A stretch of 64,000 nt of DNA from a virus. The notes beneath the pieces were generated by a model that made no database searches, was not told the DNA's origin, and was given only the letters and a program-made list of their open reading frames with translations. The first letter of the stretch is position 1; every line of letters starts with the position of its first letter. The position numbers were made by a program, and so were the translations under genes. This document shows, in pieces, positions 1-64,000 of the stretch. The DNA is taken from positions 29,040 to 93,039 of the IMG/VR virus record IMGVR_UViG_3300029319_008653; one strand, written 5' to 3'.

Positions 1-2
1 TA

Positions 3-482
3 AAGAAAAGATTAGAAGAGTCTACATTATGGGGTAAGTTTGGAGATAGAGAAGCTTTTACTTTTACGTTTATCAAAAATAATATTCCGGAAGACTTTAA
101 AGCATTTGTAACACAAAAACATAATGTATATCAATTTGTAGCTTTAAAGGTTAAAGAAGGAGGAGCTATCGAAGACCATATAGATGATGATTTTGCTGAA
201 AGCTTTAAAAAATATCAACCAGGTGCTATTGTAGGTTTACCTGAAACAACAGTATATTATGTCGATATTGATAATTCAATGAAAGGTGGTAATTTAATAG
301 TAGAGGGTGAAACTATTAAGCCTACAACCAATAAGGCTGTAATACTTTCACCTGGCTGTTCACATAAGGTATCTAATATGGAAGCTGGTTGCAACCCCCG
401 ACTAACAATTGTATGTGAAAAATATCGTATTTTAAGTAAGTTCTTACCGCATATAAAAACTCCAAATTATAAAAGCGGTTAA
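3..482 (+). CDS. 2OG-Fe(II) oxygenase superfamily protein, 5' partial
   Basis: The reading frame is open to the left edge of the window, so the start lies outside. The visible 159 residues carry a double-stranded beta-helix signature: an HxD pair (His59 and Asp61 of the visible part, in the string HIDDDF), a GGNLIVEG turn, a distal His121 (PGCSHKV) and Arg133, the expected 2-oxoglutarate contact. Enzymes of this fold couple oxidative decarboxylation of 2-oxoglutarate to hydroxylation of proteins, nucleic acids or small molecules; phage T4-likes often encode several. The substrate cannot be told. It precedes the glycan cassette on the same strand, with its own stop 38 bases before the next gene. 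Confidence 0.7.
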   Translation, partial: KKRLEESTLWGKFGDREAFTFTFIKNNIPEDFKAFVTQKHNVYQFVALKVKEGGAIEDHIDDDFAESFKKYQPGAIVGLPETTVYYVDIDNSMKGGNLIVEGETIKPTTNKAVILSPGCSHKVSNMEAGCNPRLTIVCEKYRILSKFLPHIKTPNYKSG

Positions 483-500
483 ATCTTGAATATTTAAAAG

Positions 501-513
501 TATATACTATAAT
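501..513 (+). promoter_or_regulatory. Promoter-like TATACTATAAT before the epimerase gene
   Basis: TATAAT at 508-513 ends 7 nt before the ATG at 521. This is the first of many genes in the window whose -10-like hexamer sits 6-7 nt before the start codon, placing the predicted transcription start at or next to the ATG. Confidence 0.45.
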
Positions 514-520
514 TGTAAGA

Positions 521-1426
521 ATGAAGATAGCTATAGTTGGCGGATCAGGATTTATCGGAAGACATACAGCCCAAGAATTAAGAGAACATGGGCACGATGT
601 AACTATTTTTGATAAAGTAGAGGGCGTAGATGCATTAGATATGGATAAGCTGTATTATGCATTTAAACGATCTTTACCGTTTGATGCTGTTTATATGTTT
701 GCTGCAATATCGGATAGTAAGGAAAACCTTACTGATATTCAGTATGCAGTTCATACTAACATAATGTGTTTAACTAATACTCTTAAAGTATGTGAGTGTT
801 TTAATATACCAAGAATAATATTTTCATCTACCGTATGGGTTTATAGTGTTTCGCAATCTGAGTATAATACTGAAGAGAATATGCTTCCTATTACTGAATC
901 TGATCATATATATACAACGTGTAAGTTAGCTTGTGAAAGTATAGTAAAAAATTATTGTGCTGTTAGAGATATTGATTATACTATTTTACGATATGGTATT
1001 GCGTATGGTCCAGATTGTCATCCTGATATGATTCTATCAAAATTTATAACTAATGCATTAAATGGTAAAAAGTTAATTATAACTGGTAATGGAGATACTT
1101 TTAGAAATTTTTTATACGTAACCGACCATGCTAGAGGTAATCGATTGGCTTTAGATGATGCAGCCCGAAATCAAATTATTAATCTAGAAGGCCCTGAGAA
1201 GGTAACTTTAAAAGAAGTAGCAGCACGTGTTAAAGAATTACATAGTAAAGATACTACTATTATTTTTACTAGCGAGAGACATGGAGATTATAAGGGTAAG
1301 CATGTAAGTAATTCTAAAGCTAAGTCATTATTAGACTGGGAACCGAAAGTATCATTTAAAGAAGGTTCAAAACAATTATATGAGTATATCAAAAAAAATA
1401 TTAATAGTAGCGCCGCATGCAGATGA
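521..1426 (+). CDS. NAD-dependent epimerase/dehydratase (extended SDR)
   Basis: The 301-residue protein has the Rossmann motif GGSGFIG at residues 7-13, a catalytic Ser near 102-103 (FSSTVWVY) and the YxxxK pair Tyr131/Lys135. That is the layout of nucleotide-sugar 4-epimerases, dehydratases and reductases such as GalE and RmlB relatives. These act on NDP-sugars in the cytoplasm with bound NAD(P). Its last 47 bases overlap the start of the next gene in another frame, and it opens a plus-strand cassette of sugar-modifying genes. Fold and family are clear; the exact sugar substrate is not. Confidence 0.85.
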   Translation: MKIAIVGGSGFIGRHTAQELREHGHDVTIFDKVEGVDALDMDKLYYAFKRSLPFDAVYMFAAISDSKENLTDIQYAVHTNIMCLTNTLKVCECFNIPRIIFSSTVWVYSVSQSEYNTEENMLPITESDHIYTTCKLACESIVKNYCAVRDIDYTILRYGIAYGPDCHPDMILSKFITNALNGKKLIITGNGDTFRNFLYVTDHARGNRLALDDAARNQIINLEGPEKVTLKEVAARVKELHSKDTTIIFTSERHGDYKGKHVSNSKAKSLLDWEPKVSFKEGSKQLYEYIKKNINSSAACR

Positions 1427-2009
1427 TGAAGTTCTTGGAGTAGGTGGTACTACATCTAAAATGCTTTCAGATGGTCATGACGTCCATTTAATTGTATGTT
1501 CAAAAAGATCTAATGATCTTAAAGAATATGAAGAAGCTATGGTACATTATACTAATTTTACTTGGTTAGAATTTAATGATGAAAGGTTAAATTTAGTAAA
1601 AAATCATCTATTAAAAGAAATAGAAAAAATTTATAATAAAGTACAGCCTGATATAGTTTTTATACCTAATAAAGATGATTTTAATTTAGATCATAAAGCT
1701 GTATATGAGGTATGTGAGATAGTATGTCGAAGATATCAAGAGTATCCTCCGGAGATGGTGTTAATGTATGAAGTACCATCATCGACCACTCAGTCTTTTG
1801 ATAACAACTTTAAATGTAATTATTATGTCTCTCTAACAGAAGAAGAAGTACAAAATAAAGCTAATATATTTTTAAAATATACAAATGAAATAAGAGAGTT
1901 TCCTAATCCTAGAAATAGTGAAGGTATTCATTTATATTCACGATTTAGAGGAATGGAATGTAGTGCACAATATGCTGAGGGCTTTAATTTAATATATAGT
2001 AAATTATAA
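1380..2009 (+). CDS. PIG-L/LmbE-family N-acetyl-sugar deacetylase
   Basis: Residues 12-17 (PHADDE) match the zinc-binding AHPDDE signature of the PIG-L family, followed by the glycine-rich VLGVGG and a downstream LDH (Asp104-His105) that supplies another metal-site residue. The length of 209 residues is normal for the family. These enzymes remove N-acetyl groups from GlcNAc-containing substrates such as GlcNAc-PI or GlcNAc-malate. The gene overlaps the upstream epimerase by 47 bases and touches the downstream aminotransferase (TAATG), so the three are probably translated together in one sugar pathway. The specific amino-sugar substrate is inferred only from context. Confidence 0.8.
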   Translation: MSISKKILIVAPHADDEVLGVGGTTSKMLSDGHDVHLIVCSKRSNDLKEYEEAMVHYTNFTWLEFNDERLNLVKNHLLKEIEKIYNKVQPDIVFIPNKDDFNLDHKAVYEVCEIVCRRYQEYPPEMVLMYEVPSSTTQSFDNNFKCNYYVSLTEEEVQNKANIFLKYTNEIREFPNPRNSEGIHLYSRFRGMECSAQYAEGFNLIYSKL

Positions 2010-2647
2010 TGGACACGGTTTGGGATAATGTTGATAAATTTGAGCATCTTATTGCAGATTATGCTGGTAGTAATTATGCAATAGCAGTTGATAGCTGTAC
2101 TAATGCTCTCTTTTTATCGTTAAAATATTGTAAAGATGTCTTAAAGTACAATGATGAGTTTGTTGAAATACCTAAACGTACTTATATTTCCGTACCAATG
2201 CAGGCTATACATGCAGGTTATAAGATAAAATTTTTAGATAAGTCGTGGTCTGGTGCTTATAAATTAGATAGCTTACCTATAGTTGATTCAGCCCAAAGAT
2301 TTTGCAGTCAAATGTATGAAGAAGATACTTTTTATTGTCTGTCATTTAATTATAAAAAAATACTTTCAACTGGTAAAGGAGGTATGATTTTAACTAACGA
2401 TGAATATGCAGCAGAGTGGTTTAAAAGAATGAGGTATGATGGAAGGCCCTCAATATATTATAATGATATGTTAAAAATGCCCGTAAAAGAAGTAGGCTAT
2501 CATATGTATATGACACCTGAACAAGCAGTAACCGGTATACAAAATTTTTATTCTTTAGATAAAAGTAGAGATAGTGATAGTTCTTGTAGTAAAGATTATA
2601 AAGTTGATCTATCTGCCTTAGAATGTTTTAAACATGATATTATTTGA
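2009..2647 (+). CDS. Short DegT/DnrJ/EryC1/StrS-type aminotransferase
   Basis: The N-terminal 180 residues resemble PLP-dependent sugar aminotransferases: SCTNALFLSL at 29-38 and the block SFNYKKILSTGKGGMILT, where Lys117 aligns with the PLP Schiff-base lysine. A motif like the family's EIQAAIG stretch follows (TPEQAVTGIQ). The protein ends at 212 residues, whereas the family is usually about 370, so the C-terminal domain is missing or replaced by a short polar tail. Either it is a compact phage version or a decayed one; the conserved lysine argues against simple decay. In related pathways these enzymes put an amino group on keto-sugars or keto-cyclitols. Confidence 0.7.
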   Translation: MDTVWDNVDKFEHLIADYAGSNYAIAVDSCTNALFLSLKYCKDVLKYNDEFVEIPKRTYISVPMQAIHAGYKIKFLDKSWSGAYKLDSLPIVDSAQRFCSQMYEEDTFYCLSFNYKKILSTGKGGMILTNDEYAAEWFKRMRYDGRPSIYYNDMLKMPVKEVGYHMYMTPEQAVTGIQNFYSLDKSRDSDSSCSKDYKVDLSALECFKHDII

Positions 2648-3599
2648 TACAATAAAATGTTTTACTAATTGTAAGACCTTATCAGCTGAGGCTAAAAATT
2701 ATGATAACTTTATAGATTTAGTAAGTTCAAAATATAAAAAAGAAACTCATAACTTTAAAACATACAGTAAGTTTACTATACGAAAAAATTCAATATTAGT
2801 AAATCAACGACAATATAATAAGCTTGCTGAAAGAGAAAATACCGGTAATTTAGAATGGCCAAATTTATTTGAATATAATGATCAATATAGTATAGTTACA
2901 GACGGTAAGTTTAAATTAAAAAATAAATTAATTTCATACCTATATAATATATCTGACTGTAAACCTCACAGTAAAGAATATACTAATCCGAATATAAGAT
3001 CTCTAGTTTTATATTTTAGAGATGGTAGTTTTGAAGAGTATAGAAATATGGGTAGAGAGTGTTACGGAGTAGATCACTATGAATTTCTAGCAATATATTA
3101 TTTTATAAAAAAATATATAGAAGATGGTAAAAGTAAGTTATTTAGCAATATTTTTATAGTTAGTCAAAATAATAAAATACCAAATTATTTTTATGATATA
3201 TTTCCAGATATTCAAATTAGAGAAGAATGGGCAGATAAGTTTATAATTAATACATCCATATTTGCAAATACAATTCATTTTTGTGGTAATCAATTACCAG
3301 AAAATTTTCTTTATAATATACCTATTGTATGTGAATCGTTTAGACAGCAGTATAAATTTATTAATAAAATAAAAAATAAAATATTTTTACCTTTCTTTTA
3401 TTATACTGGATGGGTAGAAGATGATATACATTATATTGATGATAAAGATTTTAATGAACATGCTATAACATATAAGGAAATATCAAAAAGTAAAACTCTT
3501 AAGAGTGAAAATACTACTGTAGAAAATATATATTTTTATCTTGGTAAAGCAATACAAGAATTAGAAAATAAACTTATAGCGGACGAAATATGCGAATAA
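2634..3599 (+). CDS. Unrecognised protein in glycan cassette, possibly a glycosyltransferase
   Basis: I do not recognise this 321-residue protein with confidence. It overlaps the aminotransferase before it by 14 bases and the reductase after it by 10, so it belongs to the same operon. The stretch SLVLYFRDGSF near residue 122, followed by a region that alternates hydrophobic strands and helices (NIFIVSQNNKIPNYF), loosely recalls the nucleotide-binding half of GT11/GT23-type fucosyltransferases, where a similar HIR-type motif is found. No DxD motif or membrane segment stands out. The glycosyltransferase suggestion is inference from weak pattern and context only. Confidence 0.5.
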   Translation: MILFDTIKCFTNCKTLSAEAKNYDNFIDLVSSKYKKETHNFKTYSKFTIRKNSILVNQRQYNKLAERENTGNLEWPNLFEYNDQYSIVTDGKFKLKNKLISYLYNISDCKPHSKEYTNPNIRSLVLYFRDGSFEEYRNMGRECYGVDHYEFLAIYYFIKKYIEDGKSKLFSNIFIVSQNNKIPNYFYDIFPDIQIREEWADKFIINTSIFANTIHFCGNQLPENFLYNIPIVCESFRQQYKFINKIKNKIFLPFFYYTGWVEDDIHYIDDKDFNEHAITYKEISKSKTLKSENTTVENIYFYLGKAIQELENKLIADEICE

Positions 3600-4423
3600 T
3601 AATTTTAGGTAATGGAAATGCAGGTAAGTTTTTATTTGATTATTTTTCAAATAGATTTGATAGTGTTATAAACTTAACCAGGAAAGATTTTGACGCTGTT
3701 AATATAGATACAAATAAATTTAAAAGTATAATTAAAGAAAATGATGTTGTAATAAACTGTGTTGGTATCTTAAAACCTAATATTAAAAAGGTAGGTGAAT
3801 TTACTACATATAAAATTAATGCTATTTTTCCGAATATAATTTATAATATATGTAAGTTTAACTCAGCGCATTTTATACATATTTGTTCTGATTGTGTTTA
3901 TAAAGGAGATGTAGGAAACTATTCTGAGGAAGTACCTCCTGATGCTACAGATATATATGCTCTTTCTAAAAGTATGGTTAATAGGGGTATAATTTTAAGA
4001 ACATCATTTATTGGCAGTAAAGGTGGTCTAATGAAGTGGGTTTTAGATAATAAAAATAAACAAATTGATGGTTATGAAAACTGTTTATGGAATGGTATTA
4101 CAACCTTAGAACTTGCTAAGCGTATAAAAGAAATAATAGAATATCAAAATTTTTGGACAGGTGTAAGGCATCTCCATAATCCTAAAACTATTAGTAAATA
4201 TGAGCTATGTTGTTTGATTAATAAAATTTATAATTTAAATATATCTATAAGAAACATTAAAGCTACTGAAATAGAAGGTACTAAAATTAATGGAGTATTA
4301 GATAGGTCTCTATCTACTAAATGTAATAATTGGATATCAAATAAAATACCTTGTATAGAGCAGCAAATAAAAGAGTTATATGAATTTGAAAGTAAACAGT
4401 CACAACGAATGGGATCAACTTGA
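3590..4423 (+). CDS. RmlD-like NAD(P)-dependent sugar reductase/epimerase
   Basis: The protein begins with a Rossmann strand and the glycine motif GNGNAG at residues 7-12, has INCVGILKP at 55-63 like the INxAA segment of RmlD-type reductases, and a Tyr123-x3-Lys127 pair (YALSK) after a HICSDCVYKG strand. This is the architecture of dTDP-4-dehydrorhamnose reductases, which reduce keto-deoxysugars made by dehydratases. Length 277 residues is typical. It overlaps the amidinotransferase gene downstream by 44 bases. The substrate is uncertain; a second SDR at the start of the cassette could be its partner. Confidence 0.75.
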   Translation: MRIIILGNGNAGKFLFDYFSNRFDSVINLTRKDFDAVNIDTNKFKSIIKENDVVINCVGILKPNIKKVGEFTTYKINAIFPNIIYNICKFNSAHFIHICSDCVYKGDVGNYSEEVPPDATDIYALSKSMVNRGIILRTSFIGSKGGLMKWVLDNKNKQIDGYENCLWNGITTLELAKRIKEIIEYQNFWTGVRHLHNPKTISKYELCCLINKIYNLNISIRNIKATEIEGTKINGVLDRSLSTKCNNWISNKIPCIEQQIKELYEFESKQSQRMGST

Positions 4424-5486
4424 AGAAGTTATAGTTGGCGACGGTTTTCCTACTACTCTACCTACATTAGATTATTCGTTTAAACTTTTCTTTCATGAAA
4501 ATATTAGAGATGATAATGGAGCGTATCAATATGGTGATGAATTTATTTCTAAAAGACATGTTGAAGAACATAAGGAGGATTTAGAAACATTTGTTAATAC
4601 TCTTAAGAATCTTAATATAATAGTTAAAAGACCTAAAGTACCAAAACGTTTAGAAACCGTTAAAACTCCATGGTTTGAAAGTAATAATCACCCAGCTCTA
4701 AACGTAAGAGATATGGCTATGGTAGTTGGTGATACTATTATTGAATCTCCTCCAACGTGTCGATATCGTTATTTTGAAAATGATTTTTTAAAACATTTAT
4801 TTTTAGAATATTTTAAGCAGGGAGGTAAATGGGTACAGGCACCTAAACCTTTAATGTTAGATAAAAGTTTTGATCTCTCTTGGATAGATGAAACAACGGG
4901 TGAGAGACAAGAATACGAAAAAATCCAAAAATCATCTCATTTTATGGAGTATGGTTTAGAAATTATGTTTGATACTGCAAACTGTATGAGACTTGGCAAG
5001 CATATTCTAATGAATGTAGGTAATAAAAATCAAGAGCTTGGTGCTAAGTGGTTACAGGATACTGTAGGAGATACATATAAAGTTATTACAACAACTATAG
5101 CTGATTCTCACATAGACTCTAGCTTTCTACCTCTAAGACCAGGGCTTGCTATTATTACTAAAGAGTATATAAGAGAAAAACTTCCTAAGGAATTACAAGA
5201 TTGGGATTTAATTTATATACCTATGCGTGAGAGAACTGAAGAAGAATTCTTAAAGCAAGGATTAAGGCTAGCGTCTCCTCGAATAGAATTAAATGTTTTA
5301 TCAATCTCTCCTGAATTAATTATATGTCATTCACAATATGAAAGTGAGTTAAATAAAGTTCTTAAAAAATATAATATAGAAGCTCTCGGTACTCCATTTA
5401 GACATTGTGAAATATTCGGAGGTGCACATCATTGTACTACGTTAGATATTAGAAGAAAAAGTAAACTGGAAAATTATTTTGAATAA
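4380..5486 (+). CDS. Amidinotransferase (glycine/inosamine amidinotransferase family, StrB-like)
   Basis: The protein belongs to the pentein-fold amidinotransferases, which move the amidino group of arginine onto an amine. All three members of the catalytic triad are visible: Asp198 in FDTANCMR, His244 in SHIDSSF and the nucleophile Cys352 in GGAHHCTTLDIRR, each matching the human AGAT blocks in order. The only in-frame ATG before the conserved NEWDQLEEVIVG start is at 4380, hence the overlap with the upstream gene. Family members make guanidinoacetate or, as StrB, guanidino-cyclitols. With a StrS-type aminotransferase, a deacetylase and SDRs alongside, a guanidino-sugar product is the more likely one here, but that is inference. 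Confidence 0.85.
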   Translation: MNLKVNSHNEWDQLEEVIVGDGFPTTLPTLDYSFKLFFHENIRDDNGAYQYGDEFISKRHVEEHKEDLETFVNTLKNLNIIVKRPKVPKRLETVKTPWFESNNHPALNVRDMAMVVGDTIIESPPTCRYRYFENDFLKHLFLEYFKQGGKWVQAPKPLMLDKSFDLSWIDETTGERQEYEKIQKSSHFMEYGLEIMFDTANCMRLGKHILMNVGNKNQELGAKWLQDTVGDTYKVITTTIADSHIDSSFLPLRPGLAIITKEYIREKLPKELQDWDLIYIPMRERTEEEFLKQGLRLASPRIELNVLSISPELIICHSQYESELNKVLKKYNIEALGTPFRHCEIFGGAHHCTTLDIRRKSKLENYFE

Positions 5487-6186
5487 AAACGCTATAACAT
5501 TTACATCCGATAGTAACTATATGAATTATACTATTAATTTATTAAAATCTATTGAAAAGAACTGCAAAGGTATAGAAGTTTATTACAGAGGGGTTAATAT
5601 TACGTCTGAAGAAGAATATGAATTAAATAAATTTGATATTAATTGTTGCAGAGATAAAAGAAATTTATCTACAAAGAGAGATTTAATAAAAAGTAAAGAT
5701 AATCAGTTATTAGTTAATAATAAACCTATTATTAGTCAAATACTCTATAGCGAAGCTATAGCTTATACGTGTCATAGTAGATTCAAAAATATTAGTTATC
5801 TATTAAAAAAAGGATATGATACTATTTTAGCATTAGATGCAGATAGTTATATTAATAAAAATATAGATAATCTTTTTGAAAATTATAAACAATATGACTT
5901 ATGCTCTATACCTGAAGGTAAAGATTTTTTTCGTAACGAGGGCCTACTTTTAATTAATAATAGTAAAAATATAAAAAGATTTTTTAAAGAAGTTGAGCGA
6001 TATCTCTTTAAGCAAGGTCATTTTAAAGAATGGGATAGTGATGGTTATATTATGGAGAAGCTGCAAAAAATATATAAATTAAATCTTGGTGCGTTAGACC
6101 CCCTCTATAAAAGTAAGCCGGATAAAAATGCATATATATGGTCAGGTGATGGGATTATAAAGCATGAAACAAATATTATCAAATAA
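5479..6186 (+). CDS. GT-A-type glycosyltransferase, first of three in tandem
   Basis: The gene uses a TTG start that overlaps the stop of the amidinotransferase gene. The 235-residue protein has the metal-binding DxD motif of GT-A glycosyltransferases in ILALDADSYINKNIDNLF (about residues 114-131) and ends with YIWSGDGIIKH, a loop shared with the next protein (YIWAGSGFNK). It is therefore a diverged paralogue of its downstream neighbour, which it overlaps by 23 bases. No signal peptide or membrane segment is seen, so it should act in the cytoplasm on a nucleotide-sugar donor. Donor and acceptor are unknown. Confidence 0.7.
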   Translation: MNKNAITFTSDSNYMNYTINLLKSIEKNCKGIEVYYRGVNITSEEEYELNKFDINCCRDKRNLSTKRDLIKSKDNQLLVNNKPIISQILYSEAIAYTCHSRFKNISYLLKKGYDTILALDADSYINKNIDNLFENYKQYDLCSIPEGKDFFRNEGLLLINNSKNIKRFFKEVERYLFKQGHFKEWDSDGYIMEKLQKIYKLNLGALDPLYKSKPDKNAYIWSGDGIIKHETNIIK

Positions 6187-7012
6187 AGAATTTATTTTTA
6201 CCTGTACAGCAGATAAAAACTATATTGATTTTATATATAGTTTATCAAGCAGTATAAATGCTAACTGTCCCGATATACCCCTACATATACGTTTAGTAAA
6301 TATTCATGAAAATGATAAACAAATAATATCTGCCGTTATTAAAGAAAGAAATAAAAATTCAATAATTGAATTTGATGATAAAATATTATCTAATAATAGA
6401 AAGTATTTTAGAAGTAAGGATGAACTTCTCTATGGTAAATCTATTAATGACTCATTAAAGATTAAAAGAAGTAGTAAAACATTTAAGAATGTAAATAATA
6501 ATTATTTTTTAATGAGTGAGCAGCAGTGCTATACATCGAATACAAGATTTAGAAATATTATTAAACTTTTAGAAGATGGCTATAATTACGTAATATATCT
6601 TGATGCAGATACTATTGTACGAAAAAATATTTACGATTTGAAAGATATTCTTATATCATATGATCTTACATGCAATATAAATGATTGTAAGAGATATTCA
6701 AATAATAAGTGTTGGGAGTTAAGCTTTTTAGGAGTAAAAAAATCTAATCGCTCTATTCACTTTATAAATCAATGTAAAAAATTAGCTGAAAATGATATGC
6801 TTGATTGGGATTCAGATCAAAACTCCATTGAAGAAATCTATTCTAATAATTTTAAAGATCTTACAGTTAATAGTAATATAAAATATATAGAGGATATAGG
6901 TCAGCTACATAATAAAGAGCATTTAACAGACAGCTATATATGGGCAGGAAGTGGTTTTAATAAAATAAACAATGATAAGTTTATAAATGAGTTAGAAAAA
7001 TATTATGAATAA
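6164..7012 (+). CDS. GT-A-type glycosyltransferase, second of three in tandem
   Basis: The 282-residue protein resembles the preceding one along its length: an N-terminal FTCTADKNYIDF strand, YVIYLDADTIVRKNI with the DxD metal motif near residues 147-149, DWDSDQNSIEEI, and a C-terminal YIWAGSGFNK. The similarity implies a tandem duplication followed by strong divergence. It overlaps genes on both sides (23 and 8 bases). The fold suggests transfer of a sugar from a nucleotide donor; the linkage is not predictable from sequence alone. Confidence 0.7.
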   Translation: MKQILSNKEFIFTCTADKNYIDFIYSLSSSINANCPDIPLHIRLVNIHENDKQIISAVIKERNKNSIIEFDDKILSNNRKYFRSKDELLYGKSINDSLKIKRSSKTFKNVNNNYFLMSEQQCYTSNTRFRNIIKLLEDGYNYVIYLDADTIVRKNIYDLKDILISYDLTCNINDCKRYSNNKCWELSFLGVKKSNRSIHFINQCKKLAENDMLDWDSDQNSIEEIYSNNFKDLTVNSNIKYIEDIGQLHNKEHLTDSYIWAGSGFNKINNDKFINELEKYYE

Positions 7013-7706
7013 TATTAATATATGTTATACAATTAATAATAATAAAAAATATATAGACCTAACTTTAGAATCTATATCTTCTATTAAAAAATTCTTTCGT
7101 TCTAAAAAGTATAGGTTAAATTTTTTTATTATAAGTGAAGATAAATTAAATGTACCTGATTATATTACTAATATTATATCACCTTATAAAGATATACCTC
7201 TTATGCATCAAAGAATTTATATATCTGAATTATTAAATGTAGATAGAGTTATTTTTCTTGATAGTGATACATATATAACTACCTGTTTATCTAAATTATG
7301 GGAAATAGATATGCAAGATAAAATTATTGGTATGTCTCCTCACTATCATATTAATACAATCAATGAATGTATAGAGTTGTTTGACATTAGAAATGAAGTA
7401 AAGGAGTATTCATTTTTATTTAAAGAGCAATATTTTAATGCAGGTGTAGTATTACTAGATTGTAAGAAGTGGATTAAAAATGATCTAACTAATATTTGTA
7501 AAGATTTTTTAAATATTATAAAAGATACAAAGCATTATAAAAATGAAGAGTTTACTTATAATATAGCTTTAAGAAATCATATACATGTGTTAGATGAGTT
7601 ATGGAATTATTTTCCTCGTTCTGATTTTAAACGTCCTAAAATTTTACATTATTATGGAATATATAACAAGGATAAACCTAAGCATAACGAAGTATATAGT
7701 GGTTAA
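7005..7706 (+). CDS. GT8-like glycosyltransferase, third of three in tandem
   Basis: Of the three tandem enzymes this one looks most like family GT8 (galactosyl/glucosyltransferases of LPS type): RIYISELLNVDRVIFLDSDT with the DxD metal motif, followed by YFNAGVVLLDCKKW, the typical FNAGVLLID block, and a C-terminal KILHYYG that recalls the KPW/HY donor-site motif. Length 233 residues is short but covers the catalytic domain. It closes the first glycan cassette, after which a late promoter starts the next gene. Cytoplasmic; donor probably UDP-hexose by family analogy. Confidence 0.75.
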   Translation: MNNINICYTINNNKKYIDLTLESISSIKKFFRSKKYRLNFFIISEDKLNVPDYITNIISPYKDIPLMHQRIYISELLNVDRVIFLDSDTYITTCLSKLWEIDMQDKIIGMSPHYHINTINECIELFDIRNEVKEYSFLFKEQYFNAGVVLLDCKKWIKNDLTNICKDFLNIIKDTKHYKNEEFTYNIALRNHIHVLDELWNYFPRSDFKRPKILHYYGIYNKDKPKHNEVYSG

Positions 7707-7719
7707 TTAAAACACGTTA

Positions 7720-7727
7720 TATAAATA
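7720..7727 (+). promoter_or_regulatory. T4-type late promoter TATAAATA
   Basis: An exact TATAAATA lies 5 nt before the ATG of the histone-like gene. In T4, where this octamer spans -13 to -6, transcription would begin at the A of the ATG. Confidence 0.6.
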
Positions 7728-7732
7728 ATTTT

Positions 7733-7930
7733 ATGAATGAAGAAATAGAATATAGTATTAAAGATCTAAGTGAAAACTTTGAACATTTTAATGTGGATGT
7801 AAGTAGTTTTCTTGAAAAAGGAAATAAATCTGCTGCTACTAGAGCACGTAAATCTTTATTAGAAATATCTAAGCTTTGTAAAGATATAAGAAAGCAAATT
7901 CAAGACATAAAGAACAGTAGCGAAGCATAA
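7733..7930 (+). CDS. Small histone H1-like (Hc1-type) DNA-binding protein
   Basis: The 65-residue protein has an acidic N-terminal half and the segment GNKSAATRARKSLLEISKL, which matches the core of the Hc1/H1-like family (ENGNKAAGTRARKxxLEIEKL) found in Bacteroidetes, Chlamydia and many marine viruses. Family members bind DNA without sequence specificity and help condense it. The usual lysine-rich tail is absent, so this is a core-only form, perhaps a helical-hairpin protein. It is driven by its own late promoter, which suggests a role in the virion or in late DNA packaging. Family recognition is from memory of the motif. Confidence 0.6.
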   Translation: MNEEIEYSIKDLSENFEHFNVDVSSFLEKGNKSAATRARKSLLEISKLCKDIRKQIQDIKNSSEA

Positions 7931-7938
7931 ATAATAAT

Positions 7939-8355
7939 GTGATTTCGTTTAAAATTTTTTATGAAAAAAATAAACCTCTAGGTTTAATAGAAACTATAAC
8001 TTTTGAGGAATTGGGGCCCATTGAAGCTAAAGTAGATAGCGGTAATGGTGCTTATAATGTGCTGCATGGTCTTAATATTATTGAAGATGATGGCCATGTA
8101 ACTTTCGATACTGTTAATAATAAAACTCTTAAGAAAAAATTAGTAGAACATATTGATATTAATATAGGTTCTGGAAATATAGAAAAAAGACCTGTAGTAA
8201 AATTTGATATCGAAATCGGAGATAAAAAATATCCAGGAACAAAGTTCTCTATTGGAGATAGAGAAGCTAACGAATATAAGATCTTAGTAGGTAAAGGTTT
8301 TATTGAAAAGCTTGGAGGTCTTATTGACGTTAACGCAGAAAATAATCTTGATTAA
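7939..8355 (+). CDS. Retropepsin-like/'ATP-dependent zinc protease' family protein (DUF785)
   Basis: The protein begins at a GTG 9 bases after the previous stop, preceded by CATAAATA. Residues around 30-42 read EAKVDSGNGAYNVLHG, the phage version of the AKVDTGARTSALHA active-site region of the family named after RimK-neighbouring proteases, now regarded as retropepsin-like aspartyl peptidases; Asp-Ser-Gly (DSG) replaces the usual DTG. The second half (KRPVVKFDIEIGDKKYPG and ILVGKGFIEKLGG) follows the family pattern RPVVKTxIxLG and MLLGRxFL. The N-terminus MISFKIFYEK resembles the capsid-targeting leaders seen elsewhere in the window but has no LxE cleavage site. Substrate unknown. Confidence 0.65.
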   Translation: MISFKIFYEKNKPLGLIETITFEELGPIEAKVDSGNGAYNVLHGLNIIEDDGHVTFDTVNNKTLKKKLVEHIDINIGSGNIEKRPVVKFDIEIGDKKYPGTKFSIGDREANEYKILVGKGFIEKLGGLIDVNAENNLD

Positions 8356-8882
8356 TACCAAGATGGTTTTTTTGTACCTGTCCAAGTAGCGAATGGTTTA
8401 TCTTTTCTAATATATTCCTTATACTTTTCTAATGTAGATAGTTTATCAAACTCAGGATTTTTTCTGCATTCACAGTTATCACTTATAGCAACTGCAAATG
8501 GTGTTCTACTTTGTTTAGTAATATTAGTATTATGTATATTATTACCGCACCATTCAATAAAAGATAAAGTATGATGAGGTTTACTATCGGGCCATCTAAA
8601 ATCTCTTTCTTTAAACATCCTTAATGTATGATCTACTAACCATTTAAAGTTATCTTTAGATTCTCTAGTCCATTTACTACATTGGTGATTAAAATAACCT
8701 CTACCACTCTTACGAGGTTTACCAAGTTTAGTACGCGGGCAATCTTTATGATTTAATACTTCTTGATCAAATGCATGAGCTAACATTATAGCTCCTTCTA
8801 TTTGCATTTTAGATCTTACATGCTGATCGCAAAGTTCAATTGCTGCTATATCAGGATCATCATTAGTACAAAATATATTCAT
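8352..8882 (-). CDS. Conserved phage protein of unknown function
   Basis: The 176-residue protein starts MNIFCTNDDPDIAAIELCDQ and continues HVRSKMQIEGAIMLAHAF, a pattern (MNIFxxDxDPxxxA, DxHVxKMxxE) shared by conserved hypothetical proteins of T4-like and other large phages. It is rich in His, Cys and Trp (CSKWTRES, HHTLSFIEWCGNN), which suggests a metal or nucleic-acid-binding enzyme, but I cannot assign an activity. Its promoter, a GGAACT-N4-TATAAT element, overlaps the last codons of the folE2 gene on the same strand. It converges on, and overlaps by 4 bases, the retropepsin-like gene. Confidence 0.6.
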   Translation of the reverse strand: MNIFCTNDDPDIAAIELCDQHVRSKMQIEGAIMLAHAFDQEVLNHKDCPRTKLGKPRKSGRGYFNHQCSKWTRESKDNFKWLVDHTLRMFKERDFRWPDSKPHHTLSFIEWCGNNIHNTNITKQSRTPFAVAISDNCECRKNPEFDKLSTLEKYKEYIRKDKPFATWTGTKKPSWY

Positions 8883-8888
8883 ACAATG

Positions 8889-8904
8889 ATTATATTCTAG
8901 TTCC
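8889..8904 (-). promoter_or_regulatory. GGAACT-N4-TATAAT promoter element
   Basis: On the minus strand GGAACT (8904-8899), four bases, then TATAAT (8894-8889), then 6 nt to the ATG at 8882. The same 16-base arrangement occurs before the genes at 14108, 32363 and 61936. Confidence 0.55.
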
Positions 8905-9953
8905 TATCGTAAGCCAGTAGATTCAAATACATCTCTCGCTACACCAGCAGAAAAGCCTCCTTCTATACCTTTAACAATAACAGATATAGCATTATGACTA
9001 TGAAGACTTTCATTATGAGAAGCTACAATTTTAAAGTCTTTAATACGAGACTCACTATTAAGTTTTTCATATAGTAACCTTACAGCATCTTCTACAAACT
9101 TAAGAAATGCACCGTTCTTTTCAGCAAAAGCTTGCTCATCTTCTCTCTTAACCATAACTTGAGTTTCAGTCTGCAAAGCAGCTAAGCATAGTTCTTGAAT
9201 ATCTTCAATCCATAACATATCGTCAAACTTAACACTAACACGAGCTACACTTCTTTGACTATGAGGTACAGTAGCGCGATTACGATACTTTTCAGCATGC
9301 TCACTTAACTCAAAACTACAAGGACAAGCAGAAGAGTAAACAAAGTCAAAATGAATATATTTCTTAAACTCACCATCTTTAGTAAGATCACCTTCGAATA
9401 CAACATCATAATATTGATAGCCTTCTAAACCACTACGTAAACTTTTTTGCTTGATAGGATATGAAATCTTAAGCATTATACGAGAATCAAATACTTTAAG
9501 ATTTTCTTTATAAGTTTCTAATACATCTTTAATTTTATCAATACTAAATATCTCATCTTTATGATCATAAAAGCTTCTCATAATACGAGACATATTAATA
9601 CCTTTCTTATGAGCTTCTAATGATACACTACCAGTTACACTAGTTTCTAATTCAATAGTTTTACCATCTCTCTTTTTATAATTAAGAGGTAATCTAAAAT
9701 TATGTATACCAACTTGCTGAATAGGTACAGCTGCACCTTGAATTAAACTAGAAGGACCATTTTGAAGATCGGGTAGAGAAGATATATATTTTTTATCGGC
9801 ATTAACATTATCATCATAAACTCTTATAGGAGGAAAATAGCCTTTAGCAAACTCTTCTCCCATAATTTCCTTAGCAATAACATCTTTTTCACCAGTTAGT
9901 TCATCATCTTCACCTAACCACTCATAACCAGTATCTGAAACTTTTTTACTCAT
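8904..9953 (-). CDS. folE2: GTP cyclohydrolase FolE2 (type IB)
   Basis: The protein matches the COG1469 (FolE2/MptA) cyclohydrolases, which open GTP to 7,8-dihydroneopterin triphosphate, the first step towards folate and 7-deazaguanines. Diagnostic segments are VGIHNFRLPL near residue 80, YSSACPCSFELSEHAE with the metal-binding Cys, VPHSQRSVARV, and HNESLHSHNAISVI near the C-terminus. Length 349 residues is somewhat above the bacterial average because of an acidic N-terminal extension. Since QueD, QueE, QueF and a DpdA-like transglycosylase are encoded in the same window, its role is probably deazaguanine supply for DNA modification rather than folate. It has its own TATAAT element 6 nt before the ATG. 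Confidence 0.9.
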   Translation of the reverse strand: MSKKVSDTGYEWLGEDDELTGEKDVIAKEIMGEEFAKGYFPPIRVYDDNVNADKKYISSLPDLQNGPSSLIQGAAVPIQQVGIHNFRLPLNYKKRDGKTIELETSVTGSVSLEAHKKGINMSRIMRSFYDHKDEIFSIDKIKDVLETYKENLKVFDSRIMLKISYPIKQKSLRSGLEGYQYYDVVFEGDLTKDGEFKKYIHFDFVYSSACPCSFELSEHAEKYRNRATVPHSQRSVARVSVKFDDMLWIEDIQELCLAALQTETQVMVKREDEQAFAEKNGAFLKFVEDAVRLLYEKLNSESRIKDFKIVASHNESLHSHNAISVIVKGIEGGFSAGVARDVFESTGLR

Positions 9954-9959
9954 ACCTCT

Positions 9960-9965
9960 ATTATA
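9960..9965 (-). promoter_or_regulatory. TATAAT element before folE2
   Basis: Minus-strand TATAAT ends 6 nt before the folE2 ATG (9953), within ATACTATATAATAGAGGT. The predicted +1 falls on the start codon. Confidence 0.45.
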
Positions 9966-10001
9966 TAGTATTAGACTAAAAAATCAATAAATAAAATTGA
10001 T

Positions 10002-12239
10002 ATGAGTAGTTTTTTAAAAAAAATCAATGAGTATAAAGCACCTGTAATGGCTCCGAAATCAGAAGATGATAGTGCTGCCATGGCAGGTATGAAGACAGGA
10101 TTTGATAAACCAAAACAAGCTGTTGCTTCAGCAGGTAGAAAAGTTACCGGTGTAATGGGTAGAGTAGCCTCGGGGTTAGGAAAAGTTAAAAAAGCTGCTG
10201 ATATGATTAAAACTGTAGGTACAGGTGAATGGAGTATAGATAATTTATTAGACGGAATGATTAAAAAAGCTAGAGATCAGCAATCAGGAAAAATAACTTT
10301 ATTCGGTCAACCGGGTCACAACTTAGTAATGTTAGGTAAAGGTTATATTGAATCTATAAAATCTATGCAAGGTAAAGAGCCTGATGAAATAGTAGATGAT
10401 ACAGAAGCAGTTGATGTAGAAAAATCTGTAGAAAAAGGTGATGTTGAAACTAAAAAAGAAGGTGATGTAGAGACAAAAAAAGAAGGTGATGTAGAGACTA
10501 AAAAAGAAAGTTTTCTTGATAAAGTTGATAATCTTCTTTTTGAAGTAACAAAAGCTGAAGGTGATAAAATAAGAGCGAAAGCTGAAGAATTAGGTATACC
10601 TATAAAAACTAAATCAGGTAAACCTATAGGACCTGCAAGATTACAAGGTAGAATAGATAGAAAATTAGCAGAATTAAAGGCAGATGAAAAACAAAGAAAA
10701 TTAGATCTTACAGATGATGACAAAGCGGTGAATAAAGCAACTGATGCTAAAGAATCAGAAAAAGAAACTAAAGAAGAAACTAAAGAAGATACTAAAGAAA
10801 AAACCAAAGAAGATGCTAAAGAAGAAACCAAAGAAGATACTAAGAAAAGTACTGGTGATAAAACGTTTAAACCAATTGGTGATACGGTAAGCGCAAAAGC
10901 TAGATTAACACCGTTAGTTGCAGATGTACTAGGTGTTAAAGATGAAGAGTTGGTTAGATATACAAATTATATATCAAAAAATTTCGGTGCAGTATTAACA
11001 GCAATTCAAAAAGCTTATGGACCAGATTCTGAATATGCTAAAAAAGAAGACAGTAAGCCTTTAGATTTTACATTTGAATTGAAGGGATTTGGGAGAATTT
11101 CAGATAAGGAGCAAGAAGATTTAAAGAAAAAACAAGAAACTAAAGAGGTAAAAGAATCAACTATTTTAAAATTAATAGAAGAAAGCGTTGCAACTGATAT
11201 AGCTGATAAAGCTGGAAGAGACGGTGCAGAAAAATTAGTTAAAGGTATGGAAGCTATATACCCAGGTAAACAAATTACTTTTAAAACACCTGAACCGGAT
11301 CCTAAGCCTGAACCTGAACCAGAAGATGAACCTGAAGTTGAACAAGATATTCTAACTACTGCTACTAAATTTTCACTAGTTAACGGAAAGGATTATGGAG
11401 AAGAGAGACAATATACATTAAAGCCTCAAGAAGATAAAGTTGGTGAATATCTTACAGCAAAGGGTATAAAGTTTATTACATATGTACAAAAACCAAAACC
11501 AAGAGCACTTACCGGCGGTAAAGGTGGTCAAATAGGTTCAAATTTTGAATTATCTAAATCCTCTCAAGGTAGATTAATTGCCTATGATGATGAAAATCAA
11601 GTAATATCTCAGTTAAATGTTGATGCTCCATATGAGTGGAATTCAACTGAAAAGGCATATTCATTATCTCGAAATAATACAGTTAAAATAGGACCTGACC
11701 CTGCTAAAGGCGAAATGGGATTTGCTACTGATGCTGAAGAAATATATTTTTCTGACCCCAATAGAAAATATATAACGTTAGTTAAAGATCGAAAACAAGC
11801 GGATGAATCACTAAAAAATGCTAATTACCCCGGCAATAAAATATTACTTGGAGGAGACTTAAGAGCAGAGTTTGATCAAAAACTATTTAAAAAATATGCT
11901 ATAGTTAGAACTGATGAAGAAGGTAATTTTATAGTTAATGTAAGGCAGCCTTTACCTTTAGCTCCTGCTGATGTTTTAGAAATGCAAAAACGTAATAGAG
12001 CTTTAGCTGGTCCAAGTGCTGGTAAAACTGCTACTGGCGGTACAGGAAAAACTGAAACTACTACAACGACTACAACGACGACTACACCAGGAGTTAAAAA
12101 AGATGTTAAGCAAGGTCAAGGTGTTCTAATTGATCCAACTACGGGTAAACCAATAACAGGTGAGAGAGTACCTAAAGATCAGAATGAAGAAGAAAAAGTA
12201 GTAAGTAAATATTTGGAAAAAATAGAAGAATATTTATAA
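10002..12239 (+). CDS. Large repetitive low-complexity protein, probably virion-associated
   Basis: I recognise no enzyme domain in this 745-residue protein. It has a basic, Ala/Gly-rich N-terminal part (residues 1-110), three perfect copies of the octapeptide GDVETKKE (146-169), a KETKEETKEDTKE run (about 250-285), a Pro/Glu-rich linker (PEPDPKPEPEPEDEPE), a globular middle part, and a Thr tract near residue 690. Interspersed amphipathic helices (SFLDKVDNLLFEV, STILKLIEESVATDI) look like repeats of the N-terminal FLKKINEY segment and of the C-terminal YLEKIEEYL. A virion-internal or structural role is plausible; this is inference. The antisense frame is open only because of the repeats. Confidence 0.6.
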   Translation: MSSFLKKINEYKAPVMAPKSEDDSAAMAGMKTGFDKPKQAVASAGRKVTGVMGRVASGLGKVKKAADMIKTVGTGEWSIDNLLDGMIKKARDQQSGKITLFGQPGHNLVMLGKGYIESIKSMQGKEPDEIVDDTEAVDVEKSVEKGDVETKKEGDVETKKEGDVETKKESFLDKVDNLLFEVTKAEGDKIRAKAEELGIPIKTKSGKPIGPARLQGRIDRKLAELKADEKQRKLDLTDDDKAVNKATDAKESEKETKEETKEDTKEKTKEDAKEETKEDTKKSTGDKTFKPIGDTVSAKARLTPLVADVLGVKDEELVRYTNYISKNFGAVLTAIQKAYGPDSEYAKKEDSKPLDFTFELKGFGRISDKEQEDLKKKQETKEVKESTILKLIEESVATDIADKAGRDGAEKLVKGMEAIYPGKQITFKTPEPDPKPEPEPEDEPEVEQDILTTATKFSLVNGKDYGEERQYTLKPQEDKVGEYLTAKGIKFITYVQKPKPRALTGGKGGQIGSNFELSKSSQGRLIAYDDENQVISQLNVDAPYEWNSTEKAYSLSRNNTVKIGPDPAKGEMGFATDAEEIYFSDPNRKYITLVKDRKQADESLKNANYPGNKILLGGDLRAEFDQKLFKKYAIVRTDEEGNFIVNVRQPLPLAPADVLEMQKRNRALAGPSAGKTATGGTGKTETTTTTTTTTTPGVKKDVKQGQGVLIDPTTGKPITGERVPKDQNEEEKVVSKYLEKIEEYL
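10437..10508 (+). repeat. Three tandem 24-bp units inside the 745-residue protein gene
   Basis: Units at 10437-10460, 10461-10484 and 10485-10508 each encode GDVETKKE. They differ by a few synonymous bases (gttgaaact, gtagagaca, gtagagact), so the protein repeat is maintained while the DNA drifts. Confidence 0.9.
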
Positions 12240-12341
12240 ACAAGCCTCCTCTTTCTTTCTTCTTATCTAAAGATATTTTAACAAACAGTTTTTAAAAGGC
12301 AACTAACTTTTTTTATTTTTTTATAGTTGAATATAGTTAAG

Positions 12342-12354
12342 TATATATTATAAT
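12342..12354 (+). promoter_or_regulatory. TATATATTATAAT element before queD
   Basis: TATAAT at 12349-12354 is 6 nt before the ATG at 12361. The roughly 120-base gap upstream (12240-12360) is pyrimidine-rich and shows no hairpin; this element is all I see in it. Confidence 0.5.
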
Positions 12355-12360
12355 ATTGGT

Positions 12361-13068
12361 ATGAGTTATTTTAAATCAACAAAAATTATTCCTATGGGGT
12401 CTACTGCGTTTCGTCAATGGAGAGCTGGTAGTCATTGTAAATTTATTCATGGTTATCGCTTACAGACTAAGCTTTGGTTTGGTTTAAATAAAGGCGCTAC
12501 GCTTGATGATAAAAATTGGGTCTTTGATTTCGGTGGTTGTAAAGAGATCAAAAAGCTTTTAGAAGATCAATTTGATCATACGTTTTGTGCAGCAGCTGAT
12601 GATCCTGAATTAGAAACTTTTCAACAACTAGATGCTTCCGGTCTAATTCAATTAAGAGTTATGGATGGTGTTGGTATTGAGAAGACTGCTGAATGGGTAT
12701 ATCAAGCTGTTAGTAAGTATGTTAAAGAATCTACTAATGGTAGAGTTAAGATTGATAAGGTAGAAGTTTGGGAACATGAAGGCAATAGTGCTATCTATGA
12801 TACTCGACTTAATACTTTAAATAATACAGATTCTAGTTATGTAGATCATAGAATCTTTAATAAAGATAAGGCACATGAAAAGGCTTTAGAAGAGGATAAG
12901 CGAAGAGAATGCTTATGCAAAGAAGAGTCAGTTGAAGAAAAACCACCAGTGGAAGTAAAGCAAAGCAATCCTACTCCACAAGGACCGGTACCTGCACCTT
13001 CAACATCACAAAATGTTACTAAAGGTGGAATGAGTAACCCATTTGCAGGTACATCATGGGGTGATTAA
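12361..13068 (+). CDS. queD: 6-carboxy-tetrahydropterin synthase-like QueD with C-terminal extension
   Basis: The first 155 residues match the 6-pyruvoyl-tetrahydropterin synthase/QueD family, which converts dihydroneopterin triphosphate to 6-carboxy-tetrahydropterin on the way to preQ0. The blocks STAFRQWRAGSHCKFIHGY (catalytic Cys, zinc His), WVFDFGG, FDHTFCAAADDPE and VEVWEHEGNSAIY appear in order. The usual HGH zinc pair reads HGY, as in the 'FRQWRA' subfamily. A tail of about 80 residues, charged then Pro-rich and ending NPFAGTSWGD, is not part of the enzyme. The downstream small gene follows directly. Confidence 0.85.
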   Translation: MSYFKSTKIIPMGSTAFRQWRAGSHCKFIHGYRLQTKLWFGLNKGATLDDKNWVFDFGGCKEIKKLLEDQFDHTFCAAADDPELETFQQLDASGLIQLRVMDGVGIEKTAEWVYQAVSKYVKESTNGRVKIDKVEVWEHEGNSAIYDTRLNTLNNTDSSYVDHRIFNKDKAHEKALEEDKRRECLCKEESVEEKPPVEVKQSNPTPQGPVPAPSTSQNVTKGGMSNPFAGTSWGD

Positions 13069-13277
13069 TGAACGGTATACCTAGAGAAAGAGACCCTAAT
13101 CTCGTAAAACTTGAAAACGATGTCTTTGGTAAAATGACACAAAAATTACGAGAGTCTCTTCCTCCGGAAGTTCAGGATCAACCTAAAAAATCAGATACTA
13201 CTCATGTAAGTTTTGAAGATGCCTTACGTGAACTATCATCACTCGATAGTCTCAAGCCTACTGACGATAAATCTTAG
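13068..13277 (+). CDS. Small acidic conserved protein of unknown function
   Basis: The 69-residue protein begins at an ATG that touches the queD stop (TAATG), so it is probably translationally coupled. It is charged, without membrane segment or cysteine, and ends in SSLDSLKPTDDKS. Its last 39 bases overlap the 3' end of the convergent phoH-like gene. No function can be assigned. Confidence 0.55.
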   Translation: MNGIPRERDPNLVKLENDVFGKMTQKLRESLPPEVQDQPKKSDTTHVSFEDALRELSSLDSLKPTDDKS

Positions 13278-13997
13278 AATTTTACTCCTAACAATATCAG
13301 TTTTATCAAACTTATACACGTTAATACCCTCGTCGGAACATTCTAATGAGCTAAAAGCATTAAGTATTTTACCGTAACCGCTTTTACCGTTAATATCTGA
13401 TTGTAAAGTATCACCTACTATAATATATTTTGAGTTATGACCGAACCTAGTCATTATAGTAGTTAGTTCGCTTAATGTAAGATTTTGTGCCTCATCAATT
13501 ATAACACAAGAGTTCCTAAAAGTTAATCCTCTTGTAAAATTAACAGGAACACATTTTACATAACCTTTAGCAAATAGATTATTTGATACACCGGGTGGTA
13601 ATAATTCATCTAATTTATCAATTAACGGCATAGACCACGGGGCAAATTTTGCTTCCACTTCACCAGGTAAGGAACCTAACTGTCTAGAAGCGCTTTCTAC
13701 TATAGATCTAATGTAAACTATTTCTTCAATAGCTTGTGTTTTTAATAAGTTTAGTGCAGCTAGCACTGCGATATACGTTTTAGCTGTACCTGCGGGCCCG
13801 TCTACTACACACATATGTGTGTCATTATTAGCTTCTGCATCCTCAAGGAATTTAAGTTGTTGACCGGTGAGTTTATAATGATGATTAATCTTAAAATCCA
13901 GATCCCAATCACGTGAAGATCTGGTATTATGCATTTGCTTTACGGCTTGTCTTTTTACTATTTTTGTACCTTTTACGGCACTAGATTTCTTTGCCAT
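13239..13997 (-). CDS. phoH: PhoH-like P-loop ATPase
   Basis: The protein has a Walker A motif GPAGTAKT (about residues 69-76), a Walker B motif CVIIDEAQNLT, and the PhoH-family blocks IYIRSIVESASRQLGSLPG and KYIIVGDTLQSDI. PhoH ATPases are widespread in marine phages and probably act on RNA or nucleoprotein; their phage role is unsettled. An upstream GTG at 14003 is in frame, but I choose the ATG at 13997 (MAKKSSAVKG) because of the TATA-rich element just before it. An N-terminal basic tail (AVKGTKIVKRQAVKQ) precedes the ATPase domain. Confidence 0.85.
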   Translation of the reverse strand: MAKKSSAVKGTKIVKRQAVKQMHNTRSSRDWDLDFKINHHYKLTGQQLKFLEDAEANNDTHMCVVDGPAGTAKTYIAVLAALNLLKTQAIEEIVYIRSIVESASRQLGSLPGEVEAKFAPWSMPLIDKLDELLPPGVSNNLFAKGYVKCVPVNFTRGLTFRNSCVIIDEAQNLTLSELTTIMTRFGHNSKYIIVGDTLQSDINGKSGYGKILNAFSSLECSDEGINVYKFDKTDIVRSKILRFIVSRLETIE

Positions 13998-14085
13998 ATA
14001 CACATATTTATACTATAATATAGGGGTATTTCGTAGTAAAAAAATGAGTCATAAATTAATAAATAAAGTAATCTTGATTACTAGA

Positions 14086-14101
14086 GGAACTATTATATAA
14101 T
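14086..14101 (+). promoter_or_regulatory. GGAACT-N4-TATAAT promoter before queE
   Basis: GGAACT at 14086-14091, ATTA, TATAAT at 14096-14101, then 6 nt to the ATG at 14108. It should drive the queE-speD-speD2-speE operon that ends at the terminator at 17053. Confidence 0.6.
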
Positions 14102-14107
14102 AAAATT

Positions 14108-14851
14108 ATGGGATTAGATACGTTAAGTTTAAGTGATGATAAAGTGTTTTATACTCTAGAAGGAGAAGGTCTGCATATTGGTCAACCTTCTGTTTTTATG
14201 AGATTAGCAATGTGTAATTTAACCTGTAAAGGTTTTGCATCTGAAGATTCTCCGCATGGTTGCGATTCATTCGTATCATGGTCAGTAAAGAATAAATTTA
14301 CTTATGAAGATTTAAATTGGTACTTCGAAGATAATGGATTCGATGAAGAATTAAAGAAAGGTGCTATATTAAAAATAACTGGCGGTGAACCTATGCTGCA
14401 ACAACGTAGACTATTAGAATGGTTACCTACTTTTGAAGAATGGTTTAAGTTTAAGCCTCGTATAGATTTTGAAAGTAATTCAAGTATTATGCCTAAAGAA
14501 GAATGGATTACTGATTGGAATGCTACTTTTACTCTATCTCCTAAGATGAGTAATAATGGAGATCCTGAAGCTCGTAGATATAAGCCCGAAGTATTAAAAT
14601 GGCATAATAGTCATAAAGAAAGTTGTTTTAAGTTTGTTATTAATGAACCTAGTGATCTAATAGAACTAACGCAAAAATATATTGACCCGGGTTATGTTGA
14701 TAGAGATAAAATTTGGTTAATGCCTTGTTGTGGTTCAAGAGAAGAACATACAGAAAAATCTGCTATGGTAGCTGATTTGTGTAAAAGATATCATTTTAAA
14801 TTTAGTCCTAGATTGCAGTTAGTTATTTGGGACATGGCACTAAAAGTATAA
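14108..14851 (+). CDS. queE: 7-carboxy-7-deazaguanine synthase QueE (radical SAM), atypical cysteine motif
   Basis: QueE rearranges 6-carboxy-tetrahydropterin to 7-carboxy-7-deazaguanine using SAM and a [4Fe-4S] cluster. The start YTLEGEGLHIGQPSVFMRL is the typical QueE substrate and cluster approach, and ILKITGGEP the SAM-binding GGEP. The cluster cysteines are Cys36, Cys40 and Cys52, giving CX3CX11C instead of CX3CX2C; spaced variants are known in some QueE clades. Two further Cys (PCCGS) lie near residue 201. The gene leads an operon with polyamine genes, only 1 base from speD. Confidence 0.85.
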   Translation: MGLDTLSLSDDKVFYTLEGEGLHIGQPSVFMRLAMCNLTCKGFASEDSPHGCDSFVSWSVKNKFTYEDLNWYFEDNGFDEELKKGAILKITGGEPMLQQRRLLEWLPTFEEWFKFKPRIDFESNSSIMPKEEWITDWNATFTLSPKMSNNGDPEARRYKPEVLKWHNSHKESCFKFVINEPSDLIELTQKYIDPGYVDRDKIWLMPCCGSREEHTEKSAMVADLCKRYHFKFSPRLQLVIWDMALKV

Positions 14852-14852
14852 A

Positions 14853-15200
14853 ATGAGGTATCTAGCTAATCACCAGTTAATTGAATTATATGATTGCGAT
14901 CAAGATCTGCTAGAAAATGATACGTACGTAAAAAAAACATTTAAAGAAGCGGCTAAATTAGCTAATGCTACTGTTGTAAGCGAAAAGTTTCATAACTTTA
15001 GCCCTTATGGTTTAACGGGTGTTTTAGTAATTACTGAAAGCCATATTAGTATACATACATGGCCAGAGCATAAATATGTTGCAGTAGATGTATTTAGTTG
15101 CGACGATAAAGTAGATCATAAAAAGATATTAAATCATTTAAAAGTAAATTTATTTAGCACTAGAACAAAATCCAAATCAGTAAAAAGAGGAAAAGTATGA
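14853..15200 (+). CDS. speD: S-adenosylmethionine decarboxylase SpeD (canonical)
   Basis: The 115-residue proenzyme carries the complete signature ESHISIHTWPEHKYVAVDVFSC. Glu62-Ser63 is the autocleavage site that yields the pyruvoyl cofactor on Ser63, His68 the processing base and Cys83 the proton donor; the numbering equals that of the Thermotoga enzyme. It decarboxylates SAM to the aminopropyl donor for spermidine synthase, whose gene lies two places downstream. It overlaps its diverged paralogue by 4 bases (ATGA). Confidence 0.92.
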   Translation: MRYLANHQLIELYDCDQDLLENDTYVKKTFKEAAKLANATVVSEKFHNFSPYGLTGVLVITESHISIHTWPEHKYVAVDVFSCDDKVDHKKILNHLKVNLFSTRTKSKSVKRGKV

Positions 15201-15577
15201 CAGAAGAAGAATTTAATAAAGATGAATTATGGGGCATGTCTTTGTCACTAGATCTTTATGATTGTAATCCCGATACAATTAGGGATGCAGATAAAATTAA
15301 AGAGTATGTAAAAGAGCTTTGTGATAATGTTATTGATATGAAAAGATATGGAGAGTGTCAAGTAGTTCACTTTGGTGATGATCCGAAAGTTACAGGATTT
15401 TCTATGACTCAACTAATTGAAACTTCTTTAGTATCAGGCCATTTTGCTAATAATACTAATGCTGCATATCTTGATATTTTTTCATGCAAATGGTATGATG
15501 TACGTAAAGTAAAACAATTTAGCAAAAGATTTTTTGAAGCAGATGTATGTATAACAAACGTAAGCGAACGTCAATGA
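15197..15577 (+). CDS. Diverged SpeD paralogue, possible pyruvoyl-dependent amino acid decarboxylase
   Basis: The 126-residue protein aligns with its upstream neighbour without gaps over the active site: Ser77 (pyruvoyl position), His82 (+5) and Cys97 (+20) keep exact spacing in TSLVSGHFANNTNAAYLDIF plus SC. Two things differ. The residue before the serine is Thr76 rather than Glu, and the SAM-pocket HTWPE becomes HFANN. So the self-processing machinery seems retained while substrate recognition has changed. SpeD homologues that became arginine or ornithine decarboxylases are known; an inactive regulatory partner of SpeD (prozyme) is the alternative. The start has a good Shine-Dalgarno (AGAGGAAAAGT). 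Confidence 0.7.
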   Translation: MTEEEFNKDELWGMSLSLDLYDCNPDTIRDADKIKEYVKELCDNVIDMKRYGECQVVHFGDDPKVTGFSMTQLIETSLVSGHFANNTNAAYLDIFSCKWYDVRKVKQFSKRFFEADVCITNVSERQ

Positions 15578-16389
15578 TAGATGATAGTTGGGATAAAAAG
15601 AATGGTAGTTCTATCCATATAGAAGGAAATTTAATAGAACTATTTAACTCTAAATATCAACGCATAGAAGTTTATAATACTAAACGTTTTGGTAAACTAT
15701 TAAAGCTTGATGGAGTAATTCAATTAACTGAATTTGATGAAGCTAACTATCATGAGATGATAGCGCATGTACCTTTAAACATTCATAATACCCCTGATAA
15801 TGTATTAGTTATAGGTGGTGGCGACGGAGGAGCTATACGTGAGATTCTTAAGCATAAACATGTTAAAACTATTGATCTCGTTGAAATAGATAACTTTGTA
15901 ATAGATATATCAAAAAAGCATTTTCCGTACGTATCACAAGGATTAGATGATAGTAAAGTTACTATTATAAATGAAGATGGTGCAGAATATATTAAGAAAT
16001 GTAAAGATTTATATGATGTAATTATTATAGATTCTACTGATCCATTTAGTGTAGGAGAATCTTTATTTAAAGAAGAGTTTTATAAAAATCTTAAAGTTGC
16101 ATTAAAACCTAAGGGTATTGTAGTATCGCAATCTGAAAGTATGTTCTACAATAAGGATCTTATTAAGGATATGTACCTATTTAAACGTAAACATTTTAAT
16201 GCTGTGAGATATTATTATACTTTAGTACCTACATATCCTTCCGGTACTATAGGGTTTCATTTTTGTTCTGATGGTAATTATTTACCTATAGATATAAATG
16301 ATGATTTTAATAGAATCCCAGATCTAAAATATTACAACGAAATGATACATAAGAGTAGTTTTTTAACACCTAACGGGGTAAATACTTAA
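15574..16389 (+). CDS. speE: Spermidine synthase (aminopropyltransferase)
   Basis: The protein shows the SpeE blocks in order: YQRIEVYNTKRFGKLLKLDG, the binding-site LTEFDEANYHEMIAHVPL, the nucleotide loop VIGGGDGGAIRE, LVEIDNFVID, and DVIIIDSTDPF with the catalytic Asp. It transfers the aminopropyl group from decarboxylated SAM to putrescine or a related diamine. An in-frame ATG at 15547 would add 9 residues, but the ATG at 15574 makes the classic ATGA overlap with speD2 and starts MIDDSW, so I chose it. It completes the polyamine operon. Confidence 0.9.
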   Translation: MIDDSWDKKNGSSIHIEGNLIELFNSKYQRIEVYNTKRFGKLLKLDGVIQLTEFDEANYHEMIAHVPLNIHNTPDNVLVIGGGDGGAIREILKHKHVKTIDLVEIDNFVIDISKKHFPYVSQGLDDSKVTIINEDGAEYIKKCKDLYDVIIIDSTDPFSVGESLFKEEFYKNLKVALKPKGIVVSQSESMFYNKDLIKDMYLFKRKHFNAVRYYYTLVPTYPSGTIGFHFCSDGNYLPIDINDDFNRIPDLKYYNEMIHKSSFLTPNGVNT

Positions 16390-17046
16390 ATGTCACAATT
16401 AATTACTAATCTACCAAATAATAAAGTTTGGGTACGAAAAGAGTTTCTTAGAGACGGTAAAGACGGTCACGGTGAGTTTGTTGAAGGTCACTGGGTTACT
16501 GCTAAAAGTATAGTTGGCAGAGCGTTTTACTTTGAAACTTATCTGCCTGAATATGGCGCATTATATGATAAGCTTCCTATAAATGCATTTGTTTCATCAC
16601 CAGAAATGCCTGATAAGGATTACCCTTTACATGACTTACAATTTTGGAATTGTATGGATTATGGTGTAACTTGTGTATATAAACATTTTATAGGTAGTAT
16701 GGATTTTGAAGTTTTTACTCGTTCACATGATATTGTTAAAGGTACATATCTCTTTACTTTAGATAACTATCATGCATCTGCTGATGAAGTTGATTATAGC
16801 TGTTCTGAAGTACCAGCTGAGCACAAATCTTTTAACTGCTTAGAGCTAGAAAACGGTCAATACGCTTTATATCCCAATAATAGAATGAGAGTATATGATA
16901 ACTCTCTAACACCGAAAGACCCTAAGATGCCTGATTTCTTAGTTAGTACTGACTATTATCAAGTAGAGAGTGGCTATACCTATAGATTAGGTGATACTGA
17001 TGAGTATTTTTGGAAAACAAAGGACGATTCTAAGTCTAAAAAATAA
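16390..17046 (+). CDS. Conserved phage protein of unknown function
   Basis: The 218-residue protein starts immediately after the speE stop and is the last gene before the terminator at 17053, so it is probably cotranscribed with the polyamine genes. The sequence is rich in aromatic residues (YFETYLPEYGALYDKLP, FWNCMDYGVTCVYKHF) and predicted beta strands, with no recognisable catalytic motif and no membrane segment. It resembles conserved hypothetical proteins of marine T4-likes as far as I can recall. No function is proposed. Confidence 0.6.
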   Translation: MSQLITNLPNNKVWVRKEFLRDGKDGHGEFVEGHWVTAKSIVGRAFYFETYLPEYGALYDKLPINAFVSSPEMPDKDYPLHDLQFWNCMDYGVTCVYKHFIGSMDFEVFTRSHDIVKGTYLFTLDNYHASADEVDYSCSEVPAEHKSFNCLELENGQYALYPNNRMRVYDNSLTPKDPKMPDFLVSTDYYQVESGYTYRLGDTDEYFWKTKDDSKSKK

Positions 17047-17052
17047 AAAAAA

Positions 17053-17076
17053 GCCGTTATTAATAACGGCTTTTTT
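17053..17076 (+). terminator. Rho-independent terminator after the polyamine operon
   Basis: The 9-bp arms GCCGTTATT/AATAACGGC (17053-17070) form a perfect inverted repeat, followed by six T. A preceding A run allows use from the minus strand too, so it could also end transcription of the facing gene at 17098. Confidence 0.9.
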
Positions 17077-17097
17077 AATGTTTGGTAGTCTTAAATT

Positions 17098-17787
17098 TTA
17101 TACATAACCTGGTCTGTGCAAGTTACCTCTTAATTCTTGAGGTACTGCATCATATCCCCAACCATACAGTCCAGTAAGTAGTCCTGTATTTGTTTGTTGG
17201 CTATAAGGAATATTTTCACCTGGCTCACCAAAATTACCAGCTGAGTGGAAGGTAAAGAATGTTGACCTTCTGGTTAAGTTATTATAAATTGCAAATGTAA
17301 CGCTAGCTGATTGAGCTTCTGTCATTGAATCATTTATTGAAAATCCTTCAGCGATATCAAAACCAACTATTAGACCTCCATTATCAGCAGGTACTGTACC
17401 TACTAGAGATGCAAACTCCGGACCTGGATATTCTTCAGGTGGAATATGTGCTGATACTGATTGTAAAGTAGTACCGCCGGCTGTACCAGTTTGAGTAATA
17501 ATAGGCACTGCTTCACCAAATCCATATCCTTTATATTCTGGAGTAAAGTTTTCTACCTTAGAACCATTATATTGATCTAATACGTTATTACCTGTAGCAG
17601 GAATTAAAAGCGTATAAATAGCAGTTTGTTGATTAGTAGTCGGATCAGTATAAAATGCAGATGCTGGAGCTGTAAAATTACCTTCCTGACCTGTATAAAT
17701 TGATGTATCGACAGCACCGCCATCAAGGAAGGTACTTGCTTGTCCTCCAGATATGGCCATTGATAAAAAGTATGGTGTTATTGGCAT
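17098..17787 (-). CDS. Putative virion structural protein
   Basis: The 229-residue protein is rich in Gly, Thr, Ser and Asn with alternating beta-type segments and no Cys, a composition typical of head-decoration or tail-fibre-type proteins. It starts MPITPYFLSMAISGGQAS and has a Pro-rich middle (HIPPEEYPGPEF). AATAAATAATATT precedes the ATG, a late-promoter-like sequence with the short spacing common here. It is downstream of the small SAP-like gene only in position; both lie on the minus strand between two terminators. The structural assignment is inference. Confidence 0.55.
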   Translation of the reverse strand: MPITPYFLSMAISGGQASTFLDGGAVDTSIYTGQEGNFTAPASAFYTDPTTNQQTAIYTLLIPATGNNVLDQYNGSKVENFTPEYKGYGFGEAVPIITQTGTAGGTTLQSVSAHIPPEEYPGPEFASLVGTVPADNGGLIVGFDIAEGFSINDSMTEAQSASVTFAIYNNLTRRSTFFTFHSAGNFGEPGENIPYSQQTNTGLLTGLYGWGYDAVPQELRGNLHRPGYV

Positions 17788-17791
17788 AATA

Positions 17792-18037
17792 TTATTTATT
17801 CTCCTCTTTCTGTCTTTTTAAGAATTCCATTGTAATTAATCTGGTACTCCAGGTAGGGTGCTCTTCTGCAATCTGCGCTCTAATAGCTGCTTCCGATGAA
17901 TTAGAACTTGTAAATAAAGAAGTTAGTTGTTTAACTAATTTAGATTTAGTTAATCTTCTATCTAGTTCTACACCTTTTGTACGACCTAGAGCCTCCAGTT
18001 CTTCTTTCGATAGTTTTTTTAAATCCTCTGCTGTCAT
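17792..18037 (-). CDS. Small SAP/HeH-like protein
   Basis: The open frame extends further upstream, but the upstream part is antisense to the gene at 18087. The ATG at 18037 (MTAEDLKKLSKEELEALGR) is preceded by AATAAATAATA and gives 81 residues. The N-terminal half (LKKLSKEELEALGR, then ELDRRLTKSKLVKQL) has the helix-extended-loop-helix pattern of SAP/LEM/Rho-N-like nucleic-acid-binding motifs. The tail EEHPTWSTRLITMEFLKRQ is also helical. In phages such short proteins are often virion-associated; I cannot be more specific. Confidence 0.6.
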   Translation of the reverse strand: MTAEDLKKLSKEELEALGRTKGVELDRRLTKSKLVKQLTSLFTSSNSSEAAIRAQIAEEHPTWSTRLITMEFLKRQKEENK

Positions 18038-18086
18038 ATTATTATTTATTGTTGCAACGTATATTTTAATTGATAAGTAATAATCT

Positions 18087-18287
18087 ATGACAACATTAAT
18101 TACATTAGCAATATTCGTGGCAGGTTTTATCGTTGGTGCACTAGTTACTAGAAAAAATCTTAAAGAGGTTAATGCTGTAGTAGCTGAAGCAAAAGAATTT
18201 GCGGCAAAGGTCGATGCTAAGCTCGACGATTTGCAGGCTCCAAAAAAGCCAGCCACGCGTGGACGTAAACCAAAGTCTACGAAATAA
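18087..18287 (+). CDS. Small single-span membrane protein with basic tail
   Basis: The 66-residue protein has one N-terminal transmembrane helix (about residues 4-22, LITLAIFVAGFIVGALVTR), a heptad-like alpha-helical stretch (residues 25-50) and a basic C-terminus (TRGRKPKSTK) that resembles an AT-hook core (GRKP). N-in or N-out topology cannot be told. It ends 29 bases before a strong terminator. It could tether DNA or a partner to the membrane, but that is speculation. Confidence 0.55.
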   Translation: MTTLITLAIFVAGFIVGALVTRKNLKEVNAVVAEAKEFAAKVDAKLDDLQAPKKPATRGRKPKSTK

Positions 18288-18316
18288 TTAAAAACTTATC
18301 TAAGATAAATTATTAC

Positions 18317-18337
18317 CCCCGCTATGCGGGGTTTTTT
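18317..18337 (+). terminator. Rho-independent terminator (CCCCGC-TAT-GCGGGG)
   Basis: A 6-bp GC-only stem with a TAT loop at 18317-18331 followed by six T. It stands out from the AT-rich surroundings and ends the small membrane-protein gene. Confidence 0.9.
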
Positions 18338-18413
18338 ATTGATCATAATGTCTGAGTACAGCTGTACCTATAACCATTAAAGATAATAGTATAAAAAAAG
18401 CATCTATAGTCAT
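18336..18413 (-). CDS. Possible 25-residue membrane micropeptide
   Basis: Four bases beyond the stop of the holin-like gene, an ATG at 18413 opens a 25-codon frame encoding MTIDAFFILLSLMVIGTAVL followed by RHYDQ: one hydrophobic helix with a charged end. The position directly downstream of a holin-type gene is where antiholins or spanin-like peptides are often found. The small size means it could be chance; the stop overlaps the T tract of the terminator. Confidence 0.3.
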   Translation of the reverse strand: MTIDAFFILLSLMVIGTAVLRHYDQ

Positions 18414-18416
18414 TTT

Positions 18417-18896
18417 TTATTTCCCACCCGGGGTAAAGTAGAATCCGACGATAGCTCCCAAAGTGGCGATCGAGACAAGAGAAATGTGTCCCGTTGTGAT
18501 AGTCGTTGTGATATCACTCCCCGAGGGGAATTTAACAAGTCCCCAAAGGAAGGTGAAGGCTTCTTTTGATTCTGGAGGGGTGAATGTGACCAATTCGACT
18601 CCGGGGAAGAGGGTGCAGAGAATTGAAATGGCCGCGAAGTTTGACATCCCGATAAGAGCAATAAGCCTACGAGTATGACGGGTAAACATACCATGGTCTG
18701 CATTTGCATCACCAAAAACTGCTTTTTGAAAGTCAACATCTGCTTTATGCATAGCCATGTCTCTAACAAGCTCTCTCTTGGCTGCTGTTTCTTTAGCTGC
18801 TGTAATTCCTTGGAAAATACCCCCCAGTATTTTAAGCATTGAGCCCATACCAGTTGCACCAAGCGTCGATAATAACATTGTAATAAGTCCTGACAT
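18417..18896 (-). CDS. Holin-like membrane protein (three-span type)
   Basis: The 159-residue protein has hydrophobic segments at about residues 1-30 (Gly/Leu/Met-rich), 78-100 (LIALIGMSNFAAISILCTLF) and 135-155 (SLVSIATLGAIVGFYF), separated by a charged helix (KETAAKRELVRDMAMHKAD). This matches the three-span holin family known from gene transfer agents and many phages. Holins make the inner-membrane lesion that releases the endolysin. An overlapping 184-codon frame in another phase (18410-18964) lacks this logic and is rejected. A palindromic late promoter lies 26 bases upstream. Confidence 0.6.
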   Translation of the reverse strand: MSGLITMLLSTLGATGMGSMLKILGGIFQGITAAKETAAKRELVRDMAMHKADVDFQKAVFGDANADHGMFTRHTRRLIALIGMSNFAAISILCTLFPGVELVTFTPPESKEAFTFLWGLVKFPSGSDITTTITTGHISLVSIATLGAIVGFYFTPGGK

Positions 18897-18921
18897 AACA
18901 TTTTACTTCTAAATTTCTCTA

Positions 18922-18935
18922 TATAAATATTTATA
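18922..18935. promoter_or_regulatory. Palindromic divergent late promoter TATAAATATTTATA
   Basis: A perfect 14-base palindrome contains TATAAATA on both strands (18922-18929 plus, 18935-18928 minus). It lies between the divergent holin-like (minus) and Nudix (plus) genes. On the plus strand the octamer is 5 nt before the ATG. Confidence 0.6.
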
Positions 18936-19384
18936 TGACCTCTACTGGAATGGCTAATAATCAAAGACCTAAATCAGACTCTAATACATCAGCGAAGATT
19001 ATTGCTTTTTACAGAGGAAGGGTACTATTATTAAAAAATAAAGATAAAACGTATGAACTGCCTGGTGGTCATATAAAAATTGGTGAACCTACTATAGTTG
19101 GTGCTAAAAGAGAGTTCAAAGAAGAAACGGGACTCGATGTTACGAGGTTAAAATCATTAATAAATACGCCTACAAGAAAGATTTATACAGGATTTTTAGC
19201 TATTAATCGTGTTACTATTAGTAAGGAGCATATCGGCTTTATATTTGTACCATTAAATAAATTAAAGAAGTATAATTTAAATATAAAGGCTAAGAGCGAT
19301 CTTAGACTATTTTTAAATAAACGAGAAAAACTTAAAAATAATGATGAACTTTCAGACATTTTACCAGATTCTACAGGAAGCTGA
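18935..19384 (+). CDS. Nudix hydrolase
   Basis: The complete Nudix box is present: Gly45-x5-Glu51-x7-Arg59-Glu60-Phe-x-Glu63-Glu64-x-Gly66, within LPGGHIKIGEPTIVGAKREF and the following KEETGL. Nudix enzymes hydrolyse nucleoside diphosphates linked to another group (8-oxo-dGTP, NDP-sugars, ADP-ribose, capped RNA). The upstream beta strand AKIIAFYRGRVLLLKNKD is typical. Residues 1-20 are disordered; an alternative start is Met6. Its 3' end overlaps the next gene by about 40 bases. The substrate is unknown. Confidence 0.85.
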   Translation: MTSTGMANNQRPKSDSNTSAKIIAFYRGRVLLLKNKDKTYELPGGHIKIGEPTIVGAKREFKEETGLDVTRLKSLINTPTRKIYTGFLAINRVTISKEHIGFIFVPLNKLKKYNLNIKAKSDLRLFLNKREKLKNNDELSDILPDSTGS

Positions 19385-19703
19385 TCCAAAAAAAGGTACG
19401 GGAAAAAAACCTAAAGGGTCGGGTAGGAGATTATACACAGATGAAAATCCTAAAGATACTGTTAGTGTAAAGTTTAGTACAGTTTCAGATATAAGAGATA
19501 CTTTAAGTAAAACTTCTTTTAAGTCTAAATCTCATGCTAGGCAGTCACAAATTATAAATTTAATTCATCAAAGAGTAAGAGCGGCAAAAGGTAGAGTAAA
19601 AGACCCGGTTAAGAAAAAGAGACTTAATGCAGCGTATAAATATATTAGTGGTCGTAAAGAGGCTAGTAAGCGAAAAACCCAGAGAATGAAGAAAAAGAAA
19701 TGA
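19344..19703 (+). CDS. Basic DUF5872-like protein with capsid-targeting-like leader
   Basis: The 119-residue protein (start at 19341 or 19344) begins MNFQTFYQILQEADPKK, which resembles the T4 capsid-targeting leader, with LQE as a candidate prohead-protease site. The body is strongly basic: GKKPKGSGRRLYTDENPKD, then KSKSHARQSQIINLIHQRVR, and a lysine-rich end (KRKTQRMKKKK). The 'GRRLYTDENP' type of domain occurs in viruses and bacteria as DUF5872 (recalled, not searched). An internal, DNA-associated head protein is the likeliest role. It overlaps the Nudix gene upstream and the second small basic gene downstream. Confidence 0.6.
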   Translation: MNFQTFYQILQEADPKKGTGKKPKGSGRRLYTDENPKDTVSVKFSTVSDIRDTLSKTSFKSKSHARQSQIINLIHQRVRAAKGRVKDPVKKKRLNAAYKYISGRKEASKRKTQRMKKKK

Positions 19704-19903
19704 TAACATTTAGTACATATTTTTTAGAGAACTTTAAGGATAAAAAAGTTAAAGGTAAGAGCAGACCCGGTAGAGTAAAAAGAGCAGGAGCAAGCTGTAA
19801 AGGGTCTGTAAGTGAGCTAAGACGTAAAGCTAAAAAATATGGAGGCGAAAAAGGCAAGATGTATCATTGGTGCGCTAATATGAAAGGCGGTAAAAAGAAA
19901 TGA
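19700..19903 (+). CDS. Small basic virion-internal protein candidate
   Basis: The 67-residue protein begins with the hydrophobic leader MITFSTYFLENF and continues with a basic body: GKSRPGRVKRAGASCKGSV, RRKAKKYGGEKGKMYHWCAN and GGKKK. The PGRVKRAGASC...YHWCANMK pattern is shared by small basic proteins of large phages and giant viruses (from memory). The two Cys flanking a helix may hold a small fold. Adjacent basic genes on both sides and a shared leader suggest it is packaged with DNA. The leader has FLE rather than the canonical L/I-x-E. Confidence 0.6.
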   Translation: MITFSTYFLENFKDKKVKGKSRPGRVKRAGASCKGSVSELRRKAKKYGGEKGKMYHWCANMKGGKKK

Positions 19904-20523
19904 AGTATGATCAAATAGCAGATTTAATTTTAGAAAAAGTTGGTGGATATAAACCTGTTAAGTTACCCTATGCATTGGATGCTTTAGAGCCTGTTATAGA
20001 TGAAAAAATAATGAATTTTCATTATAATAAGCATTATAAAGGTTATATTAAAAAACTTAATGATGCACTATCTAATACGGAAAAAGACTTAGTAGATGTA
20101 GTAAAATCAGCTGCAAATAAAAAAGATGCAATTCGTAATAATGCAGGTGGAGCGTATAATCACCAAATATTCTGGTTCATGATGAAGCCAGGCGGGAGTA
20201 AATTTGAAGGTGAAATAAAAGAGAAAATAGAGAAGCAATTCGGTAGTTTTGATAGCTTTAAAAAAGATTTTGTTGAGCAGGCTAAGGGAGTTTTTGGCTC
20301 TGGTTGGTTATGGTTAGTTCAGAAAGGAAATAAACTTAAATTTATTCCTACACATAATCAAGACAATCCATTAATGTTTGATAAGGATGTAAAAATACTT
20401 CTTGGTGTTGATGTTTGGGAGCATTCTTATTATATTCAATATGGTCCAGATAGAGAAAAATATCTTAAGAACTTTTTAAAGATAGTTGATTGGTCTTACT
20501 GTAATCAACAATTAACTCAATAA
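19900..20523 (+). CDS. sodB: Fe/Mn superoxide dismutase with N-terminal leader
   Basis: The four metal ligands of Fe/Mn SODs are present: His41 (FHYNKHY), His88 (YNHQIFW), Asp171 and His175 (DVWEHSYY), together with GSGWLWLV. The enzyme converts superoxide to peroxide and oxygen. Before the usual SOD start (KLPYALDALEP) there are about 18 extra residues, MKYDQIADLILEKVGGYK. They are not a secretion signal but resemble the T4 capsid-targeting leader with ILE as a possible gp21 site. This and the two basic leader-bearing genes upstream, which it overlaps, suggest the SOD may travel in the capsid. Confidence 0.9.
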   Translation: MKYDQIADLILEKVGGYKPVKLPYALDALEPVIDEKIMNFHYNKHYKGYIKKLNDALSNTEKDLVDVVKSAANKKDAIRNNAGGAYNHQIFWFMMKPGGSKFEGEIKEKIEKQFGSFDSFKKDFVEQAKGVFGSGWLWLVQKGNKLKFIPTHNQDNPLMFDKDVKILLGVDVWEHSYYIQYGPDREKYLKNFLKIVDWSYCNQQLTQ

Positions 20524-21245
20524 TTAAATGAAGGTGTCGGATTTTTATAATCTGCAATTACTTCAATAATTTCATTCTTCATATAATTTACATGAATTGG
20601 TTTCCAATAAGGAGTTTCTTCACCATCATCACTGAATCGTTTTTGTTTGTAAAATATAACTAACCCGTCACATTTTTTATTAGTCATTTTTTCATATAGA
20701 TATGCGTATAAAGATAACTGCAATGCATATGTATTAAACTCACAAACAGTTAAATGAGATAATGGACCTATCATATACTCATTAAAACTACTATGAAAAT
20801 TAAAACGCTTATTAGTTTTAAAGTCTCCAAGCATAAAACTTTTCTCTTTTTCATAGACTAAGTCAGCAGTACCAGCTATATTGTCCTCAACGTTATACAT
20901 TCTTTCCTCAGCCTTAAACGTTTTATAACCACTAAAAATACTATTGGCTTCCTGCTCATATGATTTATATAGGTAATAATGCTCATCCTCTTTTTTACCT
21001 TCGACAAGAAAATCTTCCATAACTTTATGAATAGCAGTACCATAGTCACAAGCTTTATTTTTTTCTTTTTCCCATAGATCTAGTACAAAGTCGACATCTA
21101 AACCTTCTCTCTTTGCTACTCGAGTAGCATTTTCTTTTTTATCAAATTTAGGTTTATATTTTCCAAGAAGGGTAGTAACTGAAATTAATTCTCTACCGTT
21201 TTCAGTATTAACATATGTATGGGTACCTTCGTTAAAATAAATCAT
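20517..21245 (-). CDS. PD-(D/E)XK nuclease (RecB/Cas4-like)
   Basis: The 242-residue protein contains the RecB-type nuclease motifs: GTAIHKVMEDFL, IAGTADLVYEKEKSFMLGDF followed by KTNK (the D-x(n)-D-x-K core), and the helix YALQLSLYAYLYEK with the conserved Gln-x-x-x-Tyr. The N-terminus (YFNEGTHTYVNTENG, ISVTTLL) is common in phage homologues. Such enzymes are DNA exonucleases or recombination and repair nucleases. It converges with and overlaps sodB by 7 bases, and has TATAAT 6 nt before its ATG. Confidence 0.8.
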   Translation of the reverse strand: MIYFNEGTHTYVNTENGRELISVTTLLGKYKPKFDKKENATRVAKREGLDVDFVLDLWEKEKNKACDYGTAIHKVMEDFLVEGKKEDEHYYLYKSYEQEANSIFSGYKTFKAEERMYNVEDNIAGTADLVYEKEKSFMLGDFKTNKRFNFHSSFNEYMIGPLSHLTVCEFNTYALQLSLYAYLYEKMTNKKCDGLVIFYKQKRFSDDGEETPYWKPIHVNYMKNEIIEVIADYKNPTPSFNY

Positions 21246-21251
21246 ATATAT

Positions 21252-21257
21252 ATTATA
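21252..21257 (-). promoter_or_regulatory. TATAAT element before the nuclease gene
   Basis: Minus-strand TATAAT at 21257-21252 is followed by ATATAT and then the ATG (21245). Spacing is 6 nt. Confidence 0.45.
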
Positions 21258-21297
21258 ACGTATAGAGTTGAAATATCAAATAGATATATTAAATTAT

Positions 21298-22167
21298 ATG
21301 TATATGAGAATTGCAATTAGTGGGTCAGGATGCCAAGGTAAAACTACTCTTATAAAGGATTTTTTAGCTCAATGGAAAAATTATAAACCTGAGAGTGAAA
21401 CTTATAGAGAGATTATTGAAAAAGAAGACCTTCCTCATAGTAAGTTAGCTACTAAAGACTCGCAATGGAAAATTCTTAATCATATGATTGACGAATTACT
21501 TACATGGAAAAAAGACTCTCACCGTGTAATGGATCGATGTCCGATCGATAATCTCGTTTATTCTTTATGGTGTTATGAAAAAGGTGTAGGTAATATTGAT
21601 AAAGAATTTATTGATAAATGTATACCTTTAGTTTGTGAAAGTATGAAAAATCTAGATATTATTTTCTTTATACCAATAACAAAAGCTGCACCAGTAGAGT
21701 TAGTTAATGATAATATGAGAGAAGTTGATCCTATCTATATAAAAGAAATAGATAATATTTTTAAGATGATAGGCGCTCAACATATTGAAAATAATGGAAG
21801 AAATCCATTCTTTCCTAAAGATGATGCACCCGGTTGGATTGAAGTATTTGGTGATAGACAAACACGTATAGCTATGATTAAACAATACCTTGATGATGAC
21901 GGTGATCTTATTGGAGGTACAGAAGAAAGTTTAAATGAGCTTATTAATCCGCATGACGGGCAACCTCTTGGTGGGTTAGACCCCGAGTCTCAAGAAGGTA
22001 GATTGGCTATGGAAAAACTTCTTAAACTACAGAAGCAAGCTCAAGTTGAAGAAAAGGAGTTAGCTGCTCAAAGACAAATGATTAAAGATACTCTAGGCGA
22101 GGATATCGATGATGAAAAACTTCGCGGGGTATATGATAGTAAAATTAATAAAGATAGATTTAATTAA
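21298..22167 (+). CDS. P-loop kinase/ATPase of the NadR-thymidylate kinase type with long tail
   Basis: The Walker A motif GSGCQGKTT follows directly after the first strand (MRIAIS), and DRCPIDNLVYSLWCYEKG is the lid/base region seen in AAA_28-type nucleotide or nucleoside kinases. Residues from about 190 on are an added acidic segment and a helical tail (EKELAAQRQMIKDTLGED). A TTG at 21268 is in frame, but the ATG at 21298 (or 21304) immediately precedes the P-loop strand and is more likely. A smaller homologue lies next to the dpdA-like gene (49945). The phosphorylated substrate is unknown. Confidence 0.65.
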   Translation: MYMRIAISGSGCQGKTTLIKDFLAQWKNYKPESETYREIIEKEDLPHSKLATKDSQWKILNHMIDELLTWKKDSHRVMDRCPIDNLVYSLWCYEKGVGNIDKEFIDKCIPLVCESMKNLDIIFFIPITKAAPVELVNDNMREVDPIYIKEIDNIFKMIGAQHIENNGRNPFFPKDDAPGWIEVFGDRQTRIAMIKQYLDDDGDLIGGTEESLNELINPHDGQPLGGLDPESQEGRLAMEKLLKLQKQAQVEEKELAAQRQMIKDTLGEDIDDEKLRGVYDSKINKDRFN

Positions 22168-22169
22168 TA

Positions 22170-22457
22170 TTATAATGCTTTAAGCATAATATGATAATCT
22201 ACACCATTAATAGTTATAGGTAAACCATTTGTTGCAGCACCGGCAGTTTGCGTTGGTACAGTTTCAGGAAACAATACACCAGATATAGTCGCTACATTAG
22301 TAATAGCACTTTTAAATGTTGTATTATCCGTACCAATAACAAAGTTTTTAAAATCTAACTTACTTGTCGCATTAGGAGATTGAACAATAATAAAATCTCC
22401 GTTAACTATTTGTGATACTACGGGTAATTGATCTATACTTACTTCTGAACTTGCCAT
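22170..22457 (-). CDS. Small putative virion protein
   Basis: The 95-residue protein begins MASSEVSIDQLPVVSQIVNG and continues DFIIVQSPNATSKLDFKNFV, a pattern I recall from short tail- or fibre-associated proteins of marine myoviruses. It is beta-rich, without Cys or membrane segment, and ends in ITINGVDYHIMLKAL. A TATTTATA (minus-strand TATAAATA) lies 6 nt before the ATG, consistent with late expression. The 3' end converges on the kinase gene with a 2-base gap. Confidence 0.55.
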   Translation of the reverse strand: MASSEVSIDQLPVVSQIVNGDFIIVQSPNATSKLDFKNFVIGTDNTTFKSAITNVATISGVLFPETVPTQTAGAATNGLPITINGVDYHIMLKAL

Positions 22458-22463
22458 ATAAAT

Positions 22464-22471
22464 TATTTATA
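22464..22471 (-). promoter_or_regulatory. Late promoter TATAAATA (minus)
   Basis: Exact TATAAATA on the minus strand, 6 nt from the ATG at 22457. Confidence 0.55.
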
Positions 22472-22485
22472 CTAAATTATATATA

Positions 22486-23271
22486 ATGTCAAAGATTGGT
22501 ATAGGAATAATAACATGTAATCGAACAGATTTTTTACAAACTTGTATCGATAGTATAAACAAAGATTGGTATGATGAGTTTGTTATAGTTAATGACGGTG
22601 AAATGCCCGTTAAAAATAATAGTTTTAACATTATAAATAACCCTAAAAATTTAGGTGTTTGTAAATCAAAAAATATAGCACTAAAATATTTGCTAGATAA
22701 TAGCTGCGATCATATCTTTCTAGTAGAAGATGATATGAAGTTTACCGGGAATATATTTAAAGAATATATAGAAGCGAGTAAAACTACAGGTATACAGCAT
22801 TTTATGTTTGGTTATCACGGACCTGCAAATAAAGGTGGTATAAGTGGAGGTAAACCTCAACCAAGAAAAATTATTGATTATGGTAAAATAAAAATAGCAC
22901 TAAACCAACACTGCGTGGGAGCAGTTTGCTACTATACTCGAAAATCTTTAGAGGATACTGGAATTTTTGACGAACAGTTTGATAAAAATAATTTTGAACA
23001 TGTAGAGCATTCATATAGATTAGCTAAGGACGGTTATAGTACACCTTATTGGTGGTGGGCAGATATAGCTAATAGTTTAGACTTTGTACAAGAGCAAGCC
23101 TGTAGTGAAGATAACTCAGCTATCAGAAGAGGAGATGATTGGCAACAGAGTATAATTGATAGTGCGTATATCTTTAAATCAAAACACGGGGTAATGCCTG
23201 CTTGGAATGACTGCGTACCAGATACTTCAGTTAAAGATGTTGTTGAAATATTAAGGAAGTTTAAGAAATGA
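22486..23271 (+). CDS. Family-2-like glycosyltransferase
   Basis: GT2 features are clear: IGIGIITCNRTDFLQTCIDS at the N-terminus, EFVIVNDGE, and HIFLVEDDMKF near residue 80 with the acidic metal motif. A later HVEHSYRLAKDGYSTPYWWW supplies the acceptor side. The 261-residue protein is soluble. It is the first of about ten successive glycan genes on the plus strand (22.5-30.5 kb), most overlapping by 4 bases, so they form one translational unit. Donor unknown. Confidence 0.75.
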   Translation: MSKIGIGIITCNRTDFLQTCIDSINKDWYDEFVIVNDGEMPVKNNSFNIINNPKNLGVCKSKNIALKYLLDNSCDHIFLVEDDMKFTGNIFKEYIEASKTTGIQHFMFGYHGPANKGGISGGKPQPRKIIDYGKIKIALNQHCVGAVCYYTRKSLEDTGIFDEQFDKNNFEHVEHSYRLAKDGYSTPYWWWADIANSLDFVQEQACSEDNSAIRRGDDWQQSIIDSAYIFKSKHGVMPAWNDCVPDTSVKDVVEILRKFKK

Positions 23272-24002
23272 AAATATCTCTATTATGTCCCAGTCGAGAA
23301 AGACTTAATAAATTTTTAACTTTTACTAGTAGTATTTTTTGTACAGCTAACAATATTAAAAATATAGAGATAGTTTTAGGTGTAGATGAAGATGATCCTA
23401 AATTTAACGAATATAAAAGAATAGCTAAAAATCTTTCTTTTATCAAATTTACAACATTTAAGAAAGGCTTCTTCAAAAATGAAGGACTTTCCGGACTTTG
23501 GAATATTATGGCTCAAGTATGTAACGGCGATATAGTTGCAATGGTAGGTGATGATATGATCTTTCAAACTAATGACTGGGATAAAGAAATTATTGATACT
23601 TTTGAATCCAAAAAAGATCCAATATGGCTTATACACTGTAATGATGGCATGAGAGGACCTGGTAATAAATATGCGAATGTAGCTCCTATGGCTGTAAACT
23701 CATTTGTGCACCGTGCTTATATTAATGCAGTAGGTAGATATGTGCAGACAGAAGAACCAGCCATATTTCAAGATACATTCTTAGATAGACTTTTTGGTAG
23801 TTTAAATCGAAAAATTTATTTTCATAATATCATGATAAAACATCTACACTTTTCTGAGGGCGGTACGAAAGACAAAACTTCAGAAGCTTTAGAAGCTACC
23901 AGGGTAGGTATATGGGATAATGAAAACCTGTTTAAAGAAAAATTATTACCGGTAATGCAAAAAGAAATTAAAATTCTTAAAGACCTATATAAAATTAAAT
24001 GA
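23268..24002 (+). CDS. GT-A-like glycosyltransferase
   Basis: The protein starts MKISLLCPSRERLNKFLTF, typical for phage GT2 relatives ('CPSRxR'), has GVDEDDPKF and MVGDDMIFQTNDWD as the acidic donor/metal motif, and ends in a helical tail. Length 244 residues. It has a Shine-Dalgarno (AAGGAAG) and a 4-base overlap with the preceding gene. A His-rich segment (IMIKHLHFSEGG) near residue 190 may complete the metal site. Specificity is unknown. Confidence 0.7.
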   Translation: MKISLLCPSRERLNKFLTFTSSIFCTANNIKNIEIVLGVDEDDPKFNEYKRIAKNLSFIKFTTFKKGFFKNEGLSGLWNIMAQVCNGDIVAMVGDDMIFQTNDWDKEIIDTFESKKDPIWLIHCNDGMRGPGNKYANVAPMAVNSFVHRAYINAVGRYVQTEEPAIFQDTFLDRLFGSLNRKIYFHNIMIKHLHFSEGGTKDKTSEALEATRVGIWDNENLFKEKLLPVMQKEIKILKDLYKIK

Positions 24003-24652
24003 TAATATATACACATTATAGCAATTCGCACGAAGATTTATATAAAAATTATTTTAAAGATTCTTTACGTAAAATATATACTAAAGATGAAGTTAAAATA
24101 AGAGCTGCAAAGCATCGTCAAACAACTAAAGATGGTACCTTTATGGAGCAAGGTTGGTTAGATAGTATGGACTTTAAGCTACAAGTTATCTTAAAAGCTA
24201 TAGAAGAAAACTGGAACGACTATTTTATTTTTGCAGATACTGATATTGTTTTTTACAAGGAGTTTATAGATGACCTATTAATAGAAATAAAAGGATTTGA
24301 TATTGCTTGTCAAAATGATTGTGAATCTTTATGTGCTGGGTTTTTTATTGCCAGGGGAAACGAAAGAGTAAAAAATTTATTTCTTAAAATAAGAGAAAAT
24401 TATCGTAATATGGTAAACGACCAAGTTGCTTTAAATAGGTTTAAAAATATTATAAACTATAAACTATTAGATAAAGAAGAATATTATACTATTGGAAACT
24501 TTTTTGATAATGTTAACGGTACGCATATATGGGACGGGGTAACTAAAATAAAACCTCCTCGGGATATGAGAATACATCATGCTAATTATGTAGAAGGTGT
24601 AGGTCAAAAGAAAAAAATTATAGAAATGATTAGATCAGAATATAACAAATGA
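23999..24652 (+). CDS. Nucleotide-diphospho-sugar transferase-like protein
   Basis: The 217-residue protein holds a DxD motif in DYFIFADTDIVFYKEF (about residues 78-82), then CQNDCESLCAGFFIARGN, which corresponds to the FNAG-type block of small GT-A enzymes (GT77/GT8-like), and a C-terminal RIHHANYVEGVGQKKK. ATGA overlap with both neighbours. No membrane anchor. Its role in the locus is transfer of one sugar; the linkage cannot be inferred. Confidence 0.65.
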   Translation: MIIYTHYSNSHEDLYKNYFKDSLRKIYTKDEVKIRAAKHRQTTKDGTFMEQGWLDSMDFKLQVILKAIEENWNDYFIFADTDIVFYKEFIDDLLIEIKGFDIACQNDCESLCAGFFIARGNERVKNLFLKIRENYRNMVNDQVALNRFKNIINYKLLDKEEYYTIGNFFDNVNGTHIWDGVTKIKPPRDMRIHHANYVEGVGQKKKIIEMIRSEYNK

Positions 24653-25488
24653 TAAGTTTTTTCGAAGATATATTTCAATATGAAAGTTTTCCTACAGAGT
24701 ATGAATGTTATAAAGTACTTTCTGATATAGATAACTATATAGCAGTACCATGGACTCAAATTTTAAATAGTCATTGGTTTAACTTTCCAGGTAATAAAGG
24801 TAGAGATTATTTTTTAAGAGAAATTAGTAAGTATAAAGTAAAAACGGAAAATAATTTTACTATATGTCAGCATGATAGTTTTAAACAACTAGAACTATAT
24901 TTTAAACATCTTAATATAACTAAAGTATTTTGTACGCTTCATAGTAAACAAGATAAAATAGATGGTGTAGATCTTATACCTATTTCATTTGCTTTTAATA
25001 AAGAATTTAGTAATGATAAAAAGAAAGATATTTTAGTATCATTTGTAGGCGCATCTACTACACACCCTCTTCGTGAAACTGTAAAAAAATCATTTACCGG
25101 TCCTAATTTTATATATAGAGATAGCTACCATATTGATAGTAGAGATCAAGATAAAGAAGAACTAGAACTGCAGTATAAGAATATTATGGAAAGATCAATT
25201 TTTACCTTATGTCCGAGAGGCTCATCACCTTCATCTGTAAGATTTTGGGAAAGTTTATCTGCAGGTACTATTCCAGTATTAATAAGCGACGACTGGGCCT
25301 TACCTGAATGGGATTGGGACAATACAATAGTAAAAATACCTGAGAAAGATATTGCTAATCTCACAACTATGAAATTAAATGTTTTATTAGAGCCGTTAAA
25401 TCATAAAAAAATGAAAGAAAAATGTCTCGAGGCATATAATAAATTTAAAAAACAAAACTTTAGAGAGTACGTTTTACAAAGCTTGTAA
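24649..25488 (+). CDS. Exostosin-family (GT47-like) glycosyltransferase
   Basis: The C-terminal half carries the exostosin core: RSIFTLCPRGSSPSSVRFWE, SLSAGTIPVLISDDWALPEW. In GT47 enzymes this part binds the UDP-sugar (the RG..S..RFWE..GCIPVI pattern). The N-terminal half (VPWTQILNSHWFNFPGNKGRD, FTICQHDS) is the usual acceptor-side Rossmann-like domain, here short (279 residues total). A second exostosin-like gene lies at 29677. Eukaryotic exostosins polymerise heparan; bacterial and phage versions are of unknown specificity. Confidence 0.8.
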   Translation: MISFFEDIFQYESFPTEYECYKVLSDIDNYIAVPWTQILNSHWFNFPGNKGRDYFLREISKYKVKTENNFTICQHDSFKQLELYFKHLNITKVFCTLHSKQDKIDGVDLIPISFAFNKEFSNDKKKDILVSFVGASTTHPLRETVKKSFTGPNFIYRDSYHIDSRDQDKEELELQYKNIMERSIFTLCPRGSSPSSVRFWESLSAGTIPVLISDDWALPEWDWDNTIVKIPEKDIANLTTMKLNVLLEPLNHKKMKEKCLEAYNKFKKQNFREYVLQSL

Positions 25489-25515
25489 TTAAATTTTATT
25501 GCAGTAAGTAATATT

Positions 25516-26340
25516 ATGAGTACGCATGTTGACGGTAATAACTTTATATCCCATTATCTTAAAAATAATAAACCATTTTGTGCTGGTAAAATTGGAGGCA
25601 CGGAATTAAAATTATTTTTTGCTAATCTTAATCGTTTAGATATACCTATTGATTTAAAATTAGAAGCTGAAAATGTATCTGGTCTAGTGCCTACTAATCA
25701 AGATACTCTTAAGTGGTTTAGTGATGTATTTGGAAAAGCAGTTAATGATAGTGACTTACTTGCAAAGTGGAGTCGTATCATACCTGCTTTAGAGGCAAAA
25801 ATGATAGATGAATCCGGAGCATATTCAACACCTCTACAGCATCTTGAGCCTTACTTTCATGATGATCCATGGAGTAATTATTTAGAAGATAAAAAAGTTT
25901 TAGTCTTTTCGCCTTTTGCTAAGAGTATAGAAAAAAATTATAAAAATCTTGATAAAATTTGGAACGGTAAAATTAAAGCTAACTTTAAATTGAAAGCTAT
26001 AACATACCCTACATCTATCACTATTACAGAAGATACTTCATATAATAACTATAAAGAAATTTACGATAAATATATAGAAATTATACAAACAGAAGATTTT
26101 GACGTTGGTATATTTGGTACAGGTTATACTGGGCTACTATTTGCAGCTGAAAGTAAAAGACAAGGTAAAGCAGGTATTCATATGGGAGGGTCGACTCAAT
26201 GCTTATTTGGTGTCTTAGGTAATAGATGGAAAGCAAATAAAGATTTTGATAATCTTATTAACGAATATTGGGTACCCCCGACACCTGATGAGACTCCCAA
26301 AGGTGTTAGTAAAGTAGAAGATGCTTGTTACTGGGGATAA
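25516..26340 (+). CDS. GT-D-like (DUF1792-type) protein, putative glycosyltransferase
   Basis: The 274-residue protein has NKPFCAGKIGGTELKLF at the N-terminus, resembling the RFGDGE-type donor motif of GT-D glycosyltransferases, and near the C-terminus DVGIFGTGYTGLLFAAE and GIHMGGSTQCLFGVLGNRW, like the FGPTA...G...IGGG...G block of that family. The assignment is by pattern and medium-strength. The gene begins after a 27-base gap, so it may have its own signal, and ends in a TAATG overlap with the fucosyltransferase-like gene. Confidence 0.6.
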   Translation: MSTHVDGNNFISHYLKNNKPFCAGKIGGTELKLFFANLNRLDIPIDLKLEAENVSGLVPTNQDTLKWFSDVFGKAVNDSDLLAKWSRIIPALEAKMIDESGAYSTPLQHLEPYFHDDPWSNYLEDKKVLVFSPFAKSIEKNYKNLDKIWNGKIKANFKLKAITYPTSITITEDTSYNNYKEIYDKYIEIIQTEDFDVGIFGTGYTGLLFAAESKRQGKAGIHMGGSTQCLFGVLGNRWKANKDFDNLINEYWVPPTPDETPKGVSKVEDACYWG

Positions 26341-27110
26341 TGAGAGTAATAGTAAAATATGACCCATATAACAGATTGGGTAACCGAATGTTTCAATATG
26401 CTTTCGGGTACTTATTATCTAAAAAATATAACTGTCCTTTACTATGCAATGACGATCTACCAAATTTTGGAATTAAATCTGAGAGATATACATATATAGA
26501 TCCAAATGTATTTGTTAGCAGAAGTGTAGGTAATCAATATTTTGATTTTACTAAACTTGATAACTTTGATGGTGATGTAGTGCTAGATGGTCATTTACAA
26601 AAGATAGATTATTATAAAGATCATAAGGAAGAATTAAGAAAAGTTTTTGGTATAAAGAATTTAGAGATGAAAAACTCTGAAAAACTTATCTTACATATAA
26701 GAGAAACTGATTATAAGGTTTTGGATATATTTTTAGGTTATGATTTTTATAAAAAGTTTATCGAAAGTACAGGCTATACAGATATAGCTATTGTAACTGA
26801 TAATCCTAAAGGAGAAACTATTCAGCGTTTATTAAGTGAAGGTTGTACTCTTAATACTGATGGTGTTGAATCACCGTTTTTACATCATGGGGATCGCAGA
26901 GCAATAGATGACTTTTTAACTTTACTATATAGCGAAAATATTGCAATATCTCAATCATCCTTTGCATGGTGGGGCGCATTTCTTGGATATCATAATAAAG
27001 TATTTTTTCCTTTTAGTACTACATCCAAGCAATGCTGGGCTTTGAAACCTGAAAGAGAAGATGTGGATTTGTATATTGATGAACCCAGTTCTATAAAGTT
27101 TGTATTATGA
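26340..27110 (+). CDS. GT11-family alpha-1,2-fucosyltransferase-like
   Basis: GT11 motifs are present in order: YNRLGNRMFQYAFGYLLSKK (the GNQMFQYA block), LILHIRETDYKV (the HxRxxD-type motif that binds GDP-fucose), IAIVTDNP and IAISQSSFAWWGAFLGYHNK (the S.SSFSWWGA block). The enzyme would transfer L-fucose or a related 6-deoxyhexose from GDP. A GDP-sugar dehydratase/reductase lies 1.6 kb downstream (28706). I start it at the ATG 26340 in the TAATG overlap rather than the upstream ATG at 26325, which only adds MLLGI. Confidence 0.8.
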   Translation: MRVIVKYDPYNRLGNRMFQYAFGYLLSKKYNCPLLCNDDLPNFGIKSERYTYIDPNVFVSRSVGNQYFDFTKLDNFDGDVVLDGHLQKIDYYKDHKEELRKVFGIKNLEMKNSEKLILHIRETDYKVLDIFLGYDFYKKFIESTGYTDIAIVTDNPKGETIQRLLSEGCTLNTDGVESPFLHHGDRRAIDDFLTLLYSENIAISQSSFAWWGAFLGYHNKVFFPFSTTSKQCWALKPEREDVDLYIDEPSSIKFVL

Positions 27111-27925
27111 AATATTTTTTAGCTCATTTTGATACTAAGTTTCCAGATTATGTAAATTATTGCGTAAAGCAAATTCATAAGCATGATCCAAAAAATGATG
27201 TATATATCTGTGGAGATTATAAGCCAAGTTTTATAGAAGAGGATTATACTTTTATACATAGATCAGATTTAGACTTGCCAGATTTTTCTTATCTTAAAGA
27301 CGCTAGCGATCCATTATGGCATACTTCTTTATTAAGAGTATTTGCTATTAACAACTTTATGCGGAAATATAATTATGAAGGAATAATACATTTTGATAAC
27401 GATGTAATGATTTTTGGTAATTTTGAAAATATAAAAAATAATTTTAAAAAAGAAAATTATATAACACCACATAAATCTACCGAATATGCATTTGGATTTT
27501 CTTATATAAACAACAAGGAAAAATTTAATGAGCTATGCGCAAAGATTTTAGAATTAATATCTAAAGGAGAAAATAAAGTTAAAGATTTAACGGGAGATGA
27601 AGCTCATGAGATGAGATTATTAGGATACTGTGCAGATGGATTAATTGTTCCGCTTCCCGTCCATCCAAGTTTAGGCAGTATTGATAATTGTATTTTCGAC
27701 CCCTCATCTTGGGGTCAATATGTAGCCGGTACACCTGCAGGTCATAGTAGAGGTTTTATAGATGAAAAACAATTAGTAGGGAGTATCTTATCTAAGGAGG
27801 AGGAAAAGCCTACTCTATTATATAAAAAGTCTAGCGATACATATCATATAAAATTTAAAGACAGAATCTATCAAGTTTTTAATTTACATATACATAAGAA
27901 AAATTTAAAAGTTTTTAGTAAATGA
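27107..27925 (+). CDS. GT-A-like glycosyltransferase
   Basis: The protein (272 residues) has LRVFAINNFMRKYNYEGIIH followed by FDNDVMIFGNFENI, where DND is the DxD motif, and a C-terminal region ending in helices and basic residues. The start YFLAHFDTKFPDYVNYCVKQ is shared with phage and bacterial GT-A proteins of unknown donor. ATGA overlaps on both sides keep it in the glycan operon. No membrane segment. Confidence 0.65.
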   Translation: MKYFLAHFDTKFPDYVNYCVKQIHKHDPKNDVYICGDYKPSFIEEDYTFIHRSDLDLPDFSYLKDASDPLWHTSLLRVFAINNFMRKYNYEGIIHFDNDVMIFGNFENIKNNFKKENYITPHKSTEYAFGFSYINNKEKFNELCAKILELISKGENKVKDLTGDEAHEMRLLGYCADGLIVPLPVHPSLGSIDNCIFDPSSWGQYVAGTPAGHSRGFIDEKQLVGSILSKEEEKPTLLYKKSSDTYHIKFKDRIYQVFNLHIHKKNLKVFSK

Positions 27926-28683
27926 AGAAAATAGTTATATATCAAGAGTGGGGAGGATTAGGGGATAATCTAGCTCATACCACTATACCAAAGCTTTGCG
28001 AGAAATACGGTTATGAATGTTTTTTAAGCAAACAAAATAATTTTAGAAATAAAGATATTAAGGATTTACTTTTTAAAGACATACCAACAATTGATGAAGT
28101 TAATACAAGTTGGGTAGATAACTATACTGTAACGCAGAGTAAAGAATGGAATCATATTAGAAGTATACAGCTAGGGTATGGGTTTAAAGAAGCACCATAC
28201 TCATATCCATTTATTAATTATGAACCTAAATTTATTAAAGAATTAAAAGATATAACACTTATGGATTTATCTGGTTTATACTATTTTAAATATTTTAGCC
28301 ATATCTTTACTGAACAAAATTTAACTAGATTATATAATAAGATATTGTCATTGAATAATAATTTTGGTAAAGTAAAGACTGTACAGAAACCTAATATATC
28401 ATGTAATGAAGTTATAATATCTGAAGAAAAATATTCAATTAATAATTTATTCGATTATTGTGATGCAATATATTCATGTAAAAATTTTATTACGGTAGAT
28501 TCTGGTCAATCAAATTTAGCTAGCTGTATAAAAAATCAGTTTTTAGAAAATAAAAAGCTTAATATTTATACAATAGGTTTACAAAAAAATTTACCACCTA
28601 ATAATTATAATTCATATTTTTATCTTAATACAAACCATATAGCTTTAGATACAGGCCGAATGTATAAGGCTCTTGATTATTAA
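27922..28683 (+). CDS. GT-B-like (GT9/heptosyltransferase-type) protein
   Basis: The 253-residue protein begins IVIYQEWGGLGDNLAHTTIP, which mirrors the GxGD(x)L motif at the start of GT9 ADP-heptose:LPS transferases, and ends with NFITVDSGQSNLASCIKN, the counterpart of their TxDTGxxHLA acceptor/donor loop. It is shorter than typical heptosyltransferases (about 350). A heptosyltransferase-like role would fit the HldA/HldC-like genes 2 kb downstream, but the link is inference. Followed by a 22-base gap with a promoter-like element. Confidence 0.6.
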   Translation: MKKIVIYQEWGGLGDNLAHTTIPKLCEKYGYECFLSKQNNFRNKDIKDLLFKDIPTIDEVNTSWVDNYTVTQSKEWNHIRSIQLGYGFKEAPYSYPFINYEPKFIKELKDITLMDLSGLYYFKYFSHIFTEQNLTRLYNKILSLNNNFGKVKTVQKPNISCNEVIISEEKYSINNLFDYCDAIYSCKNFITVDSGQSNLASCIKNQFLENKKLNIYTIGLQKNLPPNNYNSYFYLNTNHIALDTGRMYKALDY

Positions 28684-28692
28684 CTTATATAG

Positions 28693-28698
28693 TATAAA
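28693..28698 (+). promoter_or_regulatory. TATAAA element before the GDP-sugar dehydratase gene
   Basis: Within ATATAGTATAAAATAAGTT, TATAAA ends 7 nt before the ATG at 28706, in one of the few gaps of the glycan operon. Confidence 0.4.
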
Positions 28699-28705
28699 AT
28701 AAGTT

Positions 28706-29680
28706 ATGAGCAAATATTTAATTACTGGTATAACTGGGTTTGCAGGTCCCCATCTAGCTAACCTACTTCTTGAGGAGGGCCATGAAGTTCATGGCATAGT
28801 ACGAACACCCAATGGTAGAGAGCTTGATTTAGTAGATATAATTAGCGTAGAGAATTTAGAAAAAATAAAGTTTCATCACATCGATCTTAAACATTATTAT
28901 GGAGTAAAAAAATTATTTGATAATTATGAATTTGATGGGGTATTTCATTTAGCAGCTCAATCACACCCACCAACGAGTTTTAAAGATCCAGTTTTAACTT
29001 GGGAAGAAAATGTCAACGGTACAGTAAACTTAATAACAGCTCTCGAAGGCAGTAAGACAAGATTTATGTTCTGCTCTACTAGTGAAGTATACGGAGACAC
29101 TTGTAAAGATGTAGGATTATTAAAAGTAGATACACCATTAATACCTAGTAACCCCTATGGTACTTCTAAAGCTGCAATGGATATGTATGTAAGAGAGCGC
29201 AGTGCTAATGGTTATTTAGATGGTTTCGTAACTAGAGCATTTAGTCATACTGGTCCTCGTAGAGGTAAGATTTTTAGTATTAGCTCAGATGCATATCAGA
29301 TTGCTAATATGGTTTTAGGAAGACAAGAATTAGTTTTAAAAATAGGAAATCTACAAACTGAAAGAGTAGTTATAGATGTAAGAGACTGTGTAAACGCTTA
29401 TTATAAATTAATGTTAAATCCTGAAACTAAAGGAATGGCATTTAATGTTTGCGGAAGCGATGTTCATAAAATGCAGCACTACACAGATCTACTAATTGAA
29501 AAATCTGGTTTAAAAGGAGTAGAACAAAAAATTTATGAACCTTACTATCGACCTATTGATATACAGGTTCAGATAGGAGATTCAAGTGAACTAACTAATA
29601 TGACAGGATGGAAGCCTGAAATATCTCTAGAACAAACAATGGGAGATTTATTATCATATTGGGTAGATAAACTCAAATGA
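28706..29680 (+). CDS. GDP-mannose 4,6-dehydratase/GDP-6-deoxy-sugar reductase family
   Basis: The extended SDR has GITGFAGPHLANLLLEEGHE (glycine motif), FHLAAQSHPPTSFKDP, CSTSEVYG with the catalytic Ser/Thr-Glu, and SNPYGTSKAAMD with the YxxxK pair. The 'AAQSH..SF..P' and 'STSEVYG' strings are typical of GDP-mannose dehydratase (GMD) and its reductase RMD. GMD makes GDP-4-keto-6-deoxymannose, the precursor of GDP-fucose and GDP-rhamnose. A GT11 enzyme is encoded nearby. GMD versus RMD cannot be settled by eye; the length of 324 residues lies between the two. Confidence 0.8.
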   Translation: MSKYLITGITGFAGPHLANLLLEEGHEVHGIVRTPNGRELDLVDIISVENLEKIKFHHIDLKHYYGVKKLFDNYEFDGVFHLAAQSHPPTSFKDPVLTWEENVNGTVNLITALEGSKTRFMFCSTSEVYGDTCKDVGLLKVDTPLIPSNPYGTSKAAMDMYVRERSANGYLDGFVTRAFSHTGPRRGKIFSISSDAYQIANMVLGRQELVLKIGNLQTERVVIDVRDCVNAYYKLMLNPETKGMAFNVCGSDVHKMQHYTDLLIEKSGLKGVEQKIYEPYYRPIDIQVQIGDSSELTNMTGWKPEISLEQTMGDLLSYWVDKLK

Positions 29681-30525
29681 TATGCGGTGAACAATTTCAG
29701 TTATTATCGGAAGTTAGCTTTCATGGAGAGTTAACTGATAATATAATTATAGAACAGAATAATTCTATACCTCAAAATCTTTTAAAGATAAGCGATACTG
29801 ATCCTTTAGAAATTAAAAAATATAATTGTATTTTTATATATACTCATTTTGCAGAAGAATTTTTTAATAAATTTTTTAATCATTTAAATGAGGGCGTTAC
29901 AATTATAACACATAATTCAGATGCTGGTATAGATAGTAAATTTTTACCTTATCTTAATTCAAGTAAAATAAAAAAATGGTACTGCCAAAATAGACTTATT
30001 GATCATCGTAAATTATTTTCCATACCTATAGGCATAGCTAACAGTCAATGGGGGCATGGAGATTTCGATACTATTGCTAAAATAAGAGATGAAAAAAATT
30101 ATAAAAATAATTTAGTTTTTAAAAATTTTAGTATCGGTACAAATGTAGTTGAAAGAAAAGAATGTGACCATTTTACTTCAATGAATAATATAAAAATGAG
30201 CCCTAATACTCCTAATATAGATTATTGGCGGAATATATCTAAAAGTGCATTTACTATTTCTCCTCCCGGAAATGGAGTTGATTGTCATAGAATATGGGAG
30301 TGTTTATATTTACGATCGATACCTATAGTAAAATATCATAAAGCTTTAAATCAATTTAATCATCTACCTATATACTTTGTTAAAAATTGGGATGAAGTAA
30401 CAATACCAAATTTAAGAGATAAATTATCAGATAACTTAAAAAAGATGCACGAAAAATTTATTAAAGATTTTAAGAATATAAAAGAATTAGATATTAATTA
30501 TTGGAAATCTTTATTGCTTTCATAA
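29677..30525 (+). CDS. Exostosin-like glycosyltransferase
   Basis: The 282-residue protein has AFTISPPGNGVDCHRIWECL followed by YLRSIPIVKYH, the phage-type exostosin core in which RxWE...G..PIV contacts the nucleotide-sugar. The upstream part (WYCQNRLIDHRKLFSIPIGI, ANSQWGHG) matches 'PIGIxNxxW' found in bacterial exostosin-like proteins. It overlaps the upstream SDR by 4 bases and its 3' end overlaps the convergent kinase gene by 32 bases. Specificity unknown. Confidence 0.7.
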   Translation: MICGEQFQLLSEVSFHGELTDNIIIEQNNSIPQNLLKISDTDPLEIKKYNCIFIYTHFAEEFFNKFFNHLNEGVTIITHNSDAGIDSKFLPYLNSSKIKKWYCQNRLIDHRKLFSIPIGIANSQWGHGDFDTIAKIRDEKNYKNNLVFKNFSIGTNVVERKECDHFTSMNNIKMSPNTPNIDYWRNISKSAFTISPPGNGVDCHRIWECLYLRSIPIVKYHKALNQFNHLPIYFVKNWDEVTIPNLRDKLSDNLKKMHEKFIKDFKNIKELDINYWKSLLLS

Positions 30526-31273
30526 TATCTTTTTCAGATAAAGTATATACTCCTGGTTTAGTAACTGATATACCTGCGCAGATATTAGCAAATTTTATAC
30601 TATCCTCAATACTATTATCTAACATATAATAAAATAAGCTAGCTAAAAATACATCTCCGGCTCCACAAACATCAAATACATCTACTGCTTTAGATTTATA
30701 AATTTTATTATTAAATCTAGCTCCTTTAGCTCCTAATGTTGTTATAACTGTATTTGAACTGTCAATATTATAAGCACTTTCCTCTTCAAGATCATTAATT
30801 TTTATAATGCAATTTTTAAAGCAGGATAAATCTTTTTTCTTACTATCAACAAATATAGGTTTACCTTTAAATTTTTCACATAAAAAAGTGCAATCTTCGG
30901 GACGCAAAAATCCCTTATTATAATCACTTATAATTAAATGGGTATAATTATTAGATATATTTCTATTAAGAGTAGATTTTATTTTGGGGTCTTGATCTAT
31001 TCTTATTAAATGCTGTTTGCTTTTTACATCTAAAATTCTAGTTTTAATTATCTCTTCTTCATGAGTTAAAAGATCAACATTTACCTTATCTAAACCTAAA
31101 GTAAACATAAACAATGCTTTTAAATTTCCTAAAACGTTTAAACTCATTCCAGGATTCATATCTTCGGATAATTTCTTAATTACAGGTACTGGAGCCTCGG
31201 GACTTATTCTATCTACAGAGCCCTCTATATAAACATCAGTACAGCAATCTCCTACTAGTAAAATATTATTCAT
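30494..31273 (-). CDS. HldE kinase-domain-like PfkB carbohydrate kinase (heptose-7-P kinase type)
   Basis: The N-terminus ILLVGDCCTDVYIEGSVDRI and SPEAPVPV corresponds to the D..W.G...RISPEAPVPV signature of HldE/RfaE domain I, which phosphorylates D-glycero-beta-D-manno-heptose 7-phosphate. The PfkB catalytic motif is DVCGAGDVFLASL. At 259 residues it is about 60 shorter than the usual domain; the region after GMSLNVLGN is compressed. Its gene overlaps by 8 bases the one for the matching adenylyltransferase domain, so the normally fused HldE is split here. Heptose specificity is inferred from that pairing. Confidence 0.8.
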   Translation of the reverse strand: MNNILLVGDCCTDVYIEGSVDRISPEAPVPVIKKLSEDMNPGMSLNVLGNLKALFMFTLGLDKVNVDLLTHEEEIIKTRILDVKSKQHLIRIDQDPKIKSTLNRNISNNYTHLIISDYNKGFLRPEDCTFLCEKFKGKPIFVDSKKKDLSCFKNCIIKINDLEEESAYNIDSSNTVITTLGAKGARFNNKIYKSKAVDVFDVCGAGDVFLASLFYYMLDNSIEDSIKFANICAGISVTKPGVYTLSEKDIMKAIKISNN

Positions 31274-31652
31274 TATTTTTTAAAATATTTGTAGTTGAAT
31301 GACCATCAACAAAATTAAAAATTTTAACTTCTGCTATACCGTTGCCTACTACTTCATCGTGAGTATAGTCTCCACCTTTAACGATAATATCTGGTTTAAT
31401 TTTAAAAATTAAATTATATGGAGTATCCTCTTCAAATATAATAACCTCATCTACGCATCGTAGAGCTTCTAGCATTTCTTTTCTTAAGCTTTGAGTATTG
31501 AAAGGCCTGTCTTTTCCTTTTAATTTTTTAACACTAGTATCACTATTAAGACCTACAATTAAGTAGTCACCCTGCTTTTTAGCATACTCTAAACATCTTA
31601 CATGCCCTATATGTAAGATATCAAAACAACCATTTGTAAAAACCTTAATCAC
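31266..31652 (-). CDS. HldE adenylyltransferase-domain-like (RfaE2/HldC type)
   Basis: A compact nucleotidyltransferase of 128 residues with VFTNGCFDILHIGHVRCLEY, containing the HxGH nucleotide-binding motif, VGLNSDTSVKKLKGKDRP, and IIVKGGDYTHDEVVGNGIAE. These are the signature blocks of heptose-1-phosphate adenylyltransferase (RfaE domain II), which makes ADP-heptose. Glycerol-3-phosphate cytidylyltransferases share the fold but not the KGGDY block. It sits between a cupin and the PfkB kinase, with short overlaps on both sides. Confidence 0.85.
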   Translation of the reverse strand: MIKVFTNGCFDILHIGHVRCLEYAKKQGDYLIVGLNSDTSVKKLKGKDRPFNTQSLRKEMLEALRCVDEVIIFEEDTPYNLIFKIKPDIIVKGGDYTHDEVVGNGIAEVKIFNFVDGHSTTNILKNNE

Positions 31653-32004
31653 CTTTTATAATTCTTATACTATCTGATTCAAAATGTTGAGTCGAAAATT
31701 CAAGCATTTCAGTATCTTCTAATGCTTTCATTTGGTGTCTTAATCCAGGCTTTACATAAAAATTATCACCCGGTTCAAGTATAACTTTTTGAGCTGTATC
31801 AATATTATTATACTCGCTAAAAGTAACTTCTAATTTACCCGTTCTAATATAAAAAACTTCATCCTTTATATTATGATAATGCCAAGAACATTTTTTACCT
31901 CGAGTAAAGAATAAAATCTTACCACAATATTCTTCTTTATTGACTATCCATTTTTCGTAGCCCCAGCCCTTAGGTACAAACTTAATGTCCGAAAAATTCT
32001 TCAT
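31645..32004 (-). CDS. Cupin-fold protein (mannose-6-phosphate isomerase C-terminal-like)
   Basis: The 119-residue protein has a cupin core: KGWGYEKWIVNKEEYCGKIL, SWHYHNIKDEVFYIRTGKLE with metal-ligand-type His and Glu residues (HYH, then E), and LEPGDNFYVKPGLRHQM with the last His. Such single-domain cupins accompany sugar-phosphate isomerase or epimerase steps. An in-frame ATG at 32022 would add six residues; the ATG at 32004 is preceded by AAAGGAT, a Shine-Dalgarno. In this operon it might act on the heptose intermediate, but that is inference. Confidence 0.7.
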   Translation of the reverse strand: MKNFSDIKFVPKGWGYEKWIVNKEEYCGKILFFTRGKKCSWHYHNIKDEVFYIRTGKLEVTFSEYNNIDTAQKVILEPGDNFYVKPGLRHQMKALEDTEMLEFSTQHFESDSIRIIKGD

Positions 32005-32305
32005 CTGTAAATCCTTTATCATCTATATACATATCAGCAGCTGGCTTACCCATAAAAAGCTCATGATATTTTACACCCCAACTGGCTAGCTGTTTTTCGG
32101 TTATTAATCTTAAGTCTAACTCTGCTTTTTTAGTATCATTATTATATCTACCCATACCTCTTGCCGTATGTAATATTATTTTATTGTCTTCTTCGTTAAA
32201 CAATCTATTTATATGATCTATTCTATATGTAATAGGCTGGGCTTCTTCATAGTTTCCATCCGTTAAAGTACAAATAGTACCGTCTATATCAAAACAATAA
32301 ATCAT
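31982..32305 (-). CDS. HAD-superfamily sugar phosphatase-like protein
   Basis: The first residues YCFDIDGTICTLTDGNYEEA contain the HAD motif I DxDGT, with IILHTARGMGRY as motif II (HTARG) and MYIDDKGF as motif IV (IDDK). The 107-residue size is that of the small capsule-biosynthesis HAD phosphatases. As first gene of the operon with HldA/HldC-like enzymes, it may supply the heptose-1,7-bisphosphate phosphatase (GmhB) step; that is inferred from context. TAAAAT lies 6 nt before its ATG. Confidence 0.75.
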   Translation of the reverse strand: MIYCFDIDGTICTLTDGNYEEAQPITYRIDHINRLFNEEDNKIILHTARGMGRYNNDTKKAELDLRLITEKQLASWGVKYHELFMGKPAADMYIDDKGFTDEEFFGH

Positions 32306-32311
32306 ATATAT

Positions 32312-32317
32312 ATTTTA
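32312..32317 (-). promoter_or_regulatory. TAAAAT element before the heptose-type operon
   Basis: On the minus strand TATACTAAAATATATATATG: TAAAAT at 32317-32312 and 6 nt to the ATG at 32305. It would drive the HAD-cupin-HldC-HldA operon. Confidence 0.4.
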
Positions 32318-32339
32318 GTATATAAATTGGAAATTTCAA

Positions 32340-32355
32340 GGAACTATAGTATAAT
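32340..32355 (+). promoter_or_regulatory. GGAACT-N4-TATAAT promoter element
   Basis: GGAACT at 32340-32345, ATAG, TATAAT at 32350-32355, then 7 nt to the ATG at 32363. Back-to-back with the minus-strand promoter at 32312. Confidence 0.6.
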
Positions 32356-32362
32356 ATAGAAA

Positions 32363-32764
32363 ATGAAACAAGTAAAAATAACAGAAACAGCTCCTAAGAC
32401 TATCTTTTGCGATATTGATGGTACTTTGATTAAACACCCTAATCACGATGGGAAGCAAAGGCTTTTTAAAATTCCAAAGCCTACACATGAAGCAGAGGCT
32501 TTACCTGGTACTCTAGATAAATTATGGGACTGGGAAAGTAAAGGATATAATATTATCCTAACAACAGGTCGTAAGGAATCAATGCGATCTGAAACTGAAA
32601 AACAATTAAAAGAAATAGGTCTATTTTGGGACCAACTTGTGATGGGATTAGGTAGCGGTCGTAGATATGTTATTAATGATCTTGAACCAGGTACAGAAGC
32701 TAACACCGCTAATGCAATTAATCTTGAAAGAGATGCTGGCATTGGTACTATAGAGGAGCTATAA
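32363..32764 (+). CDS. HAD-superfamily phosphatase-like protein
   Basis: The 133-residue protein has HAD motif I IFCDIDGTLIKH (Asp-x-Asp), motif II IILTTGRKES and a motif IV-like VINDLEP. It is a second small HAD next to, but divergent from, the one at 31982, and differs from it in sequence, so it is not a recent copy. Small HADs of this type hydrolyse sugar phosphates or nucleotides. Its strong GGAACT-type promoter suggests independent expression from the sugar operons. Confidence 0.75.
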   Translation: MKQVKITETAPKTIFCDIDGTLIKHPNHDGKQRLFKIPKPTHEAEALPGTLDKLWDWESKGYNIILTTGRKESMRSETEKQLKEIGLFWDQLVMGLGSGRRYVINDLEPGTEANTANAINLERDAGIGTIEEL

Positions 32765-32765
32765 T
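32760..32765 (+). promoter_or_regulatory. TATAAT element before the DUF366 gene
   Basis: TATAAT straddles the end of the HAD gene and lies 6 nt before the ATG at 32772. Confidence 0.4.
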
Positions 32766-32771
32766 TATATT

Positions 32772-33362
32772 ATGATTATTGAAGATATTAAAGTTTATGA
32801 CGGTCCGTTAATTCATAAGCGTTTTGCTTATGACTTTTTTAGAAATAATACTTTACCTATTGGTAATATTATTTCATTTAGATGTCCTATGGACGTTAAC
32901 GTAAGCGGTATGATTGATCAAGAAGACGTACTTCAAGGTGATTATATCTATAGTGAAGATGCTATAAACTTTTGTTGGGAAATACCTAACTTAGATAAGT
33001 TTGGTGCAGTAGCATTTCAACGACTTTTAAATACTCAGATTGCTAATATCTTATCTTCTAAGTACATTAAGAAACCTATTGAAGTAGATGGCGACGACCT
33101 AATGGTTCATGATGAGTTTACCGGTAGTGATAATAAGTTACAAAAGGTAGGTAAATGTAGTGTAAGTATTACGTACTCTAAAGATAATGTAGCTATTGGT
33201 CATACAGGTATTAATATTAATGCTGGTCGTAAAGCTCCTTCATTTGCTTATAGTACTAAACTTAGTGACGATGAAGCTAGTAAATTTATGCAAGAAGTTA
33301 TAGATCTCTTCTATGGTATGGTAGATGATATGTTTATAGCTACTACAAAAATTAATCTGTGA
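32772..33362 (+). CDS. DUF366-family protein
   Basis: The 196-residue sequence follows the DUF366 pattern closely: an early YDGPLIHKRFAYDFF, then VNVSGMIDQEDVLQGDYIYS followed by EDAINFCWEIP, FQRLLNTQIANIL, VDGDDLMVHDE, and KCSVSITYSKDNVAIGHTGI with NINAGRKAPS. DUF366 is a prokaryotic family of unknown function with a fold related to biotin/lipoate ligase-type (class II synthetase) domains. It starts a run of replication-type genes and ends in a GTGA overlap with the clamp-loader candidate. I know of no characterised phage member. Confidence 0.7.
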   Translation: MIIEDIKVYDGPLIHKRFAYDFFRNNTLPIGNIISFRCPMDVNVSGMIDQEDVLQGDYIYSEDAINFCWEIPNLDKFGAVAFQRLLNTQIANILSSKYIKKPIEVDGDDLMVHDEFTGSDNKLQKVGKCSVSITYSKDNVAIGHTGININAGRKAPSFAYSTKLSDDEASKFMQEVIDLFYGMVDDMFIATTKINL

Positions 33363-33721
33363 ATATATTTCAATATATAAATAGTTTACTCTTTAGTAAG
33401 AAAAAAATTGATATGAACTGCGATGATGAGTCGCAGTTTAATCTGTATATGGTTAATAGGTGGGGTAGTATGTATTCTCCTGAAATAGCTAATTATATAA
33501 ACGAGACTAGTAATAAGTATTGGAGTTTGTTTAATGATAAAATATCTCAATATGAATACATATATAATATATTACCTCGGTTAAAATATAAGCGTCTCTC
33601 TTATATAAAGAAGATAAAAAAAGAGAAAAAGAAGAAGGAAGATGAGCCTATAATTCCAGAATTTTCTTCTAAGCGAGAATATAAAATGTATGTTGATTTG
33701 GAAACTACCGTTAATAAGTAG
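33359..33721 (+). CDS. Clamp-loader small subunit candidate (T4 gp62-like)
   Basis: The 120-residue basic protein starts at a GTG inside the preceding stop (GTGA). It has the features of T4-type gp62 in marine relatives: an N-terminal FQYINSLLFSKKKID, then FNLYMVNRWGSMYSPEIANY, and a basic YKRLSYIKKIKKEKKKKEDE. Gp62 works with the gp44 ATPase to load the gp45 clamp on DNA. The gp44 and gp45 genes are not in this window, so context does not confirm it. An unrelated small basic protein is the alternative. Confidence 0.45.
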   Translation: MNIFQYINSLLFSKKKIDMNCDDESQFNLYMVNRWGSMYSPEIANYINETSNKYWSLFNDKISQYEYIYNILPRLKYKRLSYIKKIKKEKKKKEDEPIIPEFSSKREYKMYVDLETTVNK

Positions 33722-33726
33722 TTTAT

Positions 33727-34176
33727 ATGACACAAGCATCAATTGACCATCTAGCACCAAAAAGAAGCCTTATTGATCTCGCAGGGCATGATAAGCGAGA
33801 GTTTGATATAGGAGATGATTACAAACTTTCATTTGTATATGATGATATTATTCTTGTTGAATTCGTAGATACAGGAGACGAAGGAGCAGGAGATGTAATT
33901 GAAAGAGGTGGTATTTTTGTACCTACCAATAGCTTAACTAAAGCTTGGAGAAAAGCAAAAGTAATCCTAGCAGGTCCTCAATGCGCGTATACCAAAGTAG
34001 GAGACATAGTAATGTTTCCTAATGACAAAGGAGCCAGCGTAGCAAATATGGAGATAGACGGCTATGGCAAAGTTAAAGACGGTATGTTCTTAAATGAACA
34101 AAGGTTATTCGGTATATGTGTTAAAAAAGGTGATAAAAAAATAACACGTAAGAAGAATAAAAATGCCTCAAGTTAG
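33727..34176 (+). CDS. GroES-like co-chaperonin candidate (T4 gp31 type)
   Basis: The 149-residue protein reads like a GroES barrel: YDDIILVEFVDTGDEG, VIERGGIFVPTNSLTKAWRK (the position of the mobile loop), AKVILAGPQCAYTKVGDIVM and FLNEQRLFGICVKKG. T4 gp31 replaces GroES so that GroEL can fold the large capsid protein, and this phage has a gp23 capsid protein that would need such help. A basic tail (KKITRKKNKNASS) overlaps the next gene's start by 14 bases. The assignment rests on pattern, not on a search. Confidence 0.6.
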   Translation: MTQASIDHLAPKRSLIDLAGHDKREFDIGDDYKLSFVYDDIILVEFVDTGDEGAGDVIERGGIFVPTNSLTKAWRKAKVILAGPQCAYTKVGDIVMFPNDKGASVANMEIDGYGKVKDGMFLNEQRLFGICVKKGDKKITRKKNKNASS

Positions 34177-34528
34177 TCTATCATCTTTAAGAGAAACATT
34201 ACTGTCTAACGTTTGCGAGATTAAATTTGCTAAACGAACAAGTCCAGAACTACGTACTATGCTCTGTACTTTAGATACTGCACTACTTAATAGTATTAAT
34301 GGACGTACTACTTTAAATTTTAAACCACCTACACAGGCACCAGATTATAATCCTGAATCTAAAAATCTTTTATTAGTTTGGGATATTATTATGCAAAATT
34401 GGAGAATGGTTAGCATGGATAATTGTAACTTAATTAAAACCATTCCACGAGATGAGTTTTGGGAATATTTTAACGAGTTTATCTATCCAATGACATTGGA
34501 AGAGAAAAACGCGTTTATGGGAAGATGA
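34163..34528 (+). CDS. WYL_2/Sm-like beta-barrel family protein
   Basis: The 121-residue protein has SLRETLLSNVCEIKFAKRTS and ELRTMLCTLDTALLNS followed by KNLLLVWDIIMQNWRMVSMD. This is the pattern of the short phage SH3/Sm-like family (DUF2693/WYL_2; recalled) in which 'EIxFxKxDGxxRxMxCTL' and 'vyDl..w..i' segments form the barrel. Members occur near replication genes in T4-likes and may bind nucleic acid. Overlaps both neighbours by 4-14 bases. Confidence 0.55.
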   Translation: MPQVSLSSLRETLLSNVCEIKFAKRTSPELRTMLCTLDTALLNSINGRTTLNFKPPTQAPDYNPESKNLLLVWDIIMQNWRMVSMDNCNLIKTIPRDEFWEYFNEFIYPMTLEEKNAFMGR

Positions 34529-34869
34529 ATATAGTAGAAAAAATAGAAACAAGTCTTCAGAATTATCTATTAAGAGATGTTATTTTCTTTATAGATGGAG
34601 GCAAAACTTTAAAAAAAGGAAAGCTAATTTTATTTAAATTTAAAGAGTTTCATTATGTTTTTACATTAAAAAATGAGAAAGAAGAGCTTAAGGTATATGA
34701 AATACCATATCCTTATAATACAGAATTTAAGGACGATCATACACGTTTTTCATATAGCTTAGAACATTTTACATTACCAGAAAGTGAATTATATTATCGT
34801 ACTAAGCTTCTGGATAAAAGTAACTGCGATAAATTATTTGATCAGACACTTGTTTTATCTGCTATATAG
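34525..34869 (+). CDS. Conserved small phage protein, unknown function
   Basis: The 114-residue protein is rich in beta-type segments (KKGKLILFKFKEFHYVFTLK, KVYEIPYPYN) and charged residues, with a single Cys and no membrane helix. It begins in an ATGA overlap with the WYL_2-like gene and ends 14 bases before the helicase gene, within whose promoter region it stops. It may be a small barrel protein like its neighbour, but I do not recognise it. Confidence 0.55.
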   Translation: MNIVEKIETSLQNYLLRDVIFFIDGGKTLKKGKLILFKFKEFHYVFTLKNEKEELKVYEIPYPYNTEFKDDHTRFSYSLEHFTLPESELYYRTKLLDKSNCDKLFDQTLVLSAI

Positions 34870-34871
34870 TA

Positions 34872-34877
34872 TATAAT
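34872..34877 (+). promoter_or_regulatory. TATAAT element before the helicase gene
   Basis: TATAGTATATAATCTATAT immediately precedes the ATG at 34884; the hexamer is at 34872-34877 with a 6-nt spacer. Confidence 0.45.
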
Positions 34878-34883
34878 CTATAT

Positions 34884-36521
34884 ATGTTAGGTCGCTTTCT
34901 ATCTAAATTTCCTGAGGGATATACTCCGAGCAAACAGCAAGTAAAGCTAATAAAGAGTATTGAAGAAGCATTTGATAGCGGTCATAAATTTGTTATATGT
35001 TCTGCTCCTACTGGGTCAGGTAAGAGTTTTATTTCTAAAACTTTAGCTAATGTATCTAATGAATCATCGGAAAGCTTTAAAGAGTTAGTTAGTTCTTATG
35101 CTGCTTTTAAAATAGATCAGACCGGTACCTTTTTAAATGAGCAGGAATGTATTGATGAATCGCCTTCAGGTACATTTGCTTTAACTATAACTAAGACATT
35201 ACAAGATCAATATAAAGATCTATTTGATGATACAATATTATTAAAAGGCAAAAGTAACTATCAAAGTACTATTGACCCTAATATGGATGTTGAATTAGAG
35301 TCTCTTGTAATGCCTAAGAAAGTTTTAGATGATCATAGAATGCGTCATAAATGTAACTATCATAATGATAGAAGAGATGCTTTAATTAAAAAATTTGCTG
35401 CATTAAATTATAAAATGTTTTTATCTTTACCTAACCATGTAAAGTATAAAGACTATATAGTTTGCGACGAGGCATCAGAATTAGAAGACGAAATTATAAA
35501 ACAGTTTTCTCTATCTATTGATGTAGTAAGATTAGGTAGAATAGGAGTAAAAGCTTATTCTCTAAAATCTACTAAACCTAAAACTGTTCTTAAATGGATA
35601 GGAGATTTATTATTAAATGTATCGGAAAGGATAAGCTATATACAGGAAAGAGCTAAGTTAGGTCTTTCTGAAAAAGATACTAATAGATTGCATTATTTAA
35701 AAAATATTCATCGTACTTTGTGTTTAATAGATGAGACTTGGCAAAAATGCGAATACGTTGTTCAAGTAGAGAATAAAGATAATATTAAAGTTACGCCTCT
35801 AAAAGTTGATAGCTTAACGAAATATATATTTGAGTATGCTGATAAAATTTTGTTAATGTCTGCTACTGTTATTGATCATGTTAATCTTGCTAAGACTTTA
35901 GGTATTGAAAGATATAAGTACGTTGAATCTGCTAGTACCTTTAATCCTGATAAAGCTCCTATTTATATATCGCAGACTAATAAATTAAACCATGCTAATC
36001 TACCTAAAGCATTACCTTCTATAATTGAACAGATTAGACAGATATGTGAAACTCATAAAGAGGAAAAAGGTATAATACATACGCATACAAATTATATTAC
36101 TAATTATATTCAAGGTAAAGTTAGAGATAGGAGTTTTGAGAGTTGCAGATTTTTATTTAGAGATGAACTCTCTCGTAATGAAGATATATTAAAACATCAC
36201 GAAGAAAGCGAAGAACCAACTATATTAGTAAGCCCGTCTCTTGGATTAGGTATAGATCTTAAAGATGATCTAGCTAGGTTTCAAATTATAGTAAAGGCAT
36301 CTTATTTGCCTTTAGGTGATAATAGAATTAAAAAAATGTTTGAAATAGATAAACAATGGTATACTAATAAAATGTTATCTAACTTTATACAGCAATGCGG
36401 TAGAGGTATTAGAAGTAAAGATGATCATTGTGTAACTTATGTTTTAGATGCTACCATATTTCATGCTATAATGCGTAATAAAAATAGACTACCAAAGTAC
36501 TTTATTGAAAGATTTGTATAA
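34884..36521 (+). CDS. DinG/Rad3-type superfamily 2 helicase
   Basis: The 545-residue protein has Walker A APTGSGKSF (about residues 41-49), a DEAH-box variant VCDEASELED, motif III-like LLMSATV, a late motif IV region (GIIHTHTNYI) and motif VI QQCGRGIRSKDDHCVTYVLD, as in DinG/XPD helicases. The Fe-S domain of XPD may be degenerate: only HKCNYH near residue 150 offers a cysteine pattern. Such helicases unwind DNA 5'-3' in repair or R-loop removal. It is followed by a late promoter and the virion-type genes. Confidence 0.8.
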   Translation: MLGRFLSKFPEGYTPSKQQVKLIKSIEEAFDSGHKFVICSAPTGSGKSFISKTLANVSNESSESFKELVSSYAAFKIDQTGTFLNEQECIDESPSGTFALTITKTLQDQYKDLFDDTILLKGKSNYQSTIDPNMDVELESLVMPKKVLDDHRMRHKCNYHNDRRDALIKKFAALNYKMFLSLPNHVKYKDYIVCDEASELEDEIIKQFSLSIDVVRLGRIGVKAYSLKSTKPKTVLKWIGDLLLNVSERISYIQERAKLGLSEKDTNRLHYLKNIHRTLCLIDETWQKCEYVVQVENKDNIKVTPLKVDSLTKYIFEYADKILLMSATVIDHVNLAKTLGIERYKYVESASTFNPDKAPIYISQTNKLNHANLPKALPSIIEQIRQICETHKEEKGIIHTHTNYITNYIQGKVRDRSFESCRFLFRDELSRNEDILKHHEESEEPTILVSPSLGLGIDLKDDLARFQIIVKASYLPLGDNRIKKMFEIDKQWYTNKMLSNFIQQCGRGIRSKDDHCVTYVLDATIFHAIMRNKNRLPKYFIERFV

Positions 36522-36524
36522 ATA
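36517..36524 (+). promoter_or_regulatory. Late promoter TATAAATA
   Basis: Exact octamer overlapping the helicase stop codon, 5 nt before the ATG at 36530. Confidence 0.6.
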
Positions 36525-36529
36525 ATATT

Positions 36530-37135
36530 ATGCAAACGTTTGAGGAATTCTATAATCAAAAAATGCTCGAGGAGCAACTACAAAAAATACTTGAAGGGTA
36601 TATGCTCGAAGGGCAATTACTTGAAGAAAATATTTTTAAATCAACTCTGGCATCATTAAAGTCTATTCCCGATACTGCTTCATCTGCAGCCCAGGCAGTA
36701 GCAAATTTTCCAGGAGAGGTCGCAGCTTATATAGGCGCTATAGGAGATTATACTTTGAAACTCGGAATAGCTGGTGTAGGTGGCGCTGTTGCTGCTCAAG
36801 CTTTAGGAGCCTTACTTCAGCATGTTGCTGATAAAATGGATGCAGCAAGGGAAGATGAAGCCTACAAGAAAAGAAAACAAAGGGAAGTTATGGTTGAAAC
36901 TGAATTTGAAAAAGCTTTAGCAGTAGGTGAAAAATTATCTGAAGAACAACAAATGAAATTATTAGAAGATATTTCAAAAAAATGGGCTGAAAAATATAAA
37001 ATTCCAGAACCCAAACTTTTTGTAAAAGCTATGAGAAAAATTGGTGATGCTTTAAGTTCGAAATTAGGTACTATATTAGCAGCAGTATTAGCATTTATAG
37101 CAGCTAAAATGTTAATACCCTTTCCAACATTTTAA
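36530..37135 (+). CDS. Membrane-active virion protein candidate with capsid-targeting-like leader
   Basis: The 201-residue protein starts MQTFEEFYNQKMLEEQ, close in pattern to the T4 internal-protein leader (MKTYQEFIAEA), and is followed by several L/I-x-E sites (KILEGY, LLEEN) where the prohead protease could cut. The rest has a Gly/Ala-rich hydrophobic segment (about 68-103) and a C-terminal hydrophobic helix (LGTILAAVLAFIAAKMLIPF), separated by a charged helical region. It could be a packaged pore- or membrane-interacting protein released on infection. Function inferred only from these features and from late expression. Confidence 0.5.
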   Translation: MQTFEEFYNQKMLEEQLQKILEGYMLEGQLLEENIFKSTLASLKSIPDTASSAAQAVANFPGEVAAYIGAIGDYTLKLGIAGVGGAVAAQALGALLQHVADKMDAAREDEAYKKRKQREVMVETEFEKALAVGEKLSEEQQMKLLEDISKKWAEKYKIPEPKLFVKAMRKIGDALSSKLGTILAAVLAFIAAKMLIPFPTF

Positions 37136-37148
37136 GTTTAATAATATT

Positions 37149-37682
37149 ATGGAACACTTTGACAATTATTGTAACGAACAACTAAAAATGCTTGAAGAAG
37201 GTAAAATAGGTAGGGCGTTATCAGTAGGGAGACTCGCAGCAGGTTTAATGTTAGGTCAACCTGGTTCTGCAGATGCTGCAATCTATAATAATAATCCAGG
37301 TAATATAAGAACTTCACCAACTCAATGGAATGGTGAGGTAACTAAACCCGGAGAAGCATTTGAAAGATTTGAATCTATGCCTTATGGTATTAGAGCTTCA
37401 GCTAAAATTTTAAGAACATATGGTAAAAAGTATGGTATAGATACTATTAATAAAATTATTGATAGATATGCACCGCCTGAAGATAATAATCCTAATAATG
37501 CAAATTATGCAAGACATGTATCTAATGGTTCGGGATTTGGAGTAGATGAAAAAATAGATCTAAATGACCCACAAGTTCTTATGAAATTAATGAGACCGAT
37601 TTTTGAATTTGAAAATGGTAGAAAAGAAGCTGCTAAGATTTCTGACGCTGATATTGAAAAAGGCGTTAAGATGGCTTTTTAG
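37149..37682 (+). CDS. Virion muramidase/transglycosylase-like protein (P5-type) with leader
   Basis: After an N-terminal MEHFDNYCNEQLKMLEEG leader (LEE as a possible cleavage site) and a short hydrophobic stretch, residues 45-170 match the family typed by NNPGNIR: YNNNPGNIRTSPTQWNGE, FERFESMPYGIRASAKILRT and IIDRYAPPEDNNPNNANY. Members are annotated as structural protein P5 or lytic transglycosylase-like and help phages locally open peptidoglycan. The leader suggests packaging inside the head for delivery with the DNA. It is 13 bases from the leader-bearing gene before it and overlaps a convergent gene by 17 bases. Confidence 0.75.
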   Translation: MEHFDNYCNEQLKMLEEGKIGRALSVGRLAAGLMLGQPGSADAAIYNNNPGNIRTSPTQWNGEVTKPGEAFERFESMPYGIRASAKILRTYGKKYGIDTINKIIDRYAPPEDNNPNNANYARHVSNGSGFGVDEKIDLNDPQVLMKLMRPIFEFENGRKEAAKISDADIEKGVKMAF

Positions 37683-37902
37683 TTTTCTTCTTTTTCTTTT
37701 TAGGTAACTCCATATATAATCTTCGCTGCTTACCACCTGGTTGCCCTTTAAATCCAGAAATAGATGCTGTACTATGAGGTTCATTTAATTGAGGATTAAT
37801 CGTTCCATATTTACCCCGAGGTCTTACCTTAACCGGTCTTTTAGTATCAGTCGGTGCTCTAAAATCTTCTAATATTTTTTTAACTGTGGAGTTGAAATCC
37901 AT
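37666..37902 (-). CDS. Small basic protein with leader-like N-terminus
   Basis: The 78-residue protein begins MDFNSTVKKILEDFRAPTDT, again a short amphipathic helix with ILE as possible prohead-protease site, followed by a basic, Gly/Pro/Ser-rich body (PVKVRPRGKYGT, GQPGGKQRRLY) and a lysine run at the end (PKKKKKKTKKPS). This is the composition expected for a DNA-binding internal head protein. A longer antisense frame at 37587-37784 is a shadow. The function is inferred. Confidence 0.5.
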   Translation of the reverse strand: MDFNSTVKKILEDFRAPTDTKRPVKVRPRGKYGTINPQLNEPHSTASISGFKGQPGGKQRRLYMELPKKKKKKTKKPS

Positions 37903-37914
37903 ATAAATATTTAA

Positions 37915-37920
37915 TATAAT
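37915..37920 (+). promoter_or_regulatory. TATAAT element
   Basis: TTTAATATAATTGTATATATG: TATAAT at 37915-37920 and 7 nt to the ATG at 37928; divergent from the small basic gene. Confidence 0.4.
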
Positions 37921-37927
37921 TGTATAT

Positions 37928-38296
37928 ATGCCTACAACTAAAAAAATTATATGCGTCGTAACTGGTAAACCTACGGTATATTCTGGTGATTTTCTACAAA
38001 AGAAAATTAATGAATATGGTAGTGAAGAAGAACTCTTGAAATATTATATATGTCGAGAAGTAAAAAGCTTTCTAAAAAAAGGATACGGTATAGATGATAT
38101 TCGAAAAGTTATGAATGTCGATGATGATATTCCTTTTCCGGAACAAGATATTATAAATAAGATTGAGGAGATGTATCGTAAACAGAGTATATTAAAACAA
38201 TTACCTACTTATAACGATGCATTAACTGGATTTACGTATAATAAATCTGATAACGACGTTGAAAATTTTATTAATGAATATATAATTAAGACATGA
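37928..38296 (+). CDS. Conserved T4-like protein of unknown function
   Basis: The 122-residue protein begins TKKIICVVTGKPTVYSGDFL and continues QKKINEYGSEEELLKYYICR, a conserved start I associate with small T4-like proteins of unknown role. The motif CVVTGK...SGD resembles half of a zinc-ribbon (only two Cys are present: Cys9 and the Cys of YYICRE). The second half is helical and acidic. It opens a small plus-strand group that leads to the ribonucleotide reductase genes. Confidence 0.55.
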   Translation: MPTTKKIICVVTGKPTVYSGDFLQKKINEYGSEEELLKYYICREVKSFLKKGYGIDDIRKVMNVDDDIPFPEQDIINKIEEMYRKQSILKQLPTYNDALTGFTYNKSDNDVENFINEYIIKT

Positions 38297-38511
38297 ATTT
38301 AACACCATCAATAAGAGGAAATAACTTAGCTTTATACGATACTACTAATGGTAGTATCCATAAGACTATAGCATTACCGCCTGGTAGTTATAGTAATGTA
38401 ATTATGAGTGGAGATAGAGTATCTGTAACCATTACACCATCATATGGTTTAGGTAGTATTAGAACATTTAGCGTCAAGACAGGTGCTTTAATTAGCGATA
38501 TACGGGTTTAA
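38293..38511 (+). CDS. Small beta-rich hypothetical protein
   Basis: A 72-residue protein in ATGA overlap with the previous gene and 1 base from the next. The sequence alternates short strands and turns (NNLALYDTTNG, SVTITPSYGLGSIRTFSV) with no Cys and few charges, which suggests a compact beta-barrel or beta-sandwich. No family recognised. Confidence 0.5.
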   Translation: MNLTPSIRGNNLALYDTTNGSIHKTIALPPGSYSNVIMSGDRVSVTITPSYGLGSIRTFSVKTGALISDIRV

Positions 38512-38512
38512 A

Positions 38513-39031
38513 ATGGGTGATATCGATATTAATCTCGCATCAGTAGATTGTGATCTTTCTGAATATACAGAATTTAAAACTAAATTACCTACGCTCTTTT
38601 TTGGATTTGTAATTAAGAATGAGTATGACAATAGACGTTTTAATATATCTGAAAAATTTAATCCCAGTAGACAAGTATTTCTTTTTGAAAGACCTGACGA
38701 GACAGTTAGTTTATTACCACTATACGGTACATATTTTAAGTTAAATTCAATAGGGAGAAAGCTAGCTTCAGTATTGCTAGAGCAAGATCTTAACAGAGAT
38801 ATGGATCTAAAATCATATCAAAATATACTTTTCGAATATAATGTAACATGTAATGACTATTATTCTTACTTAAATAAACGAATTTATCCTATAGATTTTG
38901 ATTGTCTTGAAATGATTACGGACGATGAAAATTCTAAGGATCCTAAAATTCTACAACACCTTTTACAGCTTGATGAAGATAAGTTCGATTTTCATAAGTT
39001 TGGTGCATTTAAGCTATTAATTTTAGCATAA
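38513..39031 (+). CDS. Hypothetical protein upstream of nrdA
   Basis: The 172-residue acidic protein has a folded-looking sequence (LPTLFFGFVIKNEYDNRRFN, LPLYGTYFKLNSIGRKLASV) and a C-terminal helical part. I recognise no motif. It lies 19 bases before nrdA; a TAAATA element in that gap suggests that nrdA has its own signal, so cotranscription is not required. Confidence 0.5.
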   Translation: MGDIDINLASVDCDLSEYTEFKTKLPTLFFGFVIKNEYDNRRFNISEKFNPSRQVFLFERPDETVSLLPLYGTYFKLNSIGRKLASVLLEQDLNRDMDLKSYQNILFEYNVTCNDYYSYLNKRIYPIDFDCLEMITDDENSKDPKILQHLLQLDEDKFDFHKFGAFKLLILA

Positions 39032-39050
39032 AAATTGTAAATAAATATCT

Positions 39051-41303
39051 ATGATAAATGTAGTTAAACGAAGCGGAGAATCGGAGCCTTGGGATGTAGA
39101 GAGAATACATCGTGTAGTGGGATGGGCTATTGAAGGAATAAAAGGAGTAACTGTATCTGATGTTGAGATAAATGCTAGCTTACAAAAGAGAGACGGTATG
39201 TCAACTAGAGAGATACATGAAGTCTTAATTGATTCTGCTGTTAATCTCATAAGTTTAAATACTCCCAATTATCAATATGTGGCCTCCCGACTTCTTTCTT
39301 ATCAGTTAAGAAAAGACGTCTGGGGAGGTAAAAATCCTCCTAAGTTAGTAGATTTTATTAATAAAAATGTACATGAGCATGATGTATATGATGAAGATAT
39401 CTTAATGCTTTATAATGATACAGAAATTAACAAGCTTGATGAATATATTGATCATAGTAGAGATAATTTGTTTACATATGCTGGCATGCGACAGCTTTGT
39501 GATAAGTATCTAATTCAAGATAGATCGACTGGTATTATCTATGAAACGCCTCAGTTTGCATATATGATTATTGCAATGGTTTGCTTTGGTAAATATAAAG
39601 GTGCGCAGAGAATGTCTTATGTTAAAAAAGCATATGATTATTTCTCTAAATTTAAAATTAATATTCCAACACCTTTAATGGCGGGGGTAAGAACAAAGAT
39701 TAGACAGTATGCGTCATGTTGTTTGATAGATATAGATGATACCCTACCTTCAATTTTTTCCTCGTCTACAGCAGCGGGGTATGCTACTGGTTCTCGATAT
39801 GGTATAGGTTTAAATATAGGTAGAATAAGACCTATCAATTCTCCTATTAGACGAGGAGAGGTGGTCCATACTGGCGTTATACCTTTTCTTAAACTAATGG
39901 AATCAACAGTTAAATCGTGCCATCAAAATGGTATACGAGGAGGATCTGCTACTGTTAATTTTCCTTTCTGGCATTATGAAGTAGAGGATATGGTAGTACT
40001 AAAAAATAATTCTGGTACTGACGATAATCGTGTTCGTAAGCTTGATTACTGCATTCAATTTAGTGAGTTATTTTATAAACGATTTTTAAAGAATGAGGAT
40101 ATTACTCTTTTCTCTCCATACGAAGCTAAAGAATTATATGATGCTTTTGGTCATGAAAATTTTGATGAACTATATGAGCAGTATGAAAGAAAAACATCAT
40201 TACGTTTTAAGAAAACTATCAAAGCTAGACAGCTTATGAGTCTTTTTGTAAAAGAAAGAGTCGAGACCGGTCGAATATATTATATGAATATTGATCATTG
40301 TAATCAAAGATCAGCTTGGGATACAGATGTTAAAATGACCAATCTATGTGTAGAAGTCTTACATCCCACTAACCCTTTGCAAGATACTAAAGATAAAGAT
40401 GCTGAAATAGGTATATGTATCCTATCAGCTATTAACGTCTTAGAAATTCAATCTGATGCTGAAATGGAGAAAGTATGCGATATTATTGTACGTATTTTGG
40501 ATCAGTTAATAGATTATCAAGATTACTTTTTACCAGCTGCAGAGAACTTTACTAAGAATAGACGGTCTTTAGGTATAGGTATAACTAATTTTGCTGCTTA
40601 TCTTGCTAAAAAAGGTGTGGGCTATGAGGATAGCGAAGCTCCTAATGTTGCTGACGAATTAATGGAAAAGGTTCAATATTATCTTCTTAGCTCTTCATGT
40701 ACTCTAGCAGAAGAAAAAGGACCATGTTCAAAATTTAATGAAACTAAATATAGTAAAGGATGGTTACCAACTGACGATTATAAGAAAGATATAGACGAAT
40801 TTGTTACTCGTAAAAATAGTATGGACTGGGAAGGTTTACGAAGCAGAATAAAAGAATCAGGACTACGACATAGTACAGTTTCTGCTATTATGCCCTGTGA
40901 GAGCTCTTCGGTAATACAGTGTTCTACAAATGGCATAGAACCTATTAGATCTTATATTACCTATAAGAAATCAAAAGCTCGTACGTTGCCCGTTATAGTA
41001 CCTAACTACTCATCCTATAAAAACAAATATACTCTTGCATATGATATGAAAGATAATACTGGTTTAATTAAGGTAGTAGGTGCATTGCAAAAATGGGTTG
41101 ATATGAGTATAAGCGCTAACATATATTATAACTACGCTCATTATGAGAATGGTGCTTTACCAGATGCAAAAGTAATTAAAGAACAGTTGTTAGCATATAA
41201 ATTAGGTTGGAGAACCGGTTACTATCTTAATACTGATGATGGTGATAAACAAAGTAGTGCAGAAGAAGAAAATGGTTGCGAGTCCGGAGCTTGTGCGTTA
41301 TAA
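39051..41303 (+). CDS. nrdA: Class Ia ribonucleotide reductase large subunit
   Basis: The 750-residue enzyme has an N-terminal ATP-cone (about residues 1-90, starting VVKRSGESEPWDVERIHRVV), the active-site region YASCCLIDIDD, the SCHQNGIRGGSATVNFPFWH segment, NLCVEVLHPT with the catalytic Asn-x-Cys-x-Glu, and the C-terminal CESGACAL whose two Cys pass electrons from thioredoxin or glutaredoxin. It reduces ribonucleoside diphosphates with the radical supplied by NrdB. Order nrdA-ferredoxin-nrdB resembles the enterobacterial nrdAB-yfaE. Length is normal, so the enzyme is probably active. Confidence 0.95.
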   Translation: MINVVKRSGESEPWDVERIHRVVGWAIEGIKGVTVSDVEINASLQKRDGMSTREIHEVLIDSAVNLISLNTPNYQYVASRLLSYQLRKDVWGGKNPPKLVDFINKNVHEHDVYDEDILMLYNDTEINKLDEYIDHSRDNLFTYAGMRQLCDKYLIQDRSTGIIYETPQFAYMIIAMVCFGKYKGAQRMSYVKKAYDYFSKFKINIPTPLMAGVRTKIRQYASCCLIDIDDTLPSIFSSSTAAGYATGSRYGIGLNIGRIRPINSPIRRGEVVHTGVIPFLKLMESTVKSCHQNGIRGGSATVNFPFWHYEVEDMVVLKNNSGTDDNRVRKLDYCIQFSELFYKRFLKNEDITLFSPYEAKELYDAFGHENFDELYEQYERKTSLRFKKTIKARQLMSLFVKERVETGRIYYMNIDHCNQRSAWDTDVKMTNLCVEVLHPTNPLQDTKDKDAEIGICILSAINVLEIQSDAEMEKVCDIIVRILDQLIDYQDYFLPAAENFTKNRRSLGIGITNFAAYLAKKGVGYEDSEAPNVADELMEKVQYYLLSSSCTLAEEKGPCSKFNETKYSKGWLPTDDYKKDIDEFVTRKNSMDWEGLRSRIKESGLRHSTVSAIMPCESSSVIQCSTNGIEPIRSYITYKKSKARTLPVIVPNYSSYKNKYTLAYDMKDNTGLIKVVGALQKWVDMSISANIYYNYAHYENGALPDAKVIKEQLLAYKLGWRTGYYLNTDDGDKQSSAEEENGCESGACAL

Positions 41304-41306
41304 ATA
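41299..41306 (+). promoter_or_regulatory. Late-type TATAAATA overlapping the nrdA stop
   Basis: Exact octamer spanning the nrdA stop codon, 5 nt before the ferredoxin ATG (41312). A late promoter on a nucleotide-metabolism gene is unusual; it may be coincidental in AT-rich DNA. Confidence 0.4.
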
Positions 41307-41311
41307 AAGAT

Positions 41312-41545
41312 ATGGCTGATAAAGAAGATAAAGTCCCAGAAAATGTGAAAGGTTCTTTTTACGTAGACGAACAATGTATAGACTGTGATGCTTGCCGTGA
41401 TGTTGCTCCTGGATTTTTTACTAGAAGCCACGATAATGGTTATAGTTATGTATATAATCAGCCCTCTACTGAAGACGAGAAAGAATTATGTATGGCAGCG
41501 TTAGAGGACTGTCCCGTGGAGGCTATAGGTAACGATGGAGAATAA
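41312..41545 (+). CDS. Small 4Fe-4S ferredoxin
   Basis: Starting at the ATG 41312 gives 77 residues, MADKEDKVPENVKGSFYVDE, followed by CIDCDACRDVAP (three cluster Cys in CxxCxxC) and, after a connecting helix, the remote Cys-Pro (DCPVEAIG). That is the one-cluster bacterial ferredoxin fold. Lying between nrdA and nrdB and overlapping nrdB by 11 bases, it probably helps assemble or maintain the NrdB diiron-tyrosyl radical, as the unrelated YfaE ferredoxin does in E. coli. The longer frame from 41276 is not needed. Confidence 0.85.
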   Translation: MADKEDKVPENVKGSFYVDEQCIDCDACRDVAPGFFTRSHDNGYSYVYNQPSTEDEKELCMAALEDCPVEAIGNDGE

Positions 41546-42611
41546 TTTTATGGAAACTGTTTTAAATACGAAAAATGTTGATACGACTAAGCAGCCAATG
41601 TTCTTAGGTGAAGATTTGGCTTTACAAAGATATGATAGGTTTAAATATCCTAAGTTTTTTGATCTATGGAGAAAGCAAGAAGAGTTTCATTGGCTCCCAG
41701 AAGAAGTATCCCTAACAAAGGATAGAAATGATTATGAGAACTTAACCGATACAGAGAGATTTATTTTTAATAGTAATCTTAGATGGCAAACTATGACCGA
41801 TAGTATGCTATCTAGAAGTATTCATAATATTAAAAATTATGTATCTAATCCTGAATTAGAGATATGTATGACTACTTGGGCTCGTTTTGAGACTATTCAT
41901 AGCTATTCTTATACATATACACTTCAAAATATAGCTAAAGATGCTACTCAGTTTTTTGATTCAATCTTAGAAGATAAGGAAATAGTTAAGAGAGCCAAAG
42001 AGATTAGCTCTGCATATAATACTCTACTTGGTGATGATAGTAATGATATTAAGCAAAAAATATTTAATGCCGTGCTATCAACTCAGATTACTGAAGGATT
42101 ATCCTTTTATACTTCATTTGCTTGTTCGTTTTTCTTCGGATATAAAGGTAAGATGGAAGGTAATTCTAAAATTATTGGCTTAATAGCTAGAGATGAAAAC
42201 TTACATGCTGCTATTACTCAGAATATTATGAAGTATTGGAGAGAGAATGAAGATGAAGGCTTTCAAGGAATACTAAAAGACAACGAACAAAAAATATATG
42301 ATATGTATGGACTAGCTGTAGAAAATGAGAAGAAATGGGGAGAATACCTTTTCTCACAAGGATCTTTACTTGGTATTAACTCTGAAATGTTAAGTGGTTA
42401 TATCGAGTGGCTCGCTAATAACAGGCTTAAATCTCTAGGTTATAATAAAATATTTGATCAATCTACTAATCCTATCGGCGGGTGGTTAAATAGCTTTACT
42501 GATAGTTCTAAGGTCCAAGTAGCGCCTCAAGAAACAGAAATTAGTTCATATAAAATAGGTGCTAGAGATACTGAAATTTCTTCTGAAGAATTTGATGATT
42601 TCGATCTTTAG
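41535..42611 (+). CDS. nrdB: Class Ia ribonucleotide reductase small subunit
   Basis: All diiron ligands and the radical tyrosine are visible: an Asp in TMTDSML, Glu and His in RFETIHSYSYTYT together with the Tyr of SYSYT, Glu in TEGLSFYTSFAC, and Glu/His in LIARDENLHAA. The protein of 358 residues thus has the typical class Ia active site with a stable tyrosyl radical. The C-terminal acidic tail (EEFDDFDL) should dock to NrdA. A second ATG at 41550 (Met6) is possible. A late promoter for the next gene starts one base after its stop. Confidence 0.95.
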   Translation: MENNFMETVLNTKNVDTTKQPMFLGEDLALQRYDRFKYPKFFDLWRKQEEFHWLPEEVSLTKDRNDYENLTDTERFIFNSNLRWQTMTDSMLSRSIHNIKNYVSNPELEICMTTWARFETIHSYSYTYTLQNIAKDATQFFDSILEDKEIVKRAKEISSAYNTLLGDDSNDIKQKIFNAVLSTQITEGLSFYTSFACSFFFGYKGKMEGNSKIIGLIARDENLHAAITQNIMKYWRENEDEGFQGILKDNEQKIYDMYGLAVENEKKWGEYLFSQGSLLGINSEMLSGYIEWLANNRLKSLGYNKIFDQSTNPIGGWLNSFTDSSKVQVAPQETEISSYKIGARDTEISSEEFDDFDL

Positions 42612-42619
42612 TATAAATA
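42612..42619 (+). promoter_or_regulatory. Late promoter TATAAATA
   Basis: Exact octamer beginning directly after the nrdB stop, 5 nt before the ATG at 42625. Confidence 0.6.
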
Positions 42620-42624
42620 ATTCT

Positions 42625-42852
42625 ATGGCAAATTATATAGCATCAATCAAAAAGAAATTAGAAGGTCAAAGGGATATTGAACTATCTGATTTAGAAGTTT
42701 ATTTAACTAATAGAGTCGCTATAGGCGAACATCCTCATATCGGAGAGGAAATTGAAAAGAAGCTTGAAACTATTGATAGTTTACAATCAAAAATTGAAAC
42801 TATAGATAAGCTTTTCCCTCAAAGTGTTCCTGAAGAATCAACCGATAGTTGA
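42625..42852 (+). CDS. Small conserved coiled-coil-like phage protein
   Basis: The frame is open further upstream, but the late promoter and the conserved start fix the ATG at 42625, giving 75 residues: MANYIASIKKKLEGQRDIEL, EVYLTNRVAIGEHPHIGEEI, and a C-terminal heptad-like helix (LETIDSLQSKIETIDKLF). The protein is very well conserved in pattern with small proteins of marine T4-likes that I recall. Late expression suggests a structural or assembly role. No known function. Confidence 0.6.
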   Translation: MANYIASIKKKLEGQRDIELSDLEVYLTNRVAIGEHPHIGEEIEKKLETIDSLQSKIETIDKLFPQSVPEESTDS

Positions 42853-42884
42853 TTAAATAGAATACGAGGATATAATCTTTAACT

Positions 42885-43634
42885 ATGAATAAAAAATATA
42901 TTATCATTGGAGCAGTAATTGCTGTAGTTGCATATTTTGCAATGTGCGGTAAGTGCGAAGCTCAAGAAGTAAAGCAAGAAAAAACATGGAGCGTAGCAAC
43001 TGAAGTTGGTTACTACGAATCAAGAATCTCCGGAGGATTGGTTGGTGCAGAAGACGCTCCTTATATTAAAGCATCTACAAAGATTGGCGATTTTTACGGC
43101 TTGTCTTTAGTAGGTGGAGTTGAATATGTACAGGACAATGAAGCTGATCAACTTCATGGCTCTATTGGTACAAAACTTTCAACCCCTATTGGTAGTATTG
43201 ATACCCGATTAGTTGCTCACAAGAAAGAAGATGCAGATGCTACCTTTGAACTTGTTGGTACTTACGGCGTTAATTTACTAAAATTCGTTGATACTGAACT
43301 AAGCTTAAGTGTAGAAAATGGATCATATGAAATATCTCGTGATACTCTAGACCCCATTTATACCCCAGCTATATTAGTTTCTAAAACCTTTAACACTGGT
43401 ACGTTTGATATTATTTTCGGCGGTGAATACGGTGCATCTTATGGGTTTGATGAAGACTATGAATATGTACACGGTTTTGTAAGAGCTGAAACAATCGTTA
43501 ATGATGTTGCAAAGCTATTCATTCAAAGTAATTGGGTAAATAGTGATGTTGTTTTTGCAGATGGTATTACATATAGTGATGCAGAACTTGATTTTGATCA
43601 ATCAGTTACTGCTGGTTTAGCTTTTACTTTCTAA
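42885..43634 (+). CDS. Putative outer-membrane beta-barrel protein with signal peptide
   Basis: Residues 1-27 form a signal peptide (KK, hydrophobic IIIGAVIAVVAYFAMC, then CEA|Q as a signal peptidase I site). The mature 222 residues alternate short amphipathic strands and turns (TEVGYYESRISGG, GLSLVGGVEYVQD, FIQSNWVNSDVVF), and the chain ends with AGLAFTF, the aromatic terminal signature recognised by the BAM complex. It would therefore sit in the host outer membrane during infection. A terminator follows. Its function (porin, receptor masking, exclusion) is not inferable from sequence. Confidence 0.65.
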   Translation: MNKKYIIIGAVIAVVAYFAMCGKCEAQEVKQEKTWSVATEVGYYESRISGGLVGAEDAPYIKASTKIGDFYGLSLVGGVEYVQDNEADQLHGSIGTKLSTPIGSIDTRLVAHKKEDADATFELVGTYGVNLLKFVDTELSLSVENGSYEISRDTLDPIYTPAILVSKTFNTGTFDIIFGGEYGASYGFDEDYEYVHGFVRAETIVNDVAKLFIQSNWVNSDVVFADGITYSDAELDFDQSVTAGLAFTF

Positions 43635-43652
43635 ATAATATCTAAACACAAT

Positions 43653-43690
43653 AAGCCCCCTACTGATAATCTCGGTAAGGGGCTTTTTTT
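43653..43690 (+). terminator. Rho-independent terminator after the beta-barrel gene
   Basis: AAGCCCCCTAC...GTAAGGGGCTT inverted repeat followed by eight or more T. GC-rich stem of at least 6 bp. Confidence 0.9.
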
Positions 43691-43694
43691 TGCA

Positions 43695-43868
43695 TTACTT
43701 GCTCCAAGCTGAACCACGGTACATACCGTGCTTAACTTCTTTAGCAGGTTTTGCTTTATTCGGATCGTAAGTGTTTCCTCTGTAAGAAGCGATGCCGGGT
43801 TTCTTTGCCACCGCTTTTTCAGAAACTTCCACTTTCGCTCCTCTATATTGCATATATGGAGTTGCCAT
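43695..43868 (-). CDS. Small YRG-repeat (DUF4278-like) protein
   Basis: The ATG at 43868 gives 57 residues with three YRG repeats: MATPYMQYRGAKVEV, IASYRGNTYDPNK and HGMYRGSAWSK. This resembles DUF4278, a short-repeat family best known from cyanobacteria. The gene uses GC-richer codons than its neighbours and, unlike most genes here, has a Shine-Dalgarno (AAGGAATAACACA). Upstream there is a GC-rich leader of about 100 bases with a CCC-GAAA-GGG hairpin. It may be a recent import from a bacterium. The longer frame to 44057 crosses that leader and is unlikely. Confidence 0.55.
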   Translation of the reverse strand: MATPYMQYRGAKVEVSEKAVAKKPGIASYRGNTYDPNKAKPAKEVKHGMYRGSAWSK

Positions 43869-43998
43869 TGTGTTATTCCTTGTTTTACGGTGCGTTCCTT
43901 CCCCTACCCCATATTTCCAGCATAGAATTATGTACAGAAAATAGGGTACTTCCGCCCTTTCGGGTGAACGAGTTATACATATATTTATTATTATATAG

Positions 43999-44319
43999 AT
44001 GTTCCTGCAAGATTTATTAAATAATTTCGTTATGGAAATATTATCATACACAAGCATTCTGTTTGCATTAGGAGGTTTATTCTCTATGCTTCTCCTTTAC
44101 ACTAATCCTTATTATAAAAATAAAATAGATAACGCTGTAAATGGTTTAAATGTAGCATATGAGGTAGCTCTACAAAAAGCTGAACAGATCGAAATATCAA
44201 AACACAAATGGCTTGAGTCTGAAAAAGTCGGATATGACATCGGTATAGAAATGGCTAAAGAATCTTGGTATAAGTACCATGCTGATAACTGGCGCAGAAG
44301 TAAGAAAAAAGCTGCTTAA
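43999..44319 (+). CDS. Small membrane protein with helical cytosolic tail
   Basis: Start at 43999 or at 44032 (Met12). One transmembrane helix, about residues 14-35 (LSYTSILFALGGLFSMLLLY), is followed by a long amphipathic helix (VNGLNVAYEVALQKAEQIEI) and a basic end (NWRRSKKKAA). The protein of up to 106 residues is followed by a strong terminator. Function unknown; its size and topology would fit a lysis accessory or membrane-remodelling protein. Confidence 0.5.
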   Translation: MFLQDLLNNFVMEILSYTSILFALGGLFSMLLLYTNPYYKNKIDNAVNGLNVAYEVALQKAEQIEISKHKWLESEKVGYDIGIEMAKESWYKYHADNWRRSKKKAA

Positions 44320-44336
44320 TTAATTAGAAAATAAAC

Positions 44337-44371
44337 AAGCCAGCGCCCCGAAAGGAGTGCTGGCTTTTTTT
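44337..44371 (+). terminator. Rho-independent terminator (AGCCAGC...GCTGGCT)
   Basis: Stem AGCCAGCGC / GTGCTGGCT around CCCGAAAGGA, then seven T. It separates the converging small membrane-protein genes. Confidence 0.9.
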
Positions 44372-44407
44372 AATATCTATCCGTACGCGAATTAGATAGA
44401 TAAGATT

Positions 44408-44638
44408 TTAATCTTTCTTAAGTAATCCAATTAAGATAAGAAGAGCTATAAGCCCTACTAACCCATTTTGACCCCCAATATTGGAGACAATACCTGTAAG
44501 ATTTCCGATAACATCTGCACCAAAAAGTGCGCCCGAACCGAATAATATTTCAGCTATAATGCTGATAGAAATTAAACCAAGACCTAAATCGATAATTGGT
44601 TTAATACCGTCTGTTATGAATGTAGTTATTTTGTTCAT
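44408..44638 (-). CDS. Small two-span hydrophobic membrane protein
   Basis: The 76-residue protein has two hydrophobic segments (about residues 12-40, rich in Ile/Leu/Gly, and 57-73, LVGLIALLILIGLLKKD) with a short positive C-terminus. This size and layout are those of small holins or antiholins, but a three-span holin candidate is already present at 18417. A perfect 9-bp hairpin (TTCAAGGAA-AGA-TTCCTTGAA, 44656-44676) lies just upstream in its leader. Confidence 0.5.
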   Translation of the reverse strand: MNKITTFITDGIKPIIDLGLGLISISIIAEILFGSGALFGADVIGNLTGIVSNIGGQNGLVGLIALLILIGLLKKD

Positions 44639-44655
44639 GAATAGTATTTAATCTT

Positions 44656-44676
44656 TTCAAGGAAAGATTCCTTGAA
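44656..44676. promoter_or_regulatory. Perfect hairpin in the leader region of the 44638 gene
   Basis: Inverted repeat TTCAAGGAA / TTCCTTGAA with a 3-nt loop. The plus-strand side is followed by nine A and the minus-strand side by AAAAGA, so it is not an ordinary terminator in either direction. A regulatory stem or an operator is possible. Confidence 0.35.
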
Positions 44677-44729
44677 AAAAAAATAGTAGTTAAATGTTGA
44701 TAAGTTTAGTTTATACTATATAATACGGG

Positions 44730-44737
44730 TATAAATA
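44730..44737 (+). promoter_or_regulatory. Late promoter TATAAATA before hsp20
   Basis: Exact octamer with a 7-nt spacer to the ATG at 44745. A TATAAT (44718-44723) just upstream could provide a second, earlier start. Confidence 0.55.
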
Positions 44738-44744
44738 ATTATCT

Positions 44745-45161
44745 ATGACTAGACTAACTACATATAGAGGAGATAACCCATTAAAAATCATTGAGGATAG
44801 CCTTAGCGGTTTCCTTAATTTAACGCCGGTCTTCCATAATTTGGAAGAAGTATATAAAACTGGAGATCAAGTAAGATTCGCGAACGGTAAAGATTCGTTG
44901 AATATTCAAATTGATATTCCAGGATGTAAAAAAGATGACCTTGATATAGATGTTGACTCTGATCAGCGTGAAGTTTATATTAAGGGTAAACGCACCGTTA
45001 GAACTAATGACGGAGAACAAACCCAGACCATGAATAGAAGTTTTTCTATTGGTAAAGAATACGATCTTAATAAAATTAAGTTTACGTATGAATATGGTGT
45101 ACTCGAGGTGTCAGTACCTAGACGTAAAAAGGAAGAATATATTAAAAAATATTCAGTCTAA
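44745..45161 (+). CDS. Small heat-shock protein (Hsp20/alpha-crystallin)
   Basis: The alpha-crystallin domain occupies residues about 45-130: SLNIQIDIPGCKKDDLDIDV, REVYIKGKRTVRTNDGEQ, NRSFSIGKEYDLNKIKFTYE, YGVLEVSVPRR. These are the classic Hsp20 beta-strand blocks, including the A-x-x-x-n-GvL-like YGVLEVSVP. It holds unfolding proteins in a refoldable state. T4-like marine phages frequently carry such a gene, often with late expression. The N-terminal part is short and the C-terminal IxI motif is not evident. Confidence 0.9.
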   Translation: MTRLTTYRGDNPLKIIEDSLSGFLNLTPVFHNLEEVYKTGDQVRFANGKDSLNIQIDIPGCKKDDLDIDVDSDQREVYIKGKRTVRTNDGEQTQTMNRSFSIGKEYDLNKIKFTYEYGVLEVSVPRRKKEEYIKKYSV

Positions 45162-45238
45162 TTACTAAATAAAACTGGCAGGTGAGTACGAACTTATAAA
45201 AAACTGGGGATGGTTGGTGGGAAACTTATATAGATCAA

Positions 45239-45490
45239 ATGGACATTTTTGGTTGGATTTACACTATTGCTTTTGGAGTATGCTATATACCGCAAATTGT
45301 AAAAACATGGAGAACTAAAAAGGTAGAAGACGTAAGTATTGGCTTATTTCAACTATCTATTATAGGCTATCTATCAGCAGCAGTATATGTTTTAACTAAT
45401 ATAGGACCAAATCTTATATTACTTTGTAATTATGCCTTTGGCGGGGCATGTAGCGTCTTTATGGTAGTATTATACTATAGGTATAAGTAA
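45239..45490 (+). CDS. SemiSWEET/PQ-loop sugar transporter-like protein
   Basis: The 83-residue protein has three membrane helices (about 4-22, 36-55, 59-79) and a PQ-loop motif in the first: FGVCYIPQIVKTWRTKKVED followed by VSIG. This size and topology match bacterial SemiSWEETs, which dimerise to move sugars across the inner membrane, and related PQ-loop proteins. It converges on the next gene with no gap. A phage-encoded copy is unusual. The transported substrate is unknown. Confidence 0.7.
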   Translation: MDIFGWIYTIAFGVCYIPQIVKTWRTKKVEDVSIGLFQLSIIGYLSAAVYVLTNIGPNLILLCNYAFGGACSVFMVVLYYRYK

Positions 45491-45886
45491 TTACTTACTT
45501 TCAGTAGGCCATAATCTAAGCTTCATATACTGAATATCTTTCTTTATTTCAGCTATATCAACTTCCATTTCTTTCATACTTTCTGTAAGAATAATATCTC
45601 CGCTCGGAGTAACAAAATTTGCTATTAGATTTTCTATCTTAGATATTAAAGGTAGTAATTCTTTTATATCGTTCTGATTAGATTGCGCCATAAAACGTAA
45701 AGCTTGGGTTTCTGTCTCCAAGCTTTCAATTTTTAATCTAATTATTTCTTGATCTTTCTGGTATACTTCTTGAGATACATATTGAGTATTTAGCCAGAGA
45801 GCAGCTAATGCACCTAATGCAGCAAGCAAGAACGTACTAAAGTTCAGATTATCGAAGAAAGATTGAATAGATTTAAACGAAGCCAT
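45491..45886 (-). CDS. Membrane-anchored coiled-coil protein
   Basis: The 131-residue protein has an N-terminal transmembrane helix (about residues 17-34, STFLLAALGALAALWL) followed by long heptad-patterned helices (EIIRLKIESLETETQALRFM, SKIENLIANF, MEVDIAEIKKDIQYMKLRL). Such N-anchored coiled coils resemble i-spanin-type lysis proteins or tail-chaperone-like membrane anchors. It lies downstream of the baseplate hub gene on the same strand. No o-spanin lipobox partner is seen next to it, so the lysis role is only a possibility. Confidence 0.5.
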   Translation of the reverse strand: MASFKSIQSFFDNLNFSTFLLAALGALAALWLNTQYVSQEVYQKDQEIIRLKIESLETETQALRFMAQSNQNDIKELLPLISKIENLIANFVTPSGDIILTESMKEMEVDIAEIKKDIQYMKLRLWPTESK

Positions 45887-45931
45887 TTAATAGATATTTA
45901 TTCTTTATAGTTCCTTATATTGAGTAAAAAG

Positions 45932-48220
45932 TTATTTTTTTGTATTTACACGGCAAGTCGCTACTACTCTGTCGGTTGTCATTTCACCAGTTGCACAGTT
46001 GCATGAAAATGCTGCTCTAGATGCATTTCTAACTTGTCTATTATTATCACATAATGATAGCGGTAAATTAGCAAATGCATGTGAATGATCATACATTACT
46101 AAACTATTTTCATCAGCTCCACATGCATAAACAGGAATATCAATAGTATGACCGGCTGAATCTGAACCAATAGCAGAACCTATTTGACATCCACAAACCG
46201 TGCCTGCGAGGTTAGCTTTACCAAATAATTGAGTCTTTTCAGTTACTTGATATTCTCTTGGAGCGGTAATATGTTGTACATGTAATTCACCTTCAATATG
46301 CACTCCACCGCCGATAATAACATTTTTATTGACTCCTAAACTACTATCAATTAATACTTGGTGTTGACGTTTATTTCTTAAAGCTAATATTTCGGCTGAT
46401 ATATTAATAGTATGTGCATCTAAATTAATTTCATTAGCAGAACCAATGTTAACTTGTTCTCCAGTAACATTAGTAATACTACCAGTTATATTAGTCGGTC
46501 CATATGATTTAAGATTTAGACCGCCAGCACCTACAACTACATTATATCTATTAGAAACATTTAGAGTGGATGAACCTCCCGGTAAATCTTGTACATGAAC
46601 ATATTCTAAAAGTGGTGATGCTTCTCTATTTAAATACGTTGCATTACCGCCTACTTTAACACCACTAGCTGTAGATTTACCTATTGGATCTAACCTATAG
46701 TTACCAAAGCTATTCATCATCATACCAATAGTTTCAACTTTATTTTTAGTAATCTGAATTATTTCACTACCACCTATTCCAAGATCTTGTTCAATCTTAG
46801 TAAGTTCAGGTAGTTTACTTTCTATTAAAGTTTGCAGAGTATCTTTTCTTGTATCTACTGTCCATGTACCTCCAGATGTAGACGGGCTTGCTGTAGTTTC
46901 AGCTCCGCCCGCTGCGGGAAAGCATCCGGTATTTATTGCATTGTCGGTTCCCGCTAAGGTGCTAGGTCCATCGCTACTATTATTTGCAATACAACTATAA
47001 GTTGCAGAGTTTAAATCCCCTGGATTATCATTTGTCATTCCATCTAGTGCTTTAAAAGTAAAAGTACCATCTGTAACGGGATTACAACGAAAAGTACCAT
47101 CTTGCTCCTGCAATACACTATTACGTTTTAAAATAGTTACATTATTTGCATTCTTAACGTTATTATTTCCAGTACGCTTTATTTCAAATAATTGTTTAAA
47201 TTCTTGTATGGGTGCTACTATCTTATTCCATTCTTTAAACTTAATATCGTTTAATGATCCAACCTTTTTATATTTGTCTCTTTTTACTGTCTCGTCTAAA
47301 TTTTTACCTGTAAATTCATTTTTAAACCCACGTGTAGTATTATATACATCGTTTAATATTAAAGAGTTTTTATTTGCTGTAGCTAGCTCTATAGTAGCTT
47401 CATTAGTCATTTCAGTAAATGATCCTGAATAATGAGATAGTTTTACTTTTTCATTTAAGTCTGTATTAATAAATTCTAAAGAACCGCCTTTTTGGTTTAC
47501 AACATATTTGTTTCTGTAATTAGAAACGTTATGATCGATTTCTTGTGTTTTTATATTTTCATATGTACCGGGATAATCTTCTTGAGCTTGCTTTCCATAG
47601 ATGCCTGACCAGTCTGATTGACCAAAACTAGCAGCAAAATATACAGGAAACTGAGGATCGCCCTCTCTAAAAAATACCCATACATGAGAGCCTACTGAAG
47701 GTATAGCAAAAGCTCCTCTAGCTGCGTTAGAGTAAGTATTAGGTCTATAATTATATGCTAAAGGATTAGGTCTATTAATATTATCAGCAGCAGTAACAAA
47801 GGCATCATTTAATAAACCTGCACTAGTACTTGTATACAAACTACTAGGTGCGCTACCTTCTGCAGATAGACTACTTGCCCCGTTACTAAATGTTGTAGTT
47901 AAAAAATTACTTTCAGATATAGACCCTGCATTAAAATGATTATTGAATCTACCTGTTGAGCTTTCTCCTACTAAAGGAGCAGCGCATTCTGCCCATGGTA
48001 ATCGAGTTTTTAAAGTACCTAAAATTTCACTTAGATCACCATTAACATTATTACCAAGAAGTTTAGTAATTTTTTTACTAGTGTTTCCATCTATCCATCC
48101 ACTATATACTGTAGGTGTTAAATGCGGTACAAATACTTTAACTTTTCCAGCAAATTCTGGATCGTTATTCTGAACAACTATTCCAACATAATTGCCATAA
48201 TATGTATTTTTATCTATCAT
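45932..48220 (-). CDS. Baseplate central hub/tail spike protein (T4 gp5-like)
   Basis: The N-terminal OB-fold region of gp5/VgrG-type hubs is visible: YYGNYVGIVVQNNDPEFAGK, VKVFVPHL, RLPWAECAAPL, and AFAIPSVGSHVWVFFREGDP with QFPVYFAA. No lysozyme insertion is recognisable in the middle. The C-terminal third shows a beta-helix-type repeat (NRYNVVVGAGGLNLKSYGPT, VNIGSANEINLDAHTINISA) and a Cys-rich end (CGCQIG, CNCATGEM). At 762 residues it is larger than T4 gp5 (575). It should form the membrane-puncturing needle of the contractile tail. Confidence 0.8.
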   Translation of the reverse strand: MIDKNTYYGNYVGIVVQNNDPEFAGKVKVFVPHLTPTVYSGWIDGNTSKKITKLLGNNVNGDLSEILGTLKTRLPWAECAAPLVGESSTGRFNNHFNAGSISESNFLTTTFSNGASSLSAEGSAPSSLYTSTSAGLLNDAFVTAADNINRPNPLAYNYRPNTYSNAARGAFAIPSVGSHVWVFFREGDPQFPVYFAASFGQSDWSGIYGKQAQEDYPGTYENIKTQEIDHNVSNYRNKYVVNQKGGSLEFINTDLNEKVKLSHYSGSFTEMTNEATIELATANKNSLILNDVYNTTRGFKNEFTGKNLDETVKRDKYKKVGSLNDIKFKEWNKIVAPIQEFKQLFEIKRTGNNNVKNANNVTILKRNSVLQEQDGTFRCNPVTDGTFTFKALDGMTNDNPGDLNSATYSCIANNSSDGPSTLAGTDNAINTGCFPAAGGAETTASPSTSGGTWTVDTRKDTLQTLIESKLPELTKIEQDLGIGGSEIIQITKNKVETIGMMMNSFGNYRLDPIGKSTASGVKVGGNATYLNREASPLLEYVHVQDLPGGSSTLNVSNRYNVVVGAGGLNLKSYGPTNITGSITNVTGEQVNIGSANEINLDAHTINISAEILALRNKRQHQVLIDSSLGVNKNVIIGGGVHIEGELHVQHITAPREYQVTEKTQLFGKANLAGTVCGCQIGSAIGSDSAGHTIDIPVYACGADENSLVMYDHSHAFANLPLSLCDNNRQVRNASRAAFSCNCATGEMTTDRVVATCRVNTKK

Positions 48221-48258
48221 CTATTATATTTAAATTAAAAATATATTATTGCACTTAA

Positions 48259-49119
48259 CTAACTTGGTAACTCATCAAACGTTTTACCAGAAACTTCATC
48301 TATCCAGCCCACAACTTCAGTAGTGTCGGGATCTACTAATGCTGCAAAGTTAGCATTATCAGGATTAAACCCGCTCATATCAATTTCATCAAATAGTTGA
48401 GGCGTTTTACCAAACTTAGATTCAAATTCACTATCAGATAAAACTTCAGGTATTTTATTAAAATGAGCAAATTGATTCTCATCATTAAACGATTTAGTTA
48501 ATACGTCAAAATTATCTACTATATCTTCTTGAGTTTTAGCTTGCTGAGAAAAAGATTTACCTTTCTCTGCTTTTAATTGTTGTGCTGCTATAGCAGTCTT
48601 AGCAAAGCTTTGTGATAACTGTTCTTGAAGTTTTTTACCATCAACAAGATCAGTTTGTAACTGCATATCTCTTATTTGATTATTAGTTAGTTTACCCACA
48701 TTTTTTGATATATTGTTAGTTAACCCTCCTTGAATAGAAGCAACTTCTGCCATTTTTGTTTTTGCATCGTTCATACAATCAAGTTGTTCAGAAATAAAAT
48801 TTTCTAAATTTTGAAGTTCTTCACCTAGAGCATCTAAAGTATTTTCAAACTCATCAAGTACAGCGGATACTGCAGAGTCTATTTCTGAAAAAACTTTATT
48901 TTTTATATCTTCTAAACTGGGTAGCTCACCTGAAGCTATCTTTTTAAAATTCTCTACTGCATTAGCAGCTAAATTTCCTATGTCTTCAGCAGCAGAAGCT
49001 AGTGTATCTGCTATTTGTGTTACCTTACCTAACTGAGATGATACCTCATCCAGTGCTGATGCGGCCATATTACCTAATTTATTAGCTAATTTATCAATAT
49101 TAAATTTAATACACGCCAT
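48259..49119 (-). CDS. Helical tail/baseplate-associated protein
   Basis: I place the start at the ATG 49119 (MACIKFNIDKLANKLGN), preceded by TAAATAATTGT; an in-frame ATG at 49143 adds eight residues. The 286 residues are mainly heptad-like helices (VSSQLGKVTQIADTLASAAE, AVENFKKIASGELPSLEDIK, LDEFENTLDALGEELQNLEN), with a compact C-terminal part. It lies directly upstream of the hub gene and is probably a hub or tail-tube-associated coiled coil. Its identity with a T4 gene cannot be established by eye. Confidence 0.55.
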   Translation of the reverse strand: MACIKFNIDKLANKLGNMAASALDEVSSQLGKVTQIADTLASAAEDIGNLAANAVENFKKIASGELPSLEDIKNKVFSEIDSAVSAVLDEFENTLDALGEELQNLENFISEQLDCMNDAKTKMAEVASIQGGLTNNISKNVGKLTNNQIRDMQLQTDLVDGKKLQEQLSQSFAKTAIAAQQLKAEKGKSFSQQAKTQEDIVDNFDVLTKSFNDENQFAHFNKIPEVLSDSEFESKFGKTPQLFDEIDMSGFNPDNANFAALVDPDTTEVVGWIDEVSGKTFDELPS

Positions 49120-49154
49120 ACAATTATTTACGTTGAAAACCAAGTTTTATATAC

Positions 49155-49160
49155 TATAAT
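49155..49160 (+). promoter_or_regulatory. TATAAT element before the dpdA-like operon
   Basis: TATACTATAATAGTATTATG: TATAAT at 49155-49160 with 6 nt to the ATG at 49167. It would drive dpdA-like, kinase and queF on the plus strand within the minus-strand structural region. Confidence 0.5.
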
Positions 49161-49166
49161 AGTATT

Positions 49167-49955
49167 ATGTTAGTATCTCATGAAAGTCCTATTAGTATCT
49201 TAGAAGAATCTAAGGAGTATAATGATTATGATTATGCCTTGGTTCATTTATTTGAAACTCATCCTGAGTATTATGAATTCTTTAAAAACTCTCTGAGTCA
49301 AGATAGGGAGGTACTATTAGATAATAGTATATTTGAGTTAGGTGAAGCTTTTGATTCTGATAAGTTTGCTAAGTATGTAGAAGAATTAAAACCGTCTTAT
49401 TATATAGTACCTGACGTTTTGGAAGATGGTTATCAAACAATGTTAAATTATAATGACTTTGTTAAGAAATACCCTGATCTACCTGGACTACGTATTGGTG
49501 TTGTACAAGGAAAAACTTATGATGAATTGGTAGATTGTTATAGATATATGTCTGAGCAATCTGATTATGTAGCTATAAGTTTTGATTATAGTTATTATGT
49601 AGCTACTGGTAGAGGTAAGACTGAATTAGAAAGATGGTGTACCGGTCGTCAAAGATTTATTAAAGATCTTAAAAATGATGGCATCTGGGATTATAATAAA
49701 CCTCATCATCTACTCGGCTGTTCGTTAGCTAAAGAATTTAAAGCATATACTAATGATTATTCTATAAGATCTGTCGATACTTCTAATCCGGTAGTTGCAG
49801 GTATAAAGGAACTTCGATATACTGGTAATATGGGATTAAAAACTAAACCTTCTATTAAGTTAGCTGATCTTATTGATATTAAAGTTGATGATGATATGAT
49901 GGAATGTATCGAATATAATACGGGTTGTTTTAGGAATATAGTATATGGTAATTAG
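49167..49955 (+). CDS. DpdA-like DNA/tRNA 7-deazaguanine transglycosylase candidate
   Basis: The 262-residue protein resembles the TGT-like barrel family that swaps guanine for a 7-deazaguanine in phage DNA (DpdA2-type). Characteristic segments are REVLLDNSIFELGEAFD, YYIVPDVLEDGYQTM, IGVVQGKTYDELVDCY, VAISFDYSYYV, HHLLGCSLAKEF and SIRSVDTSNPVVAG; the Asp of LLDNS and of SVDTS are catalytic-type positions. Length is typical for DpdA2. It overlaps a nucleotide-kinase-like gene, which overlaps queF. With FolE2, QueD and QueE in the same window, DNA modification is the most coherent role; tRNA as target is the alternative. Confidence 0.7.
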   Translation: MLVSHESPISILEESKEYNDYDYALVHLFETHPEYYEFFKNSLSQDREVLLDNSIFELGEAFDSDKFAKYVEELKPSYYIVPDVLEDGYQTMLNYNDFVKKYPDLPGLRIGVVQGKTYDELVDCYRYMSEQSDYVAISFDYSYYVATGRGKTELERWCTGRQRFIKDLKNDGIWDYNKPHHLLGCSLAKEFKAYTNDYSIRSVDTSNPVVAGIKELRYTGNMGLKTKPSIKLADLIDIKVDDDMMECIEYNTGCFRNIVYGN

Positions 49956-50499
49956 TTTTACAGGAGCGCAGAGTACGGGTAAGTCTACTTTACTAGAAGA
50001 ATGTAAAAAAGATGGTAGATTTAATGGTTATACTTTTCAGCATGAAGTTACTAGATGGGTAAAGAAAAAGTATGATCTAACTATTAATGAAGATGGTGAC
50101 GAATTGACTCAATTAGCTATATTAGCTAAGCATTTAGATAACTATCTAATTTATAGAGGTAAAGATGTAGTTATGGATAGATGTATATTAGATGGTTTAG
50201 TTTATACAACGTACTTATATGCTGGTCCTAATCAAGTAGTAGGAGAAGAATTATATAACTATACTGAATATTTATTTAAAAAATTAATCGATAAAATAGA
50301 TATTATTTTTTATGCTGAGCCTGAAATACCTTTAGTGGATGATGGTGAAAGAAGCGTTAATACAGAATTTAGAGACGGTATAGTTAGGCTATTTGAGGAA
50401 GCTATAGAACATTTTAAGATACCTGTTGTAAGATTAACTGGTAGTAAAAAAGAACGTATGACAACAATATATAAAACTTTAGATAATTATGGCAAATAA
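49945..50499 (+). CDS. P-loop kinase of the AAA_28/NadR-like type
   Basis: The 184-residue protein has Walker A GAQSTGKST (residues 7-15), DVVMDRCILDGLVYTTYLYA as the base/LID region, and a conserved DGERSVNTEFRD arginine segment. This matches small nucleoside or nucleotide kinases of the AAA_28 family. It lies between dpdA-like and queF with overlaps on both sides, so it may act in deazaguanine metabolism, for example on a modified nucleoside, but no activity is demonstrated. A larger relative is at 21298. Confidence 0.75.
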   Translation: MVISFTGAQSTGKSTLLEECKKDGRFNGYTFQHEVTRWVKKKYDLTINEDGDELTQLAILAKHLDNYLIYRGKDVVMDRCILDGLVYTTYLYAGPNQVVGEELYNYTEYLFKKLIDKIDIIFYAEPEIPLVDDGERSVNTEFRDGIVRLFEEAIEHFKIPVVRLTGSKKERMTTIYKTLDNYGK

Positions 50500-51418
50500 A
50501 ACGTTAGATAATAGTAGAATAAGTAAGCACCTTGGTCAGACTTCTCAATATAAGAGTCAGTATGATCCTGGTTTATTAGTAAAAGAACCTCGAAGTAATA
50601 ATCGTGAATATTTAAATATATTCGATGATGATCTACCTTTCGTAGGTTCAGATACATGGAATGCATATGAATGCTCATTTCTTTTAGATAATGGGTGTCC
50701 TGTAACTGGGGTAGTAAAGTGTGTATATCCTTGTAGTAGTAAGTATATAGTTGAAAGTAAGAGTATTAAATTATACTTTAACTCGTTTAATATGACAAGA
50801 GTAGCTGCTGAGAGAGATGTTGCTATTAGTTCGTTTGAGAAAACAACGAGTAAAGACTTAAGTGACTTACTTGAAACTAATGTAGTAGTAAGATTCCAAG
50901 ATGGGGCTCGAGTTAATAAAACTTATAATAGTCCTAATGGTGCTTGGGATATGGATCAATATATTAATGTTGATCATTTAGAAGATGAAAAAGACTTTGA
51001 ATATACTCAATATACTGAAGATCCGAGCTTGCTCGAAGCAGTAGCTCGTAAAAGAGATCTTAAGCAGTATTTTTATTCTGGGTTACTTAAAAGTAACTGT
51101 CGTGTAACTTCGCAACCTGATTGGGGTGATGTATTTATCTATATTAAATCTAAGAATGCTATTGATGCTCATAGTATTAAAAAGTATGTAGTTTCGTATA
51201 GAGATGAATGTCATTTTCATGAAGAAATTTGTGAGTGCTTTTATAAAAGATTAAAAGATGCTTTTGATCCTTCTGAGCTATTAGTTATGTGTTTATATGC
51301 TCGTCGTGGTGGTATAGATATTAATCCTGTAAGAGCATCGAGTCAAGATTTAATTGATGAATTCGTCGGTAGTCTAGTTGATCCTGACGTAGTTCATATT
51401 AAAACCTCTAAGCAATAA
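50489..51418 (+). CDS. queF: 7-cyano-7-deazaguanine reductase QueF (bimodular type)
   Basis: The protein matches E. coli-type QueF over both tunnel-fold halves. Residues 14-35 give LGQTSQYKSQYDPGLLVKEP; 88-101 the NADPH-side signature VESKSIKLYFNSFN; 199-213 LLKSNCRVTSQPDWG with the nucleophile Cys204 and Asp211; then FHEEICECFY and LYARRGGIDINPVRAS. QueF reduces preQ0 to preQ1 with NADPH. All catalytic residues are kept, so unlike QueF-L amidinotransferase-type relatives it should be an active reductase. It implies preQ1 rather than preQ0 as the base made available to the transglycosylase. Confidence 0.9.
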   Translation: MANKTLDNSRISKHLGQTSQYKSQYDPGLLVKEPRSNNREYLNIFDDDLPFVGSDTWNAYECSFLLDNGCPVTGVVKCVYPCSSKYIVESKSIKLYFNSFNMTRVAAERDVAISSFEKTTSKDLSDLLETNVVVRFQDGARVNKTYNSPNGAWDMDQYINVDHLEDEKDFEYTQYTEDPSLLEAVARKRDLKQYFYSGLLKSNCRVTSQPDWGDVFIYIKSKNAIDAHSIKKYVVSYRDECHFHEEICECFYKRLKDAFDPSELLVMCLYARRGGIDINPVRASSQDLIDEFVGSLVDPDVVHIKTSKQ

Positions 51419-51437
51419 ATTTAAGAAAGGAACGGAT

Positions 51438-51581
51438 ATGAACAAGAATAAAGTATTCTTTTATGCTTCATTAGCTTCTGTTGTCCTATCTATTGGTATC
51501 TGGTCGGGTAATCCGATTAATGGTATCTTTGTTGGATTATGGGCACCTACGTTAATGTCTTTATCTAATAGATATAAGTAA
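51438..51581 (+). CDS. Small 47-residue membrane protein
   Basis: An ATG at 51438, with a strong Shine-Dalgarno (AAGAAAGGAACGG) 20 bases after the queF stop, opens a 47-codon frame: FFYASLASVVLSIGIWSG and NGIFVGLWAPTLMSL form two hydrophobic stretches, with a basic NRYK end. The ribosome site and position before a terminator favour a real gene. Function unknown; small membrane proteins of this type can be lysis or exclusion factors. Confidence 0.5.
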   Translation: MNKNKVFFYASLASVVLSIGIWSGNPINGIFVGLWAPTLMSLSNRYK

Positions 51582-51585
51582 AAAT

Positions 51586-51603
51586 TCCGAATATATATTC
51601 GGA
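51586..51603. repeat. Perfect 18-base palindrome TCCGAATATATATTCGGA
   Basis: It lies between the small membrane-protein gene and the terminator at 51615 and could be a first terminator stem without T run or a protein-binding site. Confidence 0.4.
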
Positions 51604-51614
51604 GCCATAAAAAA

Positions 51615-51646
51615 AGCCGTTACAGCATAAAGTTGTAACGGCTTTA
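51615..51646. terminator. Bidirectional terminator downstream of the major capsid gene
   Basis: AGCCGTTACA / TGTAACGGCT (10-bp stem, 51615-51643) flanked by an A run and TTT. It faces the 3' ends of queF/small gene (plus) and the major capsid gene (minus). Confidence 0.85.
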
Positions 51647-51664
51647 AGTTTAATTCTGTAAGGC

Positions 51665-53185
51665 TTAGAAGTAAACACTCTGCGTAGCAGGAGTGAATGC
51701 TTGACCGAGTCCAGTACAAAGAATCGTGTGATAGTAGAGGTTAGCACCAAAGATATTATCAACAACGCCGTAACGAGTAAGCAAGCCTACTCTTGGAGCG
51801 AAGTCGTTAGGACCAATAGTACGTTGAACCATAACCGGGATGTAAGGACAGTAGATGATACCTGTGTCGTAGAATTCTGGTCCCTTGTAGCCCAATAGAG
51901 CATACTCAGGTCTTGCAGATTCTGCAGCATCGATGTTATTACCTTCTGTTCTTGTGTCTCTGTAAACGTTGAAACGTCCACCAAGATTTCCGATCTTAGC
52001 TACACCAACAGGCTGTGTATTAACATTACCTTGTACAGGTACCCACTGGAATTCAGGGAGCATTTCCAAGATAGCGCAAACACGAGGAGTTGCAACAATA
52101 AAGTTAGCAGCACCACGTCTGTTTCTTACAGCAATACGGTTAGCTTCGATAATTAATCTTTGGTAGAAATCACGGTTACGCTCTACAAGCCATCTGCCAT
52201 CAGCAGACTGAGGAGCCCAGATAGAGAAACCAGGACCTTGACCAGCAGTAAATGTAACTTGAATCATTCTTACAAGCATTTCACGGTCGATTTCAGCCTG
52301 AATTTCATACGACATAGCGTTTGTCAATTCAGTATCGATATCGATACCATTCATGTTTTTAAGGTCTTGTTCAAGTTCTACTGACCAACGAGCACCTAGG
52401 CGTCTTGTTCCAGCTTCAACTGCAGTCTTTTCGAAAGATACTTCAAAAGTAGGGATATTACCTGTTACTTCGAAGTTTCTAAGAATAGCAGCTACACCGT
52501 CATCTTGTCCAGCAGTAATGATCTTATCAGAGTTGCCTACGGCACCTCCGCTAATACCAGAAAGCTGAGCAGAAGATGTACCAGTATAGGCAGTATTTAG
52601 GTAGTTGTAACCTGCTTCTTTATCAGCAGCAGATGCAAGAATTCCACTTGCGCCACCTGGAGCATTACCAGCAGCTGTTAGAACACCTGCATTAGTAGTG
52701 CCGTCTTGCACGCCATCAGTACCATAACCTAGTGTTTCACCAGAATAACGGTAACGAAGGGCAAATGCTAGACCAACAGGTCCTGCCATTGGCTGTACAC
52801 CAACGATTTCGTTTGTAATTAACTCGGGAAAAGTTCTTCTAATCATAGGAATCAAGATTTTTGGAAGACGGAAGTCATTAGTAGCATACGAATCGCCACC
52901 AGGAGTACCTGGGAAACGGTTCGAAGATCCAATTGAATCAGCATCACCAAGCGCACCACCTCTACCAGCAACGTTACCGCTACCAGCATAGTCAGGTCCA
53001 GCTTCGTTCAAACACCATGACTCTTGGTTTTCCAAAAGCATAGCAGTATTTAAACGTGTGTGGCTATCTTCAATAGGAGCTACAGACTTAGAAGTGTAAT
53101 CCAAAACAGGTGCCCACTTTTCAAGTAGGGAAGCTGCTCTTGATTCGTCAATATATGCCTGTGTAGGACGGATTGATTGATTCAT
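51665..53185 (-). CDS. 23: Major capsid protein gp23
   Basis: The 506-residue protein has the gp23 hallmarks: an N-terminal scaffold-linked part, LLENQESWCLNEAGPDYAGS near residue 51, FRLPKILIPMIRRTFPELIT, VGVQPMAGPVGLAFALRYRY, and the C-terminal YGVVDNIFGANLYYHTILCT. LLE at 50-52 is a plausible gp21 cleavage site for capsid maturation (T4 gp23 is cut at Glu65). Codons are GC-richer than elsewhere and the gene has a Shine-Dalgarno (AAAAGGAAAATAC), consistent with very high expression. Followed by a strong terminator. Confidence 0.95.
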   Translation of the reverse strand: MNQSIRPTQAYIDESRAASLLEKWAPVLDYTSKSVAPIEDSHTRLNTAMLLENQESWCLNEAGPDYAGSGNVAGRGGALGDADSIGSSNRFPGTPGGDSYATNDFRLPKILIPMIRRTFPELITNEIVGVQPMAGPVGLAFALRYRYSGETLGYGTDGVQDGTTNAGVLTAAGNAPGGASGILASAADKEAGYNYLNTAYTGTSSAQLSGISGGAVGNSDKIITAGQDDGVAAILRNFEVTGNIPTFEVSFEKTAVEAGTRRLGARWSVELEQDLKNMNGIDIDTELTNAMSYEIQAEIDREMLVRMIQVTFTAGQGPGFSIWAPQSADGRWLVERNRDFYQRLIIEANRIAVRNRRGAANFIVATPRVCAILEMLPEFQWVPVQGNVNTQPVGVAKIGNLGGRFNVYRDTRTEGNNIDAAESARPEYALLGYKGPEFYDTGIIYCPYIPVMVQRTIGPNDFAPRVGLLTRYGVVDNIFGANLYYHTILCTGLGQAFTPATQSVYF

Positions 53186-53270
53186 AGTTTGTATTTTCCT
53201 TTTAGTTATTTCGACCCCAATGCATTATAATGCAAGGAAACTCAGGAAAAGACCTCAATACAATGTAAAA

Positions 53271-54122
53271 TTAGTATTTGCTAAGCTCTGACATATATGG
53301 GTTGTTAGGTTTTTCTTCAACCTTTTCTTCAACAACTCTGTCTACTTTAGTAGATTCTGTCAGTGCTTCTGTCTTTAAGCCCTCGAGCCTGCTCTCTTCT
53401 TTCTTCTCGAATAATTTAACTGTATAATCGAAGTTTTCAGCGATGTATTCAGGATCTTTTCCTGATAACATCTTACGGATATACTTCCCAGTTCTTTCAT
53501 CGAGATCAGCTGTTTTTTCACTAAGAAGTTTATCAGACTTTAATGCCCTTAATTCTTCTTCCAAAACAACCTTCTCTTGAAGGACAGACTCAAGCTTTTG
53601 ACTAGCTTCATTTATTTGCTTCTTACCATCAACAACAGCTTCTTTAATGCTGTCTTTCTCTAGAGCAGCATCAACTGCTAAGTGCGAACGAATACCTTCT
53701 AGCACTGCAATTGCTTTCTTATTTTTAACTGCTTCTTTTATTTCAGTAGATGGAATAGATTCTTCTAAGAATGCATCTAGATATTGAGAAATAGATTCAA
53801 CTAATTCTTGTTTAAATCCATCTGCATCTTCGCTTAAAATTGATTCATATTTACCGATAACTGCTTTTAACTTTCCTGTTCTATCAGCATCGATAGCTTC
53901 AACAATCTTCTTTAATTTTTTAGTATGATCAAGATCAAGAGCTTCTAGCAACTCTTCAAGCTTTGAAGTATATAGCTCATCTTGTTCAAGTAAAGCTTTA
54001 TCGACGTGTATCTTAGCTTTTTCTGCTACACGAGTTTCAAAAGCAGATTCAATGTCGCTCAAGACCGACTCATCAATTTGTCCGTCGGTTGCCTCTCTTA
54101 GTATATCGGAAATATTTTTCAT
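53271..54122 (-). CDS. 22: Prohead scaffolding core protein gp22
   Basis: A 283-residue, strongly charged all-helical protein between gp21 and gp23, the canonical T4 position of gp22. It begins ISDILREATDGQIDESVLSD, contains many L-x-E sites such as SILSEDA and LLEQDE where the prohead protease can degrade it, a coiled-coil centre (KQINEASQKLESVLQEKVVL), and ends NNPYMSELSKY. It forms the internal core on which gp23 assembles and is cleaved to peptides during maturation. The ILREA start resembles the leader found on packaged proteins. Confidence 0.9.
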   Translation of the reverse strand: MKNISDILREATDGQIDESVLSDIESAFETRVAEKAKIHVDKALLEQDELYTSKLEELLEALDLDHTKKLKKIVEAIDADRTGKLKAVIGKYESILSEDADGFKQELVESISQYLDAFLEESIPSTEIKEAVKNKKAIAVLEGIRSHLAVDAALEKDSIKEAVVDGKKQINEASQKLESVLQEKVVLEEELRALKSDKLLSEKTADLDERTGKYIRKMLSGKDPEYIAENFDYTVKLFEKKEESRLEGLKTEALTESTKVDRVVEEKVEEKPNNPYMSELSKY

Positions 54123-54124
54123 AA

Positions 54125-54280
54125 TTAAAAAAGTGTTGTATTATTATTTATCATTTGCTGCTTAATTTTCTTGTTAACAGCGTTAGTAATGTGCGAATGT
54201 GCACTTTTATAGTCTTTATCTAGTATTTTATTAATAAAGCTCTTAATATCAGACTTAACTTCTAGTGTTTTATTACTCAT
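54125..54280 (-). CDS. Small prohead core-type protein between genes 22 and 21
   Basis: A 51-residue frame from the ATG 54280 encodes MSNKTLEVKSDIKSFINKIL, then DKDYKSAHSHITNAVNKKIK and QQMINNNTTLF. A TATAAATA lies 6 nt before the start and it ends 2 bases before gp22. Small proteins with a 'DxDYxxAxxxxxxAVxxKxxxxI' pattern occur at this spot in many T4-like phages and may be counterparts of core proteins gp67/gp68. That equivalence is inferred from position. Confidence 0.65.
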   Translation of the reverse strand: MSNKTLEVKSDIKSFINKILDKDYKSAHSHITNAVNKKIKQQMINNNTTLF

Positions 54281-54286
54281 TATATA

Positions 54287-54294
54287 TATTTATA
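54287..54294 (-). promoter_or_regulatory. Late promoter TATAAATA inside the 3' end of gene 21
   Basis: Minus-strand octamer at 54294-54287, overlapping the gp21 stop codon, 6 nt before the small core gene. It could boost scaffold and capsid transcription relative to the protease. Confidence 0.55.
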
Positions 54295-54958
54295 GCCCTT
54301 TTATAAATTTCAACATATTAGTTTTTAAAAATTCATCTCTATTTTTTAAAGGTAAATTAGATATTGTTTTTTCAAAATTATCATATGCCTCTTCAAATTG
54401 TCCATATTTGTTAACTACATATTGTTTGCTTTCTAAAATACCATTAACAAATGCTTTGGGGAAAGACGGATCTGCTACACAATCAATAGCTACTAATTTA
54501 AAATCCTTAACTCTATTAACACCTTCGGTTCCAGATTCTGGAATAAGTTGACCTAATGCTCTAGAGCTCATACCAACTCTTACACCATCGTTAATTAGAG
54601 ATCTAACAATTAAACCAGTTGGAGTAGATAACACTTTACTCTTTCCATGAAACACATTACCATCTTGTGACATTTCAGTAACTAAGTGACATGCTCTTTC
54701 TAAATCTACATCTGCAGTAGTTGGATGGTTTAATTCACCCATAGCTCTTCCTGTATCAACCATAGTATTTTGATACCGCTCAACTTCTTTTTGCATTTCT
54801 TCTAATGGATAGATTCTCTTATTACGGTTAACACCCTCAGCCATCATATATGGTCCTTTGATATAGAAATTTTTAGAATCTTTACTATTACCTTCTTCGA
54901 CAATATACTCGAATTCCTCTTTAGGAGCTGGTGTCTCTACTATTAAATTTAAACCCAT
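54290..54958 (-). CDS. 21: Prohead maturation protease gp21
   Basis: The 222-residue protein is a herpesvirus-assemblin-type (S77/S78-like) serine protease: KNFYIKGPYMMAEGVNRNKR, MGELNHPTTADVDLERACHL with the catalytic His of NHP, VGMSSRALGQL with the catalytic Ser in MSSRA, and VAIDCVADPSFPKA. It cleaves scaffold, capsid and packaged proteins after L/I-x-E. Its own C-terminal region (residues 165-222) includes GILESKQY and other self-cleavage-type sites. Preceded by ATAAATAATA before the ATG. Confidence 0.92.
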   Translation of the reverse strand: MGLNLIVETPAPKEEFEYIVEEGNSKDSKNFYIKGPYMMAEGVNRNKRIYPLEEMQKEVERYQNTMVDTGRAMGELNHPTTADVDLERACHLVTEMSQDGNVFHGKSKVLSTPTGLIVRSLINDGVRVGMSSRALGQLIPESGTEGVNRVKDFKLVAIDCVADPSFPKAFVNGILESKQYVVNKYGQFEEAYDNFEKTISNLPLKNRDEFLKTNMLKFIKGL

Positions 54959-55006
54959 ATTATTATTTATCGATTAGGGAACATTTTTATACTGTTCTTA
55001 GGATCT

Positions 55007-55465
55007 TTAATTTATGTTAAGCTCCTTTTCAGTTAGAATTAAAAACTCGCAATCTTTTTTATTAGCCCATTTTTTAGCTGCTTCCCATTTAGCTTGGTTT
55101 ACTACCCAGGTTCGTTGCTCATATATAATAGTAGTTTTCTTCTTTCTATTATTAGCTATAGGCTTTTCAACAGATGAACTTGGTTTAATTTCAATTAAAA
55201 ATTTCTTTTTATTGTTATTACTATCTTTGAATACAATAAAGTTATCAACAAAATATCTATGAACTCTATGATCAAGGGGACTTATATATGGTATTACAAT
55301 ATTCTCACTACCCCAGAATAAAACGTTTTTATTTTTATCGGCCCATCTAAAAAACTTTAACTCCCAACTCGACCTATATATAGGGTCAGAGCTCCCAGTA
55401 AATTTGCTTCGATTTACAGGTTTATACACTCCTTGTCTATAACGTTTATTATTTCCAGTGCTCAT
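55007..55465 (-). CDS. 4: Head completion protein gp4-like
   Basis: The 152-residue basic protein matches the T4 gp4 (gp50) type: RYRQGVYKPVNRSKFTGSSD, then PIYRSSWELKFFRWADKNKN, VLFWGSENIVIPYISPLDHR, FLIEIKPSSSV and KKTTIIYEQRTW, with ELNIN at the end. The SSWE...IEIKP layout recalls a PD-(D/E)XK-type nuclease fold, which fits a role in trimming DNA when the head is finished. It is in the head module between gp21 and the portal, and diverges from the gene at 55482. Confidence 0.8.
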   Translation of the reverse strand: MSTGNNKRYRQGVYKPVNRSKFTGSSDPIYRSSWELKFFRWADKNKNVLFWGSENIVIPYISPLDHRVHRYFVDNFIVFKDSNNNKKKFLIEIKPSSSVEKPIANNRKKKTTIIYEQRTWVVNQAKWEAAKKWANKKDCEFLILTEKELNIN

Positions 55466-55468
55466 CTA

Positions 55469-55476
55469 TATAAATA
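55469..55476 (+). promoter_or_regulatory. Late promoter TATAAATA
   Basis: Exact octamer with a 5-nt spacer to the ATG at 55482; divergent from the gp4-like gene. Confidence 0.6.
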
Positions 55477-55481
55477 TAGTT

Positions 55482-56003
55482 ATGACATTTGAAGAGAAAA
55501 TTATTAGTAATAGTACTATAAGACAGAGTAAATTATTGAGACCTGCTAAGATAGCATCAGAAAAACCTGATACAGGTGTAAAGATTCTTAAAAAAGGAGC
55601 TTATTATCTTATTAAAGACTCTGCAGATATAACGTTACAATATCTAGTACATCTATGTTATGGATCGTATGGTGATCCAATAAAATCACTTAAAGGAAAA
55701 TTTACCCAAGCAGAAATAATAGACTTTGTAGGTAGATCTAAAGAAGAGAAAAATACTAACCAACTACTAAACATTATTCTTACTGATATTGGTTCTACCC
55801 AAGTATCTAATATAGTAGATAATATAGAGGAAGAAGAAGAGGATGTTGATTTATCAATAGAAGATGTTGATGATGTATATGGTGATTATGATGTAGAAGT
55901 CACTACTAAAAAAACTAAATCATCTTCTAAGACTGAAACTGTAGATGTAACTGATGCAAGTGGAGTTATTAATAAACTAATAGAAGTATTTGAAGCTAAA
56001 TAG
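55482..56003 (+). CDS. Hypothetical protein within the head module (opposite strand)
   Basis: The late promoter fixes the start at the ATG 55482, giving 173 residues that begin MTFEEKIISNSTIRQSKLLR. The N-terminal two thirds look folded (KILKKGAYYLIKDSADITLQ, LVHLCYGSYGDPI); the rest is a long acidic region (NIEEEEEDVDLSIEDVDDVY) and a helical end. It is the only plus-strand gene amid the minus-strand head genes and converges on the neck gene with a 1-base gap. Function unknown; late expression suggests assembly or virion. Confidence 0.55.
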   Translation: MTFEEKIISNSTIRQSKLLRPAKIASEKPDTGVKILKKGAYYLIKDSADITLQYLVHLCYGSYGDPIKSLKGKFTQAEIIDFVGRSKEEKNTNQLLNIILTDIGSTQVSNIVDNIEEEEEDVDLSIEDVDDVYGDYDVEVTTKKTKSSSKTETVDVTDASGVINKLIEVFEAK

Positions 56004-56004
56004 T

Positions 56005-57336
56005 TTAACCTACAAAGAATAAAGGAGGCTCTGCATCTCCCATACCAGGAGCTCCTGTATATAACTTTTCTTCTAGAGCTGCTTTTTCTGCTAATCCCTG
56101 TGACATTAGATCATTATAATTTAACTGGCCTTGTCCAAATAAATTTACAGATCCATATTTACCTCTAATATTAGCTACGGTAATTTTAGTTAAAGCTAAA
56201 GCATATTGATAAACCCAATGTTCTTTAATTACATCTCTTATGGGTCGTTCAACTTGACAAGATACTACTCCGTAAAATCTCGCACCGTTACTACCTGATG
56301 AACGAGGTTGAGGATACATTCTTAATATTTGAGTTCTTTCATCAAAAGTATAACTTCTTTTAGTAGCAAGTAGCTTTTCTCTCATTTCGAGCCAATCTTT
56401 TAATATATACCAGCTAATTAAATCAAATCCATAGTTACCCATAGCATAACTAAAATATGTTTGCTGAGCTAATGTCTGTTCGATAGTAAATAGAGTATTA
56501 ATACCGGTAGTAGAGCCTTCCTCAAAATCTTGAACTGCTATTACTTTACGATAATCCATTACATCGTAGTCAAAGCTATTCATAAACCCTACCTCTTCAT
56601 ATTTCTTTTCACCTCTAATAGTAAATTCAGTCTTTTTGCTTTCAGTAAAATGAGATGATATAGCAGAAAATGCAGTAGTATTTGAGAATATATCATAAAA
56701 CTCCTGGGTTAATATCTGATTAACGAAAGTACCTTGCTTAAATGCTCCTGAAAGTGCCGATATATTAGCAGTAGTTGTATCAATCATACCTACACGGCCA
56801 TCTAAAGTACCACCTCCATCACCAACACCAAAGTAATAAGCCGGCATTGCACTTGTAGTTATATAGAGAGATTCTTTAGGTAGATTATCAGCTACAAACA
56901 AAGAACCACCTTCCTCTGCTGGATCTGTAGGCGATCTTAAATAAGTTGAAAAATCTTTAGATTCAACTGATTGACCTTGATACAATGCTTCATCTTTAGC
57001 TCTTACTGCAAGTTTTTCATCTCTTGTTACTGCACTAGATGGAGCTGAAGCAGTTGGATTTATTGACATTAAATGATCTAATCTAATTCCTTGATTTACA
57101 TTATATAAATTACTATCAAAGAGAAGATATTCCTGAGTATAACCTGCAAACTTTGTAAACATCTCTACTGCAAGCTGTATATTAGTATAGAGACTATCAC
57201 GATGTATTTCAATATTAATGAATGGATAGCCTAAAGTATGTAAGATTCTATCACTAACATCATTAAATGTATTAATCTTATTGTTCAGATTAGTACTCTG
57301 AAACGCTGATATTGGTTTTATTTCGCACTTTGACAT
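56005..57336 (-). CDS. Virion structural protein, neck-type candidate
   Basis: The 443-residue protein begins CEIKPISAFQSTNLNNKINT and has DRILHTLGYPFINIEIHRDS, LAVEMFTKFAGYTQEYLLFD, DWLEMREKLLATKRSYTFDE and RPIRDVIKEHWVYQYALALT. This pattern is common in T4-like marine phages for a structural protein encoded next to the portal, often labelled neck protein. Counterparts of T4 gp13/gp14 are the best guess from position (right after gp20), but I cannot show homology. TAAATAATATT precedes the ATG. Confidence 0.6.
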   Translation of the reverse strand: MSKCEIKPISAFQSTNLNNKINTFNDVSDRILHTLGYPFINIEIHRDSLYTNIQLAVEMFTKFAGYTQEYLLFDSNLYNVNQGIRLDHLMSINPTASAPSSAVTRDEKLAVRAKDEALYQGQSVESKDFSTYLRSPTDPAEEGGSLFVADNLPKESLYITTSAMPAYYFGVGDGGGTLDGRVGMIDTTTANISALSGAFKQGTFVNQILTQEFYDIFSNTTAFSAISSHFTESKKTEFTIRGEKKYEEVGFMNSFDYDVMDYRKVIAVQDFEEGSTTGINTLFTIEQTLAQQTYFSYAMGNYGFDLISWYILKDWLEMREKLLATKRSYTFDERTQILRMYPQPRSSGSNGARFYGVVSCQVERPIRDVIKEHWVYQYALALTKITVANIRGKYGSVNLFGQGQLNYNDLMSQGLAEKAALEEKLYTGAPGMGDAEPPLFFVG

Positions 57337-57372
57337 TAATATTATTTAAGTTTTAGCGCTTACTTTACTACA

Positions 57373-59142
57373 TTATGCTGGTGGTGGAGGTGCTTCAGGT
57401 ACGCTTGCGTCTGCATTAGCAACTTCTGGGGCTTCAGCATCAGTATCTCCTCCACCTGTATCTGCAGGTCCTCCTCCAAATGCTGGAGGTTCACCAGGTG
57501 CTGCTCCTACATCACCGCTAGCTACTGCCTCGCCAGGAGCTCCTTCAGCTTGAAATTGATCTTTCCAGTTTGGTCCAGCTGCTGCAATCTGTTGTAGCTC
57601 CCATTGAAATTCTGCATCCTTACGTAAAAATTCTCTATTAGCTTTGATCTCTGTTTCATTCCAGCCAAGATATCTCTTTTGAGAGTATGTAGCAGAAACA
57701 AATTCATTAGCTGCTAAGTTATTATAATTAGAAGCCTTTAATTCTAATTTCTGATTTTCTCTTAACTCATAGAAGTTAGTCGGTACATTAAATTCAATAT
57801 GAATATCTTGTTCTTTAATATCATATTTCTTTTTAAGTCCTTTTAATTCTAAATGAGTATAAAAACCATTCTTAAGACCACCTGCCATTTGCTGTTGTAA
57901 TCTAATAATAAATTTAGCAAACTTAAGCTCGTCTCTTAGCATCTCTAAACCATCAGATACATTACCGTCAGGATTAAGTCTATTTGTTGGTACTTTAAGA
58001 GATTTATAAAGCTTATTTACAAAATACATTAAGTCAGATAATTCACCTAAATTAGCACCACCAGCTATCTGTGTTACTGAAGTACCTTCTGAACCTGCTC
58101 TTTTAGCAAACCAGAAACTATCCAGCATAGATTGAGGATTAAATTTCTGAACTGCGCCCTCTTGATTTACATCAAAAGTTTTCTTTGACCAATATTGTTG
58201 TATAAGTTTTCTTAGATAAGCTTCAGCTTTAGGAGGCGACATATTACCTACATCAACGTTAAATATTAATCTCTCAGGAGCTCTTACTAATCTATAAATT
58301 ACAATTGCATCTTCAACTAAGGATAATTGACGATATGCTCTTCTAGCATTCTCTATAAATGGTAATCTAAAGGTTTTATCTTGATTCCATATACCAGAAT
58401 TGACATAAGTTATCTGATTCTGATCCATTGGAATAAGCTCCATCTTAGCTACCTTATCAGGCTTATTAGGGTCAAATATAGGCTTACGTAGTATATAACC
58501 TTTAATAAGCATATTTTGAATATTATCGTAGACTGAATCTACTAAATCAGTTGGTAAAGCTACTACACCTAAAATACCTTCTTTAGCATGCTTCTTATGT
58601 ATAATATGCTCCCAATATAATTCTCCTTCAACGAGTAGCTGTCTAAAGTACTCAAAACCTTTCTTTTCAAAGTTAAAGAAGTCTATATATTTTTCAAACT
58701 CTTTTTCAATTGTTAATTGATCTAACTCGCTTAGTTCTGTATTTCTAAATTCAAGATTAATTATATTACCCTTAGAATCAGGGTTAATAGTTTCATCGCA
58801 TATTTCATCTAAAGCATCTGATATCTCAGCAAAAGAAGCCATTACTCTATAATCACGTAAACGACCGCTTTTGTTCTCTTCAATATTAGCATATACTAAT
58901 TCAGCATACTGACCATCAGTACTAATTTGACCTGCAGCTATATTATTATATTCATTGTTATAAAATATAGATTGATTAGCAAGTGCTTCAGTTCTTCTTA
59001 CACCTGTATCTTGAAAGACGTCATATTTAGGATTTAATTCCTTCATCAAGTCCTGTGCATTAGGTGATTGATATGGTAGCTTATTAGCTATACTTTTAAA
59101 AATCCCTGACTGAAAAAATCCTCTTTGCTCTGAATCTGCCAT
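57373..59142 (-). CDS. 20: Portal vertex protein gp20
   Basis: The 589-residue protein is gp20-like: YRVMASFAEISDALDEICDE, TINPDSKGNIINLEFRNTEL, FRQLLVEGELYWEHIIHKKH, IDNI-type ALPTDLVDSVYDNIQN, YRLVRAPERLIFNVDVGNMS, and TSVTQIAGGANLGELSDLMY, in the usual order. It forms the dodecameric ring through which DNA enters and to which the neck attaches. The C-terminal 60 residues are low-complexity (Gly/Pro/Ala/Asp), as often seen in marine versions. Late-type AAATAAATATAC before the start. Confidence 0.93.
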   Translation of the reverse strand: MADSEQRGFFQSGIFKSIANKLPYQSPNAQDLMKELNPKYDVFQDTGVRRTEALANQSIFYNNEYNNIAAGQISTDGQYAELVYANIEENKSGRLRDYRVMASFAEISDALDEICDETINPDSKGNIINLEFRNTELSELDQLTIEKEFEKYIDFFNFEKKGFEYFRQLLVEGELYWEHIIHKKHAKEGILGVVALPTDLVDSVYDNIQNMLIKGYILRKPIFDPNKPDKVAKMELIPMDQNQITYVNSGIWNQDKTFRLPFIENARRAYRQLSLVEDAIVIYRLVRAPERLIFNVDVGNMSPPKAEAYLRKLIQQYWSKKTFDVNQEGAVQKFNPQSMLDSFWFAKRAGSEGTSVTQIAGGANLGELSDLMYFVNKLYKSLKVPTNRLNPDGNVSDGLEMLRDELKFAKFIIRLQQQMAGGLKNGFYTHLELKGLKKKYDIKEQDIHIEFNVPTNFYELRENQKLELKASNYNNLAANEFVSATYSQKRYLGWNETEIKANREFLRKDAEFQWELQQIAAAGPNWKDQFQAEGAPGEAVASGDVGAAPGEPPAFGGGPADTGGGDTDAEAPEVANADASVPEAPPPPA

Positions 59143-59185
59143 ATGTATATTTATTTAATACTAATTATCTAATAATAAAGATGTA

Positions 59186-60460
59186 TTAATATCCTTCCTT
59201 GGGTATAAACAATGATTTAACCGTACCGTTAATAACACCTAGAATAGATTTATTCATTGCTATTGGTAAAGGATCTACCTGTACATAAAATCCTATTGGG
59301 TATTCTAAGAATGTAGTTGGGTTACCTTTTGCATCAGCACCACTTGGAGCATCAGCAGAAAGATATGACTGAAATGATGAGTAATAGCCTGCGGTATTAT
59401 AAGGTACAAATGTTATTGATCCCTTACGATTTAAATATTCATTATCGATAGTAAAACTTAGAGTATTATCATCTACAATATTTAAATCTTGAACTATTTG
59501 ACCTGATATAGCAGGTCCTTGGCGGGTAAATGGTCCAACAGATGTTAAACCTCCGTTAGCAGTAAGAGTCGAGAGCCCCGTAAAGTCAGTACTACTTATC
59601 AAAACGTTATCAGTAAATCCTAAGCTAGTACCTTTCAATGTAATAGTAGCAAATTGATCTGATGTATCTACTAAAAGATCTTCCTGTAATAATACATTAT
59701 TATAAAATATGTCCGTTATATATGGTGAACCAGATACTTCAAATGAATCTGTAGCAGTAGAAGATAAAGCAGCTGCACCTGTCATAGATTCATAATCAGT
59801 AAGTATATCTTGAGCTATAAAATTGTTTTCAATAAAATATATATTGCCTGCAGGATCTTCAATATCTTTAAATAGCCATGCTTTAATAGTAAAAGAAGTA
59901 TCAGCTGTAACTCTAGCTTTTTGAGTTGAATTTAACTCAGTTGGATAATTCATAGATAGGTTACCATTCCATAATACTTCTGATCTAATTTCTTGATCAG
60001 CTGATAGACCAAATGCTTTAGGCATAAACCATGATATAATTACATACGGGTTACAAAATGGTACAAAGTTACTAACGATTTGATCTATATCGGTTTGATA
60101 TCTCGAAATTATAGAACAATTTAATTCAATATTAACTGGTATGGGAGGTTTAATATGAGTAGTTTGACTTGCTTTACCAGCTGGCGAATTATAATAAAAT
60201 CCATCTAACTTATTAAAAACACGATTTACATCTCTTGATATTGAAGTAATATTAACTGCAACTGCCGGTAGATCGATAGTTTTATTTTGATTTATTATAT
60301 CATGCATTACCCTTTGCTTAGGTGCATAAAGATATCGAACATGTATTTTATCTTGAATTTCTCTATTCTTGTTAAAACGTTTTATAACAATATCATCAAA
60401 CGCAGCAAGAAATTGTGCAATTACATCTTTAACTTCAAAATAATATGGATCGGCTTTCAC
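59186..60460 (-). CDS. Tail sheath stabiliser/completion protein candidate (T4 gp15-like) with IPT/TIG-like insert
   Basis: The N-terminal half resembles T4 gp15: IAQFLAAFDDIVIKRFNKNR, VRYLYAPKQRVMHDIINQNK, LPAVAVNITSISRDVNRVFN, and FCNPYVIISWFMPK, i.e. an 'I.R....I.V...YAPK.R' start followed by 'PA.AVNI..I..D..R..N'. Residues about 235-330 (SPYITDIFYNNVLLQED, ATITLKGTSLGFTDNVLISS) look like an IPT/TIG Ig-like domain that T4 gp15 lacks, which may account for the 424-residue length. GTG start. It is encoded immediately upstream of the portal gene. Confidence 0.55.
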   Translation of the reverse strand: MKADPYYFEVKDVIAQFLAAFDDIVIKRFNKNREIQDKIHVRYLYAPKQRVMHDIINQNKTIDLPAVAVNITSISRDVNRVFNKLDGFYYNSPAGKASQTTHIKPPIPVNIELNCSIISRYQTDIDQIVSNFVPFCNPYVIISWFMPKAFGLSADQEIRSEVLWNGNLSMNYPTELNSTQKARVTADTSFTIKAWLFKDIEDPAGNIYFIENNFIAQDILTDYESMTGAAALSSTATDSFEVSGSPYITDIFYNNVLLQEDLLVDTSDQFATITLKGTSLGFTDNVLISSTDFTGLSTLTANGGLTSVGPFTRQGPAISGQIVQDLNIVDDNTLSFTIDNEYLNRKGSITFVPYNTAGYYSSFQSYLSADAPSGADAKGNPTTFLEYPIGFYVQVDPLPIAMNKSILGVINGTVKSLFIPKEGY

Positions 60461-60468
60461 TTAATTAT

Positions 60469-60906
60469 TTAATCCCACGGAAAGACTAACCAGTCGTCAT
60501 TCTCGATAACATCTCCTGTAACCCCTCTTTTAAAATTTGTATCGTATCTTTGATACAACGAGCAGTATGTTACGCTTTTAATTTCATTATGATCAAAATG
60601 ATATCTAATATAATTATCTACAGAAGCAAAAGTTAATCCAGAATCATTAATATCATCTACTACTAACACATTTCCAGTTAATAAAGGATTATTATAATAT
60701 TGAATAGATTCTACATCGCGAGTTCTTACACCGAGCTGTTGTAAGTTAGGACAGTTTAATCTATAAGATAAAATAGTAGCAGGTACCATTCCCCCTCGAG
60801 CTAGTCCAAGAACTGTATCAAATCTAACAGACTCTAATCCATTAATAATATTAAGAATTTGATAATCAATATCTTTCCACTTAAGATATTTTTTAGTTTT
60901 TGGCAT
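60469..60906 (-). CDS. Type I phosphoribosyltransferase
   Basis: The PRPP-binding motif VLVVDDINDSGLTFAS (two Asp, then Gly-Leu-Thr) and the earlier DTVLGLARGGMVPATILSYR, with the flexible-loop region between, are those of xanthine/hypoxanthine-type purine phosphoribosyltransferases (PF00156). Length 145 residues is typical of XPRT. It would salvage a purine or purine-like base to the nucleotide. Given the deazaguanine genes nearby, a role in handling free deazaguanine bases is possible but unsupported. A TATAAT lies 6 nt before the ATG. Confidence 0.8.
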   Translation of the reverse strand: MPKTKKYLKWKDIDYQILNIINGLESVRFDTVLGLARGGMVPATILSYRLNCPNLQQLGVRTRDVESIQYYNNPLLTGNVLVVDDINDSGLTFASVDNYIRYHFDHNEIKSVTYCSLYQRYDTNFKRGVTGDVIENDDWLVFPWD

Positions 60907-60912
60907 ACATTA

Positions 60913-60918
60913 ATTATA
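60913..60918 (-). promoter_or_regulatory. TATAAT element before the phosphoribosyltransferase gene
   Basis: Minus strand TATAAT (60918-60913), TAATGT, ATG: 6-nt spacing. Confidence 0.45.
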
Positions 60919-60923
60919 ATGTA

Positions 60924-61463
60924 TTATCTGCGTTTTGCAAGAGTAATTTTTCTCTTATATTGAGGCGTAAGCATTTGCTTCTTAACATCGTCTAATGCTT
61001 TAACTTTAGTAATGAACGCTGAGTACTTATCAGTTAACTTACCTATAACTGCATCCTCTTGCATAGCTTCATCATCTACTTCCATTACATCAGAGTACTG
61101 TTGTAGTTCTTGTTTAATAGCTTTTCTAAGATACTGTAAATCAGTTTTATATAATCCTACAATTACTATCTCTGGATTCTCAGGTGTTTCAATAGTTTGT
61201 TTAGATTTCATATCTATATAACCATGTAACTTTTTACCTTCATTATCAGATGATAAGTCTACTGAGGTAGCGATACGAGCATCAGATGCTTTACCTTTAT
61301 AACCTGCTAACCCGTCAAACTGTTTTAAATTTGAATTCCTTCTATCATACTTTGCAGGGTATTTTAAATTACCATTTGGATCGCGCTGCTGTTGCAAACC
61401 TATAGCATCTTGGTTAAGATACATCTCATTTATTTTTTTATCTTCTTCTCTATTAGCACCCAT
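60924..61463 (-). CDS. Hypothetical protein with late promoter
   Basis: The 179-residue protein is highly charged, begins MGANREEDKKINEMYLNQDA, has a compact middle (PEIVIVGLYKTDLQYLRKAI) and helical ends with a basic C-terminus (YKRKITLAKRR). An exact TATAAATA with 5-nt spacing precedes its ATG, so it is expressed late with the structural genes. No family recognised. It could be an assembly chaperone or a minor virion protein. Confidence 0.55.
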   Translation of the reverse strand: MGANREEDKKINEMYLNQDAIGLQQQRDPNGNLKYPAKYDRRNSNLKQFDGLAGYKGKASDARIATSVDLSSDNEGKKLHGYIDMKSKQTIETPENPEIVIVGLYKTDLQYLRKAIKQELQQYSDVMEVDDEAMQEDAVIGKLTDKYSAFITKVKALDDVKKQMLTPQYKRKITLAKRR

Positions 61464-61468
61464 AACTT

Positions 61469-61476
61469 TATTTATA
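61469..61476 (-). promoter_or_regulatory. Late promoter TATAAATA (minus)
   Basis: Exact octamer at 61476-61469, 5 nt before the ATG at 61463. Confidence 0.6.
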
Positions 61477-61486
61477 ACCGCCTTAC

Positions 61487-61936
61487 TTATTTCTTTAGTT
61501 GATCGATATACTTTTCAACTAAGTCTTCCCATTCGATACATTCTAGTTCATACTTATTCTTTTTATAGTTATCGTTACCTTCTTCAATATCCTTCTCACT
61601 ATAATTCAATCGCTTACTAGATACATTTTGTAACTGAGACTGAACCCAATGTCTATATTCATGAACTAGTCCTTGAACGAAGTATATGCTTCTCTGCTTA
61701 GTAGACTTACAATCAGCAGCATTTAAAGCTACTTCAATCTCATCCTCTTCCCAAAAATACTGTGAACTAGCTCCAGATATTCCCTTAACCTTAATCTCAT
61801 AATAATAAGTCTTTCTCTTATTAACTATATTATTAGTAAGGAACATTAATAGATTTTCCAGCTTTCTGCGATCTATATTATATGTTCTAAGTTTTTGATT
61901 AACTTTCTTATCGCATCTCAGCTTAACAATTACCAT
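61487..61936 (-). CDS. Putative zinc metallopeptidase (HExxH, SprT-like size)
   Basis: The 149-residue protein has a zinc-binding helix QGLVHEYRHWVQSQL with HEYRH matching HExxH, then further downstream an acidic region (NKYELECIEWEDLVEKYIDQ) that may supply the third ligand. Size and a C-terminal helix fit minimal metallopeptidases of phages. It is driven by a GGAACT-N4-TATAAT element with 6-nt spacing to the ATG, and lies apart from the late structural promoters. Substrate unknown. Confidence 0.7.
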   Translation of the reverse strand: MVIVKLRCDKKVNQKLRTYNIDRRKLENLLMFLTNNIVNKRKTYYYEIKVKGISGASSQYFWEEDEIEVALNAADCKSTKQRSIYFVQGLVHEYRHWVQSQLQNVSSKRLNYSEKDIEEGNDNYKKNKYELECIEWEDLVEKYIDQLKK

Positions 61937-61942
61937 ACTTAT

Positions 61943-61958
61943 ATTATATAGTAGTTCC
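61943..61958 (-). promoter_or_regulatory. GGAACT-N4-TATAAT promoter element (minus)
   Basis: GGAACT at 61958-61953, ACTA, TATAAT at 61948-61943, then 6 nt to the ATG at 61936; preceded by an extra G (GGGAACT), as in the right-end array. Confidence 0.6.
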
Positions 61959-62027
61959 CTCAGTTATCAATATTGCGTTTCCGGAATAGATATTAGAAGA
62001 TTAAGTTCCGGAGGAATAAGTACTTAG

Positions 62028-62468
62028 ATGTACACATACAAAGTTAAAGAAGTATTGAGAGTAGTCGACGGAGATACAGTTGATATATTAATCGATTTAG
62101 GATTTGGTCTTACAAAAAAGGAACGAGTTAGAGTTGCGGGAATAGATACTCCGGAGTCTAGAACTAGAAATCTTTATGAAAAATATCTCGGTAAAGAAGC
62201 AGCAGCATTCTTAGAAGAGGAACTAATGTTCGAAGACATTATAATAAAAACCGAAAAGGACGGCAAGTACGGACGTATGCTTGGATGGTTATATAAGAAC
62301 GGAGAAGATATTTCTATTCAGGAACGAATGATACATAAAGGGTACGGATGGTCGTACGACGGCGGTACCAAAGAAAAGTCTTTTGACGAACTAAAAGAGA
62401 AAAGAATAGCCGACGGATCTTGGACCTATGGTTCTGATCACGAGGACGTCGGTGGTGCTGAATCTTAA
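62028..62468 (+). CDS. Staphylococcal-nuclease-like (thermonuclease) protein
   Basis: The SNase fold is clear: RVVDGDTVDILIDLGFGLTK, ERVRVAGIDTPESRTRN (catalytic Arg and Asp-Thr-Pro-Glu), EDIIIKTEKDGKYGRMLGWL and ERMIHKGYGWSYDGGTKEK. It cleaves DNA and RNA using calcium. The gene has a Shine-Dalgarno (CCGGAGG) and uses GC-richer codons (gacgga, ggacgt, tacgga) than its neighbours, hinting at a different origin. Its stop abuts the convergent small gene at 62469. Confidence 0.88.
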   Translation: MYTYKVKEVLRVVDGDTVDILIDLGFGLTKKERVRVAGIDTPESRTRNLYEKYLGKEAAAFLEEELMFEDIIIKTEKDGKYGRMLGWLYKNGEDISIQERMIHKGYGWSYDGGTKEKSFDELKEKRIADGSWTYGSDHEDVGGAES

Positions 62469-62639
62469 TTACTGCTGAGCAAATTCAAACGAAGTATTTT
62501 TAACATCAGCTACTACTCGTTTAATTAATTCTAATTGCTCTACAGATATATCTTGACCGTGTGCAATAGCTTCACGCCCGATAGCGATAGGTAGCATGTC
62601 AAGCGCACCTAGTAAAAAGTTTAATTGTTTTGTATCCAT
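62469..62639 (-). CDS. Small conserved 56-residue protein
   Basis: An ATG at 62639 opens a 56-codon frame: DTKQLNFLLGALDMLPIAIG, REAIAHGQDISVEQLELIKR, VVADVKNTSFEFAQQ. The amphipathic, Leu/Ile-rich, Pro-containing pattern suggests a compact helical protein, and the frame ends exactly next to the nuclease stop. I believe similar short proteins exist in T4-like phages but cannot name one. Confidence 0.55.
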   Translation of the reverse strand: MDTKQLNFLLGALDMLPIAIGREAIAHGQDISVEQLELIKRVVADVKNTSFEFAQQ

Positions 62640-62673
62640 ACTATAATTTAATCTTTATTTTTAAATTAGCAAA

Positions 62674-63402
62674 TTACAATCCAAGATACTTTAAGAGTTC
62701 TAATTTCTTACTCTCTCGATTATCGCTAATATTATGAGAGGAGTGTTCCTTTCTCCATACATAAATACTTGTATCTCTTATTACATACATTTTATGTTCC
62801 GTATTAAATTCTTTATTTTTATCTAAAAATGATTCTACAAGCTGTACGTCCTGACCTTGCTTTGAATTAGGAAAATGAAAATCATAATTAATTCTCCCCA
62901 TATGTAAAGAGATAGCACCATGATGTACATCACTAATAAGAACGGAACGATCTGTCCAAATATTATCAACGCATTCAATAGTGCAGTCTTTAAAATTAAT
63001 ATTAGTATCTAATGCATCTTCATTATAGGATTGACCGTGAAGTATCTGAGCAGCATTTAATTGTTCAAATGCAGTTATGATTAATTTATTTCTATCCTTA
63101 TGAGTTAAATCGTCGCAATCTTGAAACGATATTATATCTGTATTACAATGATCATAAGCGATTGATCTATTTTTACCAGCTCGATAAGCGAAGGTAAATG
63201 TTTTTATAATAGGAACAATATCATTCTTATATAATAACTCTCTACATTTCTCTATTATATTATCATCATCTTCAGAAGAGTAATCACTTACTATAATAAT
63301 AACTTCTTTCGGCTTTACAGACTGCTTTAAAATATTCTCGATAGCAGAAGGCAAATAGCATACATGCCTTCCAGCTACAGGTATAGCATTAGTTAAAGTC
63401 AT
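62674..63402 (-). CDS. Family-2-like glycosyltransferase
   Basis: The protein has a GT2 start (PSAIENILKQSVKPKEVIII, VSDYSSEDD), the donor-site RAGKNRSIAYDHCNTDIISF and the metal motif FQDCDDLTHKDR. The 240-residue length covers one catalytic domain. I use the ATG at 63402 (MTLTNAIPVAGRH) rather than 63417 because a GGAACT-N4-TAAATA element ends 5 nt before it and would overlap the longer start. It is separate from the two large glycan regions. Acceptor unknown. Confidence 0.7.
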   Translation of the reverse strand: MTLTNAIPVAGRHVCYLPSAIENILKQSVKPKEVIIIVSDYSSEDDDNIIEKCRELLYKNDIVPIIKTFTFAYRAGKNRSIAYDHCNTDIISFQDCDDLTHKDRNKLIITAFEQLNAAQILHGQSYNEDALDTNINFKDCTIECVDNIWTDRSVLISDVHHGAISLHMGRINYDFHFPNSKQGQDVQLVESFLDKNKEFNTEHKMYVIRDTSIYVWRKEHSSHNISDNRESKKLELLKYLGL

Positions 63403-63407
63403 AAAAA

Positions 63408-63423
63408 TATTTAACATAGTTCC
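63408..63423 (-). promoter_or_regulatory. GGAACT-N4-TAAATA promoter-like element (minus)
   Basis: GGAACT at 63423-63418, ATGT, TAAATA at 63413-63408, then 5 nt to the ATG at 63402. It is the innermost copy of the GGAACT motif that recurs through the noncoding tract to its right. Confidence 0.45.
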
Positions 63424-63935
63424 TGTATAAGGCCATTAAGATATTAGTATCGCGCCGCAGGCGCAAAAAAATTTTCCGCGCGCCATATGCCGCTCTTCGG
63501 CGGATAAACGTTAAAGTTCCTTAATATGTAATCGCGGAACAATCCCCAGAGAGGGAACAAATCGCAATAAACAATATGGGAACTATCTGATAGCTGATAT
63601 TCGGAACTATCTGAATATTTGTAAGAGGGAACTTATACGCCTTCGGCGTGCGCAGAAAAGGGAACTCCTATATAAGGGAACTATTTTTCGAGCTAAAAAA
63701 ATTTGGCATGGGGCCTCCGGTTCGGGAACTAAAGTTCTCTATACATAGAGAATATAAATGGCGTGCTCTCTCAGCGCGGGTTCTCTGCTGAGCGGGTTCC
63801 TTATATGAGAAGAAGGCCTTCTCTCGAAGACCTTTCTTGCTCTCTCTACTGCGCTTTCGGGCGCGCTATGGCTTTGCTTTGCCACTAGTTAACTAGCTAC
63901 CAGGTTTATACTCCCAGGGCCCAGATCGTATCAGG
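63424..63935. other. Noncoding tract with GGGAACT repeats and many short hairpins
   Basis: No credible protein frame is present. Plus-strand copies of GGAAC(T) start at about 63536, 63554, 63579, 63603, 63628, 63661, 63677 and 63725, four of them as GGAACTAT; consecutive gaps of 25, 24 and 25 bases occur in the middle. GC-rich hairpins include GCGCC-GCA-GGCGC (63452-63464), GCCG-CTCTT-CGGC (63489-63501), ACGCC-TTC-GGCGT (63637-63649), TTCTCTATACATAGAGAA (63735-63752) and the palindrome AGAAGGCCTTCT (63811-63822). Base composition is GC-richer than the rest of the window. Candidate roles are an origin, a regulatory array or a structured RNA; none is proved. Confidence 0.6.
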
Positions 63936-63998
63936 TTAGCATGCAACCTCCTCTTTATACTTAGCCTTTTTAACTTCGTCTATATACCAAGAGCGTTC
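63936..63998 (-). CDS. Possible C-terminal end of a gene cut by the window edge
   Basis: On the minus strand a frame open to the right edge encodes ERSWYIDEVKKAKYKEEVAC and then stops at 63936. The amino-acid composition is protein-like, but only 20 residues are visible, so it may be chance. If real, its product would be encoded leftwards into the repeat tract. Confidence 0.3.
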   Translation of the reverse strand, partial: ERSWYIDEVKKAKYKEEVAC

Positions 63999-64000
63999 TC

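Follow-up and report, generated by a model that had tools for sequence, protein, structure and literature searches.

We found that a marine, T4-like phage carries, in a 64,000-nucleotide stretch of its DNA that we call the window, a set of five intact genes (521-5486) encoding two short-chain dehydrogenase/reductases (SDR1 and the RmlD-like SDR2), a PIG-L deacetylase, a half-size DegT/StrS aminotransferase and an AGAT-superfamily amidinotransferase (Table 1). We think it reasonably likely that together they specify a phage-encoded pathway in which an NDP-linked amino sugar would be guanidinylated from arginine and then transferred to a surface glycan or a virion protein. This proposal builds on what the DNA establishes, namely the identities of the genes, their intact active sites, the predicted fold of the aminotransferase, purifying selection on the genes and their retained linkage.

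Table 1. Genes of the five-gene set and their immediate neighbors, in window coordinates.
Feature	Position	Strand	Supporting match
3′ part of 178-aa ORF	1..482	+	G000 28,985-29,521, starts before window
SDR1, extended SDR, epimerase family (GalE / UDP-GlcA 4-epimerase-like)	521..1426	+	PF01370 3.6e-40
PIG-L-type de-N-acetylase	1380..2009	+	PF02585 1.5e-16
Half-size DegT/StrS-family sugar aminotransferase, 212 aa	2009..2647	+	PF01041 2.2e-22
321-aa ORF without known family	2634..3599	+	no Pfam/PHROG/NCBIfam match
SDR2, RmlD-like reductase-type SDR	3590..4423	+	PF04321 7.4e-11
Putative AGAT-superfamily L-arginine:amine amidinotransferase	4380..5486	+	PDB 1bwd 6.4e-53
GT8-family glycosyltransferase a	5479..6186	+	PF01501 1e-6
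GT8-family glycosyltransferase b	6164..7012	+	PF01501 1.5e-6
GT8-family glycosyltransferase c	7005..7706	+	PF01501 1.2e-23

A first-pass annotation made from the sequence had placed the aminotransferase, deacetylase and amidinotransferase in one overlapping operon at 1380-5486. The reading frames are indeed open and overlapping, and the family matches agree. The genes do lie within that interval, but SDR1 (521) is the first gene of the set, and the gene run as a whole (G000 about 24,700-36,745) begins ~4 kb 5′ of the window start. The annotation had also overlooked the 321-aa ORF that interrupts the set; weak relatives of this ORF occur in L006, L009, L010, L012, L186 and L189, it has relatives near radical-SAM or glycosyltransferase genes in several other contigs, and no other cassette has one at the equivalent position. 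The three glycosyltransferases said to follow the amidinotransferase are GT8 genes (5479-7706), and a relative of GT8 a lies directly 3′ of the amidinotransferase in most cassettes of the same order. On the upstream side, SDR1 is adjoined by a 178-aa ORF that has no Pfam match, is similarly placed in several relatives, and is read as a small 2OG-type oxygenase. The set is preceded by two radical-SAM/SPASM genes, a class I/II aminotransferase gene and further glycosyltransferase genes.

These upstream genes bear on a different reading, in which radical-SAM/SPASM enzymes and a 2OG-type oxygenase would help make a small diffusible or peptide-linked product (an aminoglycoside-like or peptide-sugar metabolite, or a peptide decoration) and not a surface glycan. 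The two radical-SAM/SPASM genes and the class I/II aminotransferase lie directly upstream, other phage amidinotransferases adjoin carbamoyltransferase, halogenase-like, B12-radical-SAM and 2OG-oxygenase genes, and a review of jumbo phages predicts a halogenated amino-acid/sugar metabolite for a related cyanophage cluster (PMC7824862). However, the many GT8 and other glycosyltransferase genes around the set vary between phages, as is typical of surface-glycan loci, and contig L011 has the five genes with two glycosyltransferase genes and a small 2OG-like ORF but no adjoining radical-SAM gene. We consider such a product unlikely.

Apart from the window, at least 15 IMG/VR contigs have the complete five-gene set, which is therefore not a chance neighborhood. 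The PIG-L genes of L009, L010 and L013 were missed by greedy ORF calling and recovered by tblastn. Partial sets are present in L186, in L190, where the contig end cuts the set, and in L195, whose amidinotransferase is 33% identical, while L104-L108 carry PIG-L and the aminotransferase without the amidinotransferase or SDR1 (SDR2 is present except in L108, where the contig ends). Gene order varies between contigs, with one arrangement in the window and L005, another in L013, L188, L189 and L193, and others in L103 and in L187, which has SDR1 on the opposite strand, indicating that the linkage survives rearrangement. Neighboring glycosyltransferases differ between contigs, and the L013 cluster comes after a tail-fiber gene. 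No annotated phage record among those that we searched had the five-gene combination.

Large, variable LPS clusters of T4-like cyanophages were once proposed to be possible stuffer DNA (PMC3037559), and by analogy the genes described here might have been picked up along with a host glycan locus and now be stuffer or in decay, functionless in the phage. We regard this as very improbable, as catalytic residues are retained in all five genes across relatives, dN/dS is ~0.03-0.33 in the computed pairs, consistent with purifying selection, co-occurrence is conserved across rearrangements, and the miniature aminotransferase is phage-specific. Frequent frameshifts were not seen in relatives.

Full-length DegT/StrS aminotransferases are about 360-400 aa long and have a C-terminal small domain that helps bind substrate. 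The phage enzyme had been called StrS-type, and its family membership held up (80.2 bits against PF01041, cut-off 19.8), but at 212 aa it is no ordinary StrS: it matches only positions 24-92 and about 163-260 of the 360-position profile, with ~45 large-domain residues and most of the C-terminal domain missing. The gene is not broken, because a size of ~195-215 aa is kept in dozens of phages, with all 48 aligned relatives similar in length. Asp93 (pyridine) and Lys117 (Schiff-base) are invariant in these 48 phage sequences, and in perosamine synthase the counterpart of Lys117 is the Lys of the NKIITTGEGG motif. AlphaFold with the 48 sequences gave a model of pLDDT 95.3 and pTM 0.92 (with 9 sequences the model was poor, pLDDT 54), for which Foldseek returned GDP-perosamine synthase (1.4e-11) and VIA a match to 7b0d (Z 20.9, rmsd 2.6, 199 residues). 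From this model, the half-size enzyme is confidently predicted to fold as a sugar aminotransferase core.

The best NCBIfam match of the half-size enzyme is LegC, and it adjoins NeuB in L128, L134 and L135, the first two of which also have CMP-sugar synthetase- and UDP-GlcNAc 2-epimerase-type genes beside it; a LegC/PseC-type aminotransferase is expected in such neighborhoods. Although the half-size aminotransferase is often found in phages without an amidinotransferase, it lies near the amidinotransferases of three phage lineages at 16/17, 10/11 and 5/34 loci, counts that pool loci found via either gene and thus have mixed ascertainment. In a set of loci found via the amidinotransferase only, it was within 8 kb in 17 of 43, and in L138, L145 and L151 the two genes overlap or abut.

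The remaining sugar-type genes retain their catalytic residues. In SDR1, Ser103-Thr104, Tyr131 and Lys135 are conserved in 18 alignment rows, and the best PDB matches are a UDP-Glc 4-epimerase (4zrm) and an epimerase (6zl6). SDR1 lacks the Thr-Asp-Glu motif of NDP-sugar 4,6-dehydratases (SST-VW-VY versus ST-DE-VY), with Glu at this motif only in the distant L195. SDR2 matches a dTDP-4-dehydrorhamnose reductase (2ggs, 2.8e-13), and its catalytic Tyr123 and Lys127 are invariant in 17 rows. The PIG-L protein, which matches diacetylchitobiose deacetylase and LmbE-type structures in the PDB, has an HADDE motif whose H13, D15, D16 and E17 are invariant in 19 rows, and D104-H105 in all rows covering them.

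The amidinotransferase had no matching model in Pfam or NCBIfam, and its PDB matches were StrB1 (1bwd), SxtG (6e-49), HsvA (1.5e-44) and AGAT (1e-39). The triad given in the first-pass annotation, Asp198, His244 and Cys352, is correct: together with D111 and D246 these residues align with AGAT D254, H303, C407, D170 and D305, and all five are invariant in a 14-row alignment of diverse phage enzymes. Ser299, which aligns with AGAT Ser355, is also kept. Judged by these residues, the enzyme is probably active, as had been suggested. The equivalent of AGAT Arg322, which we take to bind the arginine carboxylate, is Y263 in an alignment that runs through a variable loop, and because this position is Tyr or Asp across the cassette clade, arginine is not certain as the donor. 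Despite the match to 1bwd, the assignment as StrB-type did not survive phylogenetic analysis: the cassette clade fell outside a 48-row clade containing StrB1 in a first tree (99/90), and in a separate phage lineage apart from StrB1 in a second.

Could the enzyme instead serve an AGAT- or HsvA-like metabolism, making guanidinoacetate or amidino-polyamines independently of the sugar genes? HsvA is homologous to it, and the window holds two AdoMet decarboxylase genes and a spermidine synthase gene (14853-16389). Yet spermidine synthase occurs in just 1 of 11 cassette-bearing records, so that this link is not conserved, while the half-size aminotransferase is near all 11 nonredundant cassette-clade amidinotransferases. 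In the alignment, from which the acceptor pocket was judged, the cassette enzyme has Ser, His and Thr in place of AGAT Met302, Phe405 and Trp408. The AGAT/HsvA/SxtG clade also excludes the cassette enzyme in both trees (26 rows, 100/100; 16 rows, SH-aLRT 100), and the tight clustering with glycine amidinotransferases that was to count against a guanidino sugar was not seen. We give an AGAT- or HsvA-like role little probability.

Candidate phage amidinotransferase loci number at least 570 in IMG/VR. The nearest bacterial amidinotransferase, from Rhizobium lemnae (L023), is 41% identical, with a DegT-like aminotransferase gene adjoining it and PIG-L within 6 kb. We rejected this locus as the cassette donor: it combines only the aminotransferase, amidinotransferase and PIG-L types, and its 41% identical enzyme sits on a long branch.

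The pairing of an aminotransferase with an amidinotransferase amid glycan genes, part of the original proposal, is supported, and for the guanidino-sugar pathway we infer the reaction order, the identity of the sugar, arginine as donor and the final acceptor. SDR1, SDR2 or both would oxidize a hydroxyl of a host-made NDP-sugar, likely UDP-GlcNAc given the PIG-L de-N-acetylase in the set. The half-size PLP aminotransferase would convert the ketone to an amine, PIG-L would de-N-acetylate the same sugar or glycan, and the amidinotransferase would move the amidino group of arginine to one of these amines via a Cys352-amidino intermediate. The GT8 enzymes may then attach the cationic sugar to a host-surface glycan or a virion protein. 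The cassette contains no sugar 4,6-dehydratase, which leaves the origin of the ketone conjectural. A cyclitol product, which had been put forward alongside a sugar, is not supported: in 11 cassette-bearing records, some possibly incomplete, searches for DHQ/DOI synthase gave no match, and the one Gfo/Idh match, in G004, fell below the cut-off. A cyclitol-forming or inositol-oxidizing enzyme could come from the host.

An amino or guanidino sugar, or an amidino group, might also be added to modified bases in the DNA of the phage. The phage has FolE2, a QueD-like PTPS, a probable QueE and QueC, which together constitute preQ0 synthesis; QueC and PTPS are in 5 of 10 cassette-bearing records, QueC is in the amidinotransferase-bearing Campylobacter phage CP220, and phage glycosyltransferases are able to hypermodify DNA, as a passage of PMC12619734 relates (Pyle 2024). 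However, 9 of the 10 records have no candidate thymidylate-synthase-family hydroxymethylase, QueC and PTPS are not in the 107-kb and 121-kb cassette records G003 and G009 (possibly incomplete), almost none of the other amidinotransferase-bearing phages tested has QueC, and the SDR, aminotransferase and PIG-L genes indicate sugar chemistry. DNA hypermodification is therefore improbable, and a link between 7-deazaguanine DNA modification and the cassette, when tested, was not general.

Neither the conserved cassette nor the half-size aminotransferase seems to have been described before; to our knowledge, no smaller working DegT/StrS-type enzyme is known than this one would be. Phage amidinotransferases are common, and the cassette gives them a testable role. 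More tentatively, we propose that uncultured marine phages of the T4-like type make guanidino sugars by a pathway of their own, centered on a DegT aminotransferase of miniature size and on amidinotransferases of a separate phage lineage, and that they put these positively charged sugars on virions or the host surface. If so, guanidino sugars may serve receptor masking, superinfection exclusion or altered adsorption, and a phage-made guanidino-sugar glycan would be a new surface chemistry affecting host range and phage competition. Our literature search found nothing on guanidino sugars in phages, and the phage amidinotransferases it found appeared only as ‘glycine amidinotransferase’ or in lists of metabolic genes.

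The streptidine branch of streptomycin synthesis (StrS/StsC-type, StrB1) likewise uses a DegT/StrS aminotransferase and then an AGAT-superfamily amidinotransferase on a ring, but the phage amidinotransferase is outside the StrB1 clade, the phage aminotransferase is half-size, and the 11 cassette-bearing records yielded no cyclitol-forming or inositol-oxidizing gene. Phage NeuB-type nonulosonate clusters (L128, L134, L135) share the half-size aminotransferase family within a glycan pathway, but lack an amidinotransferase and would yield a nonulosonic acid. The LPS clusters of the T4-like cyanophages P-SSM2 and S-SSM7 (PMC3037559, PMC7824862), compared by description, are also variable blocks of epimerases/dehydratases and many glycosyltransferases in marine phages, but their descriptions mention neither an amidinotransferase nor a half-size aminotransferase. 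In themselves, phage amidinotransferases with radical-SAM and glycosyltransferase neighbors were already known. In Synechococcus phage S-SCSM2R (PQ898602), a half-size aminotransferase and an amidinotransferase, annotated as 3-amino-5-hydroxybenzoic acid synthase and inosamine amidinotransferase, lie within 3 kb in a cluster with glycosyltransferases, 2OG oxygenases and radical SAM; however, this amidinotransferase is of another lineage (28% identity), and neither PIG-L nor an RmlD-like SDR is annotated nearby. Amidinotransferases in radical-SAM clusters were reported in 2010 for the Campylobacter phages CP220 and CPt10 (Firehammervirus), annotated just as possible glycine amidinotransferases with no pathway proposed (PMC2853527). 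While the annotated region of these phages lacks the half-size aminotransferase, PIG-L and the SDR pair, they are T4-like, their homologous amidinotransferase (31% identical for CP220) lies in a radical-SAM/glycosyltransferase cluster, and that of CP220 belongs to the same lineage as the cassette enzyme (SH-aLRT 99).

The proposal of an overlapping operon with two SDRs and a deacetylase, followed by three glycosyltransferases, is borne out by nine overlapping or abutting forward genes at 521-7706 (table). The 321-aa ORF inside this run was assigned no family by Pfam, PHROG or NCBIfam. The run starts upstream of SDR1, before the window, and the small ORF ending that upstream portion, which lacks a Pfam match, is a putative 2OG-type oxygenase. 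Directly downstream of the run lies a putative protease-like ORF kept in many relatives, and a second glycan gene block is found further on. The window covers bases 29,040-93,039 of a 93-kb IMG/VR virus record, and since the T4 gp23-type major head protein is, among the matches listed, at most ~35% identical to those of isolated cyanophages, the phage is a deep relative of marine T4-like phages.

Features discussed, in window numbering unless a parent record (G000) or contig is named
Location	Strand	Feature
G000 24,702-29,521		class I/II aminotransferase, two radical-SAM/SPASM genes, two glycosyltransferase-like genes, small ORF
521-1426	+	SDR1, epimerase-like
1380-2009	+	PIG-L de-N-acetylase
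2009-2647	+	DegT/StrS aminotransferase, 212 aa (half-size)
	+	321-aa ORF
3590-4423	+	SDR2, RmlD-like
4380-5486	+	amidinotransferase
	+	three GT8 glycosyltransferases
7939-8355		putative ATP-dependent zinc protease-like ORF (PF05618)
8904-9953	-	FolE2
12361-13068		QueD-like PTPS
14108-14851		QueE-like ORF
14853-16389		two tandem AdoMet decarboxylase genes (SpeD-like), spermidine synthase
22486-32305		NDP-sugar SDR, PfkB-family kinase, cytidylyltransferase-like protein, cupin, further glycosyltransferase-like ORFs
L003:199-996	-	QueC
L188:6887-9113		tandem pair of different amidinotransferase genes, inside one cassette

SDR1, PIG-L, the half-size aminotransferase, SDR2 and the amidinotransferase co-occur (tblastn of window genes) in contigs L005, L006, L009, L010, L011, L012, L013, L014, L103, L119, L187, L188, L189, L192 and L193, with identities of 77% to 32% across set-bearing contigs. 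Partial sets occur in L186 (lacking SDR2), L190 (truncated where the contig stops) and L195 (lacking SDR2; amidinotransferase 33% identical). The closest relatives keep the window's gene order, which is rearranged in L103 and in L013/L188/L189/L192/L193; SDR1 is on the opposite strand in L187, and intervening genes are variably gained or lost. Catalytic residues retained in every family and a dN/dS of ~0.03-0.33 in the pairs computed argue directly against the set being non-functional cargo. Among 50,697 annotated phage records, none carried the complete set; the amidinotransferase was matched in 13 and the half-size aminotransferase in 7, with both in S-SCSM2R only (chance expectation, 0.002). 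In L104-L108, PIG-L, the half-size aminotransferase and SDR2 stay together without amidinotransferase or SDR1; none was present on the remainder of the contigs checked (43.8 kb and 23 kb). L009 and L010 share 99% identity in the aminotransferase and only 83% in the amidinotransferase, which suggests that individual cassette genes are exchanged.

The aminotransferase, first annotated as StrS-type, does belong to the DegT/StrS family but is half-size. Because all 48 aligned relatives are similarly short, it represents a family, and truncation is ruled out. Relative to PF01041 it lacks ~45 large-domain residues and the bulk of the C-terminal domain; Asp93 and Lys117 are invariant. Its AlphaFold model (pLDDT 95.3, pTM 0.92) matches NDP-sugar aminotransferases (GDP-perosamine synthase, 1.4e-11, Foldseek; 7b0d, Z 20.9, VIA), and among NCBIfam models the sequence fits LegC best. 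The gene adjoins NeuB in L128, L134 and L135, in two of the three also beside CMP-sugar synthetase- and UDP-GlcNAc 2-epimerase-type genes, the expected position of LegC/PseC; the stretch of L128 read holds no further DegT gene, and L134 has a full-length one as well. In Flavobacterium phage immuto it precedes a gene annotated as a pilin glycosylation protein. The NeuB-type neighbours, LegC match and immuto context support sugar transamination. The gene lies near 16/17, 10/11 and 5/34 amidinotransferases of three phage lineages; 15 large contigs bearing it without a nearby amidinotransferase have none anywhere, so it has other uses too. L076, from a Chloroflexi MAG bin, looks viral, with this gene as well as halogenase-like and SGNH-like phage genes.

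By its sequence, the amidinotransferase is a true AGAT-superfamily member with all catalytic residues present, in keeping with the intact triad reported in the first-pass annotation. The StrB-type assignment fails: in two trees the cassette enzymes form a phage clade outside both the StrB1 and the AGAT/HsvA/SxtG clades, thus not clustering with glycine amidinotransferases either. This exclusion is well supported; deep placement is uncertain because of long branches. Outside the phage clade, the closest sequences are those of phage L195, Campylobacter phage CP220 and L124, and a single Rhizobium protein. Ser, His and Thr replace AGAT Met302, Phe405 and Trp408, so glycine is probably not the acceptor; the Arg322 position is not conserved, leaving the amidino donor putative. 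Direct counter-evidence was found against amidination of polyamines or glycine. The window encodes a spermidine synthase, which 10 other cassette-bearing records lack. Related amidinotransferases are frequent in phages (at least 570 IMG/VR loci in our scan); at L194-L261, largely undescribed, they adjoin radical-SAM, B12-radical-SAM, 2OG-oxygenase and carbamoyltransferase genes. L096, from a Puniceispirillum MAG bin, looks viral: its amidinotransferase is almost identical to the one in viral contig L213.

Going beyond gene identity, we infer a pathway in which the half-size aminotransferase would create an amine, PIG-L would remove an acetyl group to expose a second, the amidinotransferase would guanidinylate one of the two and GT8 enzymes would transfer the product. 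The catalytic residues of SDR1 are epimerase-type, with the dehydratase pair missing, and SDR2 is reductase-like. A secondary metabolite is an alternative product; surface decoration is favoured because of the many variable glycosyltransferases and the tail-fibre gene adjoining the L013 cluster. DNA modification, another candidate role, met direct counter-evidence. FolE2, QueD-like, QueE-like (called by eye; weak Fer4_12 Pfam match only) and QueC genes make it probable that this phage produces preQ0 for 7-deazaguanine DNA; a search of the record yielded no TGT-family (PF01702) transglycosylase.

Phage amidinotransferases have been known since 2010, when they were noted in CP220 and CPt10, each within an interchangeable module that also contains five radical-SAM genes (PMC2853527); a listing of viral metabolic genes includes K00613 (PMC8226683). 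Our search of open-access papers, where absence is weak evidence, found neither the five-gene set nor the half-size aminotransferase described. Clusters described in cyanophages include LPS-type ones and one predicted to make a halogenated amino-acid/sugar metabolite (PMC3037559, PMC7824862), the text of PMC7824862 containing neither "amidino-" nor "aminotransferase". The five-gene set belongs, as a variant, with the phage-borne surface-glycan or metabolite gene clusters known in general.

Follow-up and report, generated by a model that had tools for sequence, protein, structure and literature searches.

Leaders resembling T4-type capsid-targeting sequences on diverse proteins of a distant T4-like phage

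Six proteins encoded in a 64,000-nucleotide window of the genome of an aquatic, T4-like phage begin with short leaders that are very probably capsid-targeting sequences of the T4 internal-protein type, cut by the prohead protease gp21. The window is the whole stretch of DNA analyzed, i.e., C1:29040–93039 of a 93,039-base virus record; bare coordinates refer to the window and coordinates prefixed "C1:" to the record. In T4, targeting sequences of 10–19 residues with an L/I-x-E cut rule are established (PMC9026906): such a leader directs its protein to the prohead core and is cleaved off by gp21 after L/I-x-E (PMC9026906, PMC3012670). The initial annotation had proposed a cargo system loading the phage head, and this reading is supported by the presence of gp21, gp22, and gp23, by leaders that behave as modules with a protease site at the joint, and by an association of similar leaders with virion proteins in the cyanophage S-CREM2. 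From these comparisons we infer packaging, gp21 cleavage, retention, and ejection in this phage.

All six leaders are present at the N-termini initially reported. They span 10–17 residues and end in L/I-x-E in five of six cases, which leaves the claim of such a site at most leaders standing, with one deviation (F at P3, i.e., F-x-E, in the protein at 19700). The first, a small basic protein of 119 residues ("module A"; 19344..19703, + strand), combines the leader MNFQTFYQILQE (19344–19379) with a body starting ADPKKGTGKKPKGS and has LxE at the joint (ILQE↓A, the arrow marking the candidate cut). This body is kept in 70+ contigs with a variable leader; its predicted structure is helical, confident only from about residue 41, and no PDB match to it was found. 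An alternative start lies one codon upstream, at 19341 (MMNFQ). Next come a basic, Cys-containing protein of 67 residues (19700..19903, +), with the leader MITFSTYFLE (19700–19729; YFLE↓N), a start overlapping the stop codon of the preceding gene, and no relatives found among named phages, and an Fe/Mn superoxide dismutase (SOD; 19900..20523, +), with the leader MKYDQIADLILE (19900–19935; LILE↓K), which diverges in relatives. Both SOD domains are present (PF02777, E = 4e-35; PF00081), as are 4/4 metal ligands in a PDB alignment to 1jr9.

Further downstream, a 201-residue protein (36530..37135, +), whose body was found only in this phage, carries the leader MQTFEEFYNQKMLEE (36530–36574; MLEE↓Q) and more LxE sites up to residue 33. 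It had been described as membrane-active: hydrophobic stretches are indeed seen, but no family match was obtained. It is followed by a muramidase/transglycosylase of the T7 gp16/Enc34 endolysin type (37149..37682, +; phrog_873, E = 9e-43; PDB 9vvp and 7q47), in which the leader MEHFDNYCNEQLKMLEE (37149–37199; MLEE↓G) precedes a signal-peptide-like segment, GKIGRALSVGRLAAGLMLGQPGSADA (37200–37277); its predicted structure was of too low quality for use. On the opposite strand, a basic 78-residue protein (37666..37902, −) begins with MDFNSTVKKILE (37867–37902; KILE↓D). Pfam, PHROG, and PDB matches thus back the two enzymes that had been named alongside small basic proteins; the bodies of the latter (19344, 19700, and 37666) had no Pfam or PHROG match, and no homology of mature bodies to the T4 IPI, IPII, or IPIII families was found.

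The phage encodes both the protease and the core protein on which T4-type targeting relies, within a minus-strand, T4-type head module comprising portal, gp21-type S77 protease, gp22-type scaffold, and gp23. The prohead core protease (54290..54958, −; Peptidase S77, Pfam PF03420, E = 1e-33; phrog_207) starts with MGLNLIVE↓TP, a possible self-cleavage site. The scaffold (53271..54122, −) was recognized by a weak PF25623 match and its position between gp21 and gp23; its N-terminus, MKNISDILRE↓ATDG, is of the same leader type as those of the six tagged proteins. The major capsid protein gp23 (51665..53185, −; PF07068, E = 1e-87) displays an LNE↓AG site at residue 61, and is only about 34% identical to that of cultured cyanophages, which indicates that this phage represents a distant T4-like lineage.

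The set of candidate cargo is larger than initially described, extending to genes outside the window and to polyprotein forms in relatives. A motif search over the record's proteins found leaders on gp22, on a 603-residue protein, and on further genes, i.e., on about eight genes besides the six and gp22, so that a dozen or more mutually unrelated proteins of this phage are leader-tagged. Those outside the window (C1:15819–21826) start with MDKFTQFANKVLME, MRNFLNTLYNTGLIKE, MKTFKNYILNE, MKFNDEVLSLLE, MKKFKTYFEE, MREFDTVLE, and MREFDKLAEQYLTE. The 603-residue protein (MKTFKNYILNE↓GGAAGHMAHPFD) has an internal VMAE↓D site ahead of a cytidylyltransferase domain, and appears from its sequence to be a fusion with that domain. 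A weaker candidate within the window is a putative ATP-dependent zinc protease family protein (PF05618; 7939..8355, +), with the possible leader MISFKIFYE.

The proposal that the leaders form amphipathic helices was borne out by the helical hydrophobic moment of residues 2–13: the six scored 0.40 and nine additional leader genes 0.47, compared to 0.29 for 114 other genes (Mann–Whitney p = 0.03 for the six alone, p = 0.0006 for all 15). We also scored N-termini with a leader matrix trained solely on leaders of other contigs: 5/131 of the phage's own N-termini exceeded 8 bits, a level passed by 0/340 N-termini from contigs lacking gp21 and by 0.7% of windows at internal Met residues, and the top three included gp22 and the 603-residue protein, both absent from the training set. 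A simpler signature (F/Y at residue 3–4 plus [LIVMFY]xE ending at residue 8–20) was matched by 20/129 genes vs 5.2% of internal windows (p = 1e-5), although it was picked after the leaders were known, so that only its application to S-CREM2 is independent. A genome-specific leader code was overall not supported, as leader likeness within genomes did not exceed that between genomes (permutation p = 0.44); three contigs (L100, L094, and L119) do look as if they carry genome-specific leader sets.

Comparison with relatives indicates that leaders are exchanged independently of bodies, both by natural swaps and by leader capture. Across reciprocal-best orthologues in a 74-kb relative (G001), bodies are 72–96% identical and the junction is kept, while leaders differ. 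Module A (19344) has a 93% identical body behind MKWNFDILVESILLE instead of MNFQTFYQILQE, the muramidase an 84% identical body behind MQTFEEYYNEQMLNE, and the 19700 protein a 96% identical body behind MINFQTYFE; the SOD body is 72% identical. At 36530, the stretch of DNA running from the end of the helicase gene to the end of the leader aligns with another contig (L086), in which it precedes the muramidase. Within the window, this helicase-linked leader heads the unrelated 201-residue protein, and the muramidase follows with its own second, diverged leader. Based on these alignments, the 36530 locus is a natural leader capture.

Across many boundaries, the protease motif is enriched where homology begins. 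The conserved part of module A starts DPKxGTGKKPKGS, and [LIVMFYA]xE lies ≤4 residues upstream of it in 41/47 distinct contexts from leader-group contigs, including polyproteins of 600–1,600 residues, against a background of 14% (p = 7e-29, uncorrected for the relatedness of contigs). The site was found in 0/15 module A copies from contigs without detected gp21 or gp23, several of which begin MADPKVG. Similarly, a DRCKRIADRKY module is preceded by ILQE, IVQE, ILSE, or MMLE, and a GGAxGHMAHPFD module by LNE, ISE, or IQE. The C1:20316-type module follows LTE or LEE in the T4-like phages C48C1 and HTVC008M, and starts MAKYKGRNVKLNKP in the podophage HTVC202P. At the level of contigs, gp21 was detected in 12/15 leader-type contigs of at least 57 kb vs 0/6 controls (p = 0.0015); since the control group was selected by N-termini, only this gp21 comparison is independent of the selection, and since contigs are fragments, the absence of gp21 from controls is no proof.

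Published virion data from relatives provide an independent line of evidence. The virion proteome of S-CREM2, a T4-like cyanophage, was determined by mass spectrometry (PMC10665884), and we applied the signature to it exactly as fixed on the present genome. The signature was matched by 7/26 proteins that were detected in virions and have a non-structural or unknown function, compared to 8/157 undetected proteins (Fisher p = 0.0016), and by 7/26 vs 4/95 when considering proteins of at least 75 residues (p = 0.0018). The matches include a SAM hydrolase (MKDFDSFLEE), a kinase (MKRFDAFLTE), and a cytidylyltransferase (MKNFSSFLTE↓A); the other 19/26 have no leader, and many of these are probably tail or head parts. 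In a second cyanophage, S-SZBM1, the sole enzyme reported in virions starts MRFRQFIIE↓A.

Taken together, these observations suggest the following pathway. Tagged proteins would be made late in infection together with head proteins, and each would be put into the prohead core by its amphipathic leader, which resembles the gp22 N-terminus and may bind the core. The protease gp21 would then cut after [L/I/F]-x-E, with loss of the leader, and the mature bodies would remain in the head with the DNA, including small Lys/Arg-rich proteins, the SOD, the muramidase, and the membrane-type protein, along with cargo from outside the window such as the cytidylyltransferase fusion and others. This cargo would enter the next host along with the genome, where basic modules may act in DNA condensation, the SOD in oxidative protection, and the muramidase in wall passage. 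Late expression alongside head genes fits the distribution of late-promoter-like boxes: ATAAATA occurs 3–25 nt (mostly exactly 5) ahead of the start codon of 23/131 genes, for 0.8 expected. One such box (36518..36524, +) lies 5 nt upstream of the 36530 start, another, at 7927, lies 5 nt upstream of the 7939 gene, and similar boxes occur at 18923 and upstream of gp21 and portal. Putative leader operons headed by a box start at 7939, 18935 (leading to 19341–19900), 36530, C1:15819, and C1:20316. Overall, TATAAATA was not enriched, the enrichment being confined to gene starts.

In related phages, cargo modules also occur joined into polyproteins, with gp21-type sites where the modules meet. In several related contigs, cargo modules form ORFs of 600–1,600 residues with such sites between them: a 1,614-residue polyprotein (L102) combines a nucleotidyltransferase-like start, an SOD, a 19344-type module, a zeta-like kinase, and a deoxyribonucleotidase, and another (L130) includes DUF192 and plastocyanin domains. 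The cultured phages HTVC008M and Melnitz encode similar proteins. No peptidase domain was found in five polyproteins scanned, all from relatives, and we infer that these proteins are processed at their joints. Separately, the 80 SOD loci in our scan came mainly from contigs with a 510-residue protein in which the SOD domain is internal and preceded by an ITE site. Tentatively, and with somewhat less than even confidence, the prohead protease may split such one-leader strings inside the head, and the leader may mask the muramidase signal peptide until gp21 cuts, so that export occurs only after ejection and the producing cell stays unlysed. Residues 18–43 of the muramidase are signal-peptide-like in 6/6 relatives, with small residues at the end (AxA in four), which suggests export after ejection.

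The same segment would be expected if the 37149 protein alone were an ordinary secreted or signal-anchored endolysin, with leader and hydrophobic stretch together forming an export signal, and the closest solved single-domain relative is indeed an endolysin (7q47). However, the first 17 residues of the 37149 protein have an acidic, aromatic character that does not resemble a signal n-region; this stretch ends in LEE, LDE, IEE, or LNE and can be exchanged for an unrelated gene's leader, and other proteins with the domain reside inside the virion and are ejected, making this alternative unlikely. Likewise, the tagged proteins as a whole could be extra prohead-core (scaffold) parts such as T4 gp67 and gp68, which would be cut, serve assembly, and be largely lost. 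Consistent with this, gp22 begins with a leader like theirs, and the core proteins of T4 are cleaved by gp21 and largely exit the head (PMC9026906). Yet the bodies include an SOD with intact active-site residues, a wall-enzyme domain, and variable accessory modules, and leader-bearing enzymes remain in mature S-CREM2 virions, so that we regard a scaffold role as quite improbable. Finally, chance is a very improbable explanation: LxE alone is weak evidence, as short amphipathic N-termini with this motif could be common in Glu-rich phage proteins and it is suitably placed in about 30% of random 24-residue windows, but joint-specific conservation, leader capture, and the S-CREM2 virion association all speak against it.

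If the leaders are capsid-targeting sequences, leader plus protease site would constitute a sequence rule predicting which proteins get loaded. Proteomics of marine T4-like phages repeatedly finds virion enzymes, and the authors leave open whether they are cargo or contamination; for S-CREM2, true cargo was considered possible and co-purification left open (PMC10665884). With the leader rule, existing mass-spectrometry data can be searched again for cleaved N-termini; the rule also singles out a large set of unannotated proteins with a possible role in the host ahead of phage gene expression. A literature search, with most subscription journals outside its scope, found no mention of capsid targeting in marine phages.

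Among known systems, the closest parallel is provided by T4 IPI, IPII, IPIII, and Alt, which share the amphipathic N-terminal leader of 10–17 residues, the aromatic residue at position 3–4, and L/I-x-E. As with the T4 internal proteins, gp21, gp22, and gp23 are present, and the cargo includes small basic proteins and diverse bodies behind a similar leader. Unlike in T4, the candidate cargo here includes an SOD and a muramidase, many more genes are tagged, leaders are far more variable, and polyprotein forms occur in relatives. The 37149 protein has the same muramidase domain as T7 gp16, other internal virion transglycosylases, and the Enc34 endolysin; unlike T7 gp16, a core protein of >1000 residues, it is not a large multi-domain core or ejectosome protein but a stand-alone, single-domain protein of 177 residues with a gp21-type leader. 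The polyproteins of relatives resemble polyvalent proteins (Iyer et al. 2017, PMC5512222), which are multi-domain and thought to be packaged and delivered, but differ in domain content, and polyvalent proteins are released by embedded peptidase domains, whereas here the head protease would act at LxE joints. Ejection proteins of phiKZ and SPN3US likewise travel in the head and are processed after x-x-E by a protease related to gp21, although their propeptides often span about 100 residues and the motif is A-x-E or S-x-E. Finally, virions of the cyanophages S-CREM2, S-SZBM1, and S-SCSM1 were reported to contain a cytidylyltransferase, SAM hydrolase, kinase, and Cas9 (PMC10665884, PMC9146016); in the available parts of these papers no targeting sequence, SOD, or gp16-type muramidase is named, yet several of these virion enzymes begin with the same kind of leader as described here.

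One group of uncultured tailed viruses (contigs L133, L124, L139, L146, L154, L156 and L157) has a second type of shared leader, with the pattern M-x-W-x-x-[IL]-L-K: 51 of its roughly 155 genes begin with it, as against 1 of 2,005 genes elsewhere. These leaders, e.g., MSWKNILK and MNWFDLLK, head unrelated bodies (for instance L133:324-698, 4026-4472 and 10336-10686), and neither gp21 nor gp23 was detected in this group. The small basic module of window protein 19344 also occurs in these gp21/gp23-negative contigs behind this distinct leader, which lacks LxE. In virus contigs within L004-L083, a 510-aa protein (e.g., L018:10001-10618) has an SOD domain in its interior, flanked by ITE and LSE sites.

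Many genes of the window and of contigs L002 and L003 carry an ATAAATA box exactly 5 nt upstream of the start codon (e.g., window 36518, 54964, 59148 and 7927), a spacing that would leave late transcripts nearly leaderless. Judged from translations alone, genes resembling those for glycosyltransferases and sugar metabolism follow one another over a long stretch of this T4-like phage (window 22486-30525).

In the T4-like cyanophage S-CREM2 (L197), the virion-associated, Cas9-like ORF12 (record 7704-10313) carries a leader-like PLRFASFMAE/A (slash, putative cut site), whose end as late as residue 25 possibly reflects a misannotated start.

Follow-up and report, generated by a model that had tools for sequence, protein, structure and literature searches.

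Introduction

PeSL (promoter early stem-loop) cassettes have been described in T4-type phages, where they occur in shuffling regions (PMC4503421); the middle promoters of T4 carry a MotA box, TGCTTtA, placed 12 +/- 1 bp from the -10 (PMC2988021); and in cyanomyoviruses a hyperplastic, or hypervariable, region lies between g15 and g18 (PMC2984593). The locus presented here recalls each of these in some respect. With PeSL cassettes, as described in PMC4503421, it shares a phage-specific promoter combined with stem-loop or terminator motifs, short intergenic stretches, and a location in a region of gene shuffling; with the MotA promoters it shares a short upstream box followed by a sigma70-type -10; and with the g15-g18 region, the presence of variable accessory genes beside a g15-like gene. 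Our reading, to which we give a probability of about 0.55, is that this tract would be an intergenic regulatory junction, in which multiplied promoter boxes are combined with terminator-like hairpins and a conserved boundary element.

The contig and the setting of the tract

The window, that is, the whole stretch of DNA analysed (64,000 nucleotides), comprises bases 29040-93039 of an IMG/VR virus record (IMGVR_UViG_3300029319_008653) totalling 93,039 bases. The contig is that of an uncultured T4-like marine myovirus, in which T4-type portal, head and sheath-stabiliser genes are present (phrog_213, phrog_138, phrog_227), and the tract at 63418-64000 forms its terminal 583 nt (G000:C1:92457-93039). 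Elsewhere in the window, folE2, PTPS and QueE-like genes (8904-9953, minus; 12361-13068, plus; 14108-14851, plus) suggest the synthesis of 7-deazaguanine (preQ0), perhaps for DNA modification. For comparison, 80 relatives with 49-80% identity (best segment) in the portal were collected from virus contigs, these being partial and mutually related. The portal found no match among the prokaryote genomes searched for a host, BLAST of the tract against named phages gave no match, and the glycosyltransferase used as a query recovered no relatives. The features on which the argument draws are the following.

57373-59142, minus strand: portal gene
63408-63423, minus strand: weak GGAAC promoter (GGAAC-TATGT-TAAATA) directly before the glycosyltransferase-like gene at 62674-63417, assigned from its spacing to the ATG
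63452-63503, minus strand, at the tract's opposite end: hairpin CCGCCGAAGAGCGG with a T-run and the palindrome GCGCCTGCGGCGC, a motif also found before the next promoter in relatives
63536-63729, plus strand: array (194 nt) of eight GGAAC boxes, mostly GGGAACT(A), six of them GGGAAC; seven of the eight lack a -10 at promoter spacing
63661-63676, plus strand: GGAAC-TCCTA-TATAAG, the sole box of the array with a near-match -10 at promoter spacing (one mismatch to TATAAT)
63689-63793, minus strand: conserved single-copy noncoding element, block 1 ACCCGCGCTGAGAGAGCACGCCAT..TATAGAG and block 2 CCCATGCCA-AATTTTTTT (alignment A4 and profile R1)
63770-63792, minus strand: hairpin CUCAGC/GCUGAG with loop AGAGAACCCGC at the 5' end of the conserved element (MFE fold)
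63810-63836, minus strand: hairpin AAGGTCTTC..GAAGGCCTT, terminator-like, following the truncated gene upstream (from the sequence, compared with L027, L008, L035 and L221)
63936-64000, minus strand: 3' end (..ERSWYIDEVKKAKYKEEVAC*) of a gene that the end of the contig truncates, with an intact 171-aa homologue before the conserved element in L221

The preliminary description had presented the tract as GC-richer, abundant in short GC-rich stems, and set in a window otherwise nearly free of noncoding DNA, and all of this agrees with the counts. ORFs of at least 60 aa are missing from just 4.2% of the window, the longest such gap being the tract itself; its GC content is 45% against 31% for the window, placing it second among 992 stretches of 512 nt; three perfect, GC-rich stems lie in it, where a 512-nt stretch has 0.4 on average; and its folding energy departs from that of shuffled sequences by z ~ -3 on both strands.

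The corresponding genomic junction was found in relatives, where the adjoining genes vary, and as far as sequence comparison can tell it is the edge of a variable gene block, beside the structural genes for the g15-like tail sheath stabiliser and the portal. About 12 contigs of the portal relatives end within a 0.7-kb interval, between 4.2 and 4.9 kb upstream of the portal, as would be expected if a region variable in the population lay past the junction. A fixed genome end or physical terminus was considered and rejected, because the contigs break at scattered positions around the conserved element.

The array and the promoter-like motif

At least eight direct copies in about 200 bases, with three consecutive gaps of 24-25 bases, had been reported in the preliminary description, and so they were recovered: eight GGAAC boxes lie on the plus strand within 194 nt, starting at 63536, 63554, 63579, 63603, 63628, 63661, 63677 and 63725, at successive spacings of 18, 25, 24, 25, 33, 16 and 48 nt. 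Among 2000 dinucleotide-preserving shuffles of the tract none reached eight GGAAC per 200 nt (the maximum was 3), and none reached the six GGGAAC. GGGAACT is not enriched window-wide (6 observed, 4.2 expected), five of the six copies falling inside the tract. As the contig stops 271 nt beyond the array, no gene is known downstream of it in its own direction (plus), a point against the regulatory reading. GGAAC has been amplified at this place mostly without a -10, and is flanked by terminator-like hairpins and by the conserved element of some 110 nt.

Exact GGAAC-N5-TATAAT sites occur five times in the window where 0.1 would be expected, and the genes that carry a GGAAC promoter include those of a DNA-binding protein, a QueE-like protein and a PNK-like phosphatase; one such promoter (43990-44005, minus) lies 17 nt upstream of a glutamine riboswitch (both within 43889-44005, minus). 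Seven clade records contain 40 such sites against none for the reversed pattern, and in close relatives the gap between GGAAC and TATAAT is 5 nt in 84 cases, some of these copies being redundant, against 0-5 cases at other gaps. The logo of 86 unique sites reads (A/G)GGAAC(T/A)nnnnTATAAT-N6-ATG, with no conserved hexamer in the 12 nt examined further upstream of GGAAC. These sites establish GGAAC as the upstream box of a promoter-like motif specific to the clade, one that is rare in relatives of 49-63% identity and of which no description was found in the literature searched. The ATG, usually 6 nt downstream of TATAAT, is enriched at the expected +1, and since its A stands at the expected transcription start, the messages from these promoters are probably leaderless.

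T4-like late promoters (TATAAATA/NATAAATA) are also present in this contig, close before the ATG of many genes, and form a separate class without the GGAAC box. Both GGAAC-N5-TATAAT and TATAAATA stand very near the ATG at many genes, for instance at 14108, 36530 and 54290, so that the predicted mRNAs would be leaderless or almost so, which may be general across the clade.

The identity of the box bears out the earlier statement that the repeated unit equals the upstream box of a promoter class, and, the repeat being the promoter box, one factor could bind both, as had been suggested. This is well supported at the level of sequence, the relatives having bare boxes concentrated in noncoding DNA and ahead of such promoters: bare GGAAC occurs 116 times in the noncoding DNA of the clade, about six times as often as eight permuted words, which average about 20, and in the 200 nt upstream of 83 promoters there are 55 boxes on the same strand and 34 on the opposite one against 12 per control word, figures that are inflated by the non-independence of related contigs.

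Boxes in related phages

The forms that the boxes take in other phages suggest how they could have arisen. In L024 and L030 they are tandem GGAAC-N5-TATATT-A units, each repeating the 17-nt core of the promoter; L069 has seven perfect boxes in succession at a 16-17-nt period with diverged spacers; and in L048 and L214 three boxes stand before a promoter. Taken as a series, these would point to growth by duplication of the promoter core, followed by loss of the -10 with the box being kept. Arrays comparable to that of the window are found in L069 and L048. From reading the sequences, several boxes beside the element in L015, L045, L048 and L214 fall within a small lipoprotein ORF on the opposite strand, and are thus coding coincidences. 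ORFs of this lipoprotein-like kind lie opposite the element in L015 at ~135-258 (MKFLCIILLTVFLTSCKITPG...), in L041 at ~2300-2420 and in L035 at ~1800-1940, all on the minus strand, and their product could be a spanin-like lysis protein. The array region of L069 contains three GGAAC promoters on the opposite strand (1029, 1094 and 1185, minus), without a start codon at +1, from which noncoding transcripts are possible. The distance from the last bare box to the promoter is 58 nt in two groups of box arrays (L024/L025/L027/L030 and L048/L214), a regularity not relied on because these are only two independent loci.

A scan of viral contigs for the array pattern returned 120 stretches, mostly with multiple-of-three spacings as in coding repeats, and none with the promoter; a stricter scan for array plus promoter returned three, of which only L085 (= L069) is relevant, the other two (L206 and L207) looking like chance or coding repeats.

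The conserved element

Conservation in related phages had been proposed as a check, and its outcome is divided: the array is not conserved in place, being found in a single contig, at the contig end, and missing from the corresponding place in L008, L021, L035, L041 and G001, whereas the neighbouring element of about 110 nt is conserved. Its blocks across relatives are ACCCGCnCTGAGAGAnCACGCCATnnGAA..TATAGAG and CCCATGCnA-A/T tract-GCGCGC. With profile R1 the element scores 65 bits in the window, and another 23 locus records match at an E value of 3e-5 or lower, the sequences from which the profile was built matching by construction; it occurs once per contig in these 24 locus records, from about 12 phage lineages, and was not found by the profile in the more distant relatives fetched. 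Neither the element nor the tract has a match in Rfam (Rfam 15, gathering score), and the tRNA search found none in the tract.

In most records a small gene with its terminator-like hairpin precedes the element, which lies on the margin of the variable block, some 3-6 kb upstream of the portal; in L027, L008, L035 and L221 a strong hairpin with a U-run stands at the corresponding place after the upstream gene. In G001 the intact 171-aa homologue of the window's end gene is followed by the element and then by a convergent run of other genes, and as this genome has the element without any array, array and element are separate things. In L008 (905-1230) and L021 (1145-1440) a second noncoding stretch of about 300 nt, alike in both, comes after the element and occupies the place that boxes take in other relatives.

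Interpretation and alternative explanations

The tract could be given other explanations, one being that it is an assembly artefact at a contig end, or mere chance. It does reach the contig end, and its array is known from one contig; nevertheless, the element, the end gene and the terminator motif recur in independent contigs, chance is excluded by the shuffles, and comparable arrays exist in L069 and L048, which makes this explanation highly improbable. We also find it distinctly unlikely that the array, together with an AT-rich and GC-palindromic element, is a replication origin, where an initiator would open the DNA, or else transcription from a box promoter, as at those T4 origins that depend on a MotA-type promoter. 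In keeping with an origin are the direct repeats, the A/T tract beside GCGCGC and one conserved single-copy element per genome, and a T4 review cites studies of MotA in T4 replication and of an origin requiring a promoter. However, it is the element that is conserved and not the array, changes in GC skew track gene direction with no special break at the tract, and GGAAC is accounted for by promoters elsewhere in the genome. That the boxes titrate a regulator as DNA, or capture an RNA-binding protein in the loops of RNA hairpins in the manner of a CsrB-like sponge, would suit the seven boxes without a -10, the placing of some boxes in small loops (ATATTC-GGAACTATCT-GAATAT, around 63597-63618) and the boxes kept in L069 while their spacers diverged; yet the sites are few for titration, and the box is shared with promoters, where it would not be transcribed, so that recognition as DNA is favored over an RNA sponge, and we regard the idea as improbable.

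Another view, unlikely in our judgment, takes the element for a structured noncoding RNA or leader read in the direction of the portal gene (minus strand), and holds the boxes to be incidental to it. In most of 11 relatives a two-tier hairpin can be drawn 5' of ACGCCAT, its second lower pair varying among C-G, G-C, G-U, U-A and U-G, and the complementarity of its lower stem was matched by 28 of 5000 permutations, a value that is optimistic, as the sequences are related, and that applies to a register picked after inspection. Against this, RNAalifold gave no consensus structure on either strand, a long-range stem, CCCGCTCT..AGAGCGGG, was rejected because, though strong in L214, L035 and L041, it shows no covariation over the set, Rfam has no match, and in relatives the element comes after a terminator-like hairpin with a U-run. 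The structured RNA of the preliminary description thus retains modest support from one hairpin and none from an overall consensus fold.

Returning to the regulatory junction, GGAAC would be recognised by a phage or host transcription factor, or by the RNA polymerase holoenzyme itself; the boxes would have multiplied by tandem duplication of the 16-17-nt promoter core, providing extra sites that recruit the GGAAC-binding factor, or concentrate it locally, near promoters; and the hairpins would insulate neighboring gene cassettes that are often swapped. The conserved element would probably be a fixed boundary signal, a terminator or processing region and possibly a structured RNA. A bolder proposal, which we advance tentatively, is twofold: that the element is a phage regulatory RNA, or an origin-like DNA signal, of an undescribed kind, fixed at the border between the core and accessory genes of the clade, and that the boxes are the sites of an undescribed phage transcription factor acting at about -20, on mRNAs that are leaderless for the most part. 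Taken as a whole, the findings provide a regulatory code that can be read from the sequence (box, -10, start codon at +1) for an uncultured T4-like marine clade, together with a conserved noncoding landmark for the place where accessory genes are exchanged, both testable by metatranscriptomes with no need for host culture.

Comparison with known systems

The portal is only about 31% identical to those of cultured cyanophages, and the gene order is seen here only up to the tract, in which the locus differs from the g15-g18 region of cyanomyoviruses. The MotA box lies 12 +/- 1 bp from the -10 and GGAAC 5 bp from it, and consequently this is not a MotA promoter; the MotA C-domain (PF09158) had no match in seven partial records, in a search where the control genomes gave no match either. 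The likeness to PeSL extends to the adjoining of promoter and stem-loop, as a terminator or palindrome stands directly before the GGAAC promoter in L045, L015, L024 and L030 and at 63408-63503 of the window. However, the T4-type early promoter has a GTTTAC-like -35, in contrast with GGAAC 5 bp from TATAAT; the cassette sequence is repeated through the genome, while here the element is single-copy and only the promoter box and the type of hairpin recur; and here the boxes have been multiplied without their -10. Because of its differing promoter type and single-copy element, the locus is not classed among these cassettes.
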